From Mauremys mutica (taxonomy: Eukaryota; Chordata; Testudines; Geoemydidae), in the NCBI RefSeq assembly GCF_020497125.1, contig NC_059094.1, forward strand, positions 4,443,733 to 4,507,732: DNA of 64,000 bases, written 5' to 3'. Made by a program: the position numbers and the translations under genes. A model generated the notes under the pieces. That model made no database searches, was not told the DNA's origin, and worked only from the letters and a program-made list of their open reading frames with translations. Of this stretch, positions 1 to 64,000 are shown in pieces. Within the stretch, counting starts at the first letter, position 1, and the number at the start of each line of letters is the position of its first letter.

Positions 1-110
1 TGTCATACAGGAGGCCTGTGATATGCAGGGGTCAGATTAGATGCTCTAATGATCTCTTCTGGCCATCAAGTTGACTAATTTCTGAAAAACTGAGGGGAGC
101 ATTGGGAGCA
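1..110 (+). repeat. CR1-type LINE, 3' end fragment (cut by window edge)
   Basis: The sequence reads like the 3' untranslated tail of a CR1 LINE, with the usual 'gtcagattagatg...' and 'cttctggccat' phrases. The mirrored copy at about 60,715-60,823 continues into a longer minus-strand CR1 piece ending near 61,290, so the outer end of the arm lies inside or close to this element. Confidence 0.6.
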
Positions 111-442
111 GCGTCTGATGTTTTCCTGTCTAGCCAGCTTGCTTCCTAGAATGAACACTCCTTGAGTGGGGTGATCCCCAGGGAGTAGCTCAAACCTCCA
201 AAGTGCCTGGCCAGGGGCAGGACATTAGCCCAGCAAGGGAGGGGTGTGGCAGTGACATCACAAAGGCCTTTGGCAGGACCTCAGGCTATTGGTCAAAGGT
301 GGTGGGGAGGTGGTGACCTCACAGAGAGATGCTGACATCAGCCAGGCAGGACAGGGGCGAGGGGCCAGGGAAACCTCAGAGACTCCCGTGGCTTTGCTTC
401 AGCGAGTCTCCTTCTCCAGGTCTCTCTTTGAGGACTGAAAGA

Positions 443-532
443 GCATTCGGGTTCACGTACGGGAGCGCCAGGAGGAACCTCTTTCCAGTTTTCTCCTTCC
501 CCGTAGTGATTTTACTAGAAAACAGACGTCCC
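443..532 (+). repeat. About 90-bp segment repeated near both ends of the arm (outer copy)
   Basis: This segment, from 'gcattcgggttcacg' to 'aaaacagacgtcc', is about 85 % identical by eye to 18,738-18,825 in the same orientation. Because of the inverted duplication, further copies lie near 60,292-60,381 and 41,928-42,015. I do not recognise the family. It may simply be a dispersed repeat that happens to sit at both ends of the arm. Confidence 0.6.
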
Positions 533-800
533 TGTTTAGAAGGTAGGAGCCTCCTTGAGGTCTGAAACCTGTTCAGTCTGATCCATCTGGTGACAGTTGA
601 ATTCTAGGCAAGGAAAACACGAGCTTAAGGGGGCAGAATTTTATTCCACACCTGAGATTTTGTCCCTTAGAATCACTGGGGACATTAGGGTTTGTCCTTT
701 TTGTTTCACCTTTTCCTCTGTCCATCCCTCCCTCCCTCCTTTCTCTTCGTCTCTTGCTTCGTTTGTCCTTTCTCCTGTTCCCCTCCCAACACCAGGAGAG

Positions 801-829
801 TGGTGTGTGTGTGTGTGTGTGTGTGTGTT
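801..829 (+). repeat. (TG)n microsatellite
   Basis: An uninterrupted TG run of about 28 bp. The arm 2 counterpart (59,984-60,023) is longer and interrupted, so the two copies have changed length independently. Open reading frames across it are artefacts of the repeat. Confidence 0.9.
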
Positions 830-1267
830 GCGGGGGAGTGCCCTGCAGCTCCCACTGTGGGAGGTCCACCCAAAAATGTGGGGCTGAAATTGTGCTCGGG
901 CAATGATCCCACCAGTGACCTGGGCCATCCTTTGGGCTCTCTGGGGAGAACCCTCAGCCTCCCGTCCTCAGTCTCTACCCTGATTGGCTGAGCAGGGGGT
1001 TATTGACAGGGAGGAGACTCCCGTCCTTGTTGTTCTCTTTTAAGACCAAGGAAATAAGTCATAACCAGTCATATGTTTGACAAATTTTGCTGCTTTGCTG
1101 CATTAATGGTCTCTGAGCAGTTCATGATTCTCTCTAACGTTGCAGTTCTCCTAAAATACTTGCTGAATAATTACTGTGCACTGTTGTTGGTCTGGAGCTC
1201 ATCCGAGAGCACTTTATTCAGGTCATTCAATGTATGAAATTCAAGATCCAATGATTAGTTTGAAAAT

Positions 1268-1440
1268 CAGAGCTCTTGGGTCCTCTTCCCAACTCTGCCA
1301 CTGACTGGCAGTGTGACCTAAGACAAGTCAATTCTCCTTTCTCAGCCTTAGCTTCTCCCTCTTTCAAGTAGAGATAATAATGATCCGCTCCTACCTACCT
1401 CACGGTGGGTGGAGGATAGGAATCCATTGGAGAGTGTCAC
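1268..1440 (+). repeat. MIR-like SINE fragment
   Basis: It contains the core order typical of MIR SINEs: 'tctgccactgactggcagtg', then 'gtgacctaagacaagtca', 'tctcagccttagcttctc' and a 'gataataatgat' segment followed by 'cctacctcac'. Diverged and old. Mirrored at about 59,376-59,548. Confidence 0.75.
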
Positions 1441-1844
1441 TAGGAGCAGTGCATAATATGAGGTGTCCTATCACGTTTACTCAGAGCAGATTATGACATA
1501 ATAGAATAGCTGAAATAGTCTATTTTCTTTGTATTTTTTTATTTTGAAATTAAGAGCAGCAACTACTTAGCTCAGACTGAAGCATCTTATCTAATTTTTG
1601 AGATCTAAGTGTCTCCTCTTTGTGTGCGACGAGACAATTTAACACAATGTGACAAACAGGAGATGCTTTTGTTTTGCAACAAAATCTTTTTGCAAAGAAC
1701 CTTCATCCCACTTGTTATGATTTCGAGAAACAAACTGGTTTAGTCTTAATGGGATTTTCTGACAGAAATGGTTTCAATGACATTTCCCCACCATCTCGAT
1801 TCCTGGGCTCTATCCCTGCCTCTGGGGGTTTATCATCTGTTAGA

Positions 1845-1985
1845 ACAGGAGGAGGCAGGACTGGTGGCTTCTCTTTCTGGCTCTGCCACCGCCTTGCTGT
1901 GTAGGCCCTTGGGGAGGTCACTTCCCGTCTCTGTACCTCAGGCTCCTCCCCATCTGTCCAATGCAAACAGGGACAGTTCTTGAAA
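1845..1985 (+). repeat. MIR-like SINE fragment
   Basis: A 'ggctctgccaccgccttgctgtgta' type core is followed by 'aggtcacttcccgtctctg' and 'cctcaggctcctccccatctgt', the MIR order. Mirrored at about 58,830-58,970 on the minus strand. Confidence 0.65.
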
Positions 1986-2229
1986 TCTGGGCAGTTGTGA
2001 GCCTGAGTGAGATAAGGGGCGTTAAAGCCCTCTGTGAAGGAGAAAGGGGAGTTTCACAGTGTTTAGCACCAAGGAATTCTAAAGTTTGCTCAAATGTCTA
2101 GTCTGTGGAAACAAGAAATGGTCGGGGCCAAACCTTTTAACCACTGCCTTTTTTAAAGCCCATTCAGGGATGTGAGTGAGTCCCTGTCTTTTAGGTACCT
2201 GGGGTTCTTTGCCAGCAGGAGAGAAGAGG

Positions 2230-2935
2230 TTCCTGCCACCATTTTTGTGGCCTTAACAAACCAGGTGTTGTGCCCCAGTTCTCGTCTGAGATCCCTGAAA
2301 AAGAACATCTTCCCATCCATGAACAAGACAGGACCTATCTTTCAAAGGGGAACAAAGAGAACCCTGGGACTTACAGACTAGCTAGCCTCACTTCCATAGC
2401 TGGAGAGATCCTGCAATACATTCTTAAACCAGCAGTTTGTCAGCAGCACCTACAGGATAATTTGGTTCTTAGGACTAGTGAGCATGGATTTGTCAAGAAC
2501 AAATCATTCCAAACCAATCCTCTTTCCTTCTTTGGCAGGGTTCCGGGCCTAGTGCAGGTGGGTAAACAGTAGATGGGATCTATCTTGGGGTTACTAAGGC
2601 TTTTGACACAGCCCCATAGGACAGTCTCACAAGCAAACGAGGGAAATGCGGGCTAGATGCAATCAGTGTAATGTGGGTGCAGAGCTGGTTGAAAGCCCAG
2701 ACTCCAAGAGCCCTTCTCCACGTCTGGCTGTCCAATGGAGAAGGTGCACCTGGTGGGTCTGGCAGGGATCAGTCCGGGGTCTGGTACTATTCAATATTTT
2801 CATGAATGATTTGGAAGATGGACTGGAGAGCGTGCTGCTAAAATGTGCAACTGACACCAAGCACTCTGGAGCACAGGATTGGGATTCAAAATGCCCGTAA
2901 CAAATTGGAGAATTGGTCTTCTTGAGCCACACTCC
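2230..2935 (+). pseudogene. Decayed CR1-clade LINE reverse transcriptase fragment
   Basis: Two short reading frames in sequence preserve LINE RT phrases. At about 2,270-2,572 there is 'YLSKGNKENPGTYRLASL', which aligns with the conserved 'NYRPISLTS' region of CR1-clade RTs. At about 2,646-2,900 there is 'GSVRGLVLFNIFMNDLED', which corresponds to the 'PQGSVLGPxLFNIFINDL' block. The Asp-Asp catalytic pair is degraded ('CATDTK'). Frames are broken and there is no complete ORF. This is an old 5'-truncated insertion that predates the arm duplication, because arm 2 carries the same decayed copy at 57,885-58,590. Confidence 0.8.
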
Positions 2936-3319
2936 ATGGCTGGGCCCCTCTCTCTAGACTGGGCTGAAGTGAAACCCCAGAGCCAAACCCTCCTCCTCCT
3001 GGGCCATGCGCTCCGCCCTGGAATGCTCAGATGCTGCTTAGCGCTGTCAGAGCAGCTTTGGCTGGGGGATTCTCCCAGCACTTTCCAGTATTAAATCCCC
3101 CTTTGACTGCTGGGGACAGAGCCCTAGAGGGGGGAGCAACTTGCCCAGAGTCCCCCAGGAAAAGGAAAACAACCAGCTGTGGAACCAATAGGAAACCCAG
3201 CAATGGAACCCAGGAGTCCTGACTCCCAGTCCCCTGGCCCGGTCACTCCAGCGGAGCTCACTCGCTCTCAAAGGCAGGGGGAGCGGCCATGAGGGCTGCT
3301 TGTAACTGCCAGCTGTGGG

Positions 3320-3450
3320 AGGGAGTGTGCAGCAGTGGTTAGTGAAGGGGCCTGGAAAGGAGGACTGCTGGGTCCCATCCCTACTTCTGACCCTTGGTGT
3401 GACCCTGAGCCAGTAGCTTCCCCTCCCCAGGCCTGTTTCTCATCAGTGGG
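3320..3450 (+). repeat. MIR-like SINE fragment
   Basis: The segment around 'gtgcagcagtggttagtg', then 'gggtcccatccctacttctgac' and 'gtgtgaccctgagccag...cttcccctccccaggcctg' follows the MIR order. Mirrored near 57,365-57,490. Between it and the first MROH coding exon (3,450-4,504) I see only a possible non-coding exon at about 3,630-3,788, with acceptor 'ttttcacag' and donor 'gcaa|gtgagt'. Confidence 0.6.
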
Positions 3451-4504
3451 GTTGGGGGCGCAGTCCCGACAGCCCAGGGGGGTTGGGAGGCTCCAGGAAG
3501 GTGTGTAAAGTGCTGGGATGTCAGGATCTGGAGGCGCTGTCACCCCCGCACTAGGGTGATGTTCTGCACCCCCTGCTGCTGGCCGAGTTTCTCCGTCCTT
3601 GGCAATAAGACAGACTCTTCTTTTCACAGCCAGCCGATCGCCCAGTGCCATCACCCTGCCTGCTGGCTGGGCAGGGTAACTCCTCAGGTCACCACCCCCC
3701 CTCCAGCCTGCCTTGGGCTTGGGGAGTGAGGAGAAGGGCGAGGGACGAACCTGAACATCCTCCATCCATCGCTCCGTCACCAGAGCAAGTGAGTGGCATT
3801 AGGGTTCCCCGGTGGTGTCCCCTGTCTGTCTGGGGAGAGGCAGAAAGAGGGGGAGAGAATCTCTCCCAAAGGAGATTGGATTTGCAAACAGCCCCCAGGA
3901 GCCCCTCGCTCTCAGACCGGGGAGGGGCTTCTCCAGAGCCGTCTCCACTGTGCTTGGAAAGGTCCCAGCAATGGGGCTCCCAGCCCTTCCCTTGTGGGAG
4001 ACTGTTCCCCAGGCTGAGAGTCTCTGAGCTGGGCCAGACCCGGTGAGCTGCTGAGCATGGAAATCAATGGGAACCGAGGGGGCCCTGGCCTTGCTATGCC
4101 GAGGGACTTTGAAGGGGGGATGGTTTCCCAGGAGAAGTCCAGACTCCTGGCTTCTCTTCCTTCTCTAGCCTGGGCGGGGGGTGGGGGTGGGGGAGTGTGG
4201 CCTGGGCTGGCAGGAGGGAGCTGCTTGTCCAAAGTGACTGATGGTCTTTGTGACTGACCCCAGTGCTCGAAAAGGACGAGACTCCCCGGTTCTTGCAGCC
4301 CCAGGGATGACGAGGGGGAGCGCTGATGGGGAGCAGGTCATGCAATGAACTCCTGCCAGTGTGTGTAGCCTGCACTCCCTGCACCCCTGTGGGGGGAGGA
4401 GGAGCTGCTCTGGCTGGGGCAGGGATGGAGAAGGACCAAACAGGCTGGTTAGTGAGAGGCTGCCCTGACCCCAGACTCACGCCCGCTCCCCGCTCAGTTC
4501 CAGG

Positions 4505-7500
4505 ATGGCCGGGCTCCTGAGGATGTTCAGGAAGAAGGCTCTGAAGGTGGCCCCAGAGCCTGAGGGGAGCAGCTGCCATCTTCCCCAGGAGCAGAGCGGC
4601 CCCTCTGTCCCCGCTGGCGGGGAAGGAGCTCCCGGCCGGACCAGGAGGTGGAAGTTCCCAGCCTTCTGGAAGAGGAAACCTGCTCCCGGCGCAGGCGCCG
4701 AGGTGGGAGAGGCACTGGCCAGGCCAAAATGGAGCTGGTCCAGGATGCGGCTGGGCAGGCAGGACCCAGCCCAGGAGCGCAACCGGGCAGGGTGGCTCCG
4801 GGGCTTGTTATGTGGGCAGCAGCGGCCCCAGGAGCCCAGCCCCGATTTCCATCAGGAGGCATCGCCCAGCCCGGTCAGTGGGGACCTTCCAGCCTTCCCA
4901 GGGCAGGAGGTGGAGGATCCCTCTCCCAGCCCCAGCAGCTCGGCCCGCTCCCCATGGGACAGCAGCAGCGCCTGCGACTCGGACAGCAGCTCGGCCGACG
5001 GACGCTTCTGCTTCGTTCAAGGTGAGGAGCCAGGCTGGGCTCAGGGAGGGGTGAGGAGGGGGCTGTGAACACCCTGGGCCCAGGCCCTCGAGCAGTGCTC
5101 TGGGGGCGGGTCCCCAGCCCAGGGGTCTGGCCTGAGCCACGTGAACCCCACTGACACTAGATGCTGCCACATTGGTCCTTGCTGCTCCATTGGGTGGGGG
5201 GAGGCACCTCCCAGGGAGTCCAGGACTGAGGGGGGGTCTCTTTGCTATGGGCTCCTGAAGGAGTTGGGGGCTGACGACATCACTGAGGGGGGGAGTGTGG
5301 GGCCCGAGCTGCCCTATGTCCCGGAGGTGGGAAGGGGGCACAATGTCCCACCATGCCCCTGTCCTTCCCCCGAGTGGCAGCAGGAGTCACCCTGTCCCCT
5401 TCTCTCCCTGGTGCAGGGTCCGCCAGGGCCTCTGAGGACGAGCAGGAGCAGGAGGAGGAGGAGGAGGAGGAGGAATGGGTCGACGTGGTAACAGAGGAGG
5501 CTGCTCTCAAAAACATCCGAGAGCAGCTCCAGGGCCGAGAAAAGGTACAAACATTCCCCAGCTGTGCTGGAACCGAGATTGTCCTGCTCCTTCCCAGCAT
5601 CCCGACCCGCTGCAGAGGGTCTTGGCCCTCATGAGCCACCACCCCTAATGGGGACCTTTCTCCTCCATGATCTGGGACCCCCAAGCTGGGGGTGTTTGTC
5701 ACACACCAGCCAGGGTCTCCTCCCCCCACAGGCACTGTCCCAGTTCCTGACCCTGCTTGTGCAGGAGTCGTGGGTGATTTGGACACTAGGCGGGTCCCCA
5801 CTATCCCCCATTCAGGCCTAAGTCCTGCAGCTGGTGTGGCTGGGGCAGGGAGGTCCCTGGCTAACTGGCTCTCTCTCCCCTAACCCCACTCCTGGTGGGC
5901 GCAGGACGAGGCGCAGCAGCTCGTGTTCCTGCACGCCATCCACCCCGCGTGTCTCGCTGCACAGCAGAGAGGGCAGGACACATTGGAGCCGCGCTGCTGC
6001 AAGGCAGCTGTGGTGGAGAGGATTGTGGTGAGTGAGACACAGTGCCCGGCAGCTGGAGGGTGGACAGAGACACGGGAGGGGCAGGGGTCTCCCTGGGCCG
6101 ATGGTTGGGGAATGGCTGGTGGTGGAGGGGCAGCTGAGGGCAGGGATTGCTGGGGCTGCAGATTGGGGAGAAGAGACAGGAGAACGAGTGGGCAGGAATC
6201 GGAGGAGCGGGAGGCAGCTGGGGGGACACTGCTGGTTGTGTGGGGCCCTGGCTGTGTAATCTCCTCCATGGGAAGTGTCAGTGAGGCCCAAATCTCACCT
6301 GCTCCTTTGTCTCCTTTGTCTCTCCCAGGAGCTCATTGAGGAGCTTCCTGATGACTCTCCACCCGGCGCCGTCCTGGCCAACTGCCTGATCGCTGTGGCC
6401 AACCTCAGGTACCGAGACCCTCCTGCCCGGTTCCCCTAACCCCGGTGCTGCTCAGGCCCATGGCTGGGAGTCACTGCCCCTCCCACTCCCAGGTCACCTC
6501 CCAAGGATGGCTTCTCTGGCAGAGGTGGCAGGAAGGGTCACTCCCTCTCCTGACTGCTCTGTTCTTTTCACTCCAGTAACATTGCAATGGCTTTGGGGAG
6601 AGGCTGACTGCCAGGATCAGATACAGGAGAGGCAGCAGGGTTCAGGGAACAGGCGCCATTCCTGCCCTGCCATTGCCTGTCTGGGAAACCTTGGCCTTAT
6701 TGTTCCCTGGTTCGGTGCCTCAGTTTCTGCTCTCGCCAGCCTCTGCCTGTTTCCCTGCAGTTTCACGTCCGTGTCGGTGCCAATCCCACCTCCGCACTGC
6801 ACAGTCTAATATTGGCTCCTCTCTCTTGCCAGCACCATGACACCTGCCTTGGAGCCGGAGCTGGAGACCCACCTCCTCCGAGCTACCCTGCATGCCGTTT
6901 TCACCCTGGACACGCGGACGGACACCACCCAAGTCCAGGTAGATCAGCTAAATCATGGATTGAGGAGCCAGCTCTCATCCTGCCACGAATCCTTGCTAAT
7001 TGCCTGCAGTGGGATGAGAATGAGAGAGGCCAGGATATGTGTTTGGGGGTCTCACCAGTGCTTCCCAGAGACCCCTCTTCCCATCCTGTGGCAGGTGTAG
7101 CCCCACTTTCCCTAAGTCTGACCCATGGTTCTCCCTTTCTTTGCAGGATCTGCATAGGGTCATGCCAGACCTCCTGGACGCCATGCTGGGGAACCTGCTG
7201 GCAAAGTCCCCAGATACCATCAAGCTCCACTACATCTTGGAGGTGAGCCCGATGAGAGGGGTGGGGGCAATTTTACCTTAACTCTTCCATCCATTTTCCA
7301 GTCTGTCCTCCTAGATGGCCCCCAGTGGGGTGTCCTTGCTCAGGGCAGTCAGTGCAATGCAGTGTCAGGCCCTTCCTCCTTGAAGGACAGAGGAAGGAGC
7401 TGGGACTTCAAGCCAGAGCTCTGCTTGGTTCTGTTGAGCACTAACCAGGGGGCCCCTGGCTGGCTTGGGGAGTGAGAGTCTGAACCCCTCCTGTGAGATC

Positions 7501-10477
7501 CAGAAGATGGTCCTCAGAGAAGAGTCACAGGCTCGTTCCTAGAGAAACAGGAGGGCCCCAGAGAATCAGCCCTTGTCTCTGTCTGACAGGCCCCGAGATT
7601 CCTGGGGGGATTGTGTTCCCGCTCAGTCCCTTCACCCAACCAAGGACTTGAGAGCCAGGGAGGGCTGAGGGGTCTGTCTCCTTCCTGGTGAGCTGTTCAG
7701 GAATCAGGAGTTCAGGGAGGATGGGACCAGCCCCGCCACTGAGCATTTTCCCAATCTAGAGAGACAATGACAAGTTGTGACCTGCAGGATACAAGCATCG
7801 TCCTGAGGGCAACAATCCCCTTCTAAAGCTCTGCGATCAATGAATCAGATATTCCACCCGCATACAATGTCTCAGCCCCCGGGGACGGGGAGGGGCTCAT
7901 TAGCACAACACATGCACCCGCCCATTCATCCTCAGCTGCCTCCTTTCCCCACAGCACATTAACTACTGGATGGTGTCCAGGGTGTCGCGCGAGAGAGCCA
8001 GGGCCATTAGGAGCAGCGCGACCCTGCTCACCTCCATCATCACCCTCCCTGACTTCGACGTAAGTGGCCTCTGACCCCAGCTTCCTGACTCCAGGCGGGG
8101 GTGGGCTGGCTCCAAGGGGCTGTAGGATCTGCTGCTGCAGGGGCTGTGGGTTAGGAGTGTTCCTCTTGGGGAGGCAGAGTCAGAGCAGAGAATGAGCCTG
8201 GCTTGAGTCAAGTTCTTCTTGTCCTGGTGAAGCAGGGTGACCAGGCAGCAAGTGTGAAAAATTGGAACAGGGGGTGGGGGGTAATAGGAGCCTATATAAG
8301 AAAAAGACCCAAAAATCGGGACTGTCCCAATAAAATCGGGACATCTGGTCACCCTATGGTGAAGTGGCGACTCTCGCTTTTAAGGGGAGCCTGCTCCAGG
8401 TTCATGCCTTCCTGTCATCCTGGAGCAGCTGGGGAAGCAAATCCTCATGGAGGGCCCTGCCCCCATCCCTGTGCTCCAGGCTTGCTTGCGGGCAGAGAAA
8501 ATTAAGAGTCTAGCTCTAGCTCCTATCCTCCAGCATCTCCTGCCGAGGGGCTGAAGGGGAGTCCTGGCCCAGGCGGGGACTGGGAGCTGACAGGAAAATG
8601 CTGATGGAGTCCCCTCTCCCTCTTCCGTCCATTAGAACTCAGCCGAATTCCCCGAGATGGGTCACCATGTGGCACAGCTGGCTCTGTCCATCGGTGACCC
8701 AGACAAGGACATCAGCCGGCAGGCCAGGGAGGGGATTTTCCGGCTCTACCAACTGTTGCTGCACCAGAGGGGTAAGGAACCCAGCTGGGAAATGGCCCCC
8801 GCTAGACAAGTGAGACTGGGACCCCCACAGCCAATTTGTCTCCGAGTGACCCCGGCTGGAGGACAAGTCTCTCTCTCTCTTTCTGTGTTCTACCCCAGCC
8901 CCTGCAATTCTGTTGGGCCGGGCACACAGCGAGGACTCTGCCCACTGTGCAGCCACCAATGGGATTGGAAGGACACAAGCCCTGCAACCAGAATGACAAA
9001 TGTGTGTGTGTCTCTCTCTTTCCCAGACCTGACCATCCACGAGGCCGAAGAGCTGTGGCTCCGGGACTGGCACCAGGACAGCAGGCTCCTCGGCTATAAA
9101 AACACAGCCAGGGTCGGTGAGGTAAGGCCGCTGTGCCAGGGCATGGCACAGCTCGGGCAGTGCGGGTGGCTGCCTCCTGGAGCCACTAGCCCGAGTTGCC
9201 GTTCTAGTGCAGGATTTGGAGCCTGCTTCTGGGCAATTTGCTGAAGCCTCACGTCCGTTTGGTTTCAGGTCTTTGGAAAGTTATTCTCGGAGGGGCAGAG
9301 ACGCTTCTTCCTGCGTACGGCAGTGCTGGCCATGCACAACCCCCGGCTGCGTGTCAGCCAGGCTGGGCTGCTCCTCACTTACTCCCTCCTGGGGCAAGCC
9401 CAGCAGCTGCTGGGGGACAAGGTGAGCAGCTGCATTAGACTCCGGAGATGGGGGCGGGGCCCAGGCCTCATTCCCATCCTCCGGCCATTGGCCGGCCTGG
9501 CAGCAAGGCGACTGGTGGGGAATGAGAGCGAGAGCAGGTGCTACTGGGAAGGGAGATGAATTCACCTCCATGAGCAGGAGGGAGCCAGCTTGTCCCCGGA
9601 GCAGCTCCAGCCCAGCTCGTTAGCAAGGCTAATGAATGACAAGTATTGCCTCATCACGGACGTATGTTCTTGGGAAGGGCAGCAGCCCTCTGCCAGCCTC
9701 TCCTGTCACCCGAGCCACCAACAGGGCTGCCATCCTGCGGCTTCAGCATTAGTGGCTGGGATGACTTGGGGAAAGGTCGCAACCTCCCCACATCCCACTT
9801 CACTGCTGCCAGAATCCCTCCTCCCCCCCGCCCACCACTAGAGCCCCCTCCCTGCCCAACCTGGGTGGGAGTGGAGGAGAGGGTCTGAGAACTTGAGCCG
9901 TGGATTGGAGGTGGAACAGCTGTCAGGGGCACTGGGGGGAAGGTGGCAGGAGCTCACCCTACAAGCAGGGGAGTTGGCACTGGAGGTCACTAGAAAGGAC
10001 AACAAGACTCCATTCTGGGGGTCAGGAGGGGGACTCCATCCCTCAGAGGTGGGCGGGTGCTGGGTGGAAATGCTGCTGGTCCCAGGTGCCCTTAATCCCC
10101 CGATTCCGCAGGGGTGTCTGAGTCTCTGACGGGTCCTCGTTCCCTTGCAGCAGGAGGAGGTCACCTATAAGGTGACGCAACAACTGCACATCATCCACAA
10201 CTTGCACCAAGTGCCTGAGGCGGTGCAGGAGCTCTGCCTCCGAGGCCACCAGCTACTCCCGCTCCCTGTAAACGAGGAGTGTAGTCAGACTGAGTGGTCT
10301 CCCTCCGAGTGGGAGAGCGAGAGACCCCCTACACGCCCCTTGGAGGGTGAAGCCTATATTGCCCCGCCCCCCTCACCATCAGGACCGGGGCGTGGCCGGA
10401 AGTATAAAAGACTCTGCACAGTGGGGGGAGACCCTGCAAGACAGGAGGACGCTCAGCCTGTTCTCCAGAGGCCCTGA
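4505..10477 (+). CDS. Maestro HEAT-like repeat (MROH) family protein, arm 1 copy, 11 coding exons
   Basis: Coding exons with GT-AG borders and consistent phases lie at 4505-5021, 5417-5544, 5905-6027, 6329-6408, 6833-6938, 7147-7242, 7955-8059, 8636-8771, 9027-9121, 9269-9421 and 10151-10477. They predict about 621 residues without an internal stop. Residues 1-172 are basic then Ser-rich and disordered. Residues 173-215 include an acidic run. From about 216 to 550 the protein is helical and HEAT-like. Motifs recognised as MROH-family are 'LALSIGDPDKDISRQAREG', 'DWHQDSRLLGYKNTARVGE' and 'RVSQAGLLLTYSLLG'. The family forms superhelical scaffolds of uncertain molecular role; it is multi-copy in birds and reptiles. 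I cannot name the member. The ATG at 4505 lies 7 nt after a splice acceptor, implying an upstream untranslated exon. The end of exon 11 (after about residue 555) reads into mobile-element sequence and is probably not ancestral. Confidence 0.85.
6595..6770 (+). repeat. MIR-like sequence in MROH intron
   Basis: The stretch with 'cattcctgccctgccattgcctgtctggg' and 'ttccctggttcggtgcctcag' resembles the MIR core in the intron between coding exons 4 and 5. It is diverged and the call is tentative. The rest of this intron shows nothing else recognisable. Confidence 0.4.
8233..8356 (+). mobile_element. 124-bp hAT-type MITE in MROH intron
   Basis: The terminal inverted repeats 'cagggtgacc' and 'ggtcaccctA' bound a 124-bp element. 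A perfect 8-bp target duplication 'tggtgaag' flanks it (8225-8232 and 8357-8364), which is the hAT hallmark. It has no coding capacity. A same-length relative is at 38,467-38,590 in the spacer, and the mirrored copy is at 52,413-52,536. It sits between coding exons 7 and 8 and should not disturb splicing. Confidence 0.88.
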
Positions 10478-10954
10478 GAGGATCCCCAGGTGTGGACGAG
10501 GACTGGCCCAGAGTCCTCGCTGCGGTTTACTCCAAGGAGCTGGAAGAGGCCTGGAGGCCGCGGGTACCAAACCCTGGGGAGGCAGGAAGTAGCCCAGGGG
10601 CAGCCCCGGAGCAGCCGGCTGCAGAGCCCAGCGCGGCTCAGTCGGCGTGTTGCGGCAGGATCCCCGCCGATGCAGAGGCAGCCAATCCTGCCCCTGCCAG
10701 GACCTTGGGCTGGGACACGGTGGAGTAGGGTGGGCCGAGTGGCTGACCCCCTACACGGTGCAAGGAGGCTCTAGCCCCGCCCAGGCTAGAGCCAGCCCTG
10801 TCAAGACTGTTTGCTCGCTGGCTGCCTGGTTCCACCCATGCCAGAGCCCGTCCTTGAAGACTGGTTGTTTGTGGGCTGCTTGGGCTCTGCCCAGGCCGGA
10901 GCCACTCTGGTAGACTGTGCTGGGGGGCTGACCACTTGAGCGACCCCAGCCCAG
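10271..10954 (+). mobile_element. TATA-bearing element segment into which the last MROH exon runs
   Basis: After the HEAT-like part of MROH exon 11 the sequence becomes GC-rich and promoter-like, with 'tataaaa' at 10,403-10,409. A motif around 10,290-10,335 (through 'gggagagcgagagacc') recurs in the same orientation at about 13,468-13,508, on the far side of the LTR element. This suggests the intervening DNA entered as one or more insertions, or that the motif marks two ends of an element. Arm 2 has 7 extra bases just after the TATA motif. I cannot name the family. Confidence 0.5.
10403..10409 (+). promoter_or_regulatory. Possible TATA box in element sequence
   Basis: A 'tataaaa' heptamer follows a GC-rich stretch with 'ccgcccccc' and 'ggggcgtggccgg', an arrangement like an LTR or polymerase II promoter. 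It lies inside the predicted MROH terminal exon, which supports that stretch being of mobile-element origin. No transcript evidence is available here. Confidence 0.4.
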
Positions 10955-11134
10955 CAGGGCCGGCTCTACCATTTTTACCACCACAGGAAAAACAAAAAGG
11001 CGGCTCGGACTGCCGCCGCCCGAACTGCTGAAGCTGCCCAGACTCTGCTGCCCCAGGAATGGCCGGTTTGCCGCCCCTTAGCATGTGCCTCCCCAGCCAC
11101 GTGCTGGCTCCGCTGGTGCCTGGAGCCGGCCCTG
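10955..11134 (+). mobile_element. 180-bp hAT-type MITE
   Basis: Terminal inverted repeats 'cagggccggctcta' and 'tggagccggccctg' are flanked by a perfect 8-bp direct repeat 'cagcccag' (10,947-10,954 and 11,135-11,142). The element is non-coding. The same terminal family bounds the larger hAT element at 40,219-41,682. The mirrored copy is at 49,619-49,799. Confidence 0.88.
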
Positions 11135-11171
11135 CAGCCCAGGCCGCAGCCTGGTAACGACAGTTGACTAC

Positions 11172-13408
11172 TGTGGTGGGGTGACTGCCACATGCCCATG
11201 CAAGAGGGCGCTTGAGTAGGCCAGAGCGGCTGTGCAGGCCGGCAGCCAATCAGAGAAGGGCCTACTGAAAGCTAATCAGGGCCGAGATTAGAGCCGGCCA
11301 ATCAGGGCTAGGATAGGCCCCATATAAAGGCTGCCCAGGAGCACAGTAGGCAGTCTGTCCCAGACCTTCATGGGGGAAGGTTTGTCTCCAAAGCAGGAGT
11401 CCTTGGACAGAGCAGTGCTGGGCAGGCTCAGGGGAAGCATAGTAGGGCTCCGGCCCAGGACCTGCCTGACTGCGGACCCTGATAGAAAGGGCCTAGAGAG
11501 TGCGAGAGGCCGGAGGGGAAGTGGCCCAGGGACAGTTGGACAAAGAGAGAGCAGGGGGGCTGCCACTAGATGGTCCCTGGGTTGGGACCCAGAGTACTGG
11601 GCAGGCGTGGGTCCCCCCCTTCCCTCTTGTACTGCACCTGGCCATGTGGTGGCTGAGACAACTTCCAACCAGCCCTTGAGACAATGGGTTAGACTTTGGG
11701 GGCTGTGGTTGGCCACTGAGGCAGGTGCAAGGACTGTTGGTAATCCCTCCGGAAGGGGGTGAGCATGGACTAAGGGGCACTGCCAGAGAGCAGTGGCCTG
11801 AAGAAGGACACCGTCAAGTGGGGAGCAACGCGGGTCCAGACGCCAAGGGAGGACAAGAGACGGACAGGACACCGCCAGCAGAGCGCGCTTCCCATAGACT
11901 GAGCTAATTACCAGAGCGCCCAGCGGGAGGCGCCGTGGTGATGAGCTCCAACCCCGTCACACGTGGTGGAGAATGCAGGCACAGGCGGTCCGCCCTGATA
12001 CTAGGGGCAAGAGCGAGGACTAGACAGATTGTGCGACATTGAGAGACTGAGACAAAATGGTGGAGAAAAGAGACTTCTATTGGAGGGCCTGGGTGGCTCA
12101 GCTCGCCGAGCAGCAGAGGGAGTTGTTCTGGCTGCTGCGGTGGTCGGCACCCAGGCCAAACGAAATCCGGCCCCATGGGCGAAAGGCCAGGGCTGGGAAC
12201 TCTGAACTGCTTCGCCTGTAGGTGACGGGGACGCTACAGGAGGGAGTGTCCCTACTGGGAGGGGGCAGAGAGGCCCCACCCAGAAAAGGCTCCCTCTGCT
12301 TGTTGGCTCTGAGGGGAGCCGGGGCACCTGAAGAGAGAGTGCCCCTACAGGACTCCCAAGGCCCGGGCCAGCCCAGAAGGAAGGGCCAGGGCCCAAACAA
12401 GCAGGAGTAGGGACATGGCAGGGGGAAGACCCAGAAAGTGCTTCCACTGCCACAAAGGGGGACATTTAAGGAGGCACTGCCCCCTGAGGCAGAAAGGGGG
12501 AGTGTCTGAGACAAGGGCTCGGTCTGAGACCCCACCCAGGGAAGGGGTGGTGAAGACCGAGGCCCCTAGAGAGAAAGGGGCTGGGCAGAGAGGCCCCACC
12601 GAAATGAGGGAACCCACATAGGAGCCAGGAGGGCCAATGTGGGAACCCAAACAGAAGGAGGAACCCCGTAGGACCAGGGCCGTCTACAATGGGAACCCAG
12701 ACCCTAGAGGTGCGGAGCAGGTTGCTCCAGACTGTGGAGGGTCTGCGAGAGAAAAGGGATGCCCTGTGGGCCCAGCTGTGAGGGAAGCTGGGGCGATAGG
12801 GACCCCCTTCCTTCCCCCCCGTGAGCATTCTTAAGGGGGAGGGGGTGGTGGGGTGGCTGCCCCACCCCCATGTGAGAGGGGGCTAGAGTAGGCCAGAACG
12901 GCTGCATAGGCCGGCAGCCAATCAAGGAAGGGCCTACTGAGAGCCAATCAGGGCCGAGATTAGAGCCCGCCAATCAGGGCTAGGCTAGGTACTATATAAT
13001 GGCTGCCCAGGAGCACAGCAGTCAGTCTGCCCCAGAACTTCATGGAGGAAGGTCTGTCTCCAGAGCAGGAGACCAGCACCTCAGACTGAGCAGTACTGCA
13101 CCTGGCCATGTGGTGGCCGAGACAAATTGCAACCAGCTCTTGAGACAAGGGGCTAGACTTTGGGGGTTGTGGTTGGCCACTGAGGCAGGTGCAAGGACTG
13201 TTGCTAACCTCCCCCCCGCCGCCCTTCACCCTCAAAAGGGGATGAGGATGAAGGACACTGTCAAGCAGGGAGCAACACGGGTCCAGCCACCAATGGAGGA
13301 CAAGAGATGGCCAGGACACTGCCAGCAGAGGGCACTCCCCATGGACTGAGCTAATTCCTGGAGCGACCAGCGGGAGGTGCTGTGGTGGTGAGTCCCAACC
13401 CGGTCACA
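11172..13408 (+). mobile_element. Degraded LTR retroelement with two LTRs
   Basis: Two related terminal segments lie in the same orientation, at 11,172-11,961 and about 12,845-13,408. Both begin near 'tggtgggg', share 'ccaatcagggctagg' and a TATA-like stretch ('catataaagg' and 'tatataatgg'), and end in 'gtcaca'. The first LTR carries about 226 bp absent from the second, roughly 11,400-11,630. A purine-rich tract ('aagggggaggggg') directly precedes the second LTR, as expected of a polypurine tract. The internal part is only about 880 bp and holds remnants of a Gag nucleocapsid. There is no polymerase or envelope, and I saw no clear target duplication. Confidence 0.75.
12180..12621 (+). pseudogene. 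Remnant Gag nucleocapsid with CCHC zinc knuckles
   Basis: The clearest knuckle is 'CFHCHKGGHLRRHC' (within 12,415-12,621), a canonical C-x2-C-x4-H-x4-C motif. Upstream, two degraded knuckle-like stretches ('GRYRRECP' and 'GEPGHLKRECP') precede it, so the original protein probably had three in tandem. Reading frames are interrupted by stops. In retroelements this domain binds genomic RNA during particle assembly. The mirrored copy is at about 48,135-48,575 on the minus strand. Confidence 0.7.
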
Positions 13409-14764
13409 ACCGCCCAGCCCTATTGTGGGCCCCTGGCTACCCTGCAGACTCTAGTCTGGACCGGAGTGGCCTCCCTCTGAGCGGGAGAGCGAGGGACCCC
13501 TACAGGAAACTAGTGGAAGGGGATATGGAGCCCCCTGGCACTTACAGAAACTCACTCCCCTCTCTGTGGAGCCGGGTCCTTCCCTCTACTCCCCAAATTC
13601 CTTCATCTGAGGCTGGAGCTCTTTCCCTCACACCCACTCCCCACCCGCCTTTCCTTGGTCTACACCCCCTCCCATTCCCCCTGTGCCCAGGCAGAGCTCT
13701 CCCAGCCCCATATGATGCAGAAAGGCCCCTGTGTCAGGGCCACAGCCCCAGCCCCACTGGAGCCTGGAAAGCTCCACTTTTGAGGAGGTGGGAGTGGGAC
13801 AGAGGCTCAGGGCTAGCTTCACCTCCTGCCCTTTATTGTCCCCTTGGCCCTTCTATGGGGTCTCTGGGTGTGAAAGGAATAGGAACCTCCTTACCAACTA
13901 TCTTCCAGGCCCTGGGATCTGGCACAGCTTCCCAGATGGGCGCATCCTGTACCGGAGCCATGTCAGGGGGCAGTGGGGACAGGTCACCTCGTCCCAGCAA
14001 AGCAAGCAATGCTGGCTCTCAAAGAGGTTTAGATGGAAGATCCCATTCCCTCATGGAGGTAAGAGCCATTTACTCCTTGGAGCCTGTGGGTCTCTTGGGG
14101 GAGAAATGGCATCCCCAGTGCATAGCCTGGCTGGGAGCTTCCCCCTTTTCTGGCTTCCAGCTCTGAGACAGAGACTTCACCATCATCGTACCACCCTGGT
14201 TTTGTTCCTAGGAAGGGGCTCCCCAGAGACGTCCTCAAACCTGGACTCCTGAGAGCATTTCTGGCAGGAGACTCCAGCCCCTCGGGCATGAAGAGAGCAT
14301 CGGGTAGTCTCGGTCACCAGTTCCACTTCCCACAGCAGGGAAAATGAACCCATCAGCTCCCAGAATCCCAACTCTTTGACTTCCTTCCGCTCAGCAGTGA
14401 GGTTTCTCGAGCCCCCTCACTACACCTGTCAGCCTCTGAATGTCAGAGTCACCAGAAGGAGCAAACTCCAGTTCCAGGCAGTGGGGCCTGTGTGTATTCA
14501 GCCCCTCTGGAAACCAGGTCTGAAATGAGGAGCAAGGACCCCAGGCCAATAACAATAGGAGTGGGCAGAGCAGGCCTGTAAGAGGGTGCTTTCCCCTGGG
14601 CTGCACAGCCTGGGACCTAGCCAAGTTGAGGATAGAACGAGCCCTAACTGAGAGGCAAAAGAGAGGCCAGGCCCTCCCCCTCGAGCGTCGCTTATTATAA
14701 ATTTTCAAAAATGAATACAGTGGAGTCACATCTTACGCAGGGGTTAGGTTATAAGGTCAGCGGG
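13409..14764 (+). other. Unidentified arm region containing cassette A (13,905-14,285)
   Basis: Cassette A is homologous to cassette B at 15,858-16,640. Read on the minus strand, both keep the pattern SSQPGY..G.P.L.QE......NGS.L.E. An AG/GT-bounded segment at about 13,910-14,059 on the plus strand could be an exon, with acceptor 'tcttccag' and donor 'gtaaga', but I recognise no protein. The remaining sequence holds nothing I can support. Mirrored at about 45,989-47,344. Confidence 0.4.
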
Positions 14765-15119
14765 TGTCAGGGTTGAATAGTTCTCCCATGGTCTCTAAGG
14801 AAGGGGACATACAAGGCCATAGAAAAGGCTACCAAGGCCAGCAAGGGCAAGGCCGCGCCAAAGTCAGGCTGAGGAACAGCCCCGAAGGGACGGAGGAGCT
14901 TGTTTCGGTTAAAGACATTTTTGGACTTTTTGTTTGGGGTGATCGCGACCCAGGAAGGAGTGGAATAAAAGACGGTCACCTGGCTGAAGGGCTGAGTTCC
15001 CAGGCAAAAAGCTGCCAGAGTGCCCTAGCGACTCTCAGCGGGGGCGCTAGCCCAGCAAGAAAGCTGTGAGACCAGCCTTGCCAGGAAGGGGCGCCTCTCG
15101 GTGAGTGAACTCTGTTACA
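14765..15119 (+). mobile_element. Short solo LTR-like element
   Basis: The segment starts with 'tgtcagggttgaatag' and ends with 'actctgttaca', so it has TG...CA ends. It contains a TATA-like 'ggaataaaagacgg' at about 14,964. There is no internal coding region and I could not find a matching target duplication, so the boundaries are provisional. Mirrored at 45,634-45,988. Confidence 0.45.
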
Positions 15120-15209
15120 AGCCTGTTTCCATTATGGAAACAGCCTGGTATTGGAGAGTGCTGGGGATGGCCTATGGGAGAGGATGGCTGGAGGGGTCAT
15201 ACAGAAGGG

Positions 15210-15365
15210 GCAGCAGGGTGCAGTGATGAGAGCAGGGAACAGGTTATACAGCAGCACTGCCACTGAGTGGTAACGTGATCCTGGCCAGGTCACTCTCCCA
15301 TCTGGTGCCTCACTTTCTCTATCTTTGAAATGAGGATCATCCTGTCCCACATGGAGAAAGTGTTT
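15210..15365 (+). repeat. MIR-like SINE
   Basis: 'gcactgccactgagtgg', then 'gtgatcctggccaggtcac', 'gtgcctcactttctctatct' and 'gaaatgaggatcatc' follow the MIR core order closely. Mirrored at about 45,388-45,543 on the minus strand. Confidence 0.75.
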
Positions 15366-15857
15366 GATCCTCTGCTCTTGATTCCCAAATCCCTGCCCTC
15401 CTTGCCCCACACAGGCCTCTGCCCATGTTAGTGCCTGGGTCACCCTGCAACTGCAAGGTCTCATGTACAGTCTCCTGCCAGCAAACTGAAACCGCCCCTA
15501 GATCCAGAATAGGAATTGCAGTTCCTGTGCGCTGCCCTGAATGGAGTCTAGACCATGGGCATGGGGAAGGCCAACGCTCACCTCCAGGTAGATCATCAAC
15601 CTGCTCCTCTGTCCCAGGAGCAGGAAGGCCTCTGGTTCTTGCTCTCTTGATAGCTGGAGCTGCTAAGTTAGGGGTGCAGTGGGCCATTGGGCCACCAGTG
15701 GTCAGGGCAGAGCAGTGTTTAACTAGTTACCAATCCATGAGAGGACCTTATGATGGACCTTATGATTGTACAGTTGATTCAATTGCTTATTCTTTGGGAT
15801 TCAGAACCTCTGTTCTCCCTCAGAGGTGACAGAACCCTGACTGTCAAATCTGTCTTT

Positions 15858-16640
15858 CAGGCTCTGTCCCAGCCTCTCACACAGATCCTGCAGCCAGCCC
15901 AGCTCATCCTGTCAAACCAAGCAACATGGGTCCCATTGAAGCTCAGGTAGAAGATCCCAGGCACCTCCTGGAGGTCAGAACCGTTCACTCGTCCTGCCAC
16001 TTGGGGCTCTTGCAACAAACAGGGGATTCCTGCTACATATCCTGGTTGTAACCTCCCTGGCCACACAATAGCAGATCTTAAGGTGGCCATCCTGCAGCAA
16101 AAAAACTTCAGGACCAGACTTCAAAGAGAAACTGCTGAGCTCCAGTTCATCTGCAAATTTGACACCATCAGCTCAGGATTAAACAAAGACTGTGAATGGC
16201 TTGCCAACTACAGAATCAGTTTCTCCTCTCTTGGTTTTCACTCAACTGCTAGAACAGGGCCTCATCCTCCCTGATTGAACTAACCTCGTTATCTCTAGCT
16301 TGCTTCTTGCTTGCATATATAAACCTGCCCCTGGAAATTTCCACTACTTGCATCCGAAGAAGTGGGTATTCACCCACGAATGCTCATGCTGCAAAACATC
16401 TGTTAGTCTATAAGGTGCCACAGGATTCTTTGTTGCTTCTACAGAACCAGACTAACACGGCTATCCCTCTGACACTTAATATCCTGGTTGGGAGCTTTCC
16501 CTGTCCCCAGATCCCAGCCCTGGTACAGAGACCTATTTCTCACCATGAAATCCTCATTTTATTCTCAGAGGAGGTGTCCAGGATCCTAGAGACTGTTTTC
16601 CACTGCAGGAGGTTTGAGCGGGGAGAGATCACTCACTGTC
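15858..16640 (-). other. Cassette B, paralogous to cassette A and split by a retroelement
   Basis: Skipping the insertion at 16,049-16,478, this segment aligns with 13,905-14,285. On the minus strand the two keep matching translations, for example 'SSQPGYVAGIPCLL' here against 'SSQPGYALGMPFLP' in cassette A, followed by 'NGSDLQE' against 'NGSYLHE'. I do not recognise a protein family, and stops interrupt longer reading. It could be a decayed tandemly duplicated exon or a non-coding repeat. Confidence 0.4.
16049..16478 (+). mobile_element. 430-bp retroelement insertion with 12-bp target duplication
   Basis: A perfect 12-bp direct repeat 'atatcctggttg' flanks the element (16,037-16,048 and 16,479-16,490). 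A target duplication of this length indicates target-primed retrotransposition rather than a hAT transposon. The body includes a dispersed family marked by 'gggtattcacccacgaa', 'gttagtctataaggtgcc' and 'gactaacacggct'. Other pieces of this family lie at 18,863-19,168, and related pieces near 18,650-18,735 and 41,763-41,890. The family name is uncertain; a 5'-truncated LINE or Penelope-like element is possible. Mirrored at 44,275-44,704 with the same duplication. Confidence 0.75.
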
Positions 16641-18071
16641 AAGACCCAGGGGTCTTCAGCCCGGGTCTGCAGGGTTCATGGGAGCAGCCACACTCCAACC
16701 CTCCACCTGGAAACCTGTTGAAAATTGCTTACCTAGGACCCATGAGGTTCAGCCCCAGTTTGAGGCTCCACTCCTGAGGTCCTATTGGAGGAGTCCCAGG
16801 AAAGCTCATTGGCCCCCAGGCCCTGCTTAAGACAGCAGCAGGAACTGGAAGCTGACTGAACGCCAGGGCTGCTCCCTGTTCTGGACCATGTGCTGCCTGG
16901 TTCTGCTGCTGCTCCCCTGGCTTGATTTCCTGGCATCTGATTTGTGGTTGTGATAGCAAGTTTCTTTTGCTGCTGATCTTCCAGTATCCTGACTCAGCTG
17001 ACTCTCGACTCCTGTCATGTGAGTGTGGACTCTGGCTCTGACCAGTAGGTCTGGCTGCCCTTGACCCAGCCATGACATTGACTTTTTTGTACAATTTCTC
17101 CAATGCCCTTTTCTGCTCTCCAGCAAGATGCACCCGTCCCTTGGCTCCCAAAGTCCTAGTTGCTGCTCAAGGGCTGAGGGGTAGTGCTTGTATTGCCCCC
17201 GCCCCCACCCCAGCTGCTTTTCCGATGGGAATCTCCCTAGAGCAGAGGAGAAATCTGCTCTTCTCTTAGGATCAGTCTCAGCAGTAATTCACCCACCCTG
17301 GCCGCAGCTCAGCTACTTTGTTCACCTAGGGTCAGGGACCACTTTGGAAGCCCTTAGCGTGTGGGTGGAGGTGGGAGCAGAGGCTGAAGCTGTAGCATTT
17401 TCCACCAAAGAACACCACCGTGTCTGTCTATGGTCCGGCTAGGGCTCGCCATCCGTCTTGGAGCTGAACCCCAGATGGGAGCTGATTGTCCTTGGTGAGC
17501 CGTGTTCTTGTGTGGAATGGAGCTGAGGGCCAGAGAGGGCCAGGAGCAGATGCATCACGCCTGGCCAGGACCGGGCTAAACAGCCTGTAACACTAGGTGA
17601 GTCAAACTATGGCCACAATACAGGCACCCTGGGTATCCATGGGGACTTAATTTGGGCCCTTCACTACCAAGAGCACAACTCATTCCAACTTGAGTCATGA
17701 TGGTGGTTACCCCTGCCAACCCTTCTGAGGTGGGTCAGTTTTATCCCTGTTAGCTGGGGCATAGCGATAGAAAGCAACTGGCTGTGAGGTCACACACAAT
17801 GTCACTGACAGAGGCAGGAAGGAAGCGTGGTACTGATCCCAGTCCAGCTCCAACCACTAGACTCCACCCACTTCCAAAGTCAGAGAACCCAGGAGCCCTG
17901 ACTCTGACAGCTCGGCCTTAAATGACATGACCAACCTCCCTCCCACTCAGGAAGCCATAGAAGGGACCATCTGCTCAGCTCCCCTTTGCAATGCCGCTGT
18001 CAGAGACCATTGCTGGTGGGTGCCAAGTGACTGAGCAGGGAACTCCTTGAGAGCCTCCTAGAGACTCACAG
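16641..18071 (+). other. Arm region without recognised genes
   Basis: About 1.4 kb in which I see no spliced gene, repeat family or RNA gene that I can support. Several short open frames exist on both strands, but they are not backed by splice-site phasing or recognisable motifs. Mirrored at about 42,682-44,112. Confidence 0.4.
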
Positions 18072-18563
18072 GTGTTTGACTGTGACCCTCAGGGAGCCGT
18101 GGGAAGAGACTCTCCTGCTCTAACAAAGGGTTTCTGTTCTCCTAGACAGGCAGCCCGTGAGTCCAGTTTGCAGAATGTGGAAGAGCCCTTTGGTGATGTT
18201 TTGGAGGATTCCCCACGTAGGTGGCAGCAGCTGCAGTGCCTGGGGTCCCCATGGGCCAAGCCCTCACTCCTGACACTCCAGGCTAATCTCCCCTGCTCTC
18301 AGCGGGGCTTGGCTTTAGCTGCTGGGCCTGCGTGCCTAGACAGAGGACTCAGGTATTTCCATCAGGCTGCTCAATGGCAAATGCAGCCACCCAAAGAGGT
18401 GAAGAAGAATGGAAGCGAAAGCACAAAGCTGGACCATCCGCTGAGCTGTTGCAATCAAGTGAGCAGAGCCGGGGAGAGAAGAGGGAGTACGCGAAGGTGG
18501 CTGGCGGCAGTAGGGAGGAGAAGCAGTTTGGGAGCCAAGAGAGTAGAAATAAATAGCTCATGA
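18072..18563 (+). other. Possible terminal exons with polyadenylation signal
   Basis: Two segments have splice-like borders: about 18,151-18,217 ('cctagacag' before, 'gtaggt' after) and a segment opening after 'gcctagacag' at about 18,340. From the latter a frame runs to a stop at 18,556, and it overlaps an 'aataaa' hexamer at about 18,546. The translation is hydrophilic and Lys/Glu-rich ('RGEEEWKRKHKAG'). I do not recognise the protein. It is conserved between arms with only a few changes, but so is everything else in the arms, so conservation is not evidence of function. Mirrored at 42,190-42,681. Confidence 0.3.
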
Positions 18564-18737
18564 CAAATACTGTGGCTTTGTCTTGTGTGGTGAAGGGTTG
18601 GAAAGGGGTCTCTTTACTGTCACGCTAAACTTTACAATAGCTGGATTCAGAGTAGCAGCCGTGTTAGTCTGTATCCACAAAAAGAACAGGAATCCTTGTG
18701 GCACCTTAGAGACTAACACATTTATTTGAGCATAAGT

Positions 18738-18825
18738 GCATTAGGGTTCACATACGTGAGCACGAGGAGGAACCTTTTGAGTTTTCTCCTTTCCTTACAC
18801 TGATTTTACTAGAAAACAGACGTCC
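18738..18825 (+). repeat. About 90-bp segment repeated near both ends of the arm (inner copy)
   Basis: Direct-orientation relative of 443-532. It lies only 37 bp from the inner boundary of the arm (18,862) and is preceded by a fragment of the 'gtggcaccttagagactaac' repeat family (about 18,650-18,735). Confidence 0.6.
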
Positions 18826-18862
18826 TCACACCTTGTCAAACTGTCTATATAGGGCTATCTTG

Positions 18863-19168
18863 GCACCTTATAGACTAACAGACGTATTGGAGCATGAGCT
18901 TTTGTGGGTGAATACCCACTTTGTCAGATGCATGTAGTGGAAATTTCCAGAGGCAGGTATAAATATGCAGGCAAGAATCAGGCTAGAGATAACGAGGTTA
19001 GTTCAATCAGTGAGGATGAGGCCCTCTTCTAGCAGTTGAGGTGTGAAAACCAAGGGCTTTCACCCACGAAAGCTCATGCTCCAATACGTCTGTTAGTCTA
19101 TAAGGTGCCACAGGACTCTTTGCTGCTTTTACAGATCCAGACTAACACGGCTACCCCTCTGATATTTG
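18863..19168. mobile_element. Inverted (twin-primed-like) retroelement fragment abutting arm 1
   Basis: The first part, to about 19,055, is the reverse complement of the dispersed family seen at 16,049-16,478. The second part, about 19,055-19,168, is in the opposite orientation and ends in 'gactaacacggctacccctctgata'. This head-to-head arrangement of two parts of one element resembles 5' inversion by twin priming. The arm 1 inner boundary falls exactly at its start. Confidence 0.6.
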
Positions 19169-19309
19169 ACACCATGCAAGTTCTGTAGACAAGGACCTAG
19201 GGGTTACAGTGGACGAGAAGCTGGATATGAGTCAGCACTGTGCCCTTGTTGCCAAGACGGCTAACGGCATTTGGGGCTGTATAAGTAGGAGCATTGCCAG
19301 CAGATCGAG

Positions 19310-20984
19310 CAGCACCGTAACAAGGGCGAGGAGAGTGAGGCACTTGCCTCGGGCACACAAAGCCAGGGGGTGCACAAAGCGGTGGAGAGAAAAGGGGAAA
19401 AAAAGCTGCTAACACAGAGCTATTTATAACCCAGGTGATCTCCCCCCCGGCCCCACCTACTGCCCCCCCCATGCCTCCCCGAGTGTCTCCCGGCCCCGAC
19501 TTGCTCCCCGCAGCCCCCTTCCCTGGCCCCGGAGCAGAGTCTCTTTCCCCTGCAGCAACTGCTGCCGCAGGGTCCTAGTGCTCCCTATGCGACTGCCAGG
19601 GCAGACTGACTCTGAGCCTGTCCTTCCCCTTCAGACCCTTTCATTTTCCAATGGGACCCTCCAGCAGCACAACCCCTCCCCCCCCACCTGCAGTCACCGC
19701 TCCTGCCCCACGCTGGGCAAGGAGGCAGCCCCATCCCTCACTCCCAGTGAAGCTACAGTCAGGGGCAACAGCAGGGGAGGCGGCGCATGCAGCACCCCCC
19801 GGCACCCACCACGGGGGAGGCGAGGGAGATTCCTGGGCCTGAGAGGGGCCCTAGGAGCACATGCAGTGACAGTGGTGGGGGTGAGTGTGCTGCTGGGGGG
19901 GCAGGAAAGGGGGGGTCCTCCCCCAGAGCTTGCTGCTGCCGGCAGGGAAAGGGCTGGGGGGAGTCCTCCTCTCTGGCCCCTGTCCCGGAGCAGCCTGCCT
20001 GCACCCCAAACTCATCCCCAGCCCTGCCCCACCCCCGAGCCCGCACCCCCAATCAGAGCTTTCACCCCCCCACACCGCACCTTCAAACCTCTGCCCAAGC
20101 CCTGAGCCCCTCCAGCACCCCAAACACCTCATCCCCAGTCCCAGCCAGAGCCCTCACCCCCACACCCTGACCCTCTGCCCCGAGTCCTGAGCCCCTCCCA
20201 CACCCCAAACCTCCCATCCCCAGCCCCAGCCAGAGCCCTCACCCCCCACACTCCTACTCTCGCCCTGAGCCCCTCCCACACCCCAAACCTCCCATTCCCA
20301 GCCCCAGACAGAGCCCTCACCCCTATTCTCGCCCTGAGCCTCTCCCACACTCCAAACCCCTCATCTGCAGCCACAACCCACGGCCCTCACTCCTGCATCC
20401 CATCCCTCTGCACCCCTCCCATCCCCAAACTCCCTCCCAGAGCCTGCACCCCAATCCCCTGCCCCAGCCTAGGGCCTGCACCCCAGACCTCCTCCCTCAC
20501 CCAAACTCCCTCCCAGAGCCTTGGGAAGGTGGGGGGGGGGCAGAGTTTGGGCAGGGGCGGGTTCTGGGCACAACCAAAATTTCTACAAACCTGCTATCCC
20601 TGATCCTGCCCTGCAAACCTGAACTCCCAGCATTCTCAGGACACATGCGGATCCCTAGTGGCCACTGCTGATATCCAGCACCTTCCTCCTCTCTTAACCT
20701 GTGAGTCCCTCTCTGGGCTGGAACTGGACTGGAACCAAAGACCATCTTGGAAGCAACATTACCAGCCCAAGCAGTCAAAAATCATGAGTTAGACCCCCCC
20801 CCGCAAAATCACAGGCTCTACCGCCACCTCTTCATTCATTCTTCAGCGGCAATTTGGCGGCAGGCCCTTCCCTCCAAGAGGAACCGAATGGCCACCACCG
20901 AATTGCCACCAAAGAGCCGGCCCTGGGAGAGGGTGCAATTTTATATTCTTGCCACGGGTGCAAAAACACCTAGTTACGGCTCTG
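19310..20984 (+). mobile_element. 1.7-kb non-autonomous hAT element inside CR1
   Basis: The termini 'cagcaccgtaac' and 'gttacggctctg' are inverted repeats with a few mismatches. Flanking 8-bp duplications 'agatcgag' (19,302-19,309) and 'agatcaag' (20,985-20,992) match at 7 of 8. Removing the element restores the CR1 reading. The interior is C-rich and carries a tandem array at 20,030-20,380. There is no transposase. Confidence 0.85.
20030..20380 (+). repeat. C-rich tandem repeat, unit about 80-90 bp
   Basis: About four diverged units share 'cctgagcccctcccacaccccaaacctcccat' type phrases followed by 'ccccagccagagccctcaccc'. The array expanded inside the hAT element. The long Pro/Ser-rich frames across it are low-complexity and not genes. 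Confidence 0.75.
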
Positions 20985-21496
20985 AGATCAAGGGAAGTGA
21001 TCTATTCAGCATTGATGAGGCCTCATCTGGAGTACTGTGTCCAGTTTTGGGCTCCACACTACAAGAAGGATGTGGAAAAATTGGAAAGAGTCCAGCGGAG
21101 GGCAACAAAAATGGTTAGGGGGCTGGAGCACATGACTTATGAGGAGAGGCTGAGGGAACTGGGATTGTTTAGTCTGCAGAAGAGAAGAATGAGGGGGGAT
21201 TTGATAGCTGCTTTCAACTACCTGAAAGGGGGTTCCAAAGAGGATGGCTCTAGACTGTTCTCAGTGGTAGAAGATGACAGAACAAGGAGTAATGGTCTCA
21301 AGTTGCAGTGGGGGAGATGTAGGTTGGATATTAGGAAACACTATTTCACTAGGAGGGTGATGAAGCACTGGGATGGGTTACCTAGGGAGGTGTTGGAATC
21401 TCCTTCCTTAGAGGTTTTTAAGGCCCAGCTTGACAAAGCCCTGGCTGGGATGATTCAGTTGGGGTTGGTCCTGCTTTGAGCAGGGGGTTGGACTAG

Positions 21497-21816
21497 CAGT
21501 GGCATAGCCAGGTTTAGCAAACAGGGGGAGTGATCACAAAAAAAGGCGCCACTCACTGCGGTGCTTTTACTAACGGGGCAGCGCGCCGGGTCTTCGGTGG
21601 CATTTCAGCGGCAGCTCCTATGGTGCCACCAAACACACCTGGAGCGAGCGAAGGACCCGCTGCCGAACTGCCGCCGAAGACCCGGAGCGCCACCCCGTCA
21701 GTAAAAGCACTGCTGGGTGAGTAAAAATTAAAAAGGCGCCAAGAAATTGAAAAGGCGCCGCTTGTGCTTGGCGAGAGAGTGGCCGCTGCCCCGGTCCCAC
21801 TCTAGCTACGCTACTG
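21497..21816 (+). mobile_element. 320-bp hAT-type MITE inside CR1 tail
   Basis: Terminal repeats 'cagtggcatagc' and 'gctacgctactg' are flanked by 'tggactag' (21,489-21,496) and 'tggactga' (21,817-21,824), an 8-bp duplication with two changes. It has an internal palindromic region around 'gggtcttcggtggc' and 'gccgccgaagaccc'. Non-coding. Confidence 0.82.
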
Positions 21817-21865
21817 TGGACTGATGACCTCCTGAGGTCCCTCCCAACCCTGAGAGTCTATGATT

Positions 21866-24484
21866 GGCTGCTGTTCCTGGGCAATGGGAGCTGCGGAGTT
21901 GGCACTTGGGGTGGAGCAGCACATGGGAGCCCCTGGCCGTGCCTCCGCCTAGGATCGAGGGGACGTGTCTCCGCATCCAGGAGCTGCGCAGAATCCGGGC
22001 TGGCACTGAGCCTGCCGTAGTCCCACTACGCCGTCAGCTGGAATTTTAACGGCCCAGTCAGTGGTGCTGACCGAAGCCACCAGGGTCCCTTTTCGACCGG
22101 GTGTTCCCTAGCCTGTCACCCTAGCAGGAATCCCTATGGGTCCGGTGTGAGGCATGGACACAGCGTGTGCTGTACCTGCTTCGTGCACCCTCGGGGCTGT
22201 TGATCCGGCACCTTTCACCAGCACTGAATTCACTCAGATGAAAAACTAGCCCAGAAGCACAGCGCCCAGGTCCCCAGAAAAGCAGCTTGGCCCAGGACGA
22301 GGCCTCACACACCAGGAGCTCCGGTGTCCGCAGAGCTGCATCTGCTCCACTGGGTGCCCCTCTGGCTCGTGACTTGTTGCGAATGCTGCTTTCACCTGGG
22401 CAATGTCTGGCTGACCCTGCCTCCGCGAGCTCCGCTCCAGCGCTCCCCTGACCGCCAGCCTTTCAGAGACTGGCACAGGGCTCCTGCAGCTGAGCTGCCG
22501 CTGCCGCTGGGCTGTCCCCGGCTGTGTGATTTCATGAGGAAGAGGCGCATTGTTCACATTTACTGGGGAGCTGCTGTGGGCTTCTCCCCGTTCCCAGGCT
22601 AATAAAACTCCATGGTGCTGCAACCCGCCCTTAGATTTCACCAGGATTAAATTCCCACCCAGGAGTGTGTAAAGGGGGGGCGCAGCGTGACCATTCCTAA
22701 GGATACATTTGCTCTAGAAAATGGCCTCTCTTCCCCCTGCCTCCCCGCCCCAATGATCACAGAGCAACTCCAGAAACAAACCCTGCCCTGAGAGCAGCAT
22801 AGGGCTGAGCCTGGGCTAGTGCGGGGGTGGGGAGCGCCTGTGCAGTCCCTCTGTGTACCAGCCGCCCTATGGCGATAATACAGCCGCCTTTGGCTGGCTT
22901 GGCCAGCCAGACTTTAAGCTCTTGGGGGCAGGGACTGTCTCTCACGGTCCGTCCAGCACCTAGCACATCGGAGTGAAGATAGCACAGGGGCCTGTCTCCT
23001 CCCCACCCCCAGAGGTTACTTGTACCCTGCAAGGCACAGAATAAGGAGGCTTGAGATTGGTGATAGCTACAACTTGTGTCCATCATTCACAAGTGGAGGC
23101 CTGGCTTTGTCCACTCATGAATGTTTCACTGGTGCACGAAACCACTGCTAGCCTGTGGATGGTGGGGAGCTGGCTGTGCACTCACAGCTTGGAGGCGGGC
23201 ACCTGACTGCTAGGGGCTGGCATGAGACTCTCTACCTCTGCCAGTGACGGACCAGGACAGGGTTTGAACCTGGATCCTTGAGGTGGAAGCCCCCGTTTGC
23301 CCTGTGGCAGTTCTCAAGGGGGCAAGGGCAGTGAGAACAGCACAGCAGCTCATGCAGCTGGGTGCCCCTGTCACCCCAATTCCCTCCCCATGGCACCGCC
23401 TGCTCCCCCAGCAGAGATGCAGCATTTGGACACATCTAGCAGAGGCCGTCGCTGCTGCTAAACTTCTCCCGGCATTCCTCTCTCGCAGCAGGGCTCGCCG
23501 TTCCCTCTGACACCCAGCTGGGGTGCGGCAGATGTCTGCAGCGCAGGTACCGCTCCCATCAACCAGGACAGATCCACCCTAGACACGGCCAGTGAATCCC
23601 TCCCATTCCCCCTGACCCCCGCACGCAAAGCTTTCCCTAGTTTTAAAAGCCCAGAATCAAGGGAAGGACCAGAGGCTATAGAATAATTGCAAATACACAG
23701 TCCCTCCCAACAAGGAGCTCGTGGCATATAGCAAAAATCCATGAAATTACTCGAGGAAAGATTACTAGTTTCCCCACCTACAAATGGTGAAATGGAGGCA
23801 GGGAGACTTTAATTCCCCTGGCAGAGCTGGGAACAGGAGATGAGTGTGCCAGCTCCTACCCCCTAGACAGATGTGATAGCAGCAGCCCCATATTCAATCC
23901 GAGGTGGGTGCACACTGAGAGGGGCGATTCATTGCCAGGATAATAGAATGCAACTGCAGCGGTGGGGCTCTGCGAGGGAGGCAGACGTCTCCCCTCGTCC
24001 CTGGCTCGCTGCGGCCCTGGGTGGCCCAGCCTTCTCTGTGGGGTTTATTCTTCTGCACTCACACATCCTGCTGAAGCATCCACAGTGGGTGGAGAAGAAT
24101 GATAACGCCTGCTCTCTGCTCCCCCAGCACCTGCCCCAGGGACCTCTCCGCTCTGCAGCCTGGTTCACTGCAGCTGCAGGCTCTACCTTCCGCTCCTTAG
24201 CCCCAGCCCTTGCTGGGAAGCAGAGCCCCTGCGAGCTGACAGTCGCCTCTCCCAGAGCCGCAGGCGCGGGGAGCGGCAGGATTGCAGGGGGGGCTGAGCT
24301 CCAAGCTGGGCCAGCAATGCACAGGGGGGCGAGAGGACTCGACTCCTGTGTTGGACACAGACCTGATCATGAGGCACCTGGGGGCCTCAGTCCCTTCAGC
24401 GACTGTAATAGGCTCTGCCGCAGTCAGATTAGGCAGAGGTGGACTCTGTTCTAGGCAAGGGGCTTTTGGACAGAGCCTCAGAGG
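21866..24484. other. Spacer region with repeat debris, no gene recognised
   Basis: At 21,866-22,135 there is a short-element remnant with 'cccttttcgaccggg' and a 'tgtcaccctag' end. At about 22,914-22,990 a 'taagctcttgggggcaggga' phrase belongs to a SINE-like family common in sauropsids. The remaining roughly 1.5 kb shows no splice-consistent coding exon or RNA gene that I can support. Confidence 0.5.
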
Positions 24485-24550
24485 TAGTTAGGTGCCTAAC
24501 TCCCCGTTAAACCAATAGGAGTTAGGTGCCTAAATACCTTGGAGGATGGG
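24485..24550. repeat. Short palindromic interspersed repeat
   Basis: 'gttaggtgcctaactcc' and 'ggagttaggtgcctaa' form an imperfect inverted repeat around a short centre. A related palindromic repeat is at 27,962-28,075. Confidence 0.55.
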
Positions 24551-24839
24551 GCCTACGTGCCCCGCAGAGGAGAGCAGAGGCAGAGGTGGCAGGGGTCTGG
24601 TTTAATGGAAGGGGGCTGCTCTCAGCAGTGGCTCCTTGCCTCTGGAAGTTCCTGGACCTGGCTCCCAGCCTCTGTGGGTTTGTTGCCCTTGTGACCTGCA
24701 GATTCTCACAGCCCTGTGGGGTGCCCAAGGAACCCAGCACACACGGCAGGGCCCAGATCCCGGAGCCTCCCTCCAAGGGGACTGGGCCCCAGACATCGGG
24801 GTTGCAAAATTGTATCAGGGGCTGCGTAGGGAAGGCTGT

Positions 24840-25535
24840 GCCTCTCAAAACAGCCTGTCCCCCCCATCCGACCCCCACCCATGTCCTGCCCCCAACTGCT
24901 CCCCTCAGAACCCACAACCCATCAACCCCCCCTGCTCCTTGTCCCCTGACCACCCCTCCCAAGACTCCTCACCCTAAAGGCCCCCAAGAACCCCACCCCC
25001 TACCCAACTCACCCTGCTCCCTGTCCCCTGACTGCCCTGACCCCATCCACCACCACCCTGACAGACCCCCGGAACTCCCAAGCCTACCCAACCCCCTCTG
25101 TTCCCCATCCCCTGACCGCCCCCCCAGAACCTCCGCCCCCTCCAACCGCTCTCTGCCCCTTATCCAACCCCTCCTCCCAGCCCCGGCCTGGACCCCTTAC
25201 CATGCTGCTCAGGGCAGCGCATATGGACGACACGCGGCCCGCTGGAGCTCGCAGCCCCACCCCCTTACCATGCCGCTCAAAGTGGCAGGAGCTGCCGAGC
25301 TGCCCAGGAGTGGTCCAGAGCACTGGCGCCGGTGGCATGACACGCTGAGGCTCTGCGAGAGGGAGGAAGGTGAGGGAGGGGCCGGGAGAGCCTCCCCAGC
25401 TGGGAGCTCAGGCGGGCCGGACAGGACGGTCCCGCGGGCCAGAGTTTGCCCACCCCTTCAACAACCGGTTCTAAACCGGCTTCTAAATTTAACAACCGGT
25501 TCACGTGAACCAGTGCGAACCAGCTCCAGCTCACC
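24840..25535 (-). mobile_element. C-rich hAT-like element, one end recognisable
   Basis: The right end, 'aacaaccggttcacg' through 'cagctccagctcaccactg', is the reverse complement of the left end of the element at 37,844 ('caggggtgagctggagccgg' then 'gaaccggttgttaaattta'). The interior is Pro-coding, low-complexity C-rich sequence. The left end is not clear, and no target duplication was found. Confidence 0.5.
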
Positions 25536-25539
25536 ACTG

Positions 25540-27010
25540 GTTAAACTGGAAAAAATGGGGATTAATATGGGAACTGAAAGATGGGCAAGGAACTGGTTAA
25601 TGGGGAGACTACAACAGGTCATACTGAAAGGTGAAGCATCAGGCTGGAGGGAGGTTACTAGTGGAGTTCCTCAGGGATCAGTCTTGGGATCAATCTTATT
25701 TAACATTTTCATTAATGACCTTGGCACAAAAAGTGGGAGTGTGCTAATACAATTTGTGGATGACACAAAATTGGTATTTATTGTTGATACGGAGGAGGAC
25801 TGGAATATTTTAGTGAAAATCCAGATGACCTTGAAAACTGGAGTAATAAAAACAGGATGAAATTTAGCAGTGCAAAGTGCAAGGTCATGCACTTAGGAAC
25901 AAACAAGAAGAATTTTTGCTATTCCCTGGGACGTATCAGTTGGTAGTGACAGAGGAGGAGAAAGACCTGGGTGTATTGATCACAAGATGACTCTGAGTCG
26001 CCGATGTTATATGGCCGTGAAAAAGGCTAATGCAGTCCTAGGATGCATCAGGTGAGGTATTTCCAGTAGAGACAGGGAAATGTTTTTGCCATTATACCAG
26101 GCACTGGTGTGACCTCATCTGGAATACTGTGTGCAATTCTCGTCTCCCATGTTTAAGAAAGATGAATTCAGACTGGAACAGGTGCAGAGAAGGGCAATCA
26201 GGATGATCAGAAGAATGGAAAACCTACCTTATGAGAGGAGACTTAACAAGCTTGGCTTGTTTAGCCTAACCAAAAAAAGGCTGAGGGGAGATATGATTGC
26301 TCTCTATAAATACATCAGAGAGATAAAGACAAGGGAGGCAGAGGAGTTATTTTAGTTAAGGGCCAATGTTGACACGAGAACAAATGGACATAAATTGTCC
26401 ATCAACAAGTTTAGCTTGATATTAGACGAAGGTTTCTAACCATCAGAGGAGTGAAGTGCTGGAACAGCCTTCCAGGGGGAGTAATGGAGGCAAAAAAACC
26501 TAACTGGCTTCAAGACTGATCTTGATACGTTTATGGAGGCGATAATATGATGAAACTGCCTACAATGGCATGTGGCCCATCTGTGACTACTAGCAGCAGA
26601 TATCCCCAATTGCTAGAGATGGGGAAGTAAATTGGGAGGGCTCTGAGTTACTACAGAGAATTCTTTCTCAAGTGTCCGGCTGGTGGGTCTTGCTGACATG
26701 CTCAGGGTTCAACTGATTGCCATATTTGGGGTTGGGAAGGAATTCCCTCCCGATTTAGATTGCGACAGAGACCCTGGGGGTGGGGGTCGCCTTCCTTTGC
26801 AGCATGGGGCACAAGTCACTTGCAAGTTTAAACAAGTGTAAATGGTGGATTCTCTGTAACTTGAAGTCTTTAAAGCATTAATTGAACTCAGCCAGAGGTT
26901 ATGGGTGTATTACAGGAGTGGGTGGGTGAGGTTCTGTGGCCTGCAATGTGCAAGAGGTCAGACTAGATGATCATGATGGTCCCTTCCAGCCTTAATGTCT
27001 ATGAGTCTAT
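25540..27010 (+). mobile_element. Older CR1-clade LINE, 3' half, decayed
   Basis: The RT block 'SGVPQGSVLGSILFNIFIND' at about 25,660-25,725 is followed by the catalytic region 'FVDDTKL'. The C-terminal region around 26,131-26,355 reads '[19 protein letters not shown]' and '[11 protein letters not shown]'. Frames are broken by stops and shifts. The 3' untranslated region runs to 'tctatgagtctatt' near 27,010, the CR1-type terminal octamer motif. Divergence is higher than for the CR1 at 19,169. Confidence 0.85.
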
Positions 27011-27039
27011 TCATCTAAATACAAAGGTGGTTCCCAGAC

Positions 27040-27145
27040 CTGAAGAAAAGTTCTTAGTAAGATCAAAAGCTTGTCTCTCTCTCACCAACTGAAGTTGGTC
27101 CAATAAAAGATATTACTTCACCCACCTTGTCTCTCTGATTATGTT
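27040..27145 (+). repeat. Dispersed repeat fragment
   Basis: The phrase 'gcttgtctctctctcacc', then 'gttggtccaataaaagatatt' and 'cacccaccttgtctctct' is a repeat widely seen in sauropsid DNA. I recognise the motif but not a family name. From 27,145 to 27,960 I see nothing I can annotate. Confidence 0.5.
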
Positions 27146-27961
27146 ATGGTAACCAACAGAGTGTCCCAATTAAGTCCTTCTGGCCTATTATTTTGACTGC
27201 CTTGCCTTAGCAGATGTAGGATACGATCTACTGGACAAGGGCAGTTGATGCCACAACAGAATCCTTTGCTGTTTTTGAAGGAATGTGGAGATTATTCAGG
27301 ATTAAAATTTCTTTGGTCAATTTGAATTGTTCTTGTGTAAACACAGTCAGGTTTGTAGCCCTGGGGTGATGGCAGAGAGAAAAGCGTCTCTTTAAGGTCT
27401 GCTACAGTGGTAGCTCTCGAACTTGTCTCTTACAACCATGCTTAGGCTTGTGCTGGAGAGTTCAAGAGAGTGAGATCAAGTCAAAAATTCAAACTGCTTC
27501 ACTGCAGAGATAACAGGGCCAGAAATTTGTTTACAGAAAACACATGGATCACCGCACCTGAGCACCTGTGATTTGCAGAACTAGTCAGCACCCTATTCTT
27601 GCTAAAACAAGTACCAGCACAACATGAATGGAGCTCATTAGAGTGGAGTACAACCCATGTGTGCTGATGCAAGACATGCCACCTATCCTGCTCAAGTCTC
27701 TTCCTAGCACCTTAATTGAAATAAGCAGCTGATCTAGCTATCCCTGTGAACTCAGGGTGTACATCACAGCTTGTATGGCGCATGATAGTTCTTCTAGTAT
27801 CAATAAGGAGTCTCAGTAACATAGGATGTAGGTATTGTCCACGTTTTCATATCCTAGGTCTACTTTGAGCCCTTTATTCTTCTGTCTCCTGCACAGTTTA
27901 TTAAGGGATTGATTTTTCTAACCTGCCCATATGCAACTGTCTGCCTAATGGCACATGTTGG

Positions 27962-28075
27962 GTGGGACTTTCAAAAATGCCTGAGGGAGTGAGTTACGAG
28001 AAGCAATCCAATTGCAAGTCAATGGAACTGGTGCTCCTAAATCCCTTAGGTATTCCTGAAAATCTTGCCCATAAT
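27962..28075. repeat. Palindromic MITE-like repeat
   Basis: The ends 'gggactttcaaaaatgcctga' and 'ttaggtattcctgaaaatcttgccc' are imperfect inverted repeats around a centre that includes 'caagtcaatggaact'. Non-coding. From 28,076 to 28,550 the sequence is AT-rich with nothing I recognise. Confidence 0.55.
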
Positions 28076-28554
28076 TACCCAATTTGTACAGGCAAGTGTG
28101 GCAAATTCATGCACAAATTAGTAGCACATTTTTTCACATGCAGTTGCCCACAGGCCTAAATGGCCAGTGAGTGAATTATCCATTAATAATACTCACCTAA
28201 ATGTATGAGATTGTAAATGCAAGTAGTTTAGTTCCAAGAGTTTTGATCAAATTAAGCAGAAGATCAAATTAGCCAGTGATTGAATTAACTGGAAGGCCCT
28301 GTATTTTTCATACATTTCATAAAGATGAATAATCCAATCAGTTAAGATTTCAAAGTGTCCCTTGAGAAGCATTTTTGCAGCAGACAAGTGTATGTGAACT
28401 ATATGTGATATGTACTTTTATATGCATTTGGTTCTTTGAATTCCATGTTTGTGAATATATCAGTTTATCTGATCTTCTTAATTACCAACAGGTACTGGAA
28501 AATATTTAGCTGCCATATATTCAGAAAGCCACTGAAATCCCTTGATTTTCTGAA

Positions 28555-28680
28555 TCTTCAAAATAGGGAAACTGAGGCACAGAGGAATGACAAGAGTCAC
28601 TTAAGGTCACCCAGTGAGTCAGCAATAGAACCCCAAGAGTCCTAAGTCCCAGTCCATCTGCTCTAACCAGTTAATAACCG
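28555..28680 (-). repeat. MIR-like SINE, minus strand
   Basis: 'agggaaactgaggcacagag', then 'gtcacttaaggtcacccagtg' and 'caatagaaccccaagagtcc' is the reverse complement of the MIR core order. Confidence 0.8.
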
Positions 28681-28822
28681 AGCCTCCTAACCAGGAAACT
28701 GATTGAAAATCAATTCAGATATAAATATATAAAAAGACTGTTTAGCTTCTTGTGTTGTTTAAACAAGTTTGCATTATGCAGCTGAACTCTGCATCCCAAA
28801 GGAAGAAAGAAGGGATAAGACT

Positions 28823-29117
28823 GTTACTCACCTTTGTAACTGTTGTTCTTCGAGATGTGTTGCTCATATCCATTCCAATTAGGTGTGCGCGTGCCGCGTA
28901 CACGTTCGTCGGAAGATTTTTACCCTAGCAACACTCGGTGGGTCGGCTGGGCGCCCCCTGGAGTGGCACCGCTATGGCATCGGATATATACCCCTGCCGA
29001 CCCATCCGCCCCTCAGTTCCTTCTTGCCGGTTACTCCGACAGTGGGGAAGGAGGGCGAGTTTGGAATGGATATGAGCAACACATCTCGAAGAACAACAGT
29101 TACAAAGGTGAGTAACC
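28823..29117. repeat. DIRS left terminus with perfect 56-bp hairpin
   Basis: 28,823-28,878 is the reverse complement of 29,061-29,117, so the terminus can fold back on itself around the conserved terminal block. The block 28,872-29,045 ('ggtgtgcgcgtgcc' through 'cagttccttcttgccgg') is repeated in inverted orientation at 34,617-34,800. Confidence 0.85.
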
Positions 29118-29178
29118 GTCTTTTCTTCTTCGAGTGCTTGCTCATATGCATTCCAGTTAGGTGATTCCCAAGCCTTAC

Positions 29179-30165
29179 CTAGGCGGTGGGGTTGGAGTGA
29201 GATGTCACAAAATGCAAAACTGCTGAGCCAAAGGCTGCATCATCTCTGGACTGTTGGACCAGAGCATAATGTGAAGCAAAGGTGTGGACCGAAGACCAGG
29301 TAGCCGCACGACATATCTCCTGGATAGGTACACGAGCCAGGAAGGCGGCAGATGAAGCCTGAGCCCTGGTAGAATGTGCGGTGAGGTGACTCGAGGGTAC
29401 ATGAGCCAAGTCGTAACAAGTACGGATACATGCCGTTACCCACGATGAGATCCTCTGGGATGAGACAGGTAGACCCTTCATTCGGTCTGTCACTGCGACG
29501 AAGAGCTGGGGCATTTTACAAAATCATAGAATCATAGAACACAAAAATGATTTTATCCGCTCAATATAAAATGCAAGCGTTCTATGGACGTCCAGGGAGT
29601 GCAATTGTTGCTCCCGTCGTGATGAGTGCGGCTTCGGAAGGAAGATATCCTGGTTGACATGGAATGCCGATACCACTTTAGGGAGGAATGCTGGGTGTGG
29701 ACGTAACTGCACCTTGTCCTTGTGGAACACAGTATACGGTGGGTCCACCGTGAGAGCTCGAAGCTCGGAGACTCGCCTGGCCGATGTAATGGCTACGAGA
29801 AAAGCTGTCTTCCAGGACAGGTATAGCAACGAGCATGTTGCCAACGGCTCAAATGGGGGAGACATAAGTCTGGTTAGAACCAGGTTGAGGTCCCATGTTG
29901 GGGCGGGGCGTCGTACTTGTGGGTATAGGCGCTCCAGGCCCTTAAGAAATCTAGAGACCATAGGGTGTGAGAACACGGAGAGGCCACTCCCCCCTGGATG
30001 GAAGGTAGAGATGGCCGCCAAGTGTACCCGCAATGAAGATACCGCCAGGCCCTCCTGTTTGATAGACCAGAGGTAATCCAAGATGATTGGGATCGAGGCC
30101 TCAGTGGGGGTAACACTGTGTGACCTGCACCAGCAGGAGAAACGCTTCCATTTGGCCAGATACAT
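29179..30165 (-). pseudogene. DIRS tyrosine recombinase, one in-frame stop
   Basis: The N-terminal SAM-like part ('LYLSWKTAFLVAITSARR') includes the first catalytic Arg in 'TSARRVSELRAL'. The C-terminal part has the H-x-x-R motif 'AHSTRAQASSAAF' and the Tyr region 'HTFASHYAL', so the R-H-R-Y set is present. The two parts (30,165-29,524 and 29,514-29,179) are in the same frame, separated by one TGA. The stop falls within 'ttctatgattctatg', a CR1-tail-like octamer pair. Such recombinases insert circular cDNA of DIRS elements. Confidence 0.88.
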
Positions 30166-30225
30166 TGACCGGGTGGAAGGCTTCCTGCTACCCAGGAGTA
30201 CTTGCTGTACGCAACTCTGACTGGT

Positions 30226-32011
30226 TCAGCCATGCAGCAGCCACGCCTTGAGGTGGAAGGCCTGCAGGTCTGGGTGGCGAAGTCTGCCATGGTCCTGCAT
30301 TATGAGGTCTGGGTGGAGTGGCAGGGTAATTGGGTTGGCTAGTGATAGATCGAGTAGCATGGTGTACCAGTGCTGCCTGGGCCACGCTGGAGCGATCAAG
30401 ATTAGGTGCGCTCTGTCCCTGCGGAGTTTCAGCAGGACCTTGTGAACCAGCGGGAACGGCGGGAAGGCATAAAGCAGCCGGTTTGTCCACGGCATCAGGA
30501 ATGCGTCCGAGATCGACCCCGGTGAGAGGCCTTGGAAGGAGCAGAACATCTGGCATTTCCTGTTCTCGCGGGAAGCAAACAGGTCTATGTGGGGAAATCC
30601 CCACCTCTGGAAAACTGAATGAATAACATCCGGGCGTATCGACCACTCGTGGCAGAGGAATGACCTGCTCAGTCGATCCGCCAGAATGTTCCGAACCCCC
30701 GGGAGAAAGGAAGCTACCAGGTCTATCAAGTGGGCTATGCAAAAGTCCCAGAGTCTGATGGTCTCCTGACAAAGAGGGGAAGATCGAGTCCCTCCCTGTT
30801 TGTTTTATATAGTACATGGCCGTTGTGTTGTCCGTAAACACTGAGACACTGCAGCCTTGTAAATGTTGCAGGAACGCCTGGCACGCTAGGCGGACTGCTC
30901 TCAGTTTTCAGACATTTATGTGAAGTGTCAGCTCCTGAGATGACCAGAGGCCTTGTGTACGAAGGATCCCGAGGTGCGCGCCCCAGCCGAGAGAAGACGT
31001 GTCCGTCGTCAGGGACACTGAGGGCTGAGGCGGATGGAACGGTAGCCCTGCACACACCAGGGAGGGAGTCAGCCACCAGTCTAAAGAGCCTAGAGTGCTC
31101 GGGGGAATGGTGACTATTGTGTCTATTGAGTCCCTGCTCGGGCGGTACACCGAGTTGAGCCAAGTTTGTAACGGACCCAGGCGGAGCCTGGCGTGCTTGG
31201 TTACGAACGTCCATGCCGCCATGTGGCCCAAGAGACCGAGACAAGTGTGAACCGAGGTCGTCGGGAAATTCTGCAGACCGCGGATGATAATTGCCATTGC
31301 TTGAAACCGCGGCTGTGGTAAGCAGGCCCTGGCGAGATTGGAGTCTAGGGTCGCTCCTATGAAGTCTAACCTCTGTGTGGGAACTAGAGAGGACGTCTCT
31401 ATATTGATCACCAGGCCTAGACGAGTGAATAGGTCCCTGACGACGCCCACATGCTGGGCGACTTGTGTCTCAGAGGTCCCCCAGAGGAGCCAATCGTCCA
31501 GATACGGAAACACGTGTATCCGACGTCGGCGGAGATACGCAGCGACCACGGCCATGCACTTCGTGAATACCCTTGGGGCTGTGGAAAGGCCAAAGGCCAG
31601 GACTGTGAACTGGAAGTGCTGATGGTCGGCTACGAAGCGGAGGTACCTCCTGTGCGGAGGAAAAATGGCGATATGAAAATATGCGTCCTTCATATCGAGG
31701 GCGGCATACCAATCTCCAGGATCCACGGACGGGATAATGGTCCCCAGGGATACCATACGGAACTTCAACTTTTCCATAAACTGGTTGAGTCCTCGCAGGT
31801 CTAGGATGGGTCTGAGACCACTCTTTTACTTGGGGATTAGGAAATAACGGGAGTAAAACCCCTTGCCCTTTTCGTTCTTTGGCACCTCCTCTATAGCCCC
31901 CATGGCAATGAGCGACTGCACCTCTTGCAAGAGGAATTGCTCGTGAGAGGGGTCCCTGAAGAGGGACGGGGTGGGAGGGCAGGGTTGAAACAAATTGGAG
32001 GTGGTATCCAT
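30226..32011 (-). pseudogene. DIRS reverse transcriptase / RNase H, interrupted
   Basis: 32,011-31,826 holds the N-terminal RT block ('SLIAMGAIEEVP', 'GFYSRYFLIPK'). After a TAA the same frame (31,777-30,908) carries the fingers and palm: 'ALDMKDAYFHI' at residues 26-36 with the first catalytic Asp, 'AFGLSTAPRVFTK' and 'FPYLDDWLLW' (YLDD at 92-95). RNase H follows, with 'TDTSSLGWGAHLG' and, after a stop at 30,908, 'VFTDNTTAMYYI'. A frameshift near 30,750 leads to the C-terminal portion (30,729-30,226) with 'ILADRLSR' and 'PHIDLFASRENRKC'. Domain order is normal for DIRS; the copy is not functional. Confidence 0.88.
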
Positions 32012-32142
32012 ATTCCACCGTGCGTAGGACCCAGAGATCCGAGGTTAACTGGGACCACGCCAGGAGGAAGTAGAAGAGTCGGTTGGAGAAGGGAGGAGAA
32101 AGACCCTGGCCTGTACTTGGTACGCCGTCCTCAGGGGCACCT

Positions 32143-34480
32143 TCAAAAGTTAGATTTTGGTCCCACTGGTGGTTTCGAGGGACTTTGATTTTGGCCCCTT
32201 TGGGGTCTTGATTGGCATCTACGCCCACCTCGGCCACGCCGCCTGTCAAAGTCCTGCCTGTTTCTAGGCACAAAATACGGACGGGGAGGTTGGGGGCGGA
32301 AGGGTCTGCGTTGGGTCACTGGTGTGTGCATGCCTAGCGAACGCATTATGACCCTATTGTCTTTCAGGCTTTGCAGCCTAGAGTCAGTCTTCTCCGAGAA
32401 GAGGCCTTTACCATCAAACGGCAAGTCCTGGATGGTGTACTGCAACTCAGGAAACCTGAAGCCATGAGATACGCCTCATGGCAACACCTGAGGCCAGAGT
32501 CCTGGCTGCTGAGTCAGCTGCATCGAGCGAGGCTTGGAGGGAAGTTCTGGCCACCTTTTTTCCTTCCTCCAAGAAGGCCGCGAACTCCTGGCGGGAATCC
32601 TGAGGGAGTAGTTCCGTAAATCTCCCCACCTCCGCCCATGTGTTGTAATTAAAGCGGCTGAGGAGGGCTTGTTGATTCGCCACCCGGAGCTGTAAGGCGC
32701 CCGCCGAGTACACCTTTCGGCCGAGCAGGTCCATTCGCCTAGCCTCCTTAGATTTTGGGGCTGCTGCCTGCTGGCCATGGCGTTCCCTCTCATTAACTGA
32801 TTGAACGACCAGTGAGCAGGGAGGAGGATGGACATATAAATACTCGTACCCCTTAGAGGGCACCATATATTTACGCTCGACTCCCCTGGCTGAAGGTGGT
32901 ATGGAGGCCGGCGATTGCCATAGAGTGTCTGCATTGGCTTGGATGGTACGAATAAACGGTAGGGCCACTCTGGTGGGAGCATCAGCCGACAGAATGCTCA
33001 CCACTGGGTCCTCCACCTCTGGGACCTCCTCTACCTGGAGTTTCATGTTGAGTGCTACCCTCCTGAGGAGGTCCTGGTGGGCCCTCAGGTCGATTGGAGG
33101 AGGGCCCAAGGAAGATGTCCCTGCCACCGCCTCGTCTGGAGAAGAGGAAGAGGAGACACCTGGGATGAGAGGGTCCTGCGTGGCCTCTTGCTCCTGAGCA
33201 ACCTCCTGCTCCAGTGGGACTGGGGAGTCCGGTGGGTGGACTGGAGCTTCCTCCATACCAGCGGGAGGTGGACGGCTGATTGTCGCCTCTGGCACCCGGT
33301 GCTCTGATGGGGCCGAGCGGGACGGGACTACTGGTGCCCCTTGGGCCTGGTGGTATGCCCAAGGCGTCCAGAAGGACCACTGGCGTGGGCCTAGGTCCTG
33401 GGCCTGTACCTCTTGGAAGACCCCGGTGGGCACATCAGACTCGCGGTCCTGCGCATAATAGCTGTCCGCGCAGGACGACTCTGAAGCATGCCTGGAAGGC
33501 CATGGAGGAGTGGAGAGGCCCTGAGCAGAGTCCATGTCTCTAGCAGGCCTAGCTCTACTCGGCACCGGATACCGGTACCGGGAGGCATACCGGTACCGGG
33601 AACGAGATCGGGACCTGCGACCAGAACGGTGCCGGTAGGTCGACCGCGATCTCGAGGCTCAGCGTCGGGAGCGGCTACGGGAGTCACGGTGCCTGGAGCG
33701 GTGCCGGGAGCTGGAGCAGTGCCGAGAATATCGGGCCGGCGACCGGGATGCCGACCGGAGCCGCGAGTGCGACAGGTACCGCAGAGGAGAACGGTGCCAG
33801 GACTGCAAGCGGCGACAGGAGTGGGAGCGCCGTCGGGACCTGGAACGTCTGCAGGACCGTGATCTAGAACGGTGCCAGTCTGCTGTGCCGACAGAGGGTG
33901 GCCGAATGAAGACCGGCTTGCCTATAGACTGTGTCGCCCGCACCGGCGGTGCCAGGGGCGGAGGCAGCGTCGACTCTGTCATCAAAATCAGATCCCTCGC
34001 TGTTGAAAACATCTCCGGCGTGGATGGGATATTAAGCTCTACCACAGGTCTAGCCGGGGAGCTGACAGGCACCAGACTCGATGGCCCTTGTGGGTCTGGA
34101 ATCGACGGTGCAGATGTCGTCGGTGCCGCGGCGGGTGTCGGCGCCGGGCGGTCCAACTTGGACGAGCTCTCTGGCTGCGGTGCAGGTGGCACGGAAGCAG
34201 CAGGAGTCTTAGTCTTTCTCGACCTTGGGGAGAGGGAGTGGCGTCGAGCCGGCCTTGGTGCCGGCGACGGGTGGTGCCGAGGAGCCTTGGCCGTACCGGC
34301 TTGGTCCGGTGCCGAGGAGGTGCTTCTGTGCGACTCCCCGAGGCACTTCAGACAGGAATCGTGCGGGTCTCCTGTCGGCATCGGCCTGCAGCAGGCCGAG
34401 CACGGTTTGAAACCCGGTGAACCGGGCATGGGCCCCGGCACCGGGTGCGGGGAAGGGGCTATTCCCCAAGCCCCTCTCAA
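32143..34480 (-). pseudogene. DIRS gag-like ORF, interrupted
   Basis: The first part (34,480-33,659) opens with a Cys-rich stretch ('CSACCRPMPTGDPHDSC') and then a Ser/Arg/Pro-rich region. After an in-frame stop at 33,659 the same frame continues (from about 33,565 to 32,447) with 'GREVYS'-type helical sequence and the 'LLSRFNYNTWAEVGRF' block. A frame change near 32,447 leads into the tail (32,445-32,143), containing 'IQDLPFDGKGLFSEKTDSRL' and an Arg/Gly-rich basic end. This layout is typical of the DIRS1 Gag-like protein, which packages element RNA. Defects make this copy non-coding. Confidence 0.8.
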
Positions 34481-34609
34481 CTATTATTATACTAAATATA
34501 CTATAAAGTAATAAACTAAAGTGAAATATAAAAAAAGTTTTTAACTATATACACAACAAGGAACGAGAGAACTACGAGTAGCTAGGGAAGTGGAGGTCAG
34601 CTAAGCCGC

Positions 34610-34830
34610 GCTCCACTGTTCCAACGACCGACACGGGCGGTAAGAAGGAACTGAGGGGCGGATGGGTCGGCAGGGGTATATATCCGGTGCCATAGCGGCG
34701 CCACTCCAGGGGGCGCCCAGCCGACCCACCGAGTGTTGCTAGGGTAAAAATCTTCCGATGAACGGGCACGCGGCGCGCGCACACCTAACTGGAATGGATA
34801 TGATCAAGCACTCGAAGAAGAACATTCTTT
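34610..34830. repeat. DIRS right inverted terminal repeat
   Basis: Reverse complement of the left terminal block. Both strands can be read as the same short peptide frame ('RKIFTLATLGGSAGRPLEW'), which is only a reflection of terminal repeat identity and not a gene. The outermost 34,782-34,822 matches the internal copy at 29,125-29,163 in inverted orientation. Confidence 0.85.
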
Positions 34831-34843
34831 GCCAGCTACCCTA

Positions 34844-36328
34844 TGTAACTTTAACGCCCTCGTGGCCAAGATGGAGTCTGCTCTGCAGGCAGCTCTGGCC
34901 AAGAGACAGCACGCGCAGGAATGCAGCAGGAGAAATCCCTTCCACCCCAGGGGCACCTGTTCCAAACCCCCCAGAGTGAACACACACACCCACAGGAAAA
35001 GTACAATGGACATAACAAAGGGAGATATTTATTTACAGAGGGCTGGGAGGAGAAAAACAACAAGGAGAAATATAGGGGGAGCAGTAAAACAGGGCTGCAT
35101 CCAAACCAAGGCCCCATGGACCCAGTGGTAGCACAGTCTGAAAGGGCAGACACTAAGCAATGTGTCTGCGCACAGAGTTCAGGAGGCCTGAGCAAAGTTC
35201 CAGTATGGTGGTGAGTCTTTGGTACTCCTGGTCGTCTTCGGCGCCAGTGAACTCTCCCCAGCAAACCCCTCCGGTGCCCTCTTCTGCCACTCTCTGCAAA
35301 GCCACACAGAGCGACCACCTCCCCACTTAACTATCTAGCAGCCTCCTTCCTTATTCCCAGTGCAGAGTCACAAGCCCCAGTACTCACAGCCCCAGGCAGC
35401 TCCGGGCAGCCGTGATACTGGGTCCAGCTCCGGCCTGTCCTTCTCGGGTGATTCCCCCCGGCACAGGACTCCTCCTGGCTCCTGTCCTGGGCTGTCCCCG
35501 ATCGGGCTTGTCCTCCTCAGGCCTCCGGCAGGTTCTCTCTGCTTCCTTCTCCAGGGCCAGCCATGCTGCTTCCCCTCTCTCTCCCTCCAGGTTTCATAAT
35601 CATCCTCCCCTGAGGGTACAGGTGACACCCCCGAGAATGAACGTAACCGCTTGTATGGAGCATTTTCATGTACCGGCTTCAATGCATCTTTGAGAGCATT
35701 TCCCAGCTCTTTGGCCCATCCCACCAGGCTGGGTGCTGCAGGTGTTGGAGTCCCTCCTAATGCTAAAATTAATTCTTCTCTTGTCCGCTTCTCATCTACC
35801 ATCAGAGCTTGCAATTTCTGTGCTAAAGAATCCACCTCAAGTGACTCAGGCACACTAGGAGGGGACTGCTCTGCCCCGAGAATTGTCCAGGGGATACCTT
35901 CTACTTTCACCTCTTTGGGCATTTTGTCAAGATCTGCTTCCTTGGAGTGAGTACATAGTGCTACCATGCCCTTCACTTTGCAGTTGTAAATACGGGTGTG
36001 GACCTTTACCCACCCCAGTATTTCAGCTGCATCTAGGCTTTCCTCAATTTCATTTGGTTCCATCTCTTCTGGGAACCCCGCCACCAGCACAGCTTTGGTT
36101 ACTGGGATTCGTGCCCCTCGGCACAGGTCTTCTAATAATCCTCTCTCCATTTTTTTTTTTTTTACTGAGATGAAAGTCACTCAGGAGTTTCTTTTCTCTG
36201 TGAAGAAAAAACCCAGGGTGCGCAACGTAGGGGTGTGGGTATGTGTGTGTGTGTACTGCAAATCCCCGTACGGGCCACCAAGTGTAACTTTAACGCCCTC
36301 GTGGCCAAGATGGAGTCTGCTCTGCAGC
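34844..36328 (-). mobile_element. Compact LTR retroelement with PNMA-like Gag and truncated 5' LTR
   Basis: Minus-strand element. The 3' LTR is 35,372-34,844 (529 bp, TGTGAC... to ...GTTACA, with 'aataaatatctcc' polyadenylation signal). The 5' LTR survives only as its last 46 bp (36,328-36,283), identical over most of that length to the end of the 3' LTR. The 5' remnant is directly followed by 'tggtggcccgtacgggga', a likely primer-binding site. The internal region contains only a short gag frame; protease, RT and integrase are missing. The element lies 14 bp from the DIRS right end. Confidence 0.78.
35368..36150 (-). CDS. PNMA-like Gag protein fragment of an LTR element
   Basis: About 260 residues from the ATG at 36,150. 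An upstream in-frame ATG at 36,180 would add a poly-Lys stretch from an A homopolymer and is less likely. The N-terminus 'LLEDLCRGARIPVTKAVLV' followed by 'GFPEEMEPNEIEESL' matches the RNA-recognition-like start of paraneoplastic Ma antigen (PNMA) proteins. 'PYKRLRSFSGVSPVP' and 'YETWRERE' match the border into the PNMA capsid domain. After about residue 200 the sequence turns basic and Pro-rich and no longer resembles a capsid, so the capsid domain is deleted or out of frame. PNMA genes are domesticated Ty3/gypsy gags. This copy sits between LTR sequences, so it is an element gene and not a host gene. Confidence 0.7.
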   Translation of the reverse strand: MERGLLEDLCRGARIPVTKAVLVAGFPEEMEPNEIEESLDAAEILGWVKVHTRIYNCKVKGMVALCTHSKEADLDKMPKEVKVEGIPWTILGAEQSPPSVPESLEVDSLAQKLQALMVDEKRTREELILALGGTPTPAAPSLVGWAKELGNALKDALKPVHENAPYKRLRSFSGVSPVPSGEDDYETWREREGKQHGWPWRRKQREPAGGLRRTSPIGDSPGQEPGGVLCRGESPEKDRPELDPVSRLPGAAWGCEYWGL

Positions 36329-37252
36329 CAGCCCTTTGCTGGGGGCAGGGCCAGCGCCGGTCACATGGCGGGGAGTGGCGGCGGCAGCAGCCGGCGGAGC
36401 AGGGGGCCGGGGCGGCAGCATGGCCCTGGAGGACCCGTTCTCCGCCGTGTGGGGGGAGGTGCAGAAGGCTGTGAACACGGCCCGGGGGCTGTACGAGCGC
36501 TGGTGTGAGCTGCTGCAGGAGACTCATGTCGTCAGCACAGAGGAGTTCGACTGGACCACGAACGAGCTGCGCAACAGCCTGCGGAGCATCGAGTGGGACC
36601 TGGAGGATCTGGAGACCATTGGCATTGTGGAGTCGAACCTTCGCAAGTTCAGGATCGAAGCCAGCGAGCTGACGGAGAGACGGGCCTTCGTGAGGCAGAT
36701 GCGGGACTCCGTCAAGGAGATGCGGGATCATATATCCAGCCCGTCAGCCCTGGCCTTCACCGAGCGGAAAAACAGAGAGATGCTGATTGGCGGTGGGGCC
36801 AGCCAGAAGCCTCCCCCCCCCCCCCGGAGCAGTACGGGCAGCTGCGGGAGGAGCTGGTGTCAGCCAATTCCCGCTATATTGAGGAGCAGCAATTGCATCA
36901 GCAGCTGATCATAGACCAGCAGGACGAGCAGCTGGAGCTGGTGTCGGGCAGCATCCGGGTCTTGAAGCACATGTCGGGCCGGGTTGGGGACGAGCTGGAC
37001 GAGCAGAGCTTGATGCTGGAGGAGTTCGGCCAGGAGATGGATCACACCCAGTCCCACATGGACGGCGTGCTGAAGAAGATGGCCAAGGTCTCCCACATGA
37101 CCAGCGACCGGCGCCAGTGGTGTGTGATCGGCATTCTGCTTGTTCTTCTCATCGTGGTGCTTATCCTCTCTCTCCCTCCAGCTCCAGCCCTGCCCCCTGG
37201 AGTTTCCCTCCTTTTTCTTACTCTCCCCCTCCCCCTTGGGAAAAAGATTTAA
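36329..37252 (+). pseudogene. STX10: Intronless syntaxin-10 retrocopy, frameshifted
   Basis: Starting at ATG 36,420 the frame encodes the N-terminal syntaxin-6/10 helical domain ('[20 protein letters not shown]', '[20 protein letters not shown]'). A run of 13 C at 36,812-36,824 shifts the frame. The next frame carries '[12 protein letters not shown]', the t-SNARE helix ('[20 protein letters not shown]', '[14 protein letters not shown]') and '[20 protein letters not shown]' leading into the C-terminal membrane anchor. The combination resembles STX10 more than STX6, a trans-Golgi/endosome Q-SNARE. The absence of introns across several vertebrate exon boundaries indicates retroposition. The normal stop is not seen and the frame runs to 37,252. 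The GC-rich 5' leader (36,329-36,419) looks like an mRNA 5' UTR. No poly-A tail is visible. One C more or less is the only clear lesion, so a sequencing error is possible. Confidence 0.85.
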
Positions 37253-37843
37253 AGGGGCCATGCTCTCTAGACCCCAAAGGGGTTACACCTAAGTGAGCTG
37301 GATGTGTGACTTTGCTCAGTTACGGTTCATTGTCCCTGTGCTGCATTCAGGAGGAACTAGCACTCATACAAGTGGTGGTTTAGTGCTTCTTCACTGCTCC
37401 TCCTCATATTCCTCCCTGCAATGGTCTAGCAATGGTGGTTCCGAATACACACTGCCCGTGGGGTTGTGTACCTGGAAACCTGTTTCAGTTCAGTACTAGG
37501 GCCTGCTCGCTAGCCGTTAATTTGGACAGCTCCTGAGGGGGACAGGATTCTCCGAGACGGTAACACCAGTCTGGTGCGCTCACACTGCCCTAGTTGATGA
37601 GGCAGAGGTGTCAGTGCTGCTAACAGCTGGAGATGGGTTTAATATGGAAGCGAGCTCTTTTCAGACCTCCCTGTAACCCCTACAACCAGCGGGCCAGGGA
37701 TGAGGCAGCTGTGGTAGCCCTGGCCCATTCCCTTTATGGGGGTTTCTTTGGACATGGTGTCTCTGACTCCAAACAGCCCCTAATGCTGACTGACGTGAGC
37801 AGGGCTGAAACGGGAGGGTGCTGGGGACGGGGTGTCTCCTCTC
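37253..37843 (+). other. Sequence downstream of the syntaxin retrocopy, possibly 3' UTR
   Basis: About 590 bp with no repeat family or coding exon I recognise. It may be 3' untranslated sequence of the retrocopied transcript, cut by the element beginning at 37,844. Confidence 0.35.
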
Positions 37844-38466
37844 CAGGGGTGAGCTGGAGCCGGTTCGCACGAACCGGTTGTTAAATTTAGAAGCGGTTTT
37901 AGAACCGCTTGTTAACTGGCTTCCCTGCGAGGGAAGCTTTGATGGGCTCTGGCCGGGAAGGGTGTAATTCCTCCTCCCGGCCGCCAGGGGGCGCTGCGCT
38001 GCGCTACGGGAGCCATGTGGGCTGCCTCCTAACCCGGTTGCTGCTGCTGCTCCTCGGACCTCTGGCCCTGGGGCTCCTGCTGCTGATGCCTGGTGGGTCC
38101 CCGGGGGGCTGCTCCCAGCCGGTCCCCGCCTGTGAGTGTCTGCGTCTCCTGCCCCCAGTCCCTGCCACAGCCCCTGCCACAGCCACCAGCCAGCCACAGC
38201 CCCTGCCACAGCCACCCCCAGTCCGCAGCCACCCCCTGCCCACAGCCACCCCCTGCTAGCCCCTGTCTGCATCCCCTACCCACAGCCAGCCCCTGTTGCA
38301 GCCAGCCCGTGTCACACTCCCTGCCTCCAGCTAGCCCTGCCCCACGCCCCTGTCTGCAGCCAGCCCCGTGTCCACTGGTGCCCTGCAGTTCCCAGGGCAC
38401 TAACCCTGCACACCTGCTTCAATGAGGGGGGCAGGGAGCAGCTGGGACCCACACATGTGCACACCC

Positions 38467-38590
38467 TAGGGTGAGCAGGCAGCAAGTGTGAAAAATCGGG
38501 ACAGGGGGTGAGGAGTAATAGGAGCCTATATAAGAAAAAGACCCCAAAATTGAGACTGTGCCTATAAAATAGGGACATCTGGTCACCCTA
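38467..38590 (+). mobile_element. 124-bp hAT-type MITE
   Basis: Same length and sequence family as 8,233-8,356, with 'tagggtgagcagg' and 'ctggtcacccta' ends. Flanks 'gcacaccc' (38,459-38,466) and 'gcagaccc' (38,591-38,598) match at 7 of 8 bases. Confidence 0.82.
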
Positions 38591-38679
38591 GCAGACCCAA
38601 AGGGAGTGGCAGGGACCCACACATGTGAAACGGAGCTCATTTCTAGTTCAGGCCCATCTTTTTAAAAAAGAACTTTAGG

Positions 38680-38805
38680 TAGGGTTAACATACATCTGTA
38701 TTTTCCTGGACATGTCAGGCTTTTCAGTTCTTAAATCGCTGTCTGGGTGGAATTTTTAAAATTTAAAAATTCCTCCCAGGAAAATACGGACGTATGGTAA
38801 CCCTA
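38680..38805 (+). mobile_element. 126-bp MITE-like element
   Basis: The ends 'tagggttaacatacatctg' and 'cggacgtatggtaaccct' are long imperfect inverted repeats, each including a 'ttttcctgg' arm. No clear target duplication was found. Confidence 0.55.
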
Positions 38806-38893
38806 TTGGTACAAAAAATACATGCTCTGGCACATCCCTTAAATCAGAACTTTATAGAGAACCGGTTGTTAAGATTTTAGCAGCTCATCACTG

Positions 38894-39487
38894 GCAAGGG
38901 TGTTTGGTTTTGTGTGATTAGAAAGTTGCCAACCCTACATGGGCCTCTCTGCTGAGTCTGCATTTAACTACAGAGCAATGCTTTCCCAGGCTTGGGCTGA
39001 GGAAAGAGCCCTGCCCCGCAGCATTGCCAGGGACCTCCAACATGTGGAGCGAGGCAGTGTGAGCAGATGGGCAGAGGCGGCTTCCGAGAACAGCTGTGCC
39101 TGGCCACCACTAAAACCTCGGGTCGGTATAATAATGTTGCCTAGGGGTGGAGTTCTCATGACACTTCTATTCCGGCAAAAGCCTAGTGTAGACAGTTACA
39201 CTGGCCAAAGCACTCTCTTGCCCCTACACGCTGCATCCCCACTAGGAGGCACCGCAGGCAGAGCTGTTGCCGTATAACCCTGTGTCTGTCTAGCTGGGTA
39301 GACCTGGCCTGGCTTTGAAGGGGAGGGAAGGCTTAGCCCATGGGAAGTGGCGTGAAAGGAGGTGCAAAGCCGAGGGCAGAGATGCCCAGAGGTTTGAATG
39401 AGGGGGAATGAAATGTTGTTATTCCTGTTGTATGAGTAAAGGGCAGAAGAACTGTCCTGAGCCTGTCCTGAGTGAGGGGGTCACCCT
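38894..39487. other. Unassigned spacer sequence
   Basis: About 600 bp. Short open frames are present, but I found no motif, splice-consistent exon or repeat family to support a call. Confidence 0.35.
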
Positions 39488-39634
39488 CAGGGCTTAATTT
39501 TTTGCCAGGCCTGAGCCCTGGCACATCTAGGCTTGGCAGTTCATAGCCTCAGGACCTCCGGGTTTGCCCCATTAGTTAAGAAAGTAAAAAACTTCCTTGA
39601 GCCCCGGCACCTTTTTCATTAGAATTAAGCACTG
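39488..39634 (+). mobile_element. 147-bp hAT-type MITE
   Basis: Termini 'cagggcttaattttttgcc' and 'attagaattaagcactg' are imperfect inverted repeats. A perfect 8-bp duplication 'gtcaccct' flanks the element (39,480-39,487 and 39,635-39,642). Non-coding. Confidence 0.85.
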
Positions 39635-39642
39635 GTCACCCT

Positions 39643-40210
39643 CAACTGGACTGCGCTGGCTAAGCAAGAGGTTTGAATGGCAGATCCCGGTGGAGAGGGA
39701 GGGGGGAGACAGGGGGTTTGCTTGGTGCTGTGGGCTCTGCCTAAAAGTCACAGGCACTATTTGACCTGCCCCTCTCTCCTGTTTACAGATAGAGCTGATT
39801 AGCTCCAGAGAGAGTCTTTTGGTTTGTTAAGTGACCACTGGAGCTGAAATGACCTCCCAGCCTGTGGGGGAGAAGGCACCTCGCTCATTCCTCCAGCTGC
39901 TCACCACTGGCGGCTGCTCTCCGGCTGCTCACTCTGGCCGCTGTTTGTCGTGCCACCATTCACTCCACCACTCCATGGCCGATGGCCTTGTGCCATCACC
40001 TTCTGCTGCCACCAGCCCCTGTGACCTCTCAGTTGGTCTCCTGAGGTTTCACCAGCTCTCAGTGATTTCAGCTCTCAGTGGGGGAACCTCACACTGAGTG
40101 CAGGCTGGGCCAGCAGCGTCTTCCACAGAAATGCTGTCCTGTAGCAGGTCTAAGAACATAGACCTGATTATCACTTGGATCAATCGGAGAGAGATCCATT
40201 GAAACATACT
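39643..40210. other. Unassigned spacer sequence
   Basis: About 570 bp between two hAT elements. I see no supportable gene or repeat here. Confidence 0.35.
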
Positions 40211-40218
40211 GGAAGAAG

Positions 40219-41682
40219 CAGGGCCGGCTCTAGGTTTTTTGCCGCCCCAAGCAAAATAAAATTTGGCTGCCCTCACCCCAGCCCTGGGCTCCCCCCCTGC
40301 ACGCCCTTGCTGCCCCAGCCCTGGGCTCTGCCCCCCACACACCTGCACCCCCTGCTGCCCCAGCTCTGGGCCTCCCCCTTTCCGCACCCCCCTGTCACCC
40401 CAGCCCTGGGCTCACACACACCCTGTGCTGCACCAGCTCTGGGCACCCCCCTTCCCACCCACCAGTGCCCCCCCACCCCCTGCCACCCGAGCCCTGGGCT
40501 CTGCCCCCTCTACCCGCACCCCCTGCCACACCAGCCCTGGGCTCTTCCTCCCTCTCCCCCACCTGCACCCTCCTTCTGCCCCAGCCCTGGGTCACTGGTG
40601 ACTTGCTCCCAGGGTGGGTCATTCAGCAGGAATTTTGGATGTGCACAGAACACAGACAGGATTGGTTACCATATGGTTACAGAACTGCAGTAAAGTGCAA
40701 CAATTTTCAGCTTGTGTGATTGGAGGATATCTGGATGCATATTATAAGACTGTCCTCCATAAATGAGGAATAGTCAAGGTGCCTTTATTATTCTTTTGTT
40801 CCACTCTTTGTTTCTATGGGGAATTTGCCAATTGAATATCACTGTCTTCCTTTTAAACAACTAAAAAAAAAAAAAGCAATGGCTGTTGAAAATAGCAATT
40901 CCAGTCCTAAAAACCACTGGGAAGCATTTCTTGCTCAATTTTATCTACAGCAAGTTACAATGGATCAGTATATTTGATTTGGGAGAAATGAAGTAACAGC
41001 TGCCCAAACTGAGCTTGAGCACTCCTGACTTTTGAGGTGTTCAAATCTGGAAGGCAGGTGCTATTAGCTAAACCTGGAAAGGAAAAGTCAATTTCTGCTT
41101 CCAAGGCTCAGAAGTGGAAATCCTCCTACGTGCCTGGTACTGTATCTGAAGCTGCCCAGGTCCAGTAGAGCCTCCCCTCCCTTACTTTTCATTTTAAATT
41201 CTAGTGGGATCCACGTACCTCCCTTGCTAGGCTTCAGATAGAGGGGGGCACTGTCCATTTAATCCCCCCAATTCCTTCTTTGGGGGCTGCAAGGTGGGGT
41301 CACACCAGTATCCCTAAGCCAGTCTGGGGATGTCTTCTGAAGGGGATATCTGGGCCAAAGGCTTCTACCTCTTGGGCACACTTGTTCCCCATTCACAGTG
41401 CCACCCCGCTCTAGCAGTGAGCTCAAGCTGCAGCATGAGGTTTCAGCTACCATACTCCCTCCCCTGCTTTCCCGTTGGTAGTGGCTAAGGGAATGCTGGG
41501 AAATGTAGTTCTTTCCCTGCTCCAGGGCTGGTTCTATAGGCAGGGAGCTAACTAAGGAACTACAGCTCCCAGGGCCCCCTGTTGGTTCTCAGCTCCCAGG
41601 CTCGATCCCTGCTAGCTGCCGCCCCTGCAAATGGGCTGCCCCAAGCAGCTGCTTGCTTTGCTGGTGCCTAGAGCCACCCCTG
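40219..41682 (+). mobile_element. 1.46-kb non-autonomous hAT element
   Basis: Begins 'cagggccggctctagg' and ends 'gcctagagccacccctg', flanked by a perfect 8-bp duplication 'ggaagaag' (40,211-40,218 and 41,683-41,690). The first 400 bp contain diverged 25-bp-scale tandem units built on 'ccccagccctgggctc'. No transposase frame is present. The termini are of the same family as the MITE at 10,955-11,134. Confidence 0.88.
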
Positions 41683-41762
41683 GGAAGAAGCAGAGACTTG
41701 AGTTCAGGAGTTGACCAACTAAGGCACTTATGCTGACTCCTTAAGTGAAGGGGACAAGAAGT

Positions 41763-41890
41763 AAAAAGAACAGGCGAACTTGCGGCACCTTAGAGAGACT
41801 AACATTTATTTGAGCATAAGCTTTTGTACACACACACCCCCAACTCTAAGAGGCTAATTCATTAGGAGAAAAAATGTTTGTAGTGATACT
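41763..41890 (-). repeat. Dispersed repeat fragment adjoining arm 2
   Basis: 'gcggcaccttagagagactaac' and 'tttatttgagcataagc' belong to the same family as 42,010-42,105 just inside arm 2. On this side the repeat-like sequence seems to run through the arm boundary, unlike at 18,862. Confidence 0.5.
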
Positions 41891-42189
41891 CAAGATAGCC
41901 CTATATAGACAGTTTGACAAGGTGTGAGGATGTCTGTTTTCTAGTAAAATCAGTGTAAGGAAAGGAGAAAATTCAAAAGGTTCCTCCTTATGCTCACGTA
42001 TGTGAACCCTAATGCACTTATGCTCAAATAAATGTGTTAGTCTCTAAGGTGCCACAAGGATTCCTGTTCTTTTTGTGGATACAGACTAACACGGCTGCTA
42101 CTCTGAATCCAGCTATTGTAAAGTTTAGCGTGACAGTAAAGAGACCCCTTTCCAACCCTTCACCACACAAGACAAAGCCACAGTATTTG

Positions 42190-42681
42190 TCATGAGCTAT
42201 TTATTTCTACTCTCTTGGCTCCCAAACTGCTTCTCCTCCCTACTGCCGCCAGCCACCTTCGAGTTCTCCCTCTTCTCTCCCCGGCTCTGCTCACTTGATT
42301 GCAACAGCTCAGCGGATGGTCCAGCTTTGTGCTTTCGCTTCCATTCTTCTTCACCTCTTTGGGTGGCTGCATTTGCCATTGAGCAGCCTGATGGAAATAC
42401 CTGAGTCCTCTGTCTAGGCACGCAGGCCCAGCAGCTAAAGCCAAGCCCCGCTGAGAGCAGGGGAGATTAGCCTGGAGTGTCAGGAGTGGAGGCTTGGCCC
42501 ATGGGGACCCCAGGCACTGCAGCTGCTGCCACCTACGTGGGGAATCCTCCAAAACATCACCAAAGGGCTCTTCCACATTCTGCAAACTGGACTCACGGGC
42601 TGCCTGTCTAGGAGAACAGAAACCCTTTGTTAGAGCAGGAGAGTCTCTTCCCACGGCTCCCTGAGGGTCACAGTCAAACAC
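42190..42681 (-). other. Possible terminal exons, arm 2 copy
   Basis: Mirror of 18,072-18,563, with the same splice-like borders and AATAAA. Differences are few (for example 'RRGRTRRW' against 'RRGSTRRW'). Unrecognised protein, low confidence as a gene. Confidence 0.3.
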
Positions 42682-44274
42682 CTGTGAGTCTCTAGGAGGC
42701 TCTCAAGGAGTTCCCTGCTCAGTCACTTGGCACCCACCAGCAATGGTCTCTGACAGCGGCATTGCAAAGGGGAGCTCAGCAGATGGTCCCTTCTATGGCT
42801 TCCTGAGTGGGAGGGAGGTTGGTCATGTCATTTAAGGCCGAGCTGTCAGAGTCAGGGCTCCTGGGTTCTCTGACTTTGGAAGTGGGTGGAGTCTAGTGGT
42901 TGGAGCTGGACTGGGATCAGTACCACGCTTCCTTCCTGCCTCTGTCAGTGACATTGTGTGTGACCTCACAGCCAGTTGCTTTCTATCGCTATGCCCCAGC
43001 TAACAGGGATAAAACTGACCCACCTCAGTAGGGTTGGCAGGGGTAACCACCATCATGACTCAAGTTGGAATGAGTTGTGCTCTTGGTAGTGAAGGGCCCA
43101 AATTAAGTCCCCATGGATACCCAGGGTGCCTGTATTGTGGCCATAGTTTGACTCACCTAGTGTTACAGGCTGTTTAGCCCGGTCCTGGCCAGGCGTGATG
43201 CATCTGCTCCTGGCCCTCTCTGGCCCTCAGCTCCATCCCACACAAGAACACGGCTCACCAAGGACAATCAGCTCCCATCTGGGGTTCAGCTCCAAGACGG
43301 ATGGCGAGCCCTAGCCGGACCATAGAAAGACGCGGTGGTGTTCTTTGGTGGAAAATGCTACAGCTTCAGCCTCTGCTCCCACCTCCACCCACACGCTAAG
43401 GGCTTCCAAGTGGTCCCTGACCCTAGGTGAACAAAGTAGCTGAGCTGCGGCCAGGGTGGGTGGAATTACTGCTGAGACTGATCCTAAGAGGAGAGCAGAT
43501 TTCTCCTCTGCTCTAGGGAGATTCCCATCGGAAAAGCAGCTGGGGTGGGGGCGGGGGCAATACAAGCACTACCCCTCAGCCCTTGAGCAGCAACTAGGAC
43601 TTTGGGAGCCAAGGGACTGGTGCATCTTGCTGGAGAGCAGAAAAGGGCATTGGAGAAATTGTACAAAAAAGTCAATGTCATGGCTGGGTCAAGGGCAGCC
43701 AGACCTACTGGTCAGAGCCAGAGTCCACACTCACATGACAGGAGTCGAGAGTCAGCTGAGTCAGGATACTGGAAGATCAGCAGCAAAAGAAACTTGCTAT
43801 CACAACCACAAATCAGATGCCAGGAAATCAAGCCAGGGGAGCAGCAGCAGAACCAGGCAGCACATGGTCCAGAACAGGGAGCAGCCCTGGCGTTCAGTCA
43901 GCTTCCAGTTCCTGCTGCTGTCTTAAGCAGGGCCAGGGGGCCAATGAGCTTTCCTGGGACTCCTCCAATAGGACCTCAGGAGTGGAGCCTCAAACTGGGG
44001 CTGAACCTCATGGGTCCTAAGTAAGCAATTTTCAACAGGTTTCCAGGTGGAGGGTAGGAGTGTGGCTGCTCCCATGAACCCTGCAGACCCGGGCTGAAGA
44101 CCCCTGGGTCTTGACAGTGAGTGATCTCTCCCCGCTCAAACCTCCTGCAGCGGAAAACAGTCTCTAGGATCCTGGACACCTCCTCTGAGAATAAAATGAG
44201 GATTTCATGGTGAGAAATAGGTCTCTGTACCAGGGCTGGGATCTGGGGACAGGGAAAGCTCCCAACCAGGATAT
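42682..44274. other. Arm 2 region without recognised genes, ending in part of cassette B
   Basis: Mirror of 16,479-18,071. It holds no supportable gene. The stretch from about 44,113 to 44,274 is the short part of cassette B beyond the retroelement insertion. Confidence 0.4.
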
Positions 44275-44704
44275 TAAGTGTCAGAGGGGTAGCCGTGTTA
44301 GTCTGGTTCTGTAGAAGCAGCAAAGAATCCTGTGGCACCTCATAGACTAACAGACGTTTTGCAGCATGAGCTTTCGTGGGTGAATACCCACTTCTTCGGA
44401 TGCAAGTAGTGGAAATTTCCAGGGGCAGGTTTATATATGCAAGCAAGAAGCAAGCTAGAGATAACGAGGTTAGTTCAATCAGGGAGGATGAGGCCCTGTT
44501 CTAGCAGTTGAGTGAAAACCAAGAGAGGAGAAACTGGTTCTGTAGTTGGCAAGCCATTCACAGTCTTTGTTTAATCCTGAGCTGATGGTGTCAAATTTGC
44601 AGATGAACTGGAGCTCAGCAGTTTCTCTTTGAAGTCTGGTCCTGAAGTTTTTTTGCTGCAGGATGGCCACCTTAAGATCTGCTATTGTGTGGCCAGGGAG
44701 GTTA
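44275..44704 (-). mobile_element. 430-bp retroelement insertion, arm 2 copy
   Basis: Mirror of 16,049-16,478, flanked by the same 12-bp duplication at 44,263-44,274 and 44,705-44,716. The insertion therefore predates the arm duplication. Confidence 0.75.
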
Positions 44705-45387
44705 CAACCAGGATATGTAGCAGGAATCCCCTGTTTGTTGCAAGAGCCCCAAGTGGCAGGACGAATGAACGGTTCTGACCTCCAGGAGGTGCCTGGGATC
44801 TTCTACCTGAGCTTCAATGGGACCCATGTTGCTTGGTTTGACAGGATGAGCTGGGCTGGCTGCAGGATCTGTGTGAGAGGCTGGGACAGAGCCTGAAAGA
44901 CAGATTTGACAGTCAGGGTTCTGTCACCTCTGAGGGAGAACAGAGGTTCTGAATCCCAAAGAATAAGCAATTGAATCAACTGTACAATCATAAGGTCCAT
45001 CATAAGGTCCTCTCATGGATTGGTAACTGGTTAAACACTGCTCTGCCCTGATCACTGGTGGCCCAATGGCCCACCGCACCCCTAACTTAGCAGCTCCAGC
45101 TACCAAGAGAGCAAGAACCAGAGGCCTTCCTGCTCCTGGGACAGAGGAGCAGGTTGATGATCTACCTGGAGGTGAGCGTTGGCCTTCCCCATGCCCATGG
45201 TCTAGACTCCATTCAGGGCAGCGCACAGGAACTGCAATTCCTATTCTGGATCTAGGGGCGGTTTCAGTTTGCTGGCAGGAGACTGTACATGAGACCTTGC
45301 AGTTGCAGGGTGACCCAGGCACTAACATGGGCAGAGGCCTGTGTGGGGCAAGGAGGGCAGGGATTTGGGAATCAAGAGCAGAGGATC

Positions 45388-45543
45388 AAACACTTTCTCC
45401 ATGTGGGACAGGATGATCCTCATTTCAAAGATAGAGAAAGTGAGGCACCAGATGGGAGAGTGACCTGGCCAGGATCACGTTACCACTCAGTGGCAGTGCT
45501 GCTGTATAACCTGTTCCCTGCTCTCATCACTGCACCCTGCTGC
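45388..45543 (-). repeat. MIR-like SINE, arm 2 copy
   Basis: Mirror of 15,210-15,365. Confidence 0.75.
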
Positions 45544-45633
45544 CCCTTCTGTATGACCCCTCCAGCCATCCTCTCCCATAGGCCATCCCCAGCACTCTCC
45601 AATACCAGGCTGTTTCCATAATGGAAACAGGCT

Positions 45634-45988
45634 TGTAACAGAGTTCACTCACCGAGAGGCGCCCCTTCCTGGCAAGGCTGGTCTCACAGCTTTCTTGCTG
45701 GGCTAGCGCCCCCGCTGAGAGTCGCTAGGGCACTCTGGCAGCTTTTTGCCTGGGAACTCAGCCCTTCAGCCAGGTGACCGTCTTTTATTCCACTCCTTCC
45801 TGGGTCGCGATCACCCCAAACGAAAAGTCCAAAAATGTCTTTAACCGAAACAAGCTCCTCCGTCCCTTCGGGGCTGTTCCTCAGCCTGACTTTGGCGCGG
45901 CCTTGCCCTTGCTGGCCTTGGTAGCCTTTTCTATGGCCTTGTATGTCCCCTTCCTTAGAGACCATGGGAGAACTATTCAACCCTGACA
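45634..45988 (-). mobile_element. Short solo LTR-like element, arm 2 copy
   Basis: Mirror of 14,765-15,119, with the same TG...CA ends. Confidence 0.45.
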
Positions 45989-47344
45989 CCCGCTGACCTT
46001 ATAACCTAACCCCTGCGTAAGATGTGACTCCACTGTATTCATTTTTGAAAATTTATAATAAGCGACGCTCGAGGGGGAGGGCCTGGCCTCTCTTTTGCCT
46101 CTCAGTTAGGGCTCGTTCTATCCTCAACTTGGCTAGGTCCCAGGCTGTGCAGCCCAGGGGAAAGCACCCTCTTACAGGCCTGCTCTGCCCACTCCTACTG
46201 TTATTGGCCTGGGGTCCTTGCTCCTCATTTCAGACCTGGTTTCCAGAGGGGCTGAATACACACAGGCCCCACTGCCTGGAACTGGAGTTTGCTCCTTCTG
46301 GTGACTCTGACATTCAGAGGCTGACAGGTGTGGTGAGGGGGCTCGAGAAACCTCACTGCTGAGCGGAAGGAAGTCAAAGAGTTGGGATTCTGGGAGCTGA
46401 TGGGCTCATTTTCCCTGCTGTGGGAAGTGGAACTGGCGACCGAGACTACCCGATGCTCTCTTCATGCCCGAGGGGCTGGAGTCTCCTGCCAGAAATGCTC
46501 TCAGGAGTCCAGGTTCGAGGACGTCTCTGGGGAGCCCCTTCCTAGGAACAAAACCAGGGTGGTACGATGATGGAGAAGTCTCTGTCCCAGAGCTGGGAGC
46601 CAGAAAAGGGGGAAGCTCCCAGCCAGGCTATGCACTGGGGATGCCATTTCTCCCCCAAGAGACCCACAGGCTCCAAGGAGTAAATGGCTCTTACCTCCAT
46701 GAGGGAATGGGGTCTTCCATCTAAGCCTCTTTGAGAGCCAGCATTGCTTGCTTTGCTGGGACGAGGTGACCTGTCCCCACTGCCCCCTGACATGGCTCCG
46801 GTACAGGATGCGCCCATCTGGGAAGCTGTGCCAGATCCCAGGGCCTGGAAGATAGTTGGTAAGGAGGTTCCTATTCCTTTCACACCCAGAGACCCCATAG
46901 AAGGGCCAAGGGGACAATAAAGGGCAGGAGGTGAAGCTAGCCCTGAGCCTCTGTCCCACTCCCACCTCCTCAAAAGTGGAGCTTTCCAGGCTCCAGTGGG
47001 GCTGGGGCTGTGGCCCTGACACAGGGGCCTTTCTGCATCATATGGGGCTGGGAGAGCTCTGCCTGGGCACAGGGGGAATGGGAGGGGGTGTAGACCAAGG
47101 AAAGGGGGGTGGGGAGTGGGTGTGAGGGAAAGAGCTCCAGCCTCAGATGAAGGAATTTGGGGAGCAGAGGGAAGGACCCGGCTCCACAGAGAGGGGAGCG
47201 AGTTTCTGTAAGTGCCAGGGGGCTCCATTTCCCCTTCCACTAGTTCCCTGTAGGGGTCCCTCGCTCTCCCGCTCAGAGGGAGGCCACTCCGGTCCAGACT
47301 AGAGTCTGCAGGGTAGCCAGGGGCCCACAATAGGGCTGGGCGGT
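45989..47344. other. Unidentified region with cassette A, arm 2 copy
   Basis: Mirror of 13,409-14,764. Cassette A lies at about 46,468-46,848 and, on the plus strand here, reads 'SSQPGYALGMPFLPQE'. No gene is supportable. Confidence 0.4.
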
Positions 47345-49581
47345 TGTGACCAGGTTGGGACTCACCACCACAGCACCTCCCGCTGGTCGCTCCGGAAATT
47401 AGCTCAGTCCATGGGGAGCGCCCTCTGCTGGCAGTGTCCTGTCCATCTCTTGTCCTCCGTTGATGGCTGGACCCGTGTTGCTCCCTGCTTGATAGTGTCC
47501 TTCATCCTCATCCCCTTTTGAGGGTGAAGGGCGGCGGGGGGGGGAGGTTAGCAACAGTCCTTGCACCTGCCTCAGTGGCCAACCACAACCCCCAAAGTCT
47601 AGCCCCTTGTCTCAAGAGCTGGTTGCAATTTGTCTCGGCCACCACATGGCCAGGTGCAGTACTGCTCAGTCTGAGGTGCTGGTCTCCTGCTCTGGAGAAC
47701 AGACCTTCCTCCATGAAGTTCTGGGGCAGACTGACTGCTGTGCTCCTGGGCAGCCATTATATAGTACCTAGCCTAGCCCTGATTGGCTGGCTCTAATCTC
47801 GGCCCTGATTGGCTCTCAGTAGGCCCTTCCTTGATTGGCTGCCGGCCTATGCAGCCGTTCTGGCCTACTCTAGCCCCCTCTCACATGGGGGTGGGGCAGC
47901 CACCCCACCACCCCCTCCCCCTTAAGAATGCTCACGGGGGGGAAGGAAGGGGGTCCCTATCGCCCCAGCTTCCCTCACAGCTGGGCCCACAGGGCCTCCC
48001 TTTCCTCTCGCAGACCCTCCACAGTCTTGAGCAACCTGCTCCACACCTCTAGGGTCTGGGTTCCCATTGTGGACCGCCCTGGTCCTACGGGGTTCCTACT
48101 TCTGTTTGGGTTCCCACATTGGCCCTCCTGGCTCCTATGTGGGTTCCCTCATTTCGGTGGGGCCTCTCTGCCCAGCCCCTTTCTCTCTAGGGGCCTCGGT
48201 CTTCACCACCCCTTCCCTGGGTGGGGTCTCAGACCGAGCCCTTGTCTCAGACACTCCCCCTTTCTGCCTCAGGGGGCAGTGCCTCTTTAAATGTCCCCCT
48301 TTGTGGCAGTGGAAGCACTTTCTGGGTCTTCCCCCTGCCATGTCCCTACTCCTGCTTGTTTGGGCTCTGGCCCTTCCTTCTGGGCTGGCCCGGGCCTTGG
48401 GAGTCCTGTAGGGGCACTCTCTCTTCAGGTGCCCCGGCTCCCCTCAGAGCCAACAAGCAGAGGGAGCCTTTTCTGGGTGGGGCCTCTCTGCCCCCTCCCA
48501 GTAGGGACACTCCCTCCTGTAGTGTCCCCATCACCGAAGCAATTCAGAGTTCCCAGCCCTGGCCTCTCGCCCTTGAGGCCGGATCTCGTTTGGTCTGGGT
48601 GCCGACCCCCGCAGCAGCCAGAACAACTCCCTCTGCTGCTCGGCGAGCTGAGCCACCCAGGCCCTCCAATAGAAGGCTCTTTTCTCCACCATTTTGTCTC
48701 AGTCTCTCAATGTGGCACAATCTGTCTAGTCCTCGCTCTTGCCCCTAGTATCAGGGCGGACCGCCTGTGCCTGCATTCTCCACCACATGTGACGGGGTTG
48801 GAGCTCATCACCACGGCGCCTCCCGCTGGGCGCTCTGGTAATTAGCTCAGTCTATGGGAAGCGCGCTCTGCTGGCGGTGTCCTGTCCGTCTCTTGTCCTC
48901 CCTTGGCGTCTGGACCCGCGTTGCTCCCCACTTGACGGTGTCCTTCTTCAGGCCACTGCTCTCTGGCAGTGCCCCTTAGTCCATGCTCACCCCCTTCCGG
49001 AGGGATTACCAACAGTCCTTGCACCTGCCTCAGTGGCCAACCACAGCCCCCAAAGTCTAACCCATTGTCTCAAGGGCTGGTTGGAAGTTGTCTAGGCCAC
49101 CGCGTGGCCAGGTGCAGTACAAGAGGGAAGGGGGGGACCCACGCCTGCCCAGTACTCTGGGTCCCAACCCAGGGACCCTCTAGTGGGAGCCTCCTTGCTC
49201 TCCTTCTCTCCCCTTGTCCAACTGTCCCTGGGCCACTTCCCCTCCGGCCCCTCGCACTCTCTAGGCCCTTTCTATCAGGGCCCGCAGTCTGGCAGGTCTT
49301 GGGCCGGAGCCCTACTATGCTTCCCCTGAGCCTGCCCAGCACTGCTCTGTCCAAGGACTCCTGCTCTGGAGACAAACCTTCCCCCATGAAGGTCTGGGAC
49401 AGACTGCCTACTGTGCTCCTGGGCAGCCTTTATATAGGGCCTAGCCTAGCCCTGATTGGCTGGCTCTAATCTCGGCCCTGATTAGCTCTCAGTAGGCCCT
49501 TCTCTGATTGCCGGCCTGCACAGCCGCTCTGGCCTACTCAAGCGCCCTCTTGCATGGGCATGGGGCAGTCATCCCACCACA
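47345..49581 (-). mobile_element. Degraded LTR retroelement, arm 2 copy
   Basis: Mirror of 11,172-13,408. LTRs are at about 47,345-47,910 and 48,788-49,581. The Gag zinc-knuckle remnant ('CFHCHKGGHLKRHC') lies within 48,135-48,341. The LTR length asymmetry is the same as in arm 1, so it arose before the duplication. Confidence 0.75.
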
Positions 49582-49618
49582 GTAGTCAACTGTCGTTACC
49601 AGGCTGCGGCCTGGGCTG

Positions 49619-49799
49619 CAGGGCCGGCTCCAGGCACCAGCGGAGCCAGCACGTGGCTGGGGAGGCACATGCTAAGGGGCGGCAAACCGGCCATTCCTGG
49701 GGCAGCAGAGTCCGGGCAGCTTCAGCAGTTCGGGCGGCGGCAGTCCGAGCCGCCTTTATGTTTTTCCTTCTGGTGGTAAAAATGGTAGAGCCGGCCCTG
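49619..49799 (-). mobile_element. hAT-type MITE, arm 2 copy
   Basis: Mirror of 10,955-11,134, with the 8-bp duplication 'ctgggctg' at 49,611-49,618 and 49,800-49,807. Confidence 0.88.
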
Positions 49800-50025
49800 C
49801 TGGGCTGGGGTCGCTCAAGTGGTCAGCCCCCCAGCACAGTCTACCAGAGTGGCTCCGGCCTGGGCAGAGCCCAAGCAGCCCACAAACAACCAGTCTTCAA
49901 GGACGGGCTCTGGCCTGGGTGGAACCAGGCAGCCAGCGAGCAAACAGACTTGACAGGGCTGGCTCTAGCCTTGGCGGGGCTAGAGCCTCCTTGCACCGTG
50001 TAGGGGGTCAGCCACTCGGCCCACC

Positions 50026-53000
50026 CTACTCCACCGTGTCCCAGCCCAAGGTCCTGGCAGGGGCAGGATTGGCTGCCTCTGCATCGGCGGGGATCCTGCC
50101 GCAACACGCCGACTGAGCCGCGCTGGGCTCTGCAGCCGGCTGCTCCGGGGCTGCCCCTGGGCTACTTCCTGCCTCCCCAGGGTTTGGTACCCGCGGCCTC
50201 CAGGCCTCTTCCAGCTCCTTGGAGTAAACCGCAGCGAGGACTCCGGGCCAGTCCTCGTCCACGCCTGGGGATCCTCTCAGGGCCTCTGGAGAACAGGCTG
50301 AGCGTCCTCCTGTCTTGCAGGCTCTCCCCCCACTGTGCAGCACGGCCGGTCTTTTATACTTCCGGCCACGCCCCGGTCCTGACGGTGAGGGGGGCGGGGC
50401 AATATAGGCTCCACCCTCCAAGGGGCGTGTAGGGGGTCTCTCGCTCTCCCACTCGGCGGGAGACCACTCAGTCTGACTACACTCCTCGTTTACAGGGAGC
50501 GGGAGTAGCTGGTGGCCTCGGAGGCAGAGCTCCTGCACCGCCTCAGGCACTTGGTGCAAGTTGTGGATGATGTGCAGTTGTTGCGTCACCTTATAGGTGA
50601 CCTCCTCCTGCTGCAAGGGAACGAGGACCCGTCAGAGACTCAGACACCCCTGCGGAATCGGGGGATTAAGGGCACCTGGGACCAGCAGCATTTCCACCCA
50701 GCACCCGCCCACCTCTGAGGGATGGAGTCCCCCTCCTGACCCCCAGAATGGAGTCTTGTTGTCCTTTCTAGTGACCTCCAGTGCCAACTCCCCTGCTTGT
50801 AGGGTGAGCTCCTGCCACCTTCCCCCCAGTGCCCCTGACAGCTGTTCCACCTCCAATCCACGGCTCAAGTTCTCAGACCCCTCTCCTCCACTCCCACCCA
50901 GGTTGGGCAGGGAGGGGGCTCTAGTGGCGGGCGGGGGAGGGGGGGGAGGGATTCTGGCAGCAGTGAAGTGGGATGTGGGGAGGTTGAGATCTTTCCCCAA
51001 GTCATCCCAGCCACTAATGCTGAAGCCGCAGGATGGCAGCCCTGGGGGTGGCTCGGGTGACAGGAGAGGCTGGCAGAGGGCTGCTGCCCTTCCCAAGAAC
51101 ATACGTCCGTGATGAGGCAATACTTGTCATTCATTAGCCTTGCTAACGAGCTGGGCTGGAGCTGCTCCGGGGACAAGCTGGCTCCCTCCTGCTCATGGAG
51201 GTGAATTCATCTCCCTTCCCAGTAGCACCTGCTCTCGCTCTCATTCCCCACCAGTCGCCTTGCTGCCAGGCCGGCCAATGGCCGGAGGATGGGAATGAGG
51301 CCTGGGCCCCGCCCCAATCTCCGGAGTCTAATGCAGCTGCTCACCTTGTCCCCCAGCAGCTGCTGGGCTTGCCCCAGGAGGGAGTAAGTGAGGAGCAGCC
51401 CAGCCTGGCTGACACGCAGCCGGGGGTTGTGCATGGCCAGCACTGCCGTCCGCAGGAAGAAGCGTCTCTGCCCCTCCGAGAATAACTTTCCAAAGACCTG
51501 AAACCAAACGGACGTGAGGCTTCAGCAAATTGCCCAGAAGCCGGCTCCAAATCCTGCACTAGAACGGCAACTCGGTCCAGTGGCTCCAGGAGGCAGCCAC
51601 CCGCACTGCCCGAGCTGTGCCATGCCCTGGCACAGCGGCCTTACCTCCCCGACCCTGGCTGTGTTTTTATAGCCGAGGAGCCTGCTGTCCTGGTGCCAGT
51701 CCCGGAGCCACAGCTCTTCGGCCTCGTGGATGGTCAGGTCTGGGAAAGAGAGAGACACACACACATTGGTCATTCTGGTTGCAGGGCTTGTGTCCTTCCA
51801 ATCCCATTGGTGGCTGCACAGTGGGCAGAGTCCTCGCTGTGTGCCCGGCCCAACAGAATTGCAGGGGCTGGGGTAGAACACAGAAAGAGAGAGAGAGACT
51901 CGTCCTCCAGCCGGGGTCACTTGGAGACAAATTGGCTGCGGGGGTCCCAGTCTCACTTGTCTAGCGGGGGCCATTTCCCAGCTGGGTTCCTTACCCCTCT
52001 GGTGCAGCAACAGTTGGTAGAGCCGGAAAACCCCCTCCCTGGCCTGCCGGCTGATGTCCTTGTCTGGGTCACCGATGGACAGAGCCAGCTGTGCCACATG
52101 GTGACCCATCTCGGGGAATTCGGCTGAGTTCTAATGGACAGAAGAGGGAGAGGGGACTCCATCAGCATTTTCCTGTCAGCTCCCAGTCCCCGCCTGGGCC
52201 AGGACTCATTCCCCTCAGCCCCTCGGCAGGAGATGCTAGAGCACAGGAGCTAGAGCTAGACTCTTAATTTTCTCTGCCCGCAAGCAAGCCTGGAGCACAG
52301 GGATGCGGGCAGGGCCCTCCATGAGGATTTGCTTCCCCAGCTGCTCCAGGATGACAGGAAGGCATGAACCTGGAGCAGGCTTCCCTTAAAAGCGAGAGTC
52401 GCCACTTCACCATAGGGTGACCAGATGTCCCGATTTTATAGGGACAGTCCCGATTTTTGGGTCTTTTTCTTATATAGGCTCCTATTACCCCCCACCCCCT
52501 GTCCCAATTTTTCACACTTGCTGCCTGGTCACCCTGCTTCACCAGGACAAGAAGAACTTGACTCAAGCCAGGCTCATTCTCTGCTCTGACTCTGCCTCCC
52601 CAAGAGGAACACTCCTAACCCACAGCCCCTGCAGCAGCAGATCCTACAGCCCCTTGGAGCCAGCCCACCCCCGCCTGGAGTCAGGAAGCTGGGGTCAGAG
52701 GCCACTTACGTCAAAGTCAGGGAGGATGATGATGGAGGTGAGCAGGGTCGCGCTGCTCCTAATGGCCCTGGCTCTCTCGCGCGACACCCTGGACACCATC
52801 CAGTAGTTAATGTGCTGTGGGGAAAGGAGGCAGCTCAGGATGAATGGGCGGGTGCATGTGTTGTGCTAATGAGCCCCTCCCCATCCCCGGGGGCTGAGAC
52901 ACTGTATGCGGGTGGAATATCTGATTCATTGATCGCAGAGCTTTAGAAGGGGATTGTTTCCCCCAGGACAACGCTTGTATCCTGCAGGTCACAACTTGTC

Positions 53001-56000
53001 ATTGTCTCTCTAGATTGGGACAATGCTCAGTGGCAGGGCTGGTCCCATCCTCCCTGAACTCCTGATTCCTGAACAGCTCACCAGGAAGGAGACAGACCTC
53101 AGCCCTCCCTGGCTCTCAAGTCCTTGGTTGGGTGAAGGGACTGAGCGGGAGCACAATCCCCCCAGGAATCTCGGGGCCCGTCAGAGACAAGGGCTGATTC
53201 TCTGGGGCCCTCCTGTTTCCCTAGGAACGAGCCTGTGACTCTTCTCTGAGGACCATCTTCTGGATCTCACAGGAGGGGTTCAGACTCTCACTCCCCAAGC
53301 CAGCCAGGGGCCCCCTGGTTAGTGCTCAACAGAACCAGGCAGAGCTCTGGCTTGAAGTCCCAGCTCCTTCCTCTGTCCTTCAAGGAGGAAGGGCCTGACA
53401 CTGCATTGCACTGACTGCCCTGAGCAAGGACACCCCACTGGGGGCGCAGCTAGGAGGACAGACTGGAAAATGGATGGAAGAGTTAAGGTAAAATTGCCCC
53501 CACCCCTCTCATCGGGCTCACCTCCAAGATGTAGTGGAGCTTGTTGGTATCTGGGGACTTTGCCAGCAGATTCCCCAGCATGGCGTCCAGGAGGTCTGGC
53601 ATGACCCTATGCAGATCCTGCAAAGCAAGGGAGAGCCATGGGTCAGACTTAGGGAAACTGAGGCTACACCTGCCACAGGATGGGAAGAGGGGTCTCTGGG
53701 AAGCACTGGTGAGACCCCCAAACACATATCCTGGCCTCTCTCATTCTCATCCCACTGCAGGCAATTAGCAAGGATTCGTGGCAGGATGAGAGCTGGCTCC
53801 TCAATCCATGATTTAGCTGATCTACCTGGACTTGGGTGGTGTCCGTCCGCGTGTCCAGGGTGAAAACGGCATGTAGGGCAGCTCGGAGGAGGTGGGTCTC
53901 CAGCTCCGGCTCCAAGGCAGGTGTCATGGTGCTGGCAAGAGAGAGGAGCCGGTATTAGACTGTGCAGTGCGGAGGTGGGATTGGCACCGACACGGACGTG
54001 AAACTGCAGGGAAATAGGCAGAGGCGGGCGAGAACGGAAACTGAGGCACCGAACCAGGGAACGATAAGGCCAAGGTTTCCCACACAGGCAATGGCAGGGC
54101 AGGAATGGTGCCTGTTCCCTGAACCCTGCTGCCTCTCCTGTATCTGATCCTGGGAGTCAGCCTCTCCCCAAAGCCATTGCAATGTTACTGGAGTGAAAAG
54201 AACAGAGCAGCCAGGAGAGGGAGTGATCCTTCCTGCCACCTCTGCCAGAGGAGCCACCCATGGGAGGTGACCTGGGAGTGGGAGGGGCAGTGACTCCCAG
54301 CCATGGGCCTGAGCAGCACCGGGGTTAGGGGAACCGGGCAAGAGGGTCTCGGTACCTGAGGTTGGCCACAGCGATCAGGCAGTTGGCCAGGACGGCGCCG
54401 GGTGGAGAGTCATCAGGAAGCTCCTCAATGAGCTCCTGGGAGAGACAAAGGAGACAAAGGAGCATGTGAGATTTGGGCCTCACTGACACTTCCCATGGAG
54501 GAGATTACACAGCCAGGGCCCCACACAACCAGCAGTGTCCCCCCAGCTGCCTCCCGCTCCTCCGATTCCTGCCCACTCGTTCTCCCGTCTCTTCTCCCCA
54601 GTCTGCAGCCCCAGCAATCCCTGCCCTCAGCTGCCCCTCCACCACCAGCCATCCCCCAACCATCGGCCCAGGGAGACCCCTGCCCCTCCCGTGTCTCTGT
54701 CCACCCTCCAGCTGCCGGGCACCGTGTCTCGCTCACCACAATCCTCTCCACCACAGCTGCCTTGCAGCAGCGCGGCTCCAATGTGTCCTGCCCTCTCTGC
54801 TGTGCAGCGAGACACGCGGGGTGGATGGCGTGCAGGAACACGAGCTGCTGCGCCTCGTCCTGTGCCCACCAGGAGTGGGGTTAGGGGAGAGAGAGCCAGT
54901 TAGCCAGGGACCTCCCTGCCCCAGCCACACCAGCTGCAGGACTTAGGCCTGAATGGGGGATAGTGGGGACCCGCCTAGTGTCCAAATCACCCACGACTCC
55001 TACACAAGCAGGGTCAGGAACTGGGACAGTGCCTGTGGGGAGAGGAGACCCCGGCCGGTGTGTGACAAACACCCCCAGCTTGGGGGTCCCAGATCATGGA
55101 GGAGAAAGGTCCCCATTAGGGGTGGTAGCTCATGAGGGCCAAGACCCTCTGCAGCGGGTCGGGATGCTGGGAAGGAGCAGGACAATCTCGGTTCCAGCAC
55201 AGCTGGGGAATGTTTGTACCTTTTCTCGGCCCTGGAGCTGCTCTCGGATGTTTTTGAGAGCAGCCTCCTCTGTTACCACGTCGACCCATTCCTCCTCCTC
55301 CTCCTCCTCCTGCTCCTTCTCGTCCTCAGAGGCCCTGGCGGACCCTGCACCAGGGAGAGAAGGGGACAGGGTGACTCCTGCTGCCACTCGGGGGAAGGAC
55401 AGGGGCATGGTGGGACAATGTGCCCCCTTCCCACCTCCGGGACATAGGGCAGCTCGGGCCCCCCCTCCCTCCCTCAGTGATGTCATCAGCCCCCAACTCC
55501 TTCAGGAGCCCATAGCAAAGAGACCCCCCCTCAGTCCTGGACTCCCTGGGAGGTGCCTCCCCCCGCCCAATGGCACCAAGGACCAATGTGGCAGCATCTA
55601 GTGTCAGTGGGGTTCACGTGGCTCAGGCCAGACCCCTGGGCTGGGGACCCGCCCCCAGAGCACTGCTCGAGGGCCTGGGCCCAGGGTGTTCACAGCCCCC
55701 TCCTCACCCCTCCCTGAGCCCAGCCTGGCTCCTCACCTTGAACGAAGCAGAAGCGTCCGTCGGCCGAGCTGCTGTCCGAGTCGCAGGCGCTGCTGCTGTC
55801 CCATCGGGAGCGGGCCGAGCTGCTGTCCAAGTCGCAGGCGCTGCTGCTGTCCCATGGGGAGCGGGCCGAGCTGCTGGGGCTGGGAGAGGGATCCTCCACC
55901 TCCTGCCCTGGGAAGGCTGGAAGGTCCCCACTGACCGGGCTGGGCGATGCCTCCTGATGGAAATCGGGGCTGGGCTCCTGGGGCCGCTGCTGCCCACATA

Positions 56001-56304
56001 ACAAGCCCCGGAGCCACCCTGCCCGGTTCTGCTCCAGGGCTGGGTCCTGCCTGCCCAGCCGCATCCTGGACCAGCTCCATTTTGGCCTGGCCAGTGCCTC
56101 TCCCACCTCGGCGCCTGCGCCGGGAGCAGGTTTCCTCTTCCAGAAGGCTGGGAACTTCCACCTCCTGGTCCGGCCGGGAGCTCCTTCCCCGCCAGCGGGG
56201 ACAGAGGGGCCGCTCTGCTCCTGGGGAAGATGGCAGCTGCTCCCCTCAGGCTCTGGGGCCACCTTCAGAGCCTTCTTCCTGAACATCCTCAGGAGCCCGG
56301 CCAT
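50026..56304 (-). CDS. Maestro HEAT-like repeat (MROH) family protein, arm 2 copy, 11 coding exons
   Basis: Coding exons on the minus strand, in order: 56304-55737, 55344-55220, 54859-54737, 54435-54356, 53931-53826, 53617-53522, 52814-52710, 52130-51995, 51739-51645, 51497-51345 and 50610-50026. They predict about 723 residues with no internal stop. It differs from the arm 1 copy by a 17-residue in-frame duplication in the Ser-rich part of exon 1, one Glu fewer in exon 2, and scattered substitutions (for example 'TNKLHYILE' for 'TIKLHYILE'). The C-terminal tail is longer because 7 extra bases near 50,345 change the frame within mobile-element sequence. The HEAT-like core is intact. It converges with the arm 1 copy across the spacer. 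Confidence 0.85.
52413..52536 (-). mobile_element. 124-bp hAT-type MITE in MROH intron, arm 2 copy
   Basis: Mirror of 8,233-8,356, with the 8-bp duplication 'cttcacca' at 52,405-52,412 and 52,537-52,544. Confidence 0.88.
55763..55864 (-). repeat. 51-bp tandem duplication in MROH exon 1
   Basis: Two near-identical 51-bp units encode a Ser/Ala-rich segment ('ARSPWDSSSACD' and 'ARSRWDSSSACD'). Arm 1 has only one unit (near 4,940-4,995). The change keeps the frame. Confidence 0.88.
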
Positions 56305-57364
56305 CCTGGAACCGAGCGGGGAGCAGGCGTGAGTCTGGGGTCAAGGCAGCCTCTCACTAACCAGCCTGTTTGGTCCCTCCCCATCCCTGCCCCAGCCAGA
56401 GCAGCTCCTCCTCCCCCCACAGGGGTGCAGGGAGTGCAGGCTACACACACTGGCAGGAGTTCATTGCATGACCTGCTCCCCCTCAGCGCTCCCCCTCGTC
56501 ATCCCTGGGGCTGCAAGAACCGGGGAGTCTCGTCCTTTTCGAGCACTGGGGTCAGTCACAAAGACCATCAGTCACTTTGGACAAGCAGCTCCCTCCTCCC
56601 AGCCCAGGCCACACTCCCCCACCCCCACCCCCCACCCAGGCTAGAGAAGGAAGAGAAGCCAGGAGTCCGGACTTCTCCTGGGAAACCATCCCCCCTTCAA
56701 AGTCCTTCGGCATAGCAAGGCCAGGGCCCCCTCGGTTCCCATTGATTTCCATGCTCAGCAGCTCCCCGGGTCTGGCCCAGCTCAGAGACTCTCAGCCTGG
56801 GGAACAGTCTCCCACAAGGGAAGGGCTGGGAGCCCCATTGCTGGGACCTTTCCAAGCACAGTGGAGACGGCTCTGGAGAAGCCCCTCCCCAGTCTGAGAG
56901 TGAGGGGCTCCTGGGGGCTGTTTGCAAATCCAATCTCCTTTGGGAGAGATTCTCTCCCGCTCTTTCTGCCTCTCCCCGGACAGACAGGGGACACCACCGG
57001 GGAACCCTCATGCCACTCACTTGCTCTGGTGATGGAGCGATGGATGGAGGATGTTCAGGGTCGTCCCTCGCCCTTCTCCTCACTCCCCAAGCCCAAGGCA
57101 GGCTGGACGGGGGGTGGTGACCTGAGGAGTTACCCTGCCCAGCCAGCAGGCAGGGTGATGGCACTGGGCGATCGGCTGGCTGTGAAAACAAGAGTCTGTC
57201 TTATTGCCAAGGGATGGAGAAACTCGGCCAGCAGCAGGGGGTGCAGAACATCACCCTAGTGCAGGGGTGACAGCGCCTCCGGATCCTGACATCCCAGCAC
57301 TTTACACACCTTCCTGGAGCCTCCCAACCCCCCTGGGCTGTCGGGACTGCGCCCCCAACCCTAC

Positions 57365-57490
57365 TGATGAGAAACAGGCCTGGGGAGGGGAAGCTACTGG
57401 CTCAGGGTCACAGCAAGGGTCAGAAGTAGGGATGGGACCCAGCAGTCCTTCTCTCCAGGCCCCTTCGCTAACCACTGCTGCACACTCCCT
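57365..57490 (-). repeat. MIR-like SINE fragment, arm 2 copy
   Basis: Mirror of 3,320-3,450. Confidence 0.6.
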
Positions 57491-57884
57491 CCCACAGCTG
57501 GCAGTTACAAGCAGCCCTCATGGCCGCTCCCCCTGCCTTTGAGAGGGAGTGAGCTCCGCTGGAGTGACCGGGCCAGGGGACTGGGAGTCAGGACTCCTGG
57601 GTTCCATTGCTGGGTTTCCTATTGGTTCCACAGCTGGTTGTTTTCCTTTTCCTGGGGGAATTTGGGCAAGTTGCTCCCCGCTCTAGGGCTCTGTACTCAG
57701 CAGTCAAAGGGGGATTTAATACTTTCCTGCTATTGGAAAGTGCTGGGAGAATCCCCCAGCAAAAGCTGCTCTGACAGAGCTAAGCAGCATCTGAGCACTC
57801 CAGGTCGGAGGGCACTGCCCAGGAGGAGTGTTTGGCTCTGGGGTTTCACTTCAGCCCAGTCTAGAGAGAGGGGCCCAGCCATGG

Positions 57885-58590
57885 AGTGTGGCTCAAGAAG
57901 ACCAATTCTCCAATTTGTTACGGGCATTTTGAATTCCAATCCTGTGCTCCAAAGTGCTTGGTGTCATTTGCACATTTTAGCAGCATGCTCTCCACTCCAT
58001 CTTCCAAATCATTCATGAAAATATTGAATAGTACCAGACCCCAGACTGATCCCTGCCGGACCCACCAGGTGCACCTTCTCCGTTGGACAGCCAGACATGG
58101 AGAAGGGCTCTTGGAGTCTGGGCTTTCAAACCAGCTCTGCACCCACATTACACTGATTGCATCTAGCCCGCATTTCCCTCGTTTGCTTGTGAGAATGTCC
58201 TATGGGGCTGTGTCAAAAGCCTTAGTAACCCCAAGATAGATCCCATCTACTGTTTACCCACCTGCACTAGGCCCGGAACCCTGCCAAAGAAGGAAAGAGG
58301 ATTGGTTTGGAATGATTTGTTCTTGACAAATCCATGCTCACTAGTCCTAAGAACCAAATTATCCTGTAGGTGCTGCTGACAAACTGCTGGTTTAAGAATG
58401 TATTCCAGGATCTCTCCAGCTATGGAAGTGAGGCTAGCTAGTCTGCAAGTCCCAGGGTTCTCTTTGTTCCCCTTTGAAAGATAGGTCCTGTCTTGTTCAT
58501 GGATGGGAAGATGTTCTTTTTCAGGGATCTCAGACGAGAACTGGGGCACAACGCCTGGTTTGTTAAGGCCACAAAAATGGAGGCAGGAAC
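57885..58590 (-). pseudogene. Decayed CR1-clade reverse transcriptase fragment, arm 2 copy
   Basis: Mirror of 2,230-2,935, with 'GSVWGLVLFNIFMNDLED' retained and the catalytic pair lost in the same way. Confidence 0.8.
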
Positions 58591-58829
58591 CTCTTCTCTC
58601 CTGCTGGCAAAGAACCCCAGGTACCTAAAAGACAGGGACTCACATCCCTGAATGGGCTTTAAAAAAGGCAGTGGTTAAAAGGTTTGGCCCCGACCATTTC
58701 TTGTTTCCACAGACTAGACATTTGAGCAAACTTTAGAATTCCTTGGTGCTAAACACTGTGAAACTCCCCTTTCTCCTTCACAGAGGGCTTTAACGCCCCT
58801 TATCTCACTCAGGCTCACGACTGCCCAGA

Positions 58830-58970
58830 TTTCAAGAACTGTCCCTGTTTGCATTGGACAGATGGGGAGGAGCCTGAGATACAGAGAAGGGAAGTGACCT
58901 CCCCAAGGGCCTACACAGCAAGGCGGTGGCAGAGCCAGAAAGAGAAGCCACCAGTCCTGCCTCCTCCTGT
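58830..58970 (-). repeat. MIR-like SINE fragment, arm 2 copy
   Basis: Mirror of 1,845-1,985. Confidence 0.65.
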
Positions 58971-59375
58971 TCTAACAGATAACAAACCCTCAGAGGCAGG
59001 GATAGAGCCCAGGAATCGAGATGGTGGGGAAATTTCATTGAAACCATGTCTGTCAGAAAATCCCATTCAGACTAAACCAGTTTGTTTCTCGAAATCATAA
59101 CAAGTGGGATGAAGGTTCTTTGCAAAAAGATTTTGTTGCAAAACAAAAGCATCTCCTGTTTGTCACATTGTGTTAAATTGTCTCGTCGCACACAAAGAGG
59201 AGACACTTAGATCTCAAAAATTAGATAAGATGCTTCAGTCTGAGCTAAGTAGTTGCTGCTCTTAATTTCAAAATAAAAAAATACAAAGAAAATAGACTAT
59301 TTCAGCTATTCTATTATGTCATAATCTGCTCTGAGTAAACGTGATAGGACACCTCATATTATGCACTGCTCCTAG

Positions 59376-59548
59376 TGACACTCTCCAATGGATTCCCATC
59401 CTCCACCCACCGTGAGGTAGGTAGGAGCGGATCATTATTATCTCTACTTGAAAGAGGGAGAAGCTAAGGCTGAGAAAGGAGAATTGACTTGTCTTAGGTC
59501 ACACTGCCAGTCAGTGGCAGAGTTGGGAAGAGGACCCAAGAGTCCTGA
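59376..59548 (-). repeat. MIR-like SINE fragment, arm 2 copy
   Basis: Mirror of 1,268-1,440. Confidence 0.75.
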
Positions 59549-59981
59549 TTTTCAAACTAATCATTGGATCTTGAATTTCATACATTGAATGACCTGAATA
59601 AAGTGCTCTCGGATGAGCTCCAGACCAACAACAGTGCACAGTAATTATTCAGCAAGTATTTTAGGAGAATTGCAACGTTAAAGAGAATCATGAACTGCTC
59701 AGAGACCATTAATGCAGCAAAGCAGCAAAATTTGTCAAACATATGACTGGTTATGACTTATTTCCTTGGTCTTAAAAGAGAACAACAAGGACCTGAGTCT
59801 CCTCCCTGTCAATAACCCCCTGCTCAGCCAATCAGGGTAGAGACTGAGGACGGGGGGCTGAGGGTTCTCCCCAGAGAGCCCCAAAGGATGGTCACTGGTG
59901 GGATCATTGCCCGAGCACAATTTCAGCCCCACATTTTTGTGTGGACCTCCCACAGTGGGAGCTGCAGGGTACTCCCCCGCA

Positions 59982-59983
<2 letters not shown>

Positions 59984-60016
<33 letters not shown>

Positions 60017-60023
60017 CACACCA
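59984..60023 (+). repeat. (AC)n microsatellite
   Basis: Arm 2 counterpart of the TG run at 801-829. It is longer and interrupted by a single 'cg'. Confidence 0.9.
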
Positions 60024-60739
60024 CTCTCCTGGTGTTGGGAGGGGAACAGGAGAAAGGACAAACGAAGCAAGAGACGAAGAGAAAGGAGGGAGGGAGGGAT
60101 GGACAGAGGAAAAGGTGAAACAAAAAGGACAAACTCTAATGTCCCCAGTGATTCATAGGGACAAAATCCCAGGTGCAGAATAAAATTCTGCCTCCTTAAG
60201 CTTGTGTTTTCCTTGCCTAGAATTCAACTGTCACCAGATGGATCAGACTGAACAGGTTTCAGACCTCAAGGAGGCTCCTACCTTCTAAACAGGGACGTCT
60301 GTTTTCTAGTAAAATCACTACAGGGAAGGAGAAAACTGGAAAGAGGTTCCTCCTGGCGCTCCTGTACGTGAACCCGAATACTCCCTCAGTCCTCAAAGAG
60401 AGACCTGGAGAAGGAGACTCGCTGAAGCAAAGCCACGGGAGTCTCTGAGGTTTCCCTGGCCCCTCACCCCTGTCCTGCCTGGCTGATGTCAGCATCTCTC
60501 TGTGAGGTCACCACCTCCCCACCACCTTTGACCAATAGCCTGAGGTCCTGCAAAAGGCCTTTGTGATGTCACTGCCACACCCCTCCCTTGCTGTGCTAAT
60601 GTCCTGCCCCTGGCCAGGCACTTTGGAGGTTTGAGCTACTCCCTGTGGATCACCCCACTCAAGGAGCGTTCGTTCTAGGAAGCAAGCCGGCTAGACAGTA
60701 AAACATCAGACGCTGCTCCCAATGCTCCACTCAGTTTTT

Positions 60740-61290
60740 CAGAAATTAGTCAACTTTATGGCCAGAAGAGACCATTAGAGCATCTAATCTGACCCCCTGC
60801 ATATCACAGGCCTCCTGTATGACACAATAGCTTCTTTTGGGGCAAACACATTCCAGAAAGGCATCTAGTCTTCATGAAATGACATCAGGAGATGGCGAAT
60901 CCACCACTTTCCTTGGTAGCTTGTTCCTGTGGTGAATCATCCTCACTGTTGAATATTTGTGCCTTAGTTGTAATATGAATTTTTCTCTTTTCACCTTCCA
61001 GCCATTGAGTCTTGTTATGCCTTTCTCTGCTAGATTAAAGAGCCCTTTAATATCCAATATTTTCTCTCTATTAAAGCACTTCAACACTTCAATGAAGTCA
61101 CCTTTCAATCTTCTTTTGATAAGTTAAACAAGTTGAGCTCTTTCAATAACTCACTAGAAGGCATTTTTCTCCAGCCCTCAGAACATTTGGTGGCTCTTTG
61201 CTGCCCCAGCTCCAATTTCACAACATCTTTTTCAAACGAGGACACTAAAACTGGAGGCTGTATTCCAATATCAGTCTCACTGATGCCGTG
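60740..61290 (-). mobile_element. Old CR1-type LINE fragment, minus strand
   Basis: The minus-strand frame at 61,108-60,872 reads 'NLAEKGITRLNGWKVKREKF' and 'MIHHRNKLPRKVVDSPS', the C-terminal part of CR1-clade ORF2. The 3' tail extends to about 60,740. Only its tail lies inside the seen part of arm 1 (1-110), so the duplication's outer limit cannot be placed from this window. Confidence 0.75.
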
Positions 61291-61784
61291 TTACCTCCTG
61301 TGACGTTATTGACATAATCTGTAACTGTATAGATCACCGTTGCGACCACTATTCTATATTTGCAGCCAATATTGTAGAAAGGTTGTTGTGGAAGGGGTCT
61401 ATGGAGAGGTTATGATTGGCTGATTATAATTATGCTATCTGTTTATGTGTATCATTTTTGTCATTGATGTTATGAATACTGGCTTTATACTGTCCGTATT
61501 TCAAACTTGTGTTATGCTACTGGGGAACACCCCAGACAAGTTGGTGTCAGTTCTGCCTAGCCTGTTTGATGGCCCACTAAGGAGTCTGCTCAGTGTCCCG
61601 TTGGCAGTTTCGCCCACTTCACCCACCTGCAGGGTTTGAAGCAGCAGAACAATGTCTGCTACCAAGCATTGAGCAACGCAGCGAGTGGTGGCGCTACGAA
61701 TCGTGGGATACATGTCCAGTGAGCTGTACTGCTTGCCACGGCCAGATACAGCACCAGTGGAGCTGCAGGGAGTGATGGTACAGG
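61291..61784. other. Unassigned sequence right of arm 2
   Basis: About 490 bp, AT-rich at first. No gene or repeat family is recognised. Confidence 0.35.
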
Positions 61785-62085
61785 CAGGGCCGGCTTTCGG
61801 AAGTGCGGGGCCCAATTCGAACAGTTTCGACGGGGCCCTGGCAGGGATGACTAAAAAAAAAACACGTAAAAAACCACATGGGGCTTGTACTCCCCGGGCG
61901 GCGCTCTGAGTCTTCGGCAGCACTTCGGCGGTGGGTCCTTCACTTGCTCCGGGTCTTCACTGGCTCTGAAGGACCTGTTGCCGAAGTGCCGCCAAAGACC
62001 CGGAGAGAGTGAAGGACCCGCCGCTGAAGTGCTGCCGAAGACCCGGTAGGGAACCGGTTGTTAAGATTTTGGAAGCTCATCACTG
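61785..62085 (+). mobile_element. Composite hAT-like repeat
   Basis: Starts with 'cagggccggctttcgg', a hAT-type terminus like those at 10,955 and 40,219. It contains opposed 'gtcttcggcagcacttcgg' and 'gccgaagtgccgcc' arms. It ends with 'gaaccggttgttaagattttggaagctcatcactg', the terminus type seen at 38,893. The two termini belong to different families, so this is probably two nested or joined elements. Confidence 0.5.
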
Positions 62086-62535
62086 CTCCTCTCTGTCACA
62101 GGCTGGTCTCTGAGCAGGTCCATCTGCGAGTCCCTCTCACAAACACTCTCCCTCTTTGGGGTCTTCAGTATTAATTGCATTGCTGCTCATTCATTTACTC
62201 CAAAACTGGGCCCCACCCAGCCAGGGCTGAGTCCCTCTGCAGCTTCATGATGTGCACACAACACACCCACAGTAGGGAAAGAGAAACCCCCTCGGTTCTC
62301 TTCCCTGCCTGCTCTTGGCTGCTGTGTGCCACTCTGCATGCTGCCTGGCTGACCGGCAGGGTGCTGCATGTGGCAGGTATTACCAATGGGTAGTGAGATC
62401 TGACCCCACATGACCAGACGGCTCTTCTCTGAGCACTTTCACTTTCTCTCCCTCAGTTTCCCTCACCCTCTGCTCATGCCACTGTCCTCTTCTATTTTTT
62501 CTCTGTCTTCTCTGCTCCTTCTATCAGCTTGTCAC
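62086..62535. other. Unassigned sequence before the solo LTR
   Basis: 450 bp with no supportable gene or repeat. Confidence 0.35.
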
Positions 62536-63685
62536 TGTGACGTTGCACTCTATACGATTTTATGAAAATAAGCTAATGACTGGAATATGCTTCATGCAAA
62601 AGGTCTCTTGTAAGGGATCATTACAAAACGTATAATCTACTGAGTGTATTCACCCTATTTGTATGAATGTATCATTCTTGTATCTGAAACTAGAAATATG
62701 AAATATAACTCTGAGGGCCTATTGTAATTGTGCAAAGTGTGGGCCATTAATGGTGGTTTGGAATCTTGATGGCTCCCATTAACCAGGACAATTGTCTGCA
62801 GTTAGCTCTGTTTTACTTGTAAGTCTTCCTGTATACGTGTGTGCTGGCAAGTGGGCAATGAAGCCCTGCAGTGACATGTGATCATGTCACCTGAACTGGA
62901 ATCCATCTTTAACCTGGTGTCTTTCCATTGAGAAAGGGGGAGGGGACCCAGAGAGAAAAAAGATTCCCGCCTTGTGCCAGAGCTATATAAGGGGGTGGAA
63001 CAGAACAAAGGGGGCTGCAGTCATGAGAAATCCCCGAGCTACCACCTGAGCTGGAACAAGGGCTGGACCAGGGGAGAGGATTGTGCCCAGACTAGGAAGG
63101 CGTCCAGTCTGTGATAGAAGCTTATTGAAACATCTCTGAGGGTGAGATTTTATCTGTATTCAGTTTTATTACTGTATTAGCCTTAGACTTGCATGTTTTA
63201 TTTTATTTTACTTGGTAATTCACTTTGTTCAGTCTGTTACCTCTTGGAACCACTTAAATCCTACTTTCTGTATGTAATAAAATCACTTTTTACTTATTAA
63301 TTAACCCAGAGTCTGTATTAATACCTGGGGGGAGCAAACAGCTGTGCATCTCTCTCTATCAGTGTTATAGAGGGCGAACAGTTTATGAGTTTACCCTGCA
63401 TGAGCTTTATACAGGGTAAAACGGATTTATTTGGGGTTTGGACCCCATTGGGAGTTGGGCATATGAGTGTTAAAGACAGGAACACTTGTTAAGCTGCTTT
63501 CAGTTAAGTCTGCAGCTTTGGGGCTCGTGGTTCAGGTCCTGGGTCTTTGTTGGAGCAGATGGGCGTGTCTGGCTCAGCAAGACAGGGTGCAGGGGTTGCA
63601 AGTTGGCAGGGAAAGCAGGGGCAGAAGTAGTCTTGGCACATCAGTTGGCAGCCCCAAGGGGGTTTCTGTGATTCAACCCGTCACA
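62536..63685 (+). mobile_element. Solo LTR of an endogenous retrovirus-like element
   Basis: 1,150 bp bounded by 'tgtgacgttgc' and 'caacccgtcaca', short inverted TG...CA ends. Flanking 5-bp sequences 'gtcac' and 'ctcac' match at 4 of 5. A TATA box ('tatataa', 62,984-62,990) and a polyadenylation signal ('aataaa', 63,276-63,281) lie in the expected U3 and R order. There is no internal viral sequence, so it is a solo LTR left after recombination. Confidence 0.78.
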
Positions 63686-64000
63686 CTCACCCACTCTGCA
63701 CTGTCAGTGAGATCTGTATATGTCTGTGCCAAGCTCCTCTTACCAGTGCCATGCTATGCCCTTCATTCCTTAGCCAATTGCACCTGCTGTCCAGGGTTCT
63801 CACTGCTGTGCATGCTGCTGGCTGATTGAGGCACATGCTTAGTTTCTGCAGTGCAGAAAGGAATGTTACATTTTTTAAAAATCAGAAGACACCTGGGGAC
63901 AGGGGCCTCTGGGGAGCCTGATACATGGAGGCACCTGTTCTTGGCAGAGCAATGATGCTCTTGTGTGTGGTTTATGCCACTCACAAGGACTCAGGAGATC
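63686..64000. other. Unassigned sequence at window end
   Basis: 315 bp. I see no supportable gene or repeat. Confidence 0.35.

Follow-up and report, generated by a model that had tools for sequence, protein, structure and literature searches.

The window, a stretch of 64,000 nucleotides from Mauremys mutica, contains two inverted arms, each of which carries a copy of an MROH (maestro HEAT) gene. Positions are given in window coordinates, where position x equals position 4443732 + x of chromosome C23 and 0 is counted. The left copy of the gene (4505..10273, + strand) has at least eight recognised exons, located at 4505-5033, 5417-5544, 5905-6027, 7147-7241, 8637-8772, 9027-9135, 9270-9421, and 10151-10273; their frames and splice sites were assigned by eye and some borders are uncertain. 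The frame 8636-9241 matches the Pfam family HEAT_Maestro (PF21047; E value, 5.8e-9). The right copy (50482..56304, − strand) was located by tblastn with peptides from five of the left exons, at 90 to 100% identity, and zero frame-breaking differences between the two copies were found across the eight recognised exons. Scans with Rfam (gathering threshold) and for tRNAs gave no matches.

An earlier note on this DNA had proposed two inverted arms with a sharp inner boundary. This was borne out, as window positions 1-18862 align to the reverse complement of 41891-60824, with an exact inner boundary at 18862/41891, and chance falls far short of explaining such an 18.9-kb match. The high likeness of the arms was also evident, but the proposed value of about 99% was slightly too high: 302 substitutions were present in 18,824 aligned positions (left arm up to 18860), corresponding to ∼98.4% identity by substitution. 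The indels that had been described were all recovered among a total of 27 up to 18860, namely, one of 51 bp (4953/55855), two of 7 bp (10413/50347 and 12214/48536), three of 3 bp (2989, 5450, and 8558), and a GT/AC microsatellite that differs in length between the arms (802/60021). The outer limits given for the arms were simply the edge of the window. A further 100 kb was fetched on each side, producing a 264-kb region in which the left arm extends over -1251..18862 (+ strand; 1..18862 within the window), a 20.1-kb segment common to both copies of the element described below, and the right arm extends over 41891..62085 (− strand).

The arm homology ends at -1251/62085, at the sequence CAGTGATGAGCT. 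Element termini were set independently of the flanking duplications (TSDs). An identical 39-bp 5′ end stands after three different flanks, GTTAAATT, GAGAGGAG, and ACCCTTGC, and the right 3′ end resembles the left 3′ end in both sequence and place. The hAT superfamily is defined by an 8-bp TSD and a 15-bp terminal inverted repeat in the section consulted of PMC11008031. Duplications of 8 bp were present at both copies (8/8 positions on the right, 7/8 on the left), together with short terminal inverted repeats, the 5′ ends carrying CAGTGATGAGCT and the 3′ ends, read inward, CAGTGGTGAGCT (left) and CAGGGGTGAGCT (right), with ∼12 bp alike. No hAT transposase was recognised among the 20 frames scanned with Pfam, of which 14 lay in the left element and 0 in the right-specific part. 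When 2,000,000 random pairs of 8-mers were drawn from the 264-kb region as a control for chance, 80 matched at all positions, and the count of pairs with one mismatch was 1,007.

The left giant hAT-type insertion is 26,791 bp long and occupies -1251..25539 on the + strand (1..25539 within the window), starting at C23:4442481, with GTTAAATT before it and GTTAAACT after it as the TSD. It splits a CR1 LINE, which breaks off at -1251 and picks up again at 25540; the 3′ continuation (25540..26400, + strand, possibly longer) was aligned to a CR1 in two pieces. Joining the flanks minus one TSD produced a single match of 824 columns, 704 of them identical, to an uninterrupted CR1, and the joint was without a gap. 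Beyond the arm, the left-specific 3′ part (18863..25539, + strand) contains nested repeats, including CR1 pieces at 19179-19309 and 21001-21496, and ends in a dispersed hAT-type 3′ terminus. A search with this 3′ piece and its flank scored 39 other copies, the main match ending at query positions 638 to 644 in 34 and earlier in the remaining 5. In eight left-type 3′ ends that were fetched, the terminus stands before other sequence, the flanks being alike in 2/8.

The right giant hAT-type insertion (37844..62085, − strand; 24,242 bp) has the sequence CTCCTCTC on both sides, a perfect TSD adjoining 37844 and 62085 on the outside. Its 3′ end is supplied by a non-autonomous hAT-type element of 1,050 bp (37844..38893, − strand), whose own 5′ flank at 38893 is GCAAGGGT on the + strand. 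This flank does not match that at 37844, whereas the flank at 62085, located 23.2 kb beyond the 1,050-bp element at another hAT 5′ end, does; the nearer 5′ end, at 38893, was therefore rejected as the partner of the right 3′ end. The outer ends of the right unit thus come from two element copies in the same direction, one contributing the 5′ end at 62085 and the other being the 1,050-bp element with a 5′ end of its own, and the TSD matches across the whole unit and not across the inner element. As read from the sequence, this flank pattern is the signature of a macrotransposon. A near 3′ end following the 5′ part of the far element (62085) was looked for, and none was found. Dispersed copies of the 1,050-bp element were detected with a query lacking flanks, a count that gives copies reaching its end and not their stopping points: all 39 other scored copies reach the first base and 16 of these also reach the last three bases in one piece. 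The remainder of the right-specific 3′ part (38894..41890, − strand) includes a dispersed repeat at 40219-41682. No empty right site was present within the 264-kb region. A pattern search for the predicted ancestral donor junction, in which ACCCTTGC follows the 1,050-bp element at its 3′ end, gave 17 matches with up to 2 mismatches, 0 of them on C23 and none at the two further copies described below (copies 3 and 4); this miss lowers but does not remove the case for a macrotransposon, as the donor may have been lost or changed.

These limits alter the picture of the 23-kb "spacer" between the arms, of which 6.7 kb belongs to the left element and 4.0 kb to the right element, leaving a true spacer of 12.3 kb (25540..37843, as follows from the insertion limits). 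The earlier note held that all mobile elements were shared; this is correct within the arms but not in 18863-25539 and 37844-41890, where the same two insertions continue beyond the arms with 3′ parts that differ (6.7 versus 4.0 kb). The proposed large palindrome is inverted, real, and gene bearing, but the comparison with those of sex chromosomes is not the preferred reading, the outer ends being hAT-type termini with 8-bp duplications.

Two more copies of the element (copies 3 and 4) were found on the same chromosome, at C23:6.55 and 6.78 Mb, with 94 to 98% identity in the part searched. Divergence over 2.6 kb was 2.0% between the left and right copies and 1.8 to 2.2% between either of these and copies 3 and 4; in the 2.6 kb compared, the left-right pair thus appears to have no special likeness. 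In grouping, the left and right copies fall together, against copies 3 and 4. Homology begins at element base 190 in copy 3. In copy 4, homology breaks off at element base 503, at another repeat, and no 5′ end appeared in the 2.6 kb read beyond this point. At the expected place, copy 3 has a 0.9-kb piece of the 3′ part found in the right copy (38913-39832 is 97% identical to C23:6569848-6570770). Seven distant 5′ ends were considered as further insertions and rejected, as all seven examined carry the CR1 flank of the left copy and were therefore spread by ordinary copying and not by transposition. Loci matching window positions 14000-15500 were first considered as markers of other giant copies; they revealed a wider repeat unit that is in part apparently tandem.

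We consider it probable that the apparent inverted duplication is the product of two independent insertions, in opposite directions and 12.3 kb apart, of a giant (24- to 27-kb) hAT-type transposon carrying the intron-containing MROH gene. The left copy lies within the CR1 LINE. The right copy would have moved as a macrotransposon: a hAT transposase acting in trans would have paired the 5′ end of a hAT element with the 3′ end of another, the 1,050-bp element, which lay 23.2 kb off and pointed the same way, and the whole 24.2 kb between the paired ends would have been inserted at a new nearby site, creating an 8-bp duplication. Movement presumably proceeded from the left type to the right type, with the copy number possibly increasing through transposition during replication, while the different 3′ part of the left copy may be due to later deletion or replacement.

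A rather unlikely alternative is a composite insertion, in which no ready macrotransposon moved and the right copy was instead assembled, before its insertion, out of transposon ends and flanks that had been re-copied to variable lengths. This could occur by alternative transposition with re-replication, as in the maize Ac model, or by template switching inside a hAT element (FoSTeST, as described in part of PMC8277862). Both copies share a 5′ end and 20.1 kb and yet have differing 3′ parts, with an abrupt internal junction at 18862/41891, as this alternative would have it, and there is a precedent in maize, for which PMC4270019 describes composite insertions whose segmental duplications are flanked by transposon ends. 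However, 0.9 kb of the right-type 3′ part is present in copy 3 at the expected place; together with the grouping of the left and right copies against copies 3 and 4, this makes it probable that the right-type order predates the right insertion, and no new assembly is needed. Little credence attaches to an ordinary inverted segmental duplication arising by break-induced replication or template switching, with likeness maintained by gene conversion as in palindromes. The inverted orientation is in keeping with such an event, as is a divergence that drops towards the inner end of the arms (0.84% at 14001-18860 versus 1.87% outward; Fisher P = 2.6e-7) and an identical run of 718 bp, matched in length in 2/2,000 permutations; on this evidence, a degree of gene conversion may have taken place towards the inner end. 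Against a segmental duplication, the same transposon terminus stands at either outer limit, with duplications of 8/8 and 7/8, and the left limit splits the CR1 cleanly. An assembly fold-back or allelic artefact, suggested by nothing beyond the inverted form, appears very unlikely and scarcely credible because the arms differ by 302 substitutions and 27 indels, the 3′ parts and outer flanks also differ, and each copy has a TSD.

In animals, duplicated genes that retain their introns are generally attributed to recombination or to segmental duplication. We suggest, tentatively, that a ∼24-kb animal hAT macrotransposon has multiplied an MROH gene with its introns, apparently under constraint, to at least four copies on one small chromosome. 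The cargo of the giant element is an intron-containing host gene, and 24 to 27 kb with such a gene is unusually large for an animal cut-and-paste element. If this proposal is correct, a 24-kb element with a gene of at least eight exons obtained one end from a common short non-autonomous hAT element, and many genes near such elements are potentially mobile; hAT macrotransposons would then be a vehicle of gene duplication beyond the reach of a survey limited to 5 kb. Such insertions have a simple signature, namely, 8-bp duplications at paired distant hAT ends, and any good assembly can be scanned for it with no restriction on length.

Large palindromes whose inverted arms carry genes are known from sex chromosomes. 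The present locus resembles these in its gene-bearing inverted arms and possibly in some conversion but differs in having transposon termini with TSDs as its outer ends. Giant eukaryotic transposons such as Teratorn, a 180-kb piggyBac-like composite (excerpt of PMC10175614) with a herpesvirus part (excerpt of PMC6431247), similarly involve tens of kilobases moved as one unit; unlike for Teratorn, a transposase belonging to the element was not seen here in the 20 frames scanned with Pfam. Pack-TIR and Pack-hAT elements of animals also have host sequence between TIR-transposon ends and include rare multicopy cases with distinct TSDs. In the animal survey, as far as the sections consulted of PMC8277862 describe it, the median captured size was 224 bp and internal lengths of 100 to 5,000 bp were admitted (10,000 bp was tried in humans), and the cargo of >20 kb described here therefore differs from the surveyed cases and lies outside that search range. 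A parallel in form exists with the Ac/Ds macrotransposons of maize, also hAT elements, in which two ends belonging to separate element copies are used to move all of the intervening DNA, with an 8-bp duplication; excision of a 28-kb Ac macrotransposon, leaving a modified 8-bp footprint, is reported in PMC9910405. The turtle element differs from these in residing in an animal genome, in that one end or more is provided by a short non-autonomous element, in carrying a host gene as cargo, and in a mobility deduced from its sequence.

Comparison of the window with itself gave a single dominant inverted pair, 1-18862 versus 41891-60824, which bore out the inverted arms claimed in an earlier note. 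The window lies at 4443733-4507732 of C23, a 21.7-Mb sequence in a genome of 2.48 Gb. With 100 kb added on either side, the full limits of the arms, the common part of a left and a right copy of a giant hAT-type insertion, were -1251 to 18862 and 41891 to 62085 (window coordinates below 1 are counted through 0, and -1251 is C23:4442481). Up to 18860, the arms showed 302 substitutions across 18,824 aligned positions, plus 27 indels. Divergence at the inner arm end was 0.84% versus 1.87% elsewhere in the arms; this lower divergence, together with an identical run of 718 bp located there, may be due to gene conversion.

The element ends were fixed independently of the duplication match, the 5′ end being defined by arm homology and a joint with CR1; the same 39-bp 5′ end was preceded by three differing flanks in a 264-kb region. 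For the left 3′ end, with flank included in the query, the main match stopped at query 638-644 in 34 of 39 further scored copies and earlier in 5 (among 7,656 candidates, four minor entries being excluded). Eight fetched left-type 3′ ends had the same terminus followed by differing sequence, two of the eight being alike beyond it, and the right 3′ end had the same terminal sequence as the left.

At the left 5′ junction, a CR1 LINE ends at -1252 with GTTAAATT, after which CAGTGATGAGC opens the element; at the 3′ junction, the element ends with CTCACCACTG and is followed from 25540 by CR1 in the same direction, opening with GTTAAACT. Because the left flanks, fused without the second target copy, gave a single 824-column match (704 identical) to an unbroken CR1 at window 82047-82866, with the joint inside the match and a gap of zero required there, the left copy (-1251 to 25539; 26,791 bp) is, by this match, an insertion into CR1.

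The sequence CTCCTCTC was present directly after the outer end of the right copy, 62085, and also directly before 37844, the position of a corresponding 3′ terminus. Of 2,000,000 random 8-mer pairs drawn from the 264-kb region, 80 matched in full, and the count of pairs with a single mismatch was 1,007. On its flanking sequence, the right copy (37844-62085, minus strand; 24,242 bp) is a second, separate insertion. Its 3′ end is a 1,050-bp element (38893-37844), whose first base was reached in all 39 further scored copies (among 5,537 candidates) and whose last three bases were reached in one piece in 16 of the 39. As the query was flankless, what this search shows by similarity is a dispersed element of that extent rather than the stop of each copy. 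Insertion of the 1,050-bp element alone was rejected, as this would need matching flanks. The right unit is instead read as a macrotransposon, because the element's own flanks disagree (CTCCTCTC and GCAAGGGT) and the agreeing flank sits 23.2 kb off, past a second 5′ end. Four results counted against the reading of two separate, opposite insertions with a macrotransposon on the right: the 3′ parts of the left and right copies differ, a Pfam scan of 20 frames (14 of them from the left element) detected no transposase, a pattern search allowing up to 2 mismatches failed to locate the donor junction that this reading predicts (17 matches, none on C23), and no empty right site was seen within the 264-kb region.

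Two further relatives on C23, copy 3 (6554000-6560763, plus strand) and copy 4 (6782011-6788581, minus strand), exhibited 94 to 98% identity to window 4400-10400. They constitute a second inverted pair of the family on C23, with ∼221 kb separating the matched parts. An insertion at window 5599/5600 was common to copies 3 and 4 and missing from both window copies. In a 2.6-kb alignment, the difference was 2.0% between left and right, 1.0% between copies 3 and 4, 1.8 to 2.2% for cross pairs and 6.5 to 6.9% for a C17 copy; left and right grouped together (support, 0.91), as did copies 3 and 4 (0.97). Because window 38913-39832, from the 3′ part of the right copy, was present in copy 3 at the expected place (97%), the right-type order probably predates the right insertion and was lost from the left copy. 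A different repeat begins at 38913.

At copies 3 and 4, which are candidate rather than established transposition products, the opening 1,052 bp of the element were just 92 to 93% alike, a comparison that stops short of the true 5′ ends. With these 1,052 bp as the query, seven matches besides left and right started at element base 1 among 40 scored from 9,220 candidates, and the CR1 flank of the left copy was found at all seven when fetched. Given identity of 93 to 95% at these matches, versus 97% between left and right here, insertion into the CR1 probably came before left and right diverged. The target-site duplication had one mismatch on the left and was perfect on the right, and we infer the right insertion to be the younger. 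The left type would have hopped to a site 12 kb away, yielding the right copy, a move consistent with the local hopping of hAT elements. Distant copies of the CR1/element 5′ junction (-1291 to -200), on C498, C576, C5, C6, C13 and C16, sit close to the ends of sequences or on small contigs, a spread that looks like satellite-like amplification.

The shared 20.1 kb contains a gene with maestro HEAT (MROH) repeats (PF21047, E 5.8e-9), for which open frames and splice sites, read by eye, gave eight recognised exons; some of their borders are uncertain, as are any further exons. Left and right differed at 9 of 1,392 exon positions versus 79 of 4,365 in the introns between (Fisher p 0.0015). Because the two exon indels, of 51 and 3 bases, both leave the frame intact, the reading frame is kept within the recognised exons; a 7-bp indel at 10413 lies past 10273, where the frame may be coding. 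Pieces of a larger gene family were detected in this genome on C1, C2, C3, C4 and C17, mostly 82 to 93% identical and clustered close together at several places. The exon-1 stretch (window 4400-5288) occurred without the rest of the gene at 17 listed places (92 to 94%), 14 of them on high-numbered contigs, taken to be unplaced. A zinc-knuckle (CCHC) frame in the arms (12313-12618 and mirrored; PF00098, E 3.1e-5) is bracketed by parts of an internal repeat (11173-11399 and 12845-13071).

Window 28841-34824 (minus strand) carries an element that we take to be DIRS-like, with a reverse transcriptase (PF00078, E 5.6e-15), inverted termini 93% alike and weak, sub-threshold matches to an integrase N-domain. 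A 270-aa frame with a PNMA N-terminal domain (35371-36180, minus strand; PF20846, E 9.5e-12) is flanked by 50-bp direct repeat copies (34844-34893 and 36283-36332), and an intronless syntaxin 6/10-like copy spanning two frames (36294-37252; PF09177, E 9.4e-30) stops ∼0.6 kb short of the right insertion. Upstream of the window, at -42385 to -38495 (C23:4401347-4405237), lies a small inverted repeat whose 1.1-kb arms are 99.8% identical. Sequences related to window 14000-14765 form an inverted pair ∼36 kb apart at C17:15315517-15316298 (plus) and C17:15351955-15352729 (minus).

The present case was not found in print, the literature covered being mainly open-licence with few subscription papers, and nothing in the open-licence literature brought MROH together with a transposon and a turtle. 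In open-licence passages, the term macrotransposon occurred in plant papers and for Teratorn, a fish element; the word hAT is absent from the passages of a review of giant eukaryotic transposons (PMC6431247), and an animal survey of captured sequence admitted, in its excerpted text, internal lengths of 100 to 5,000 bp (PMC8277862). Passages of another paper (PMC9910405) describe how a 28-kb Ac macrotransposon in maize excised and left a modified 8-bp footprint. In maize Ac, the ends of two copies mobilise the intervening DNA, and by analogy the same arrangement is read in the right unit.
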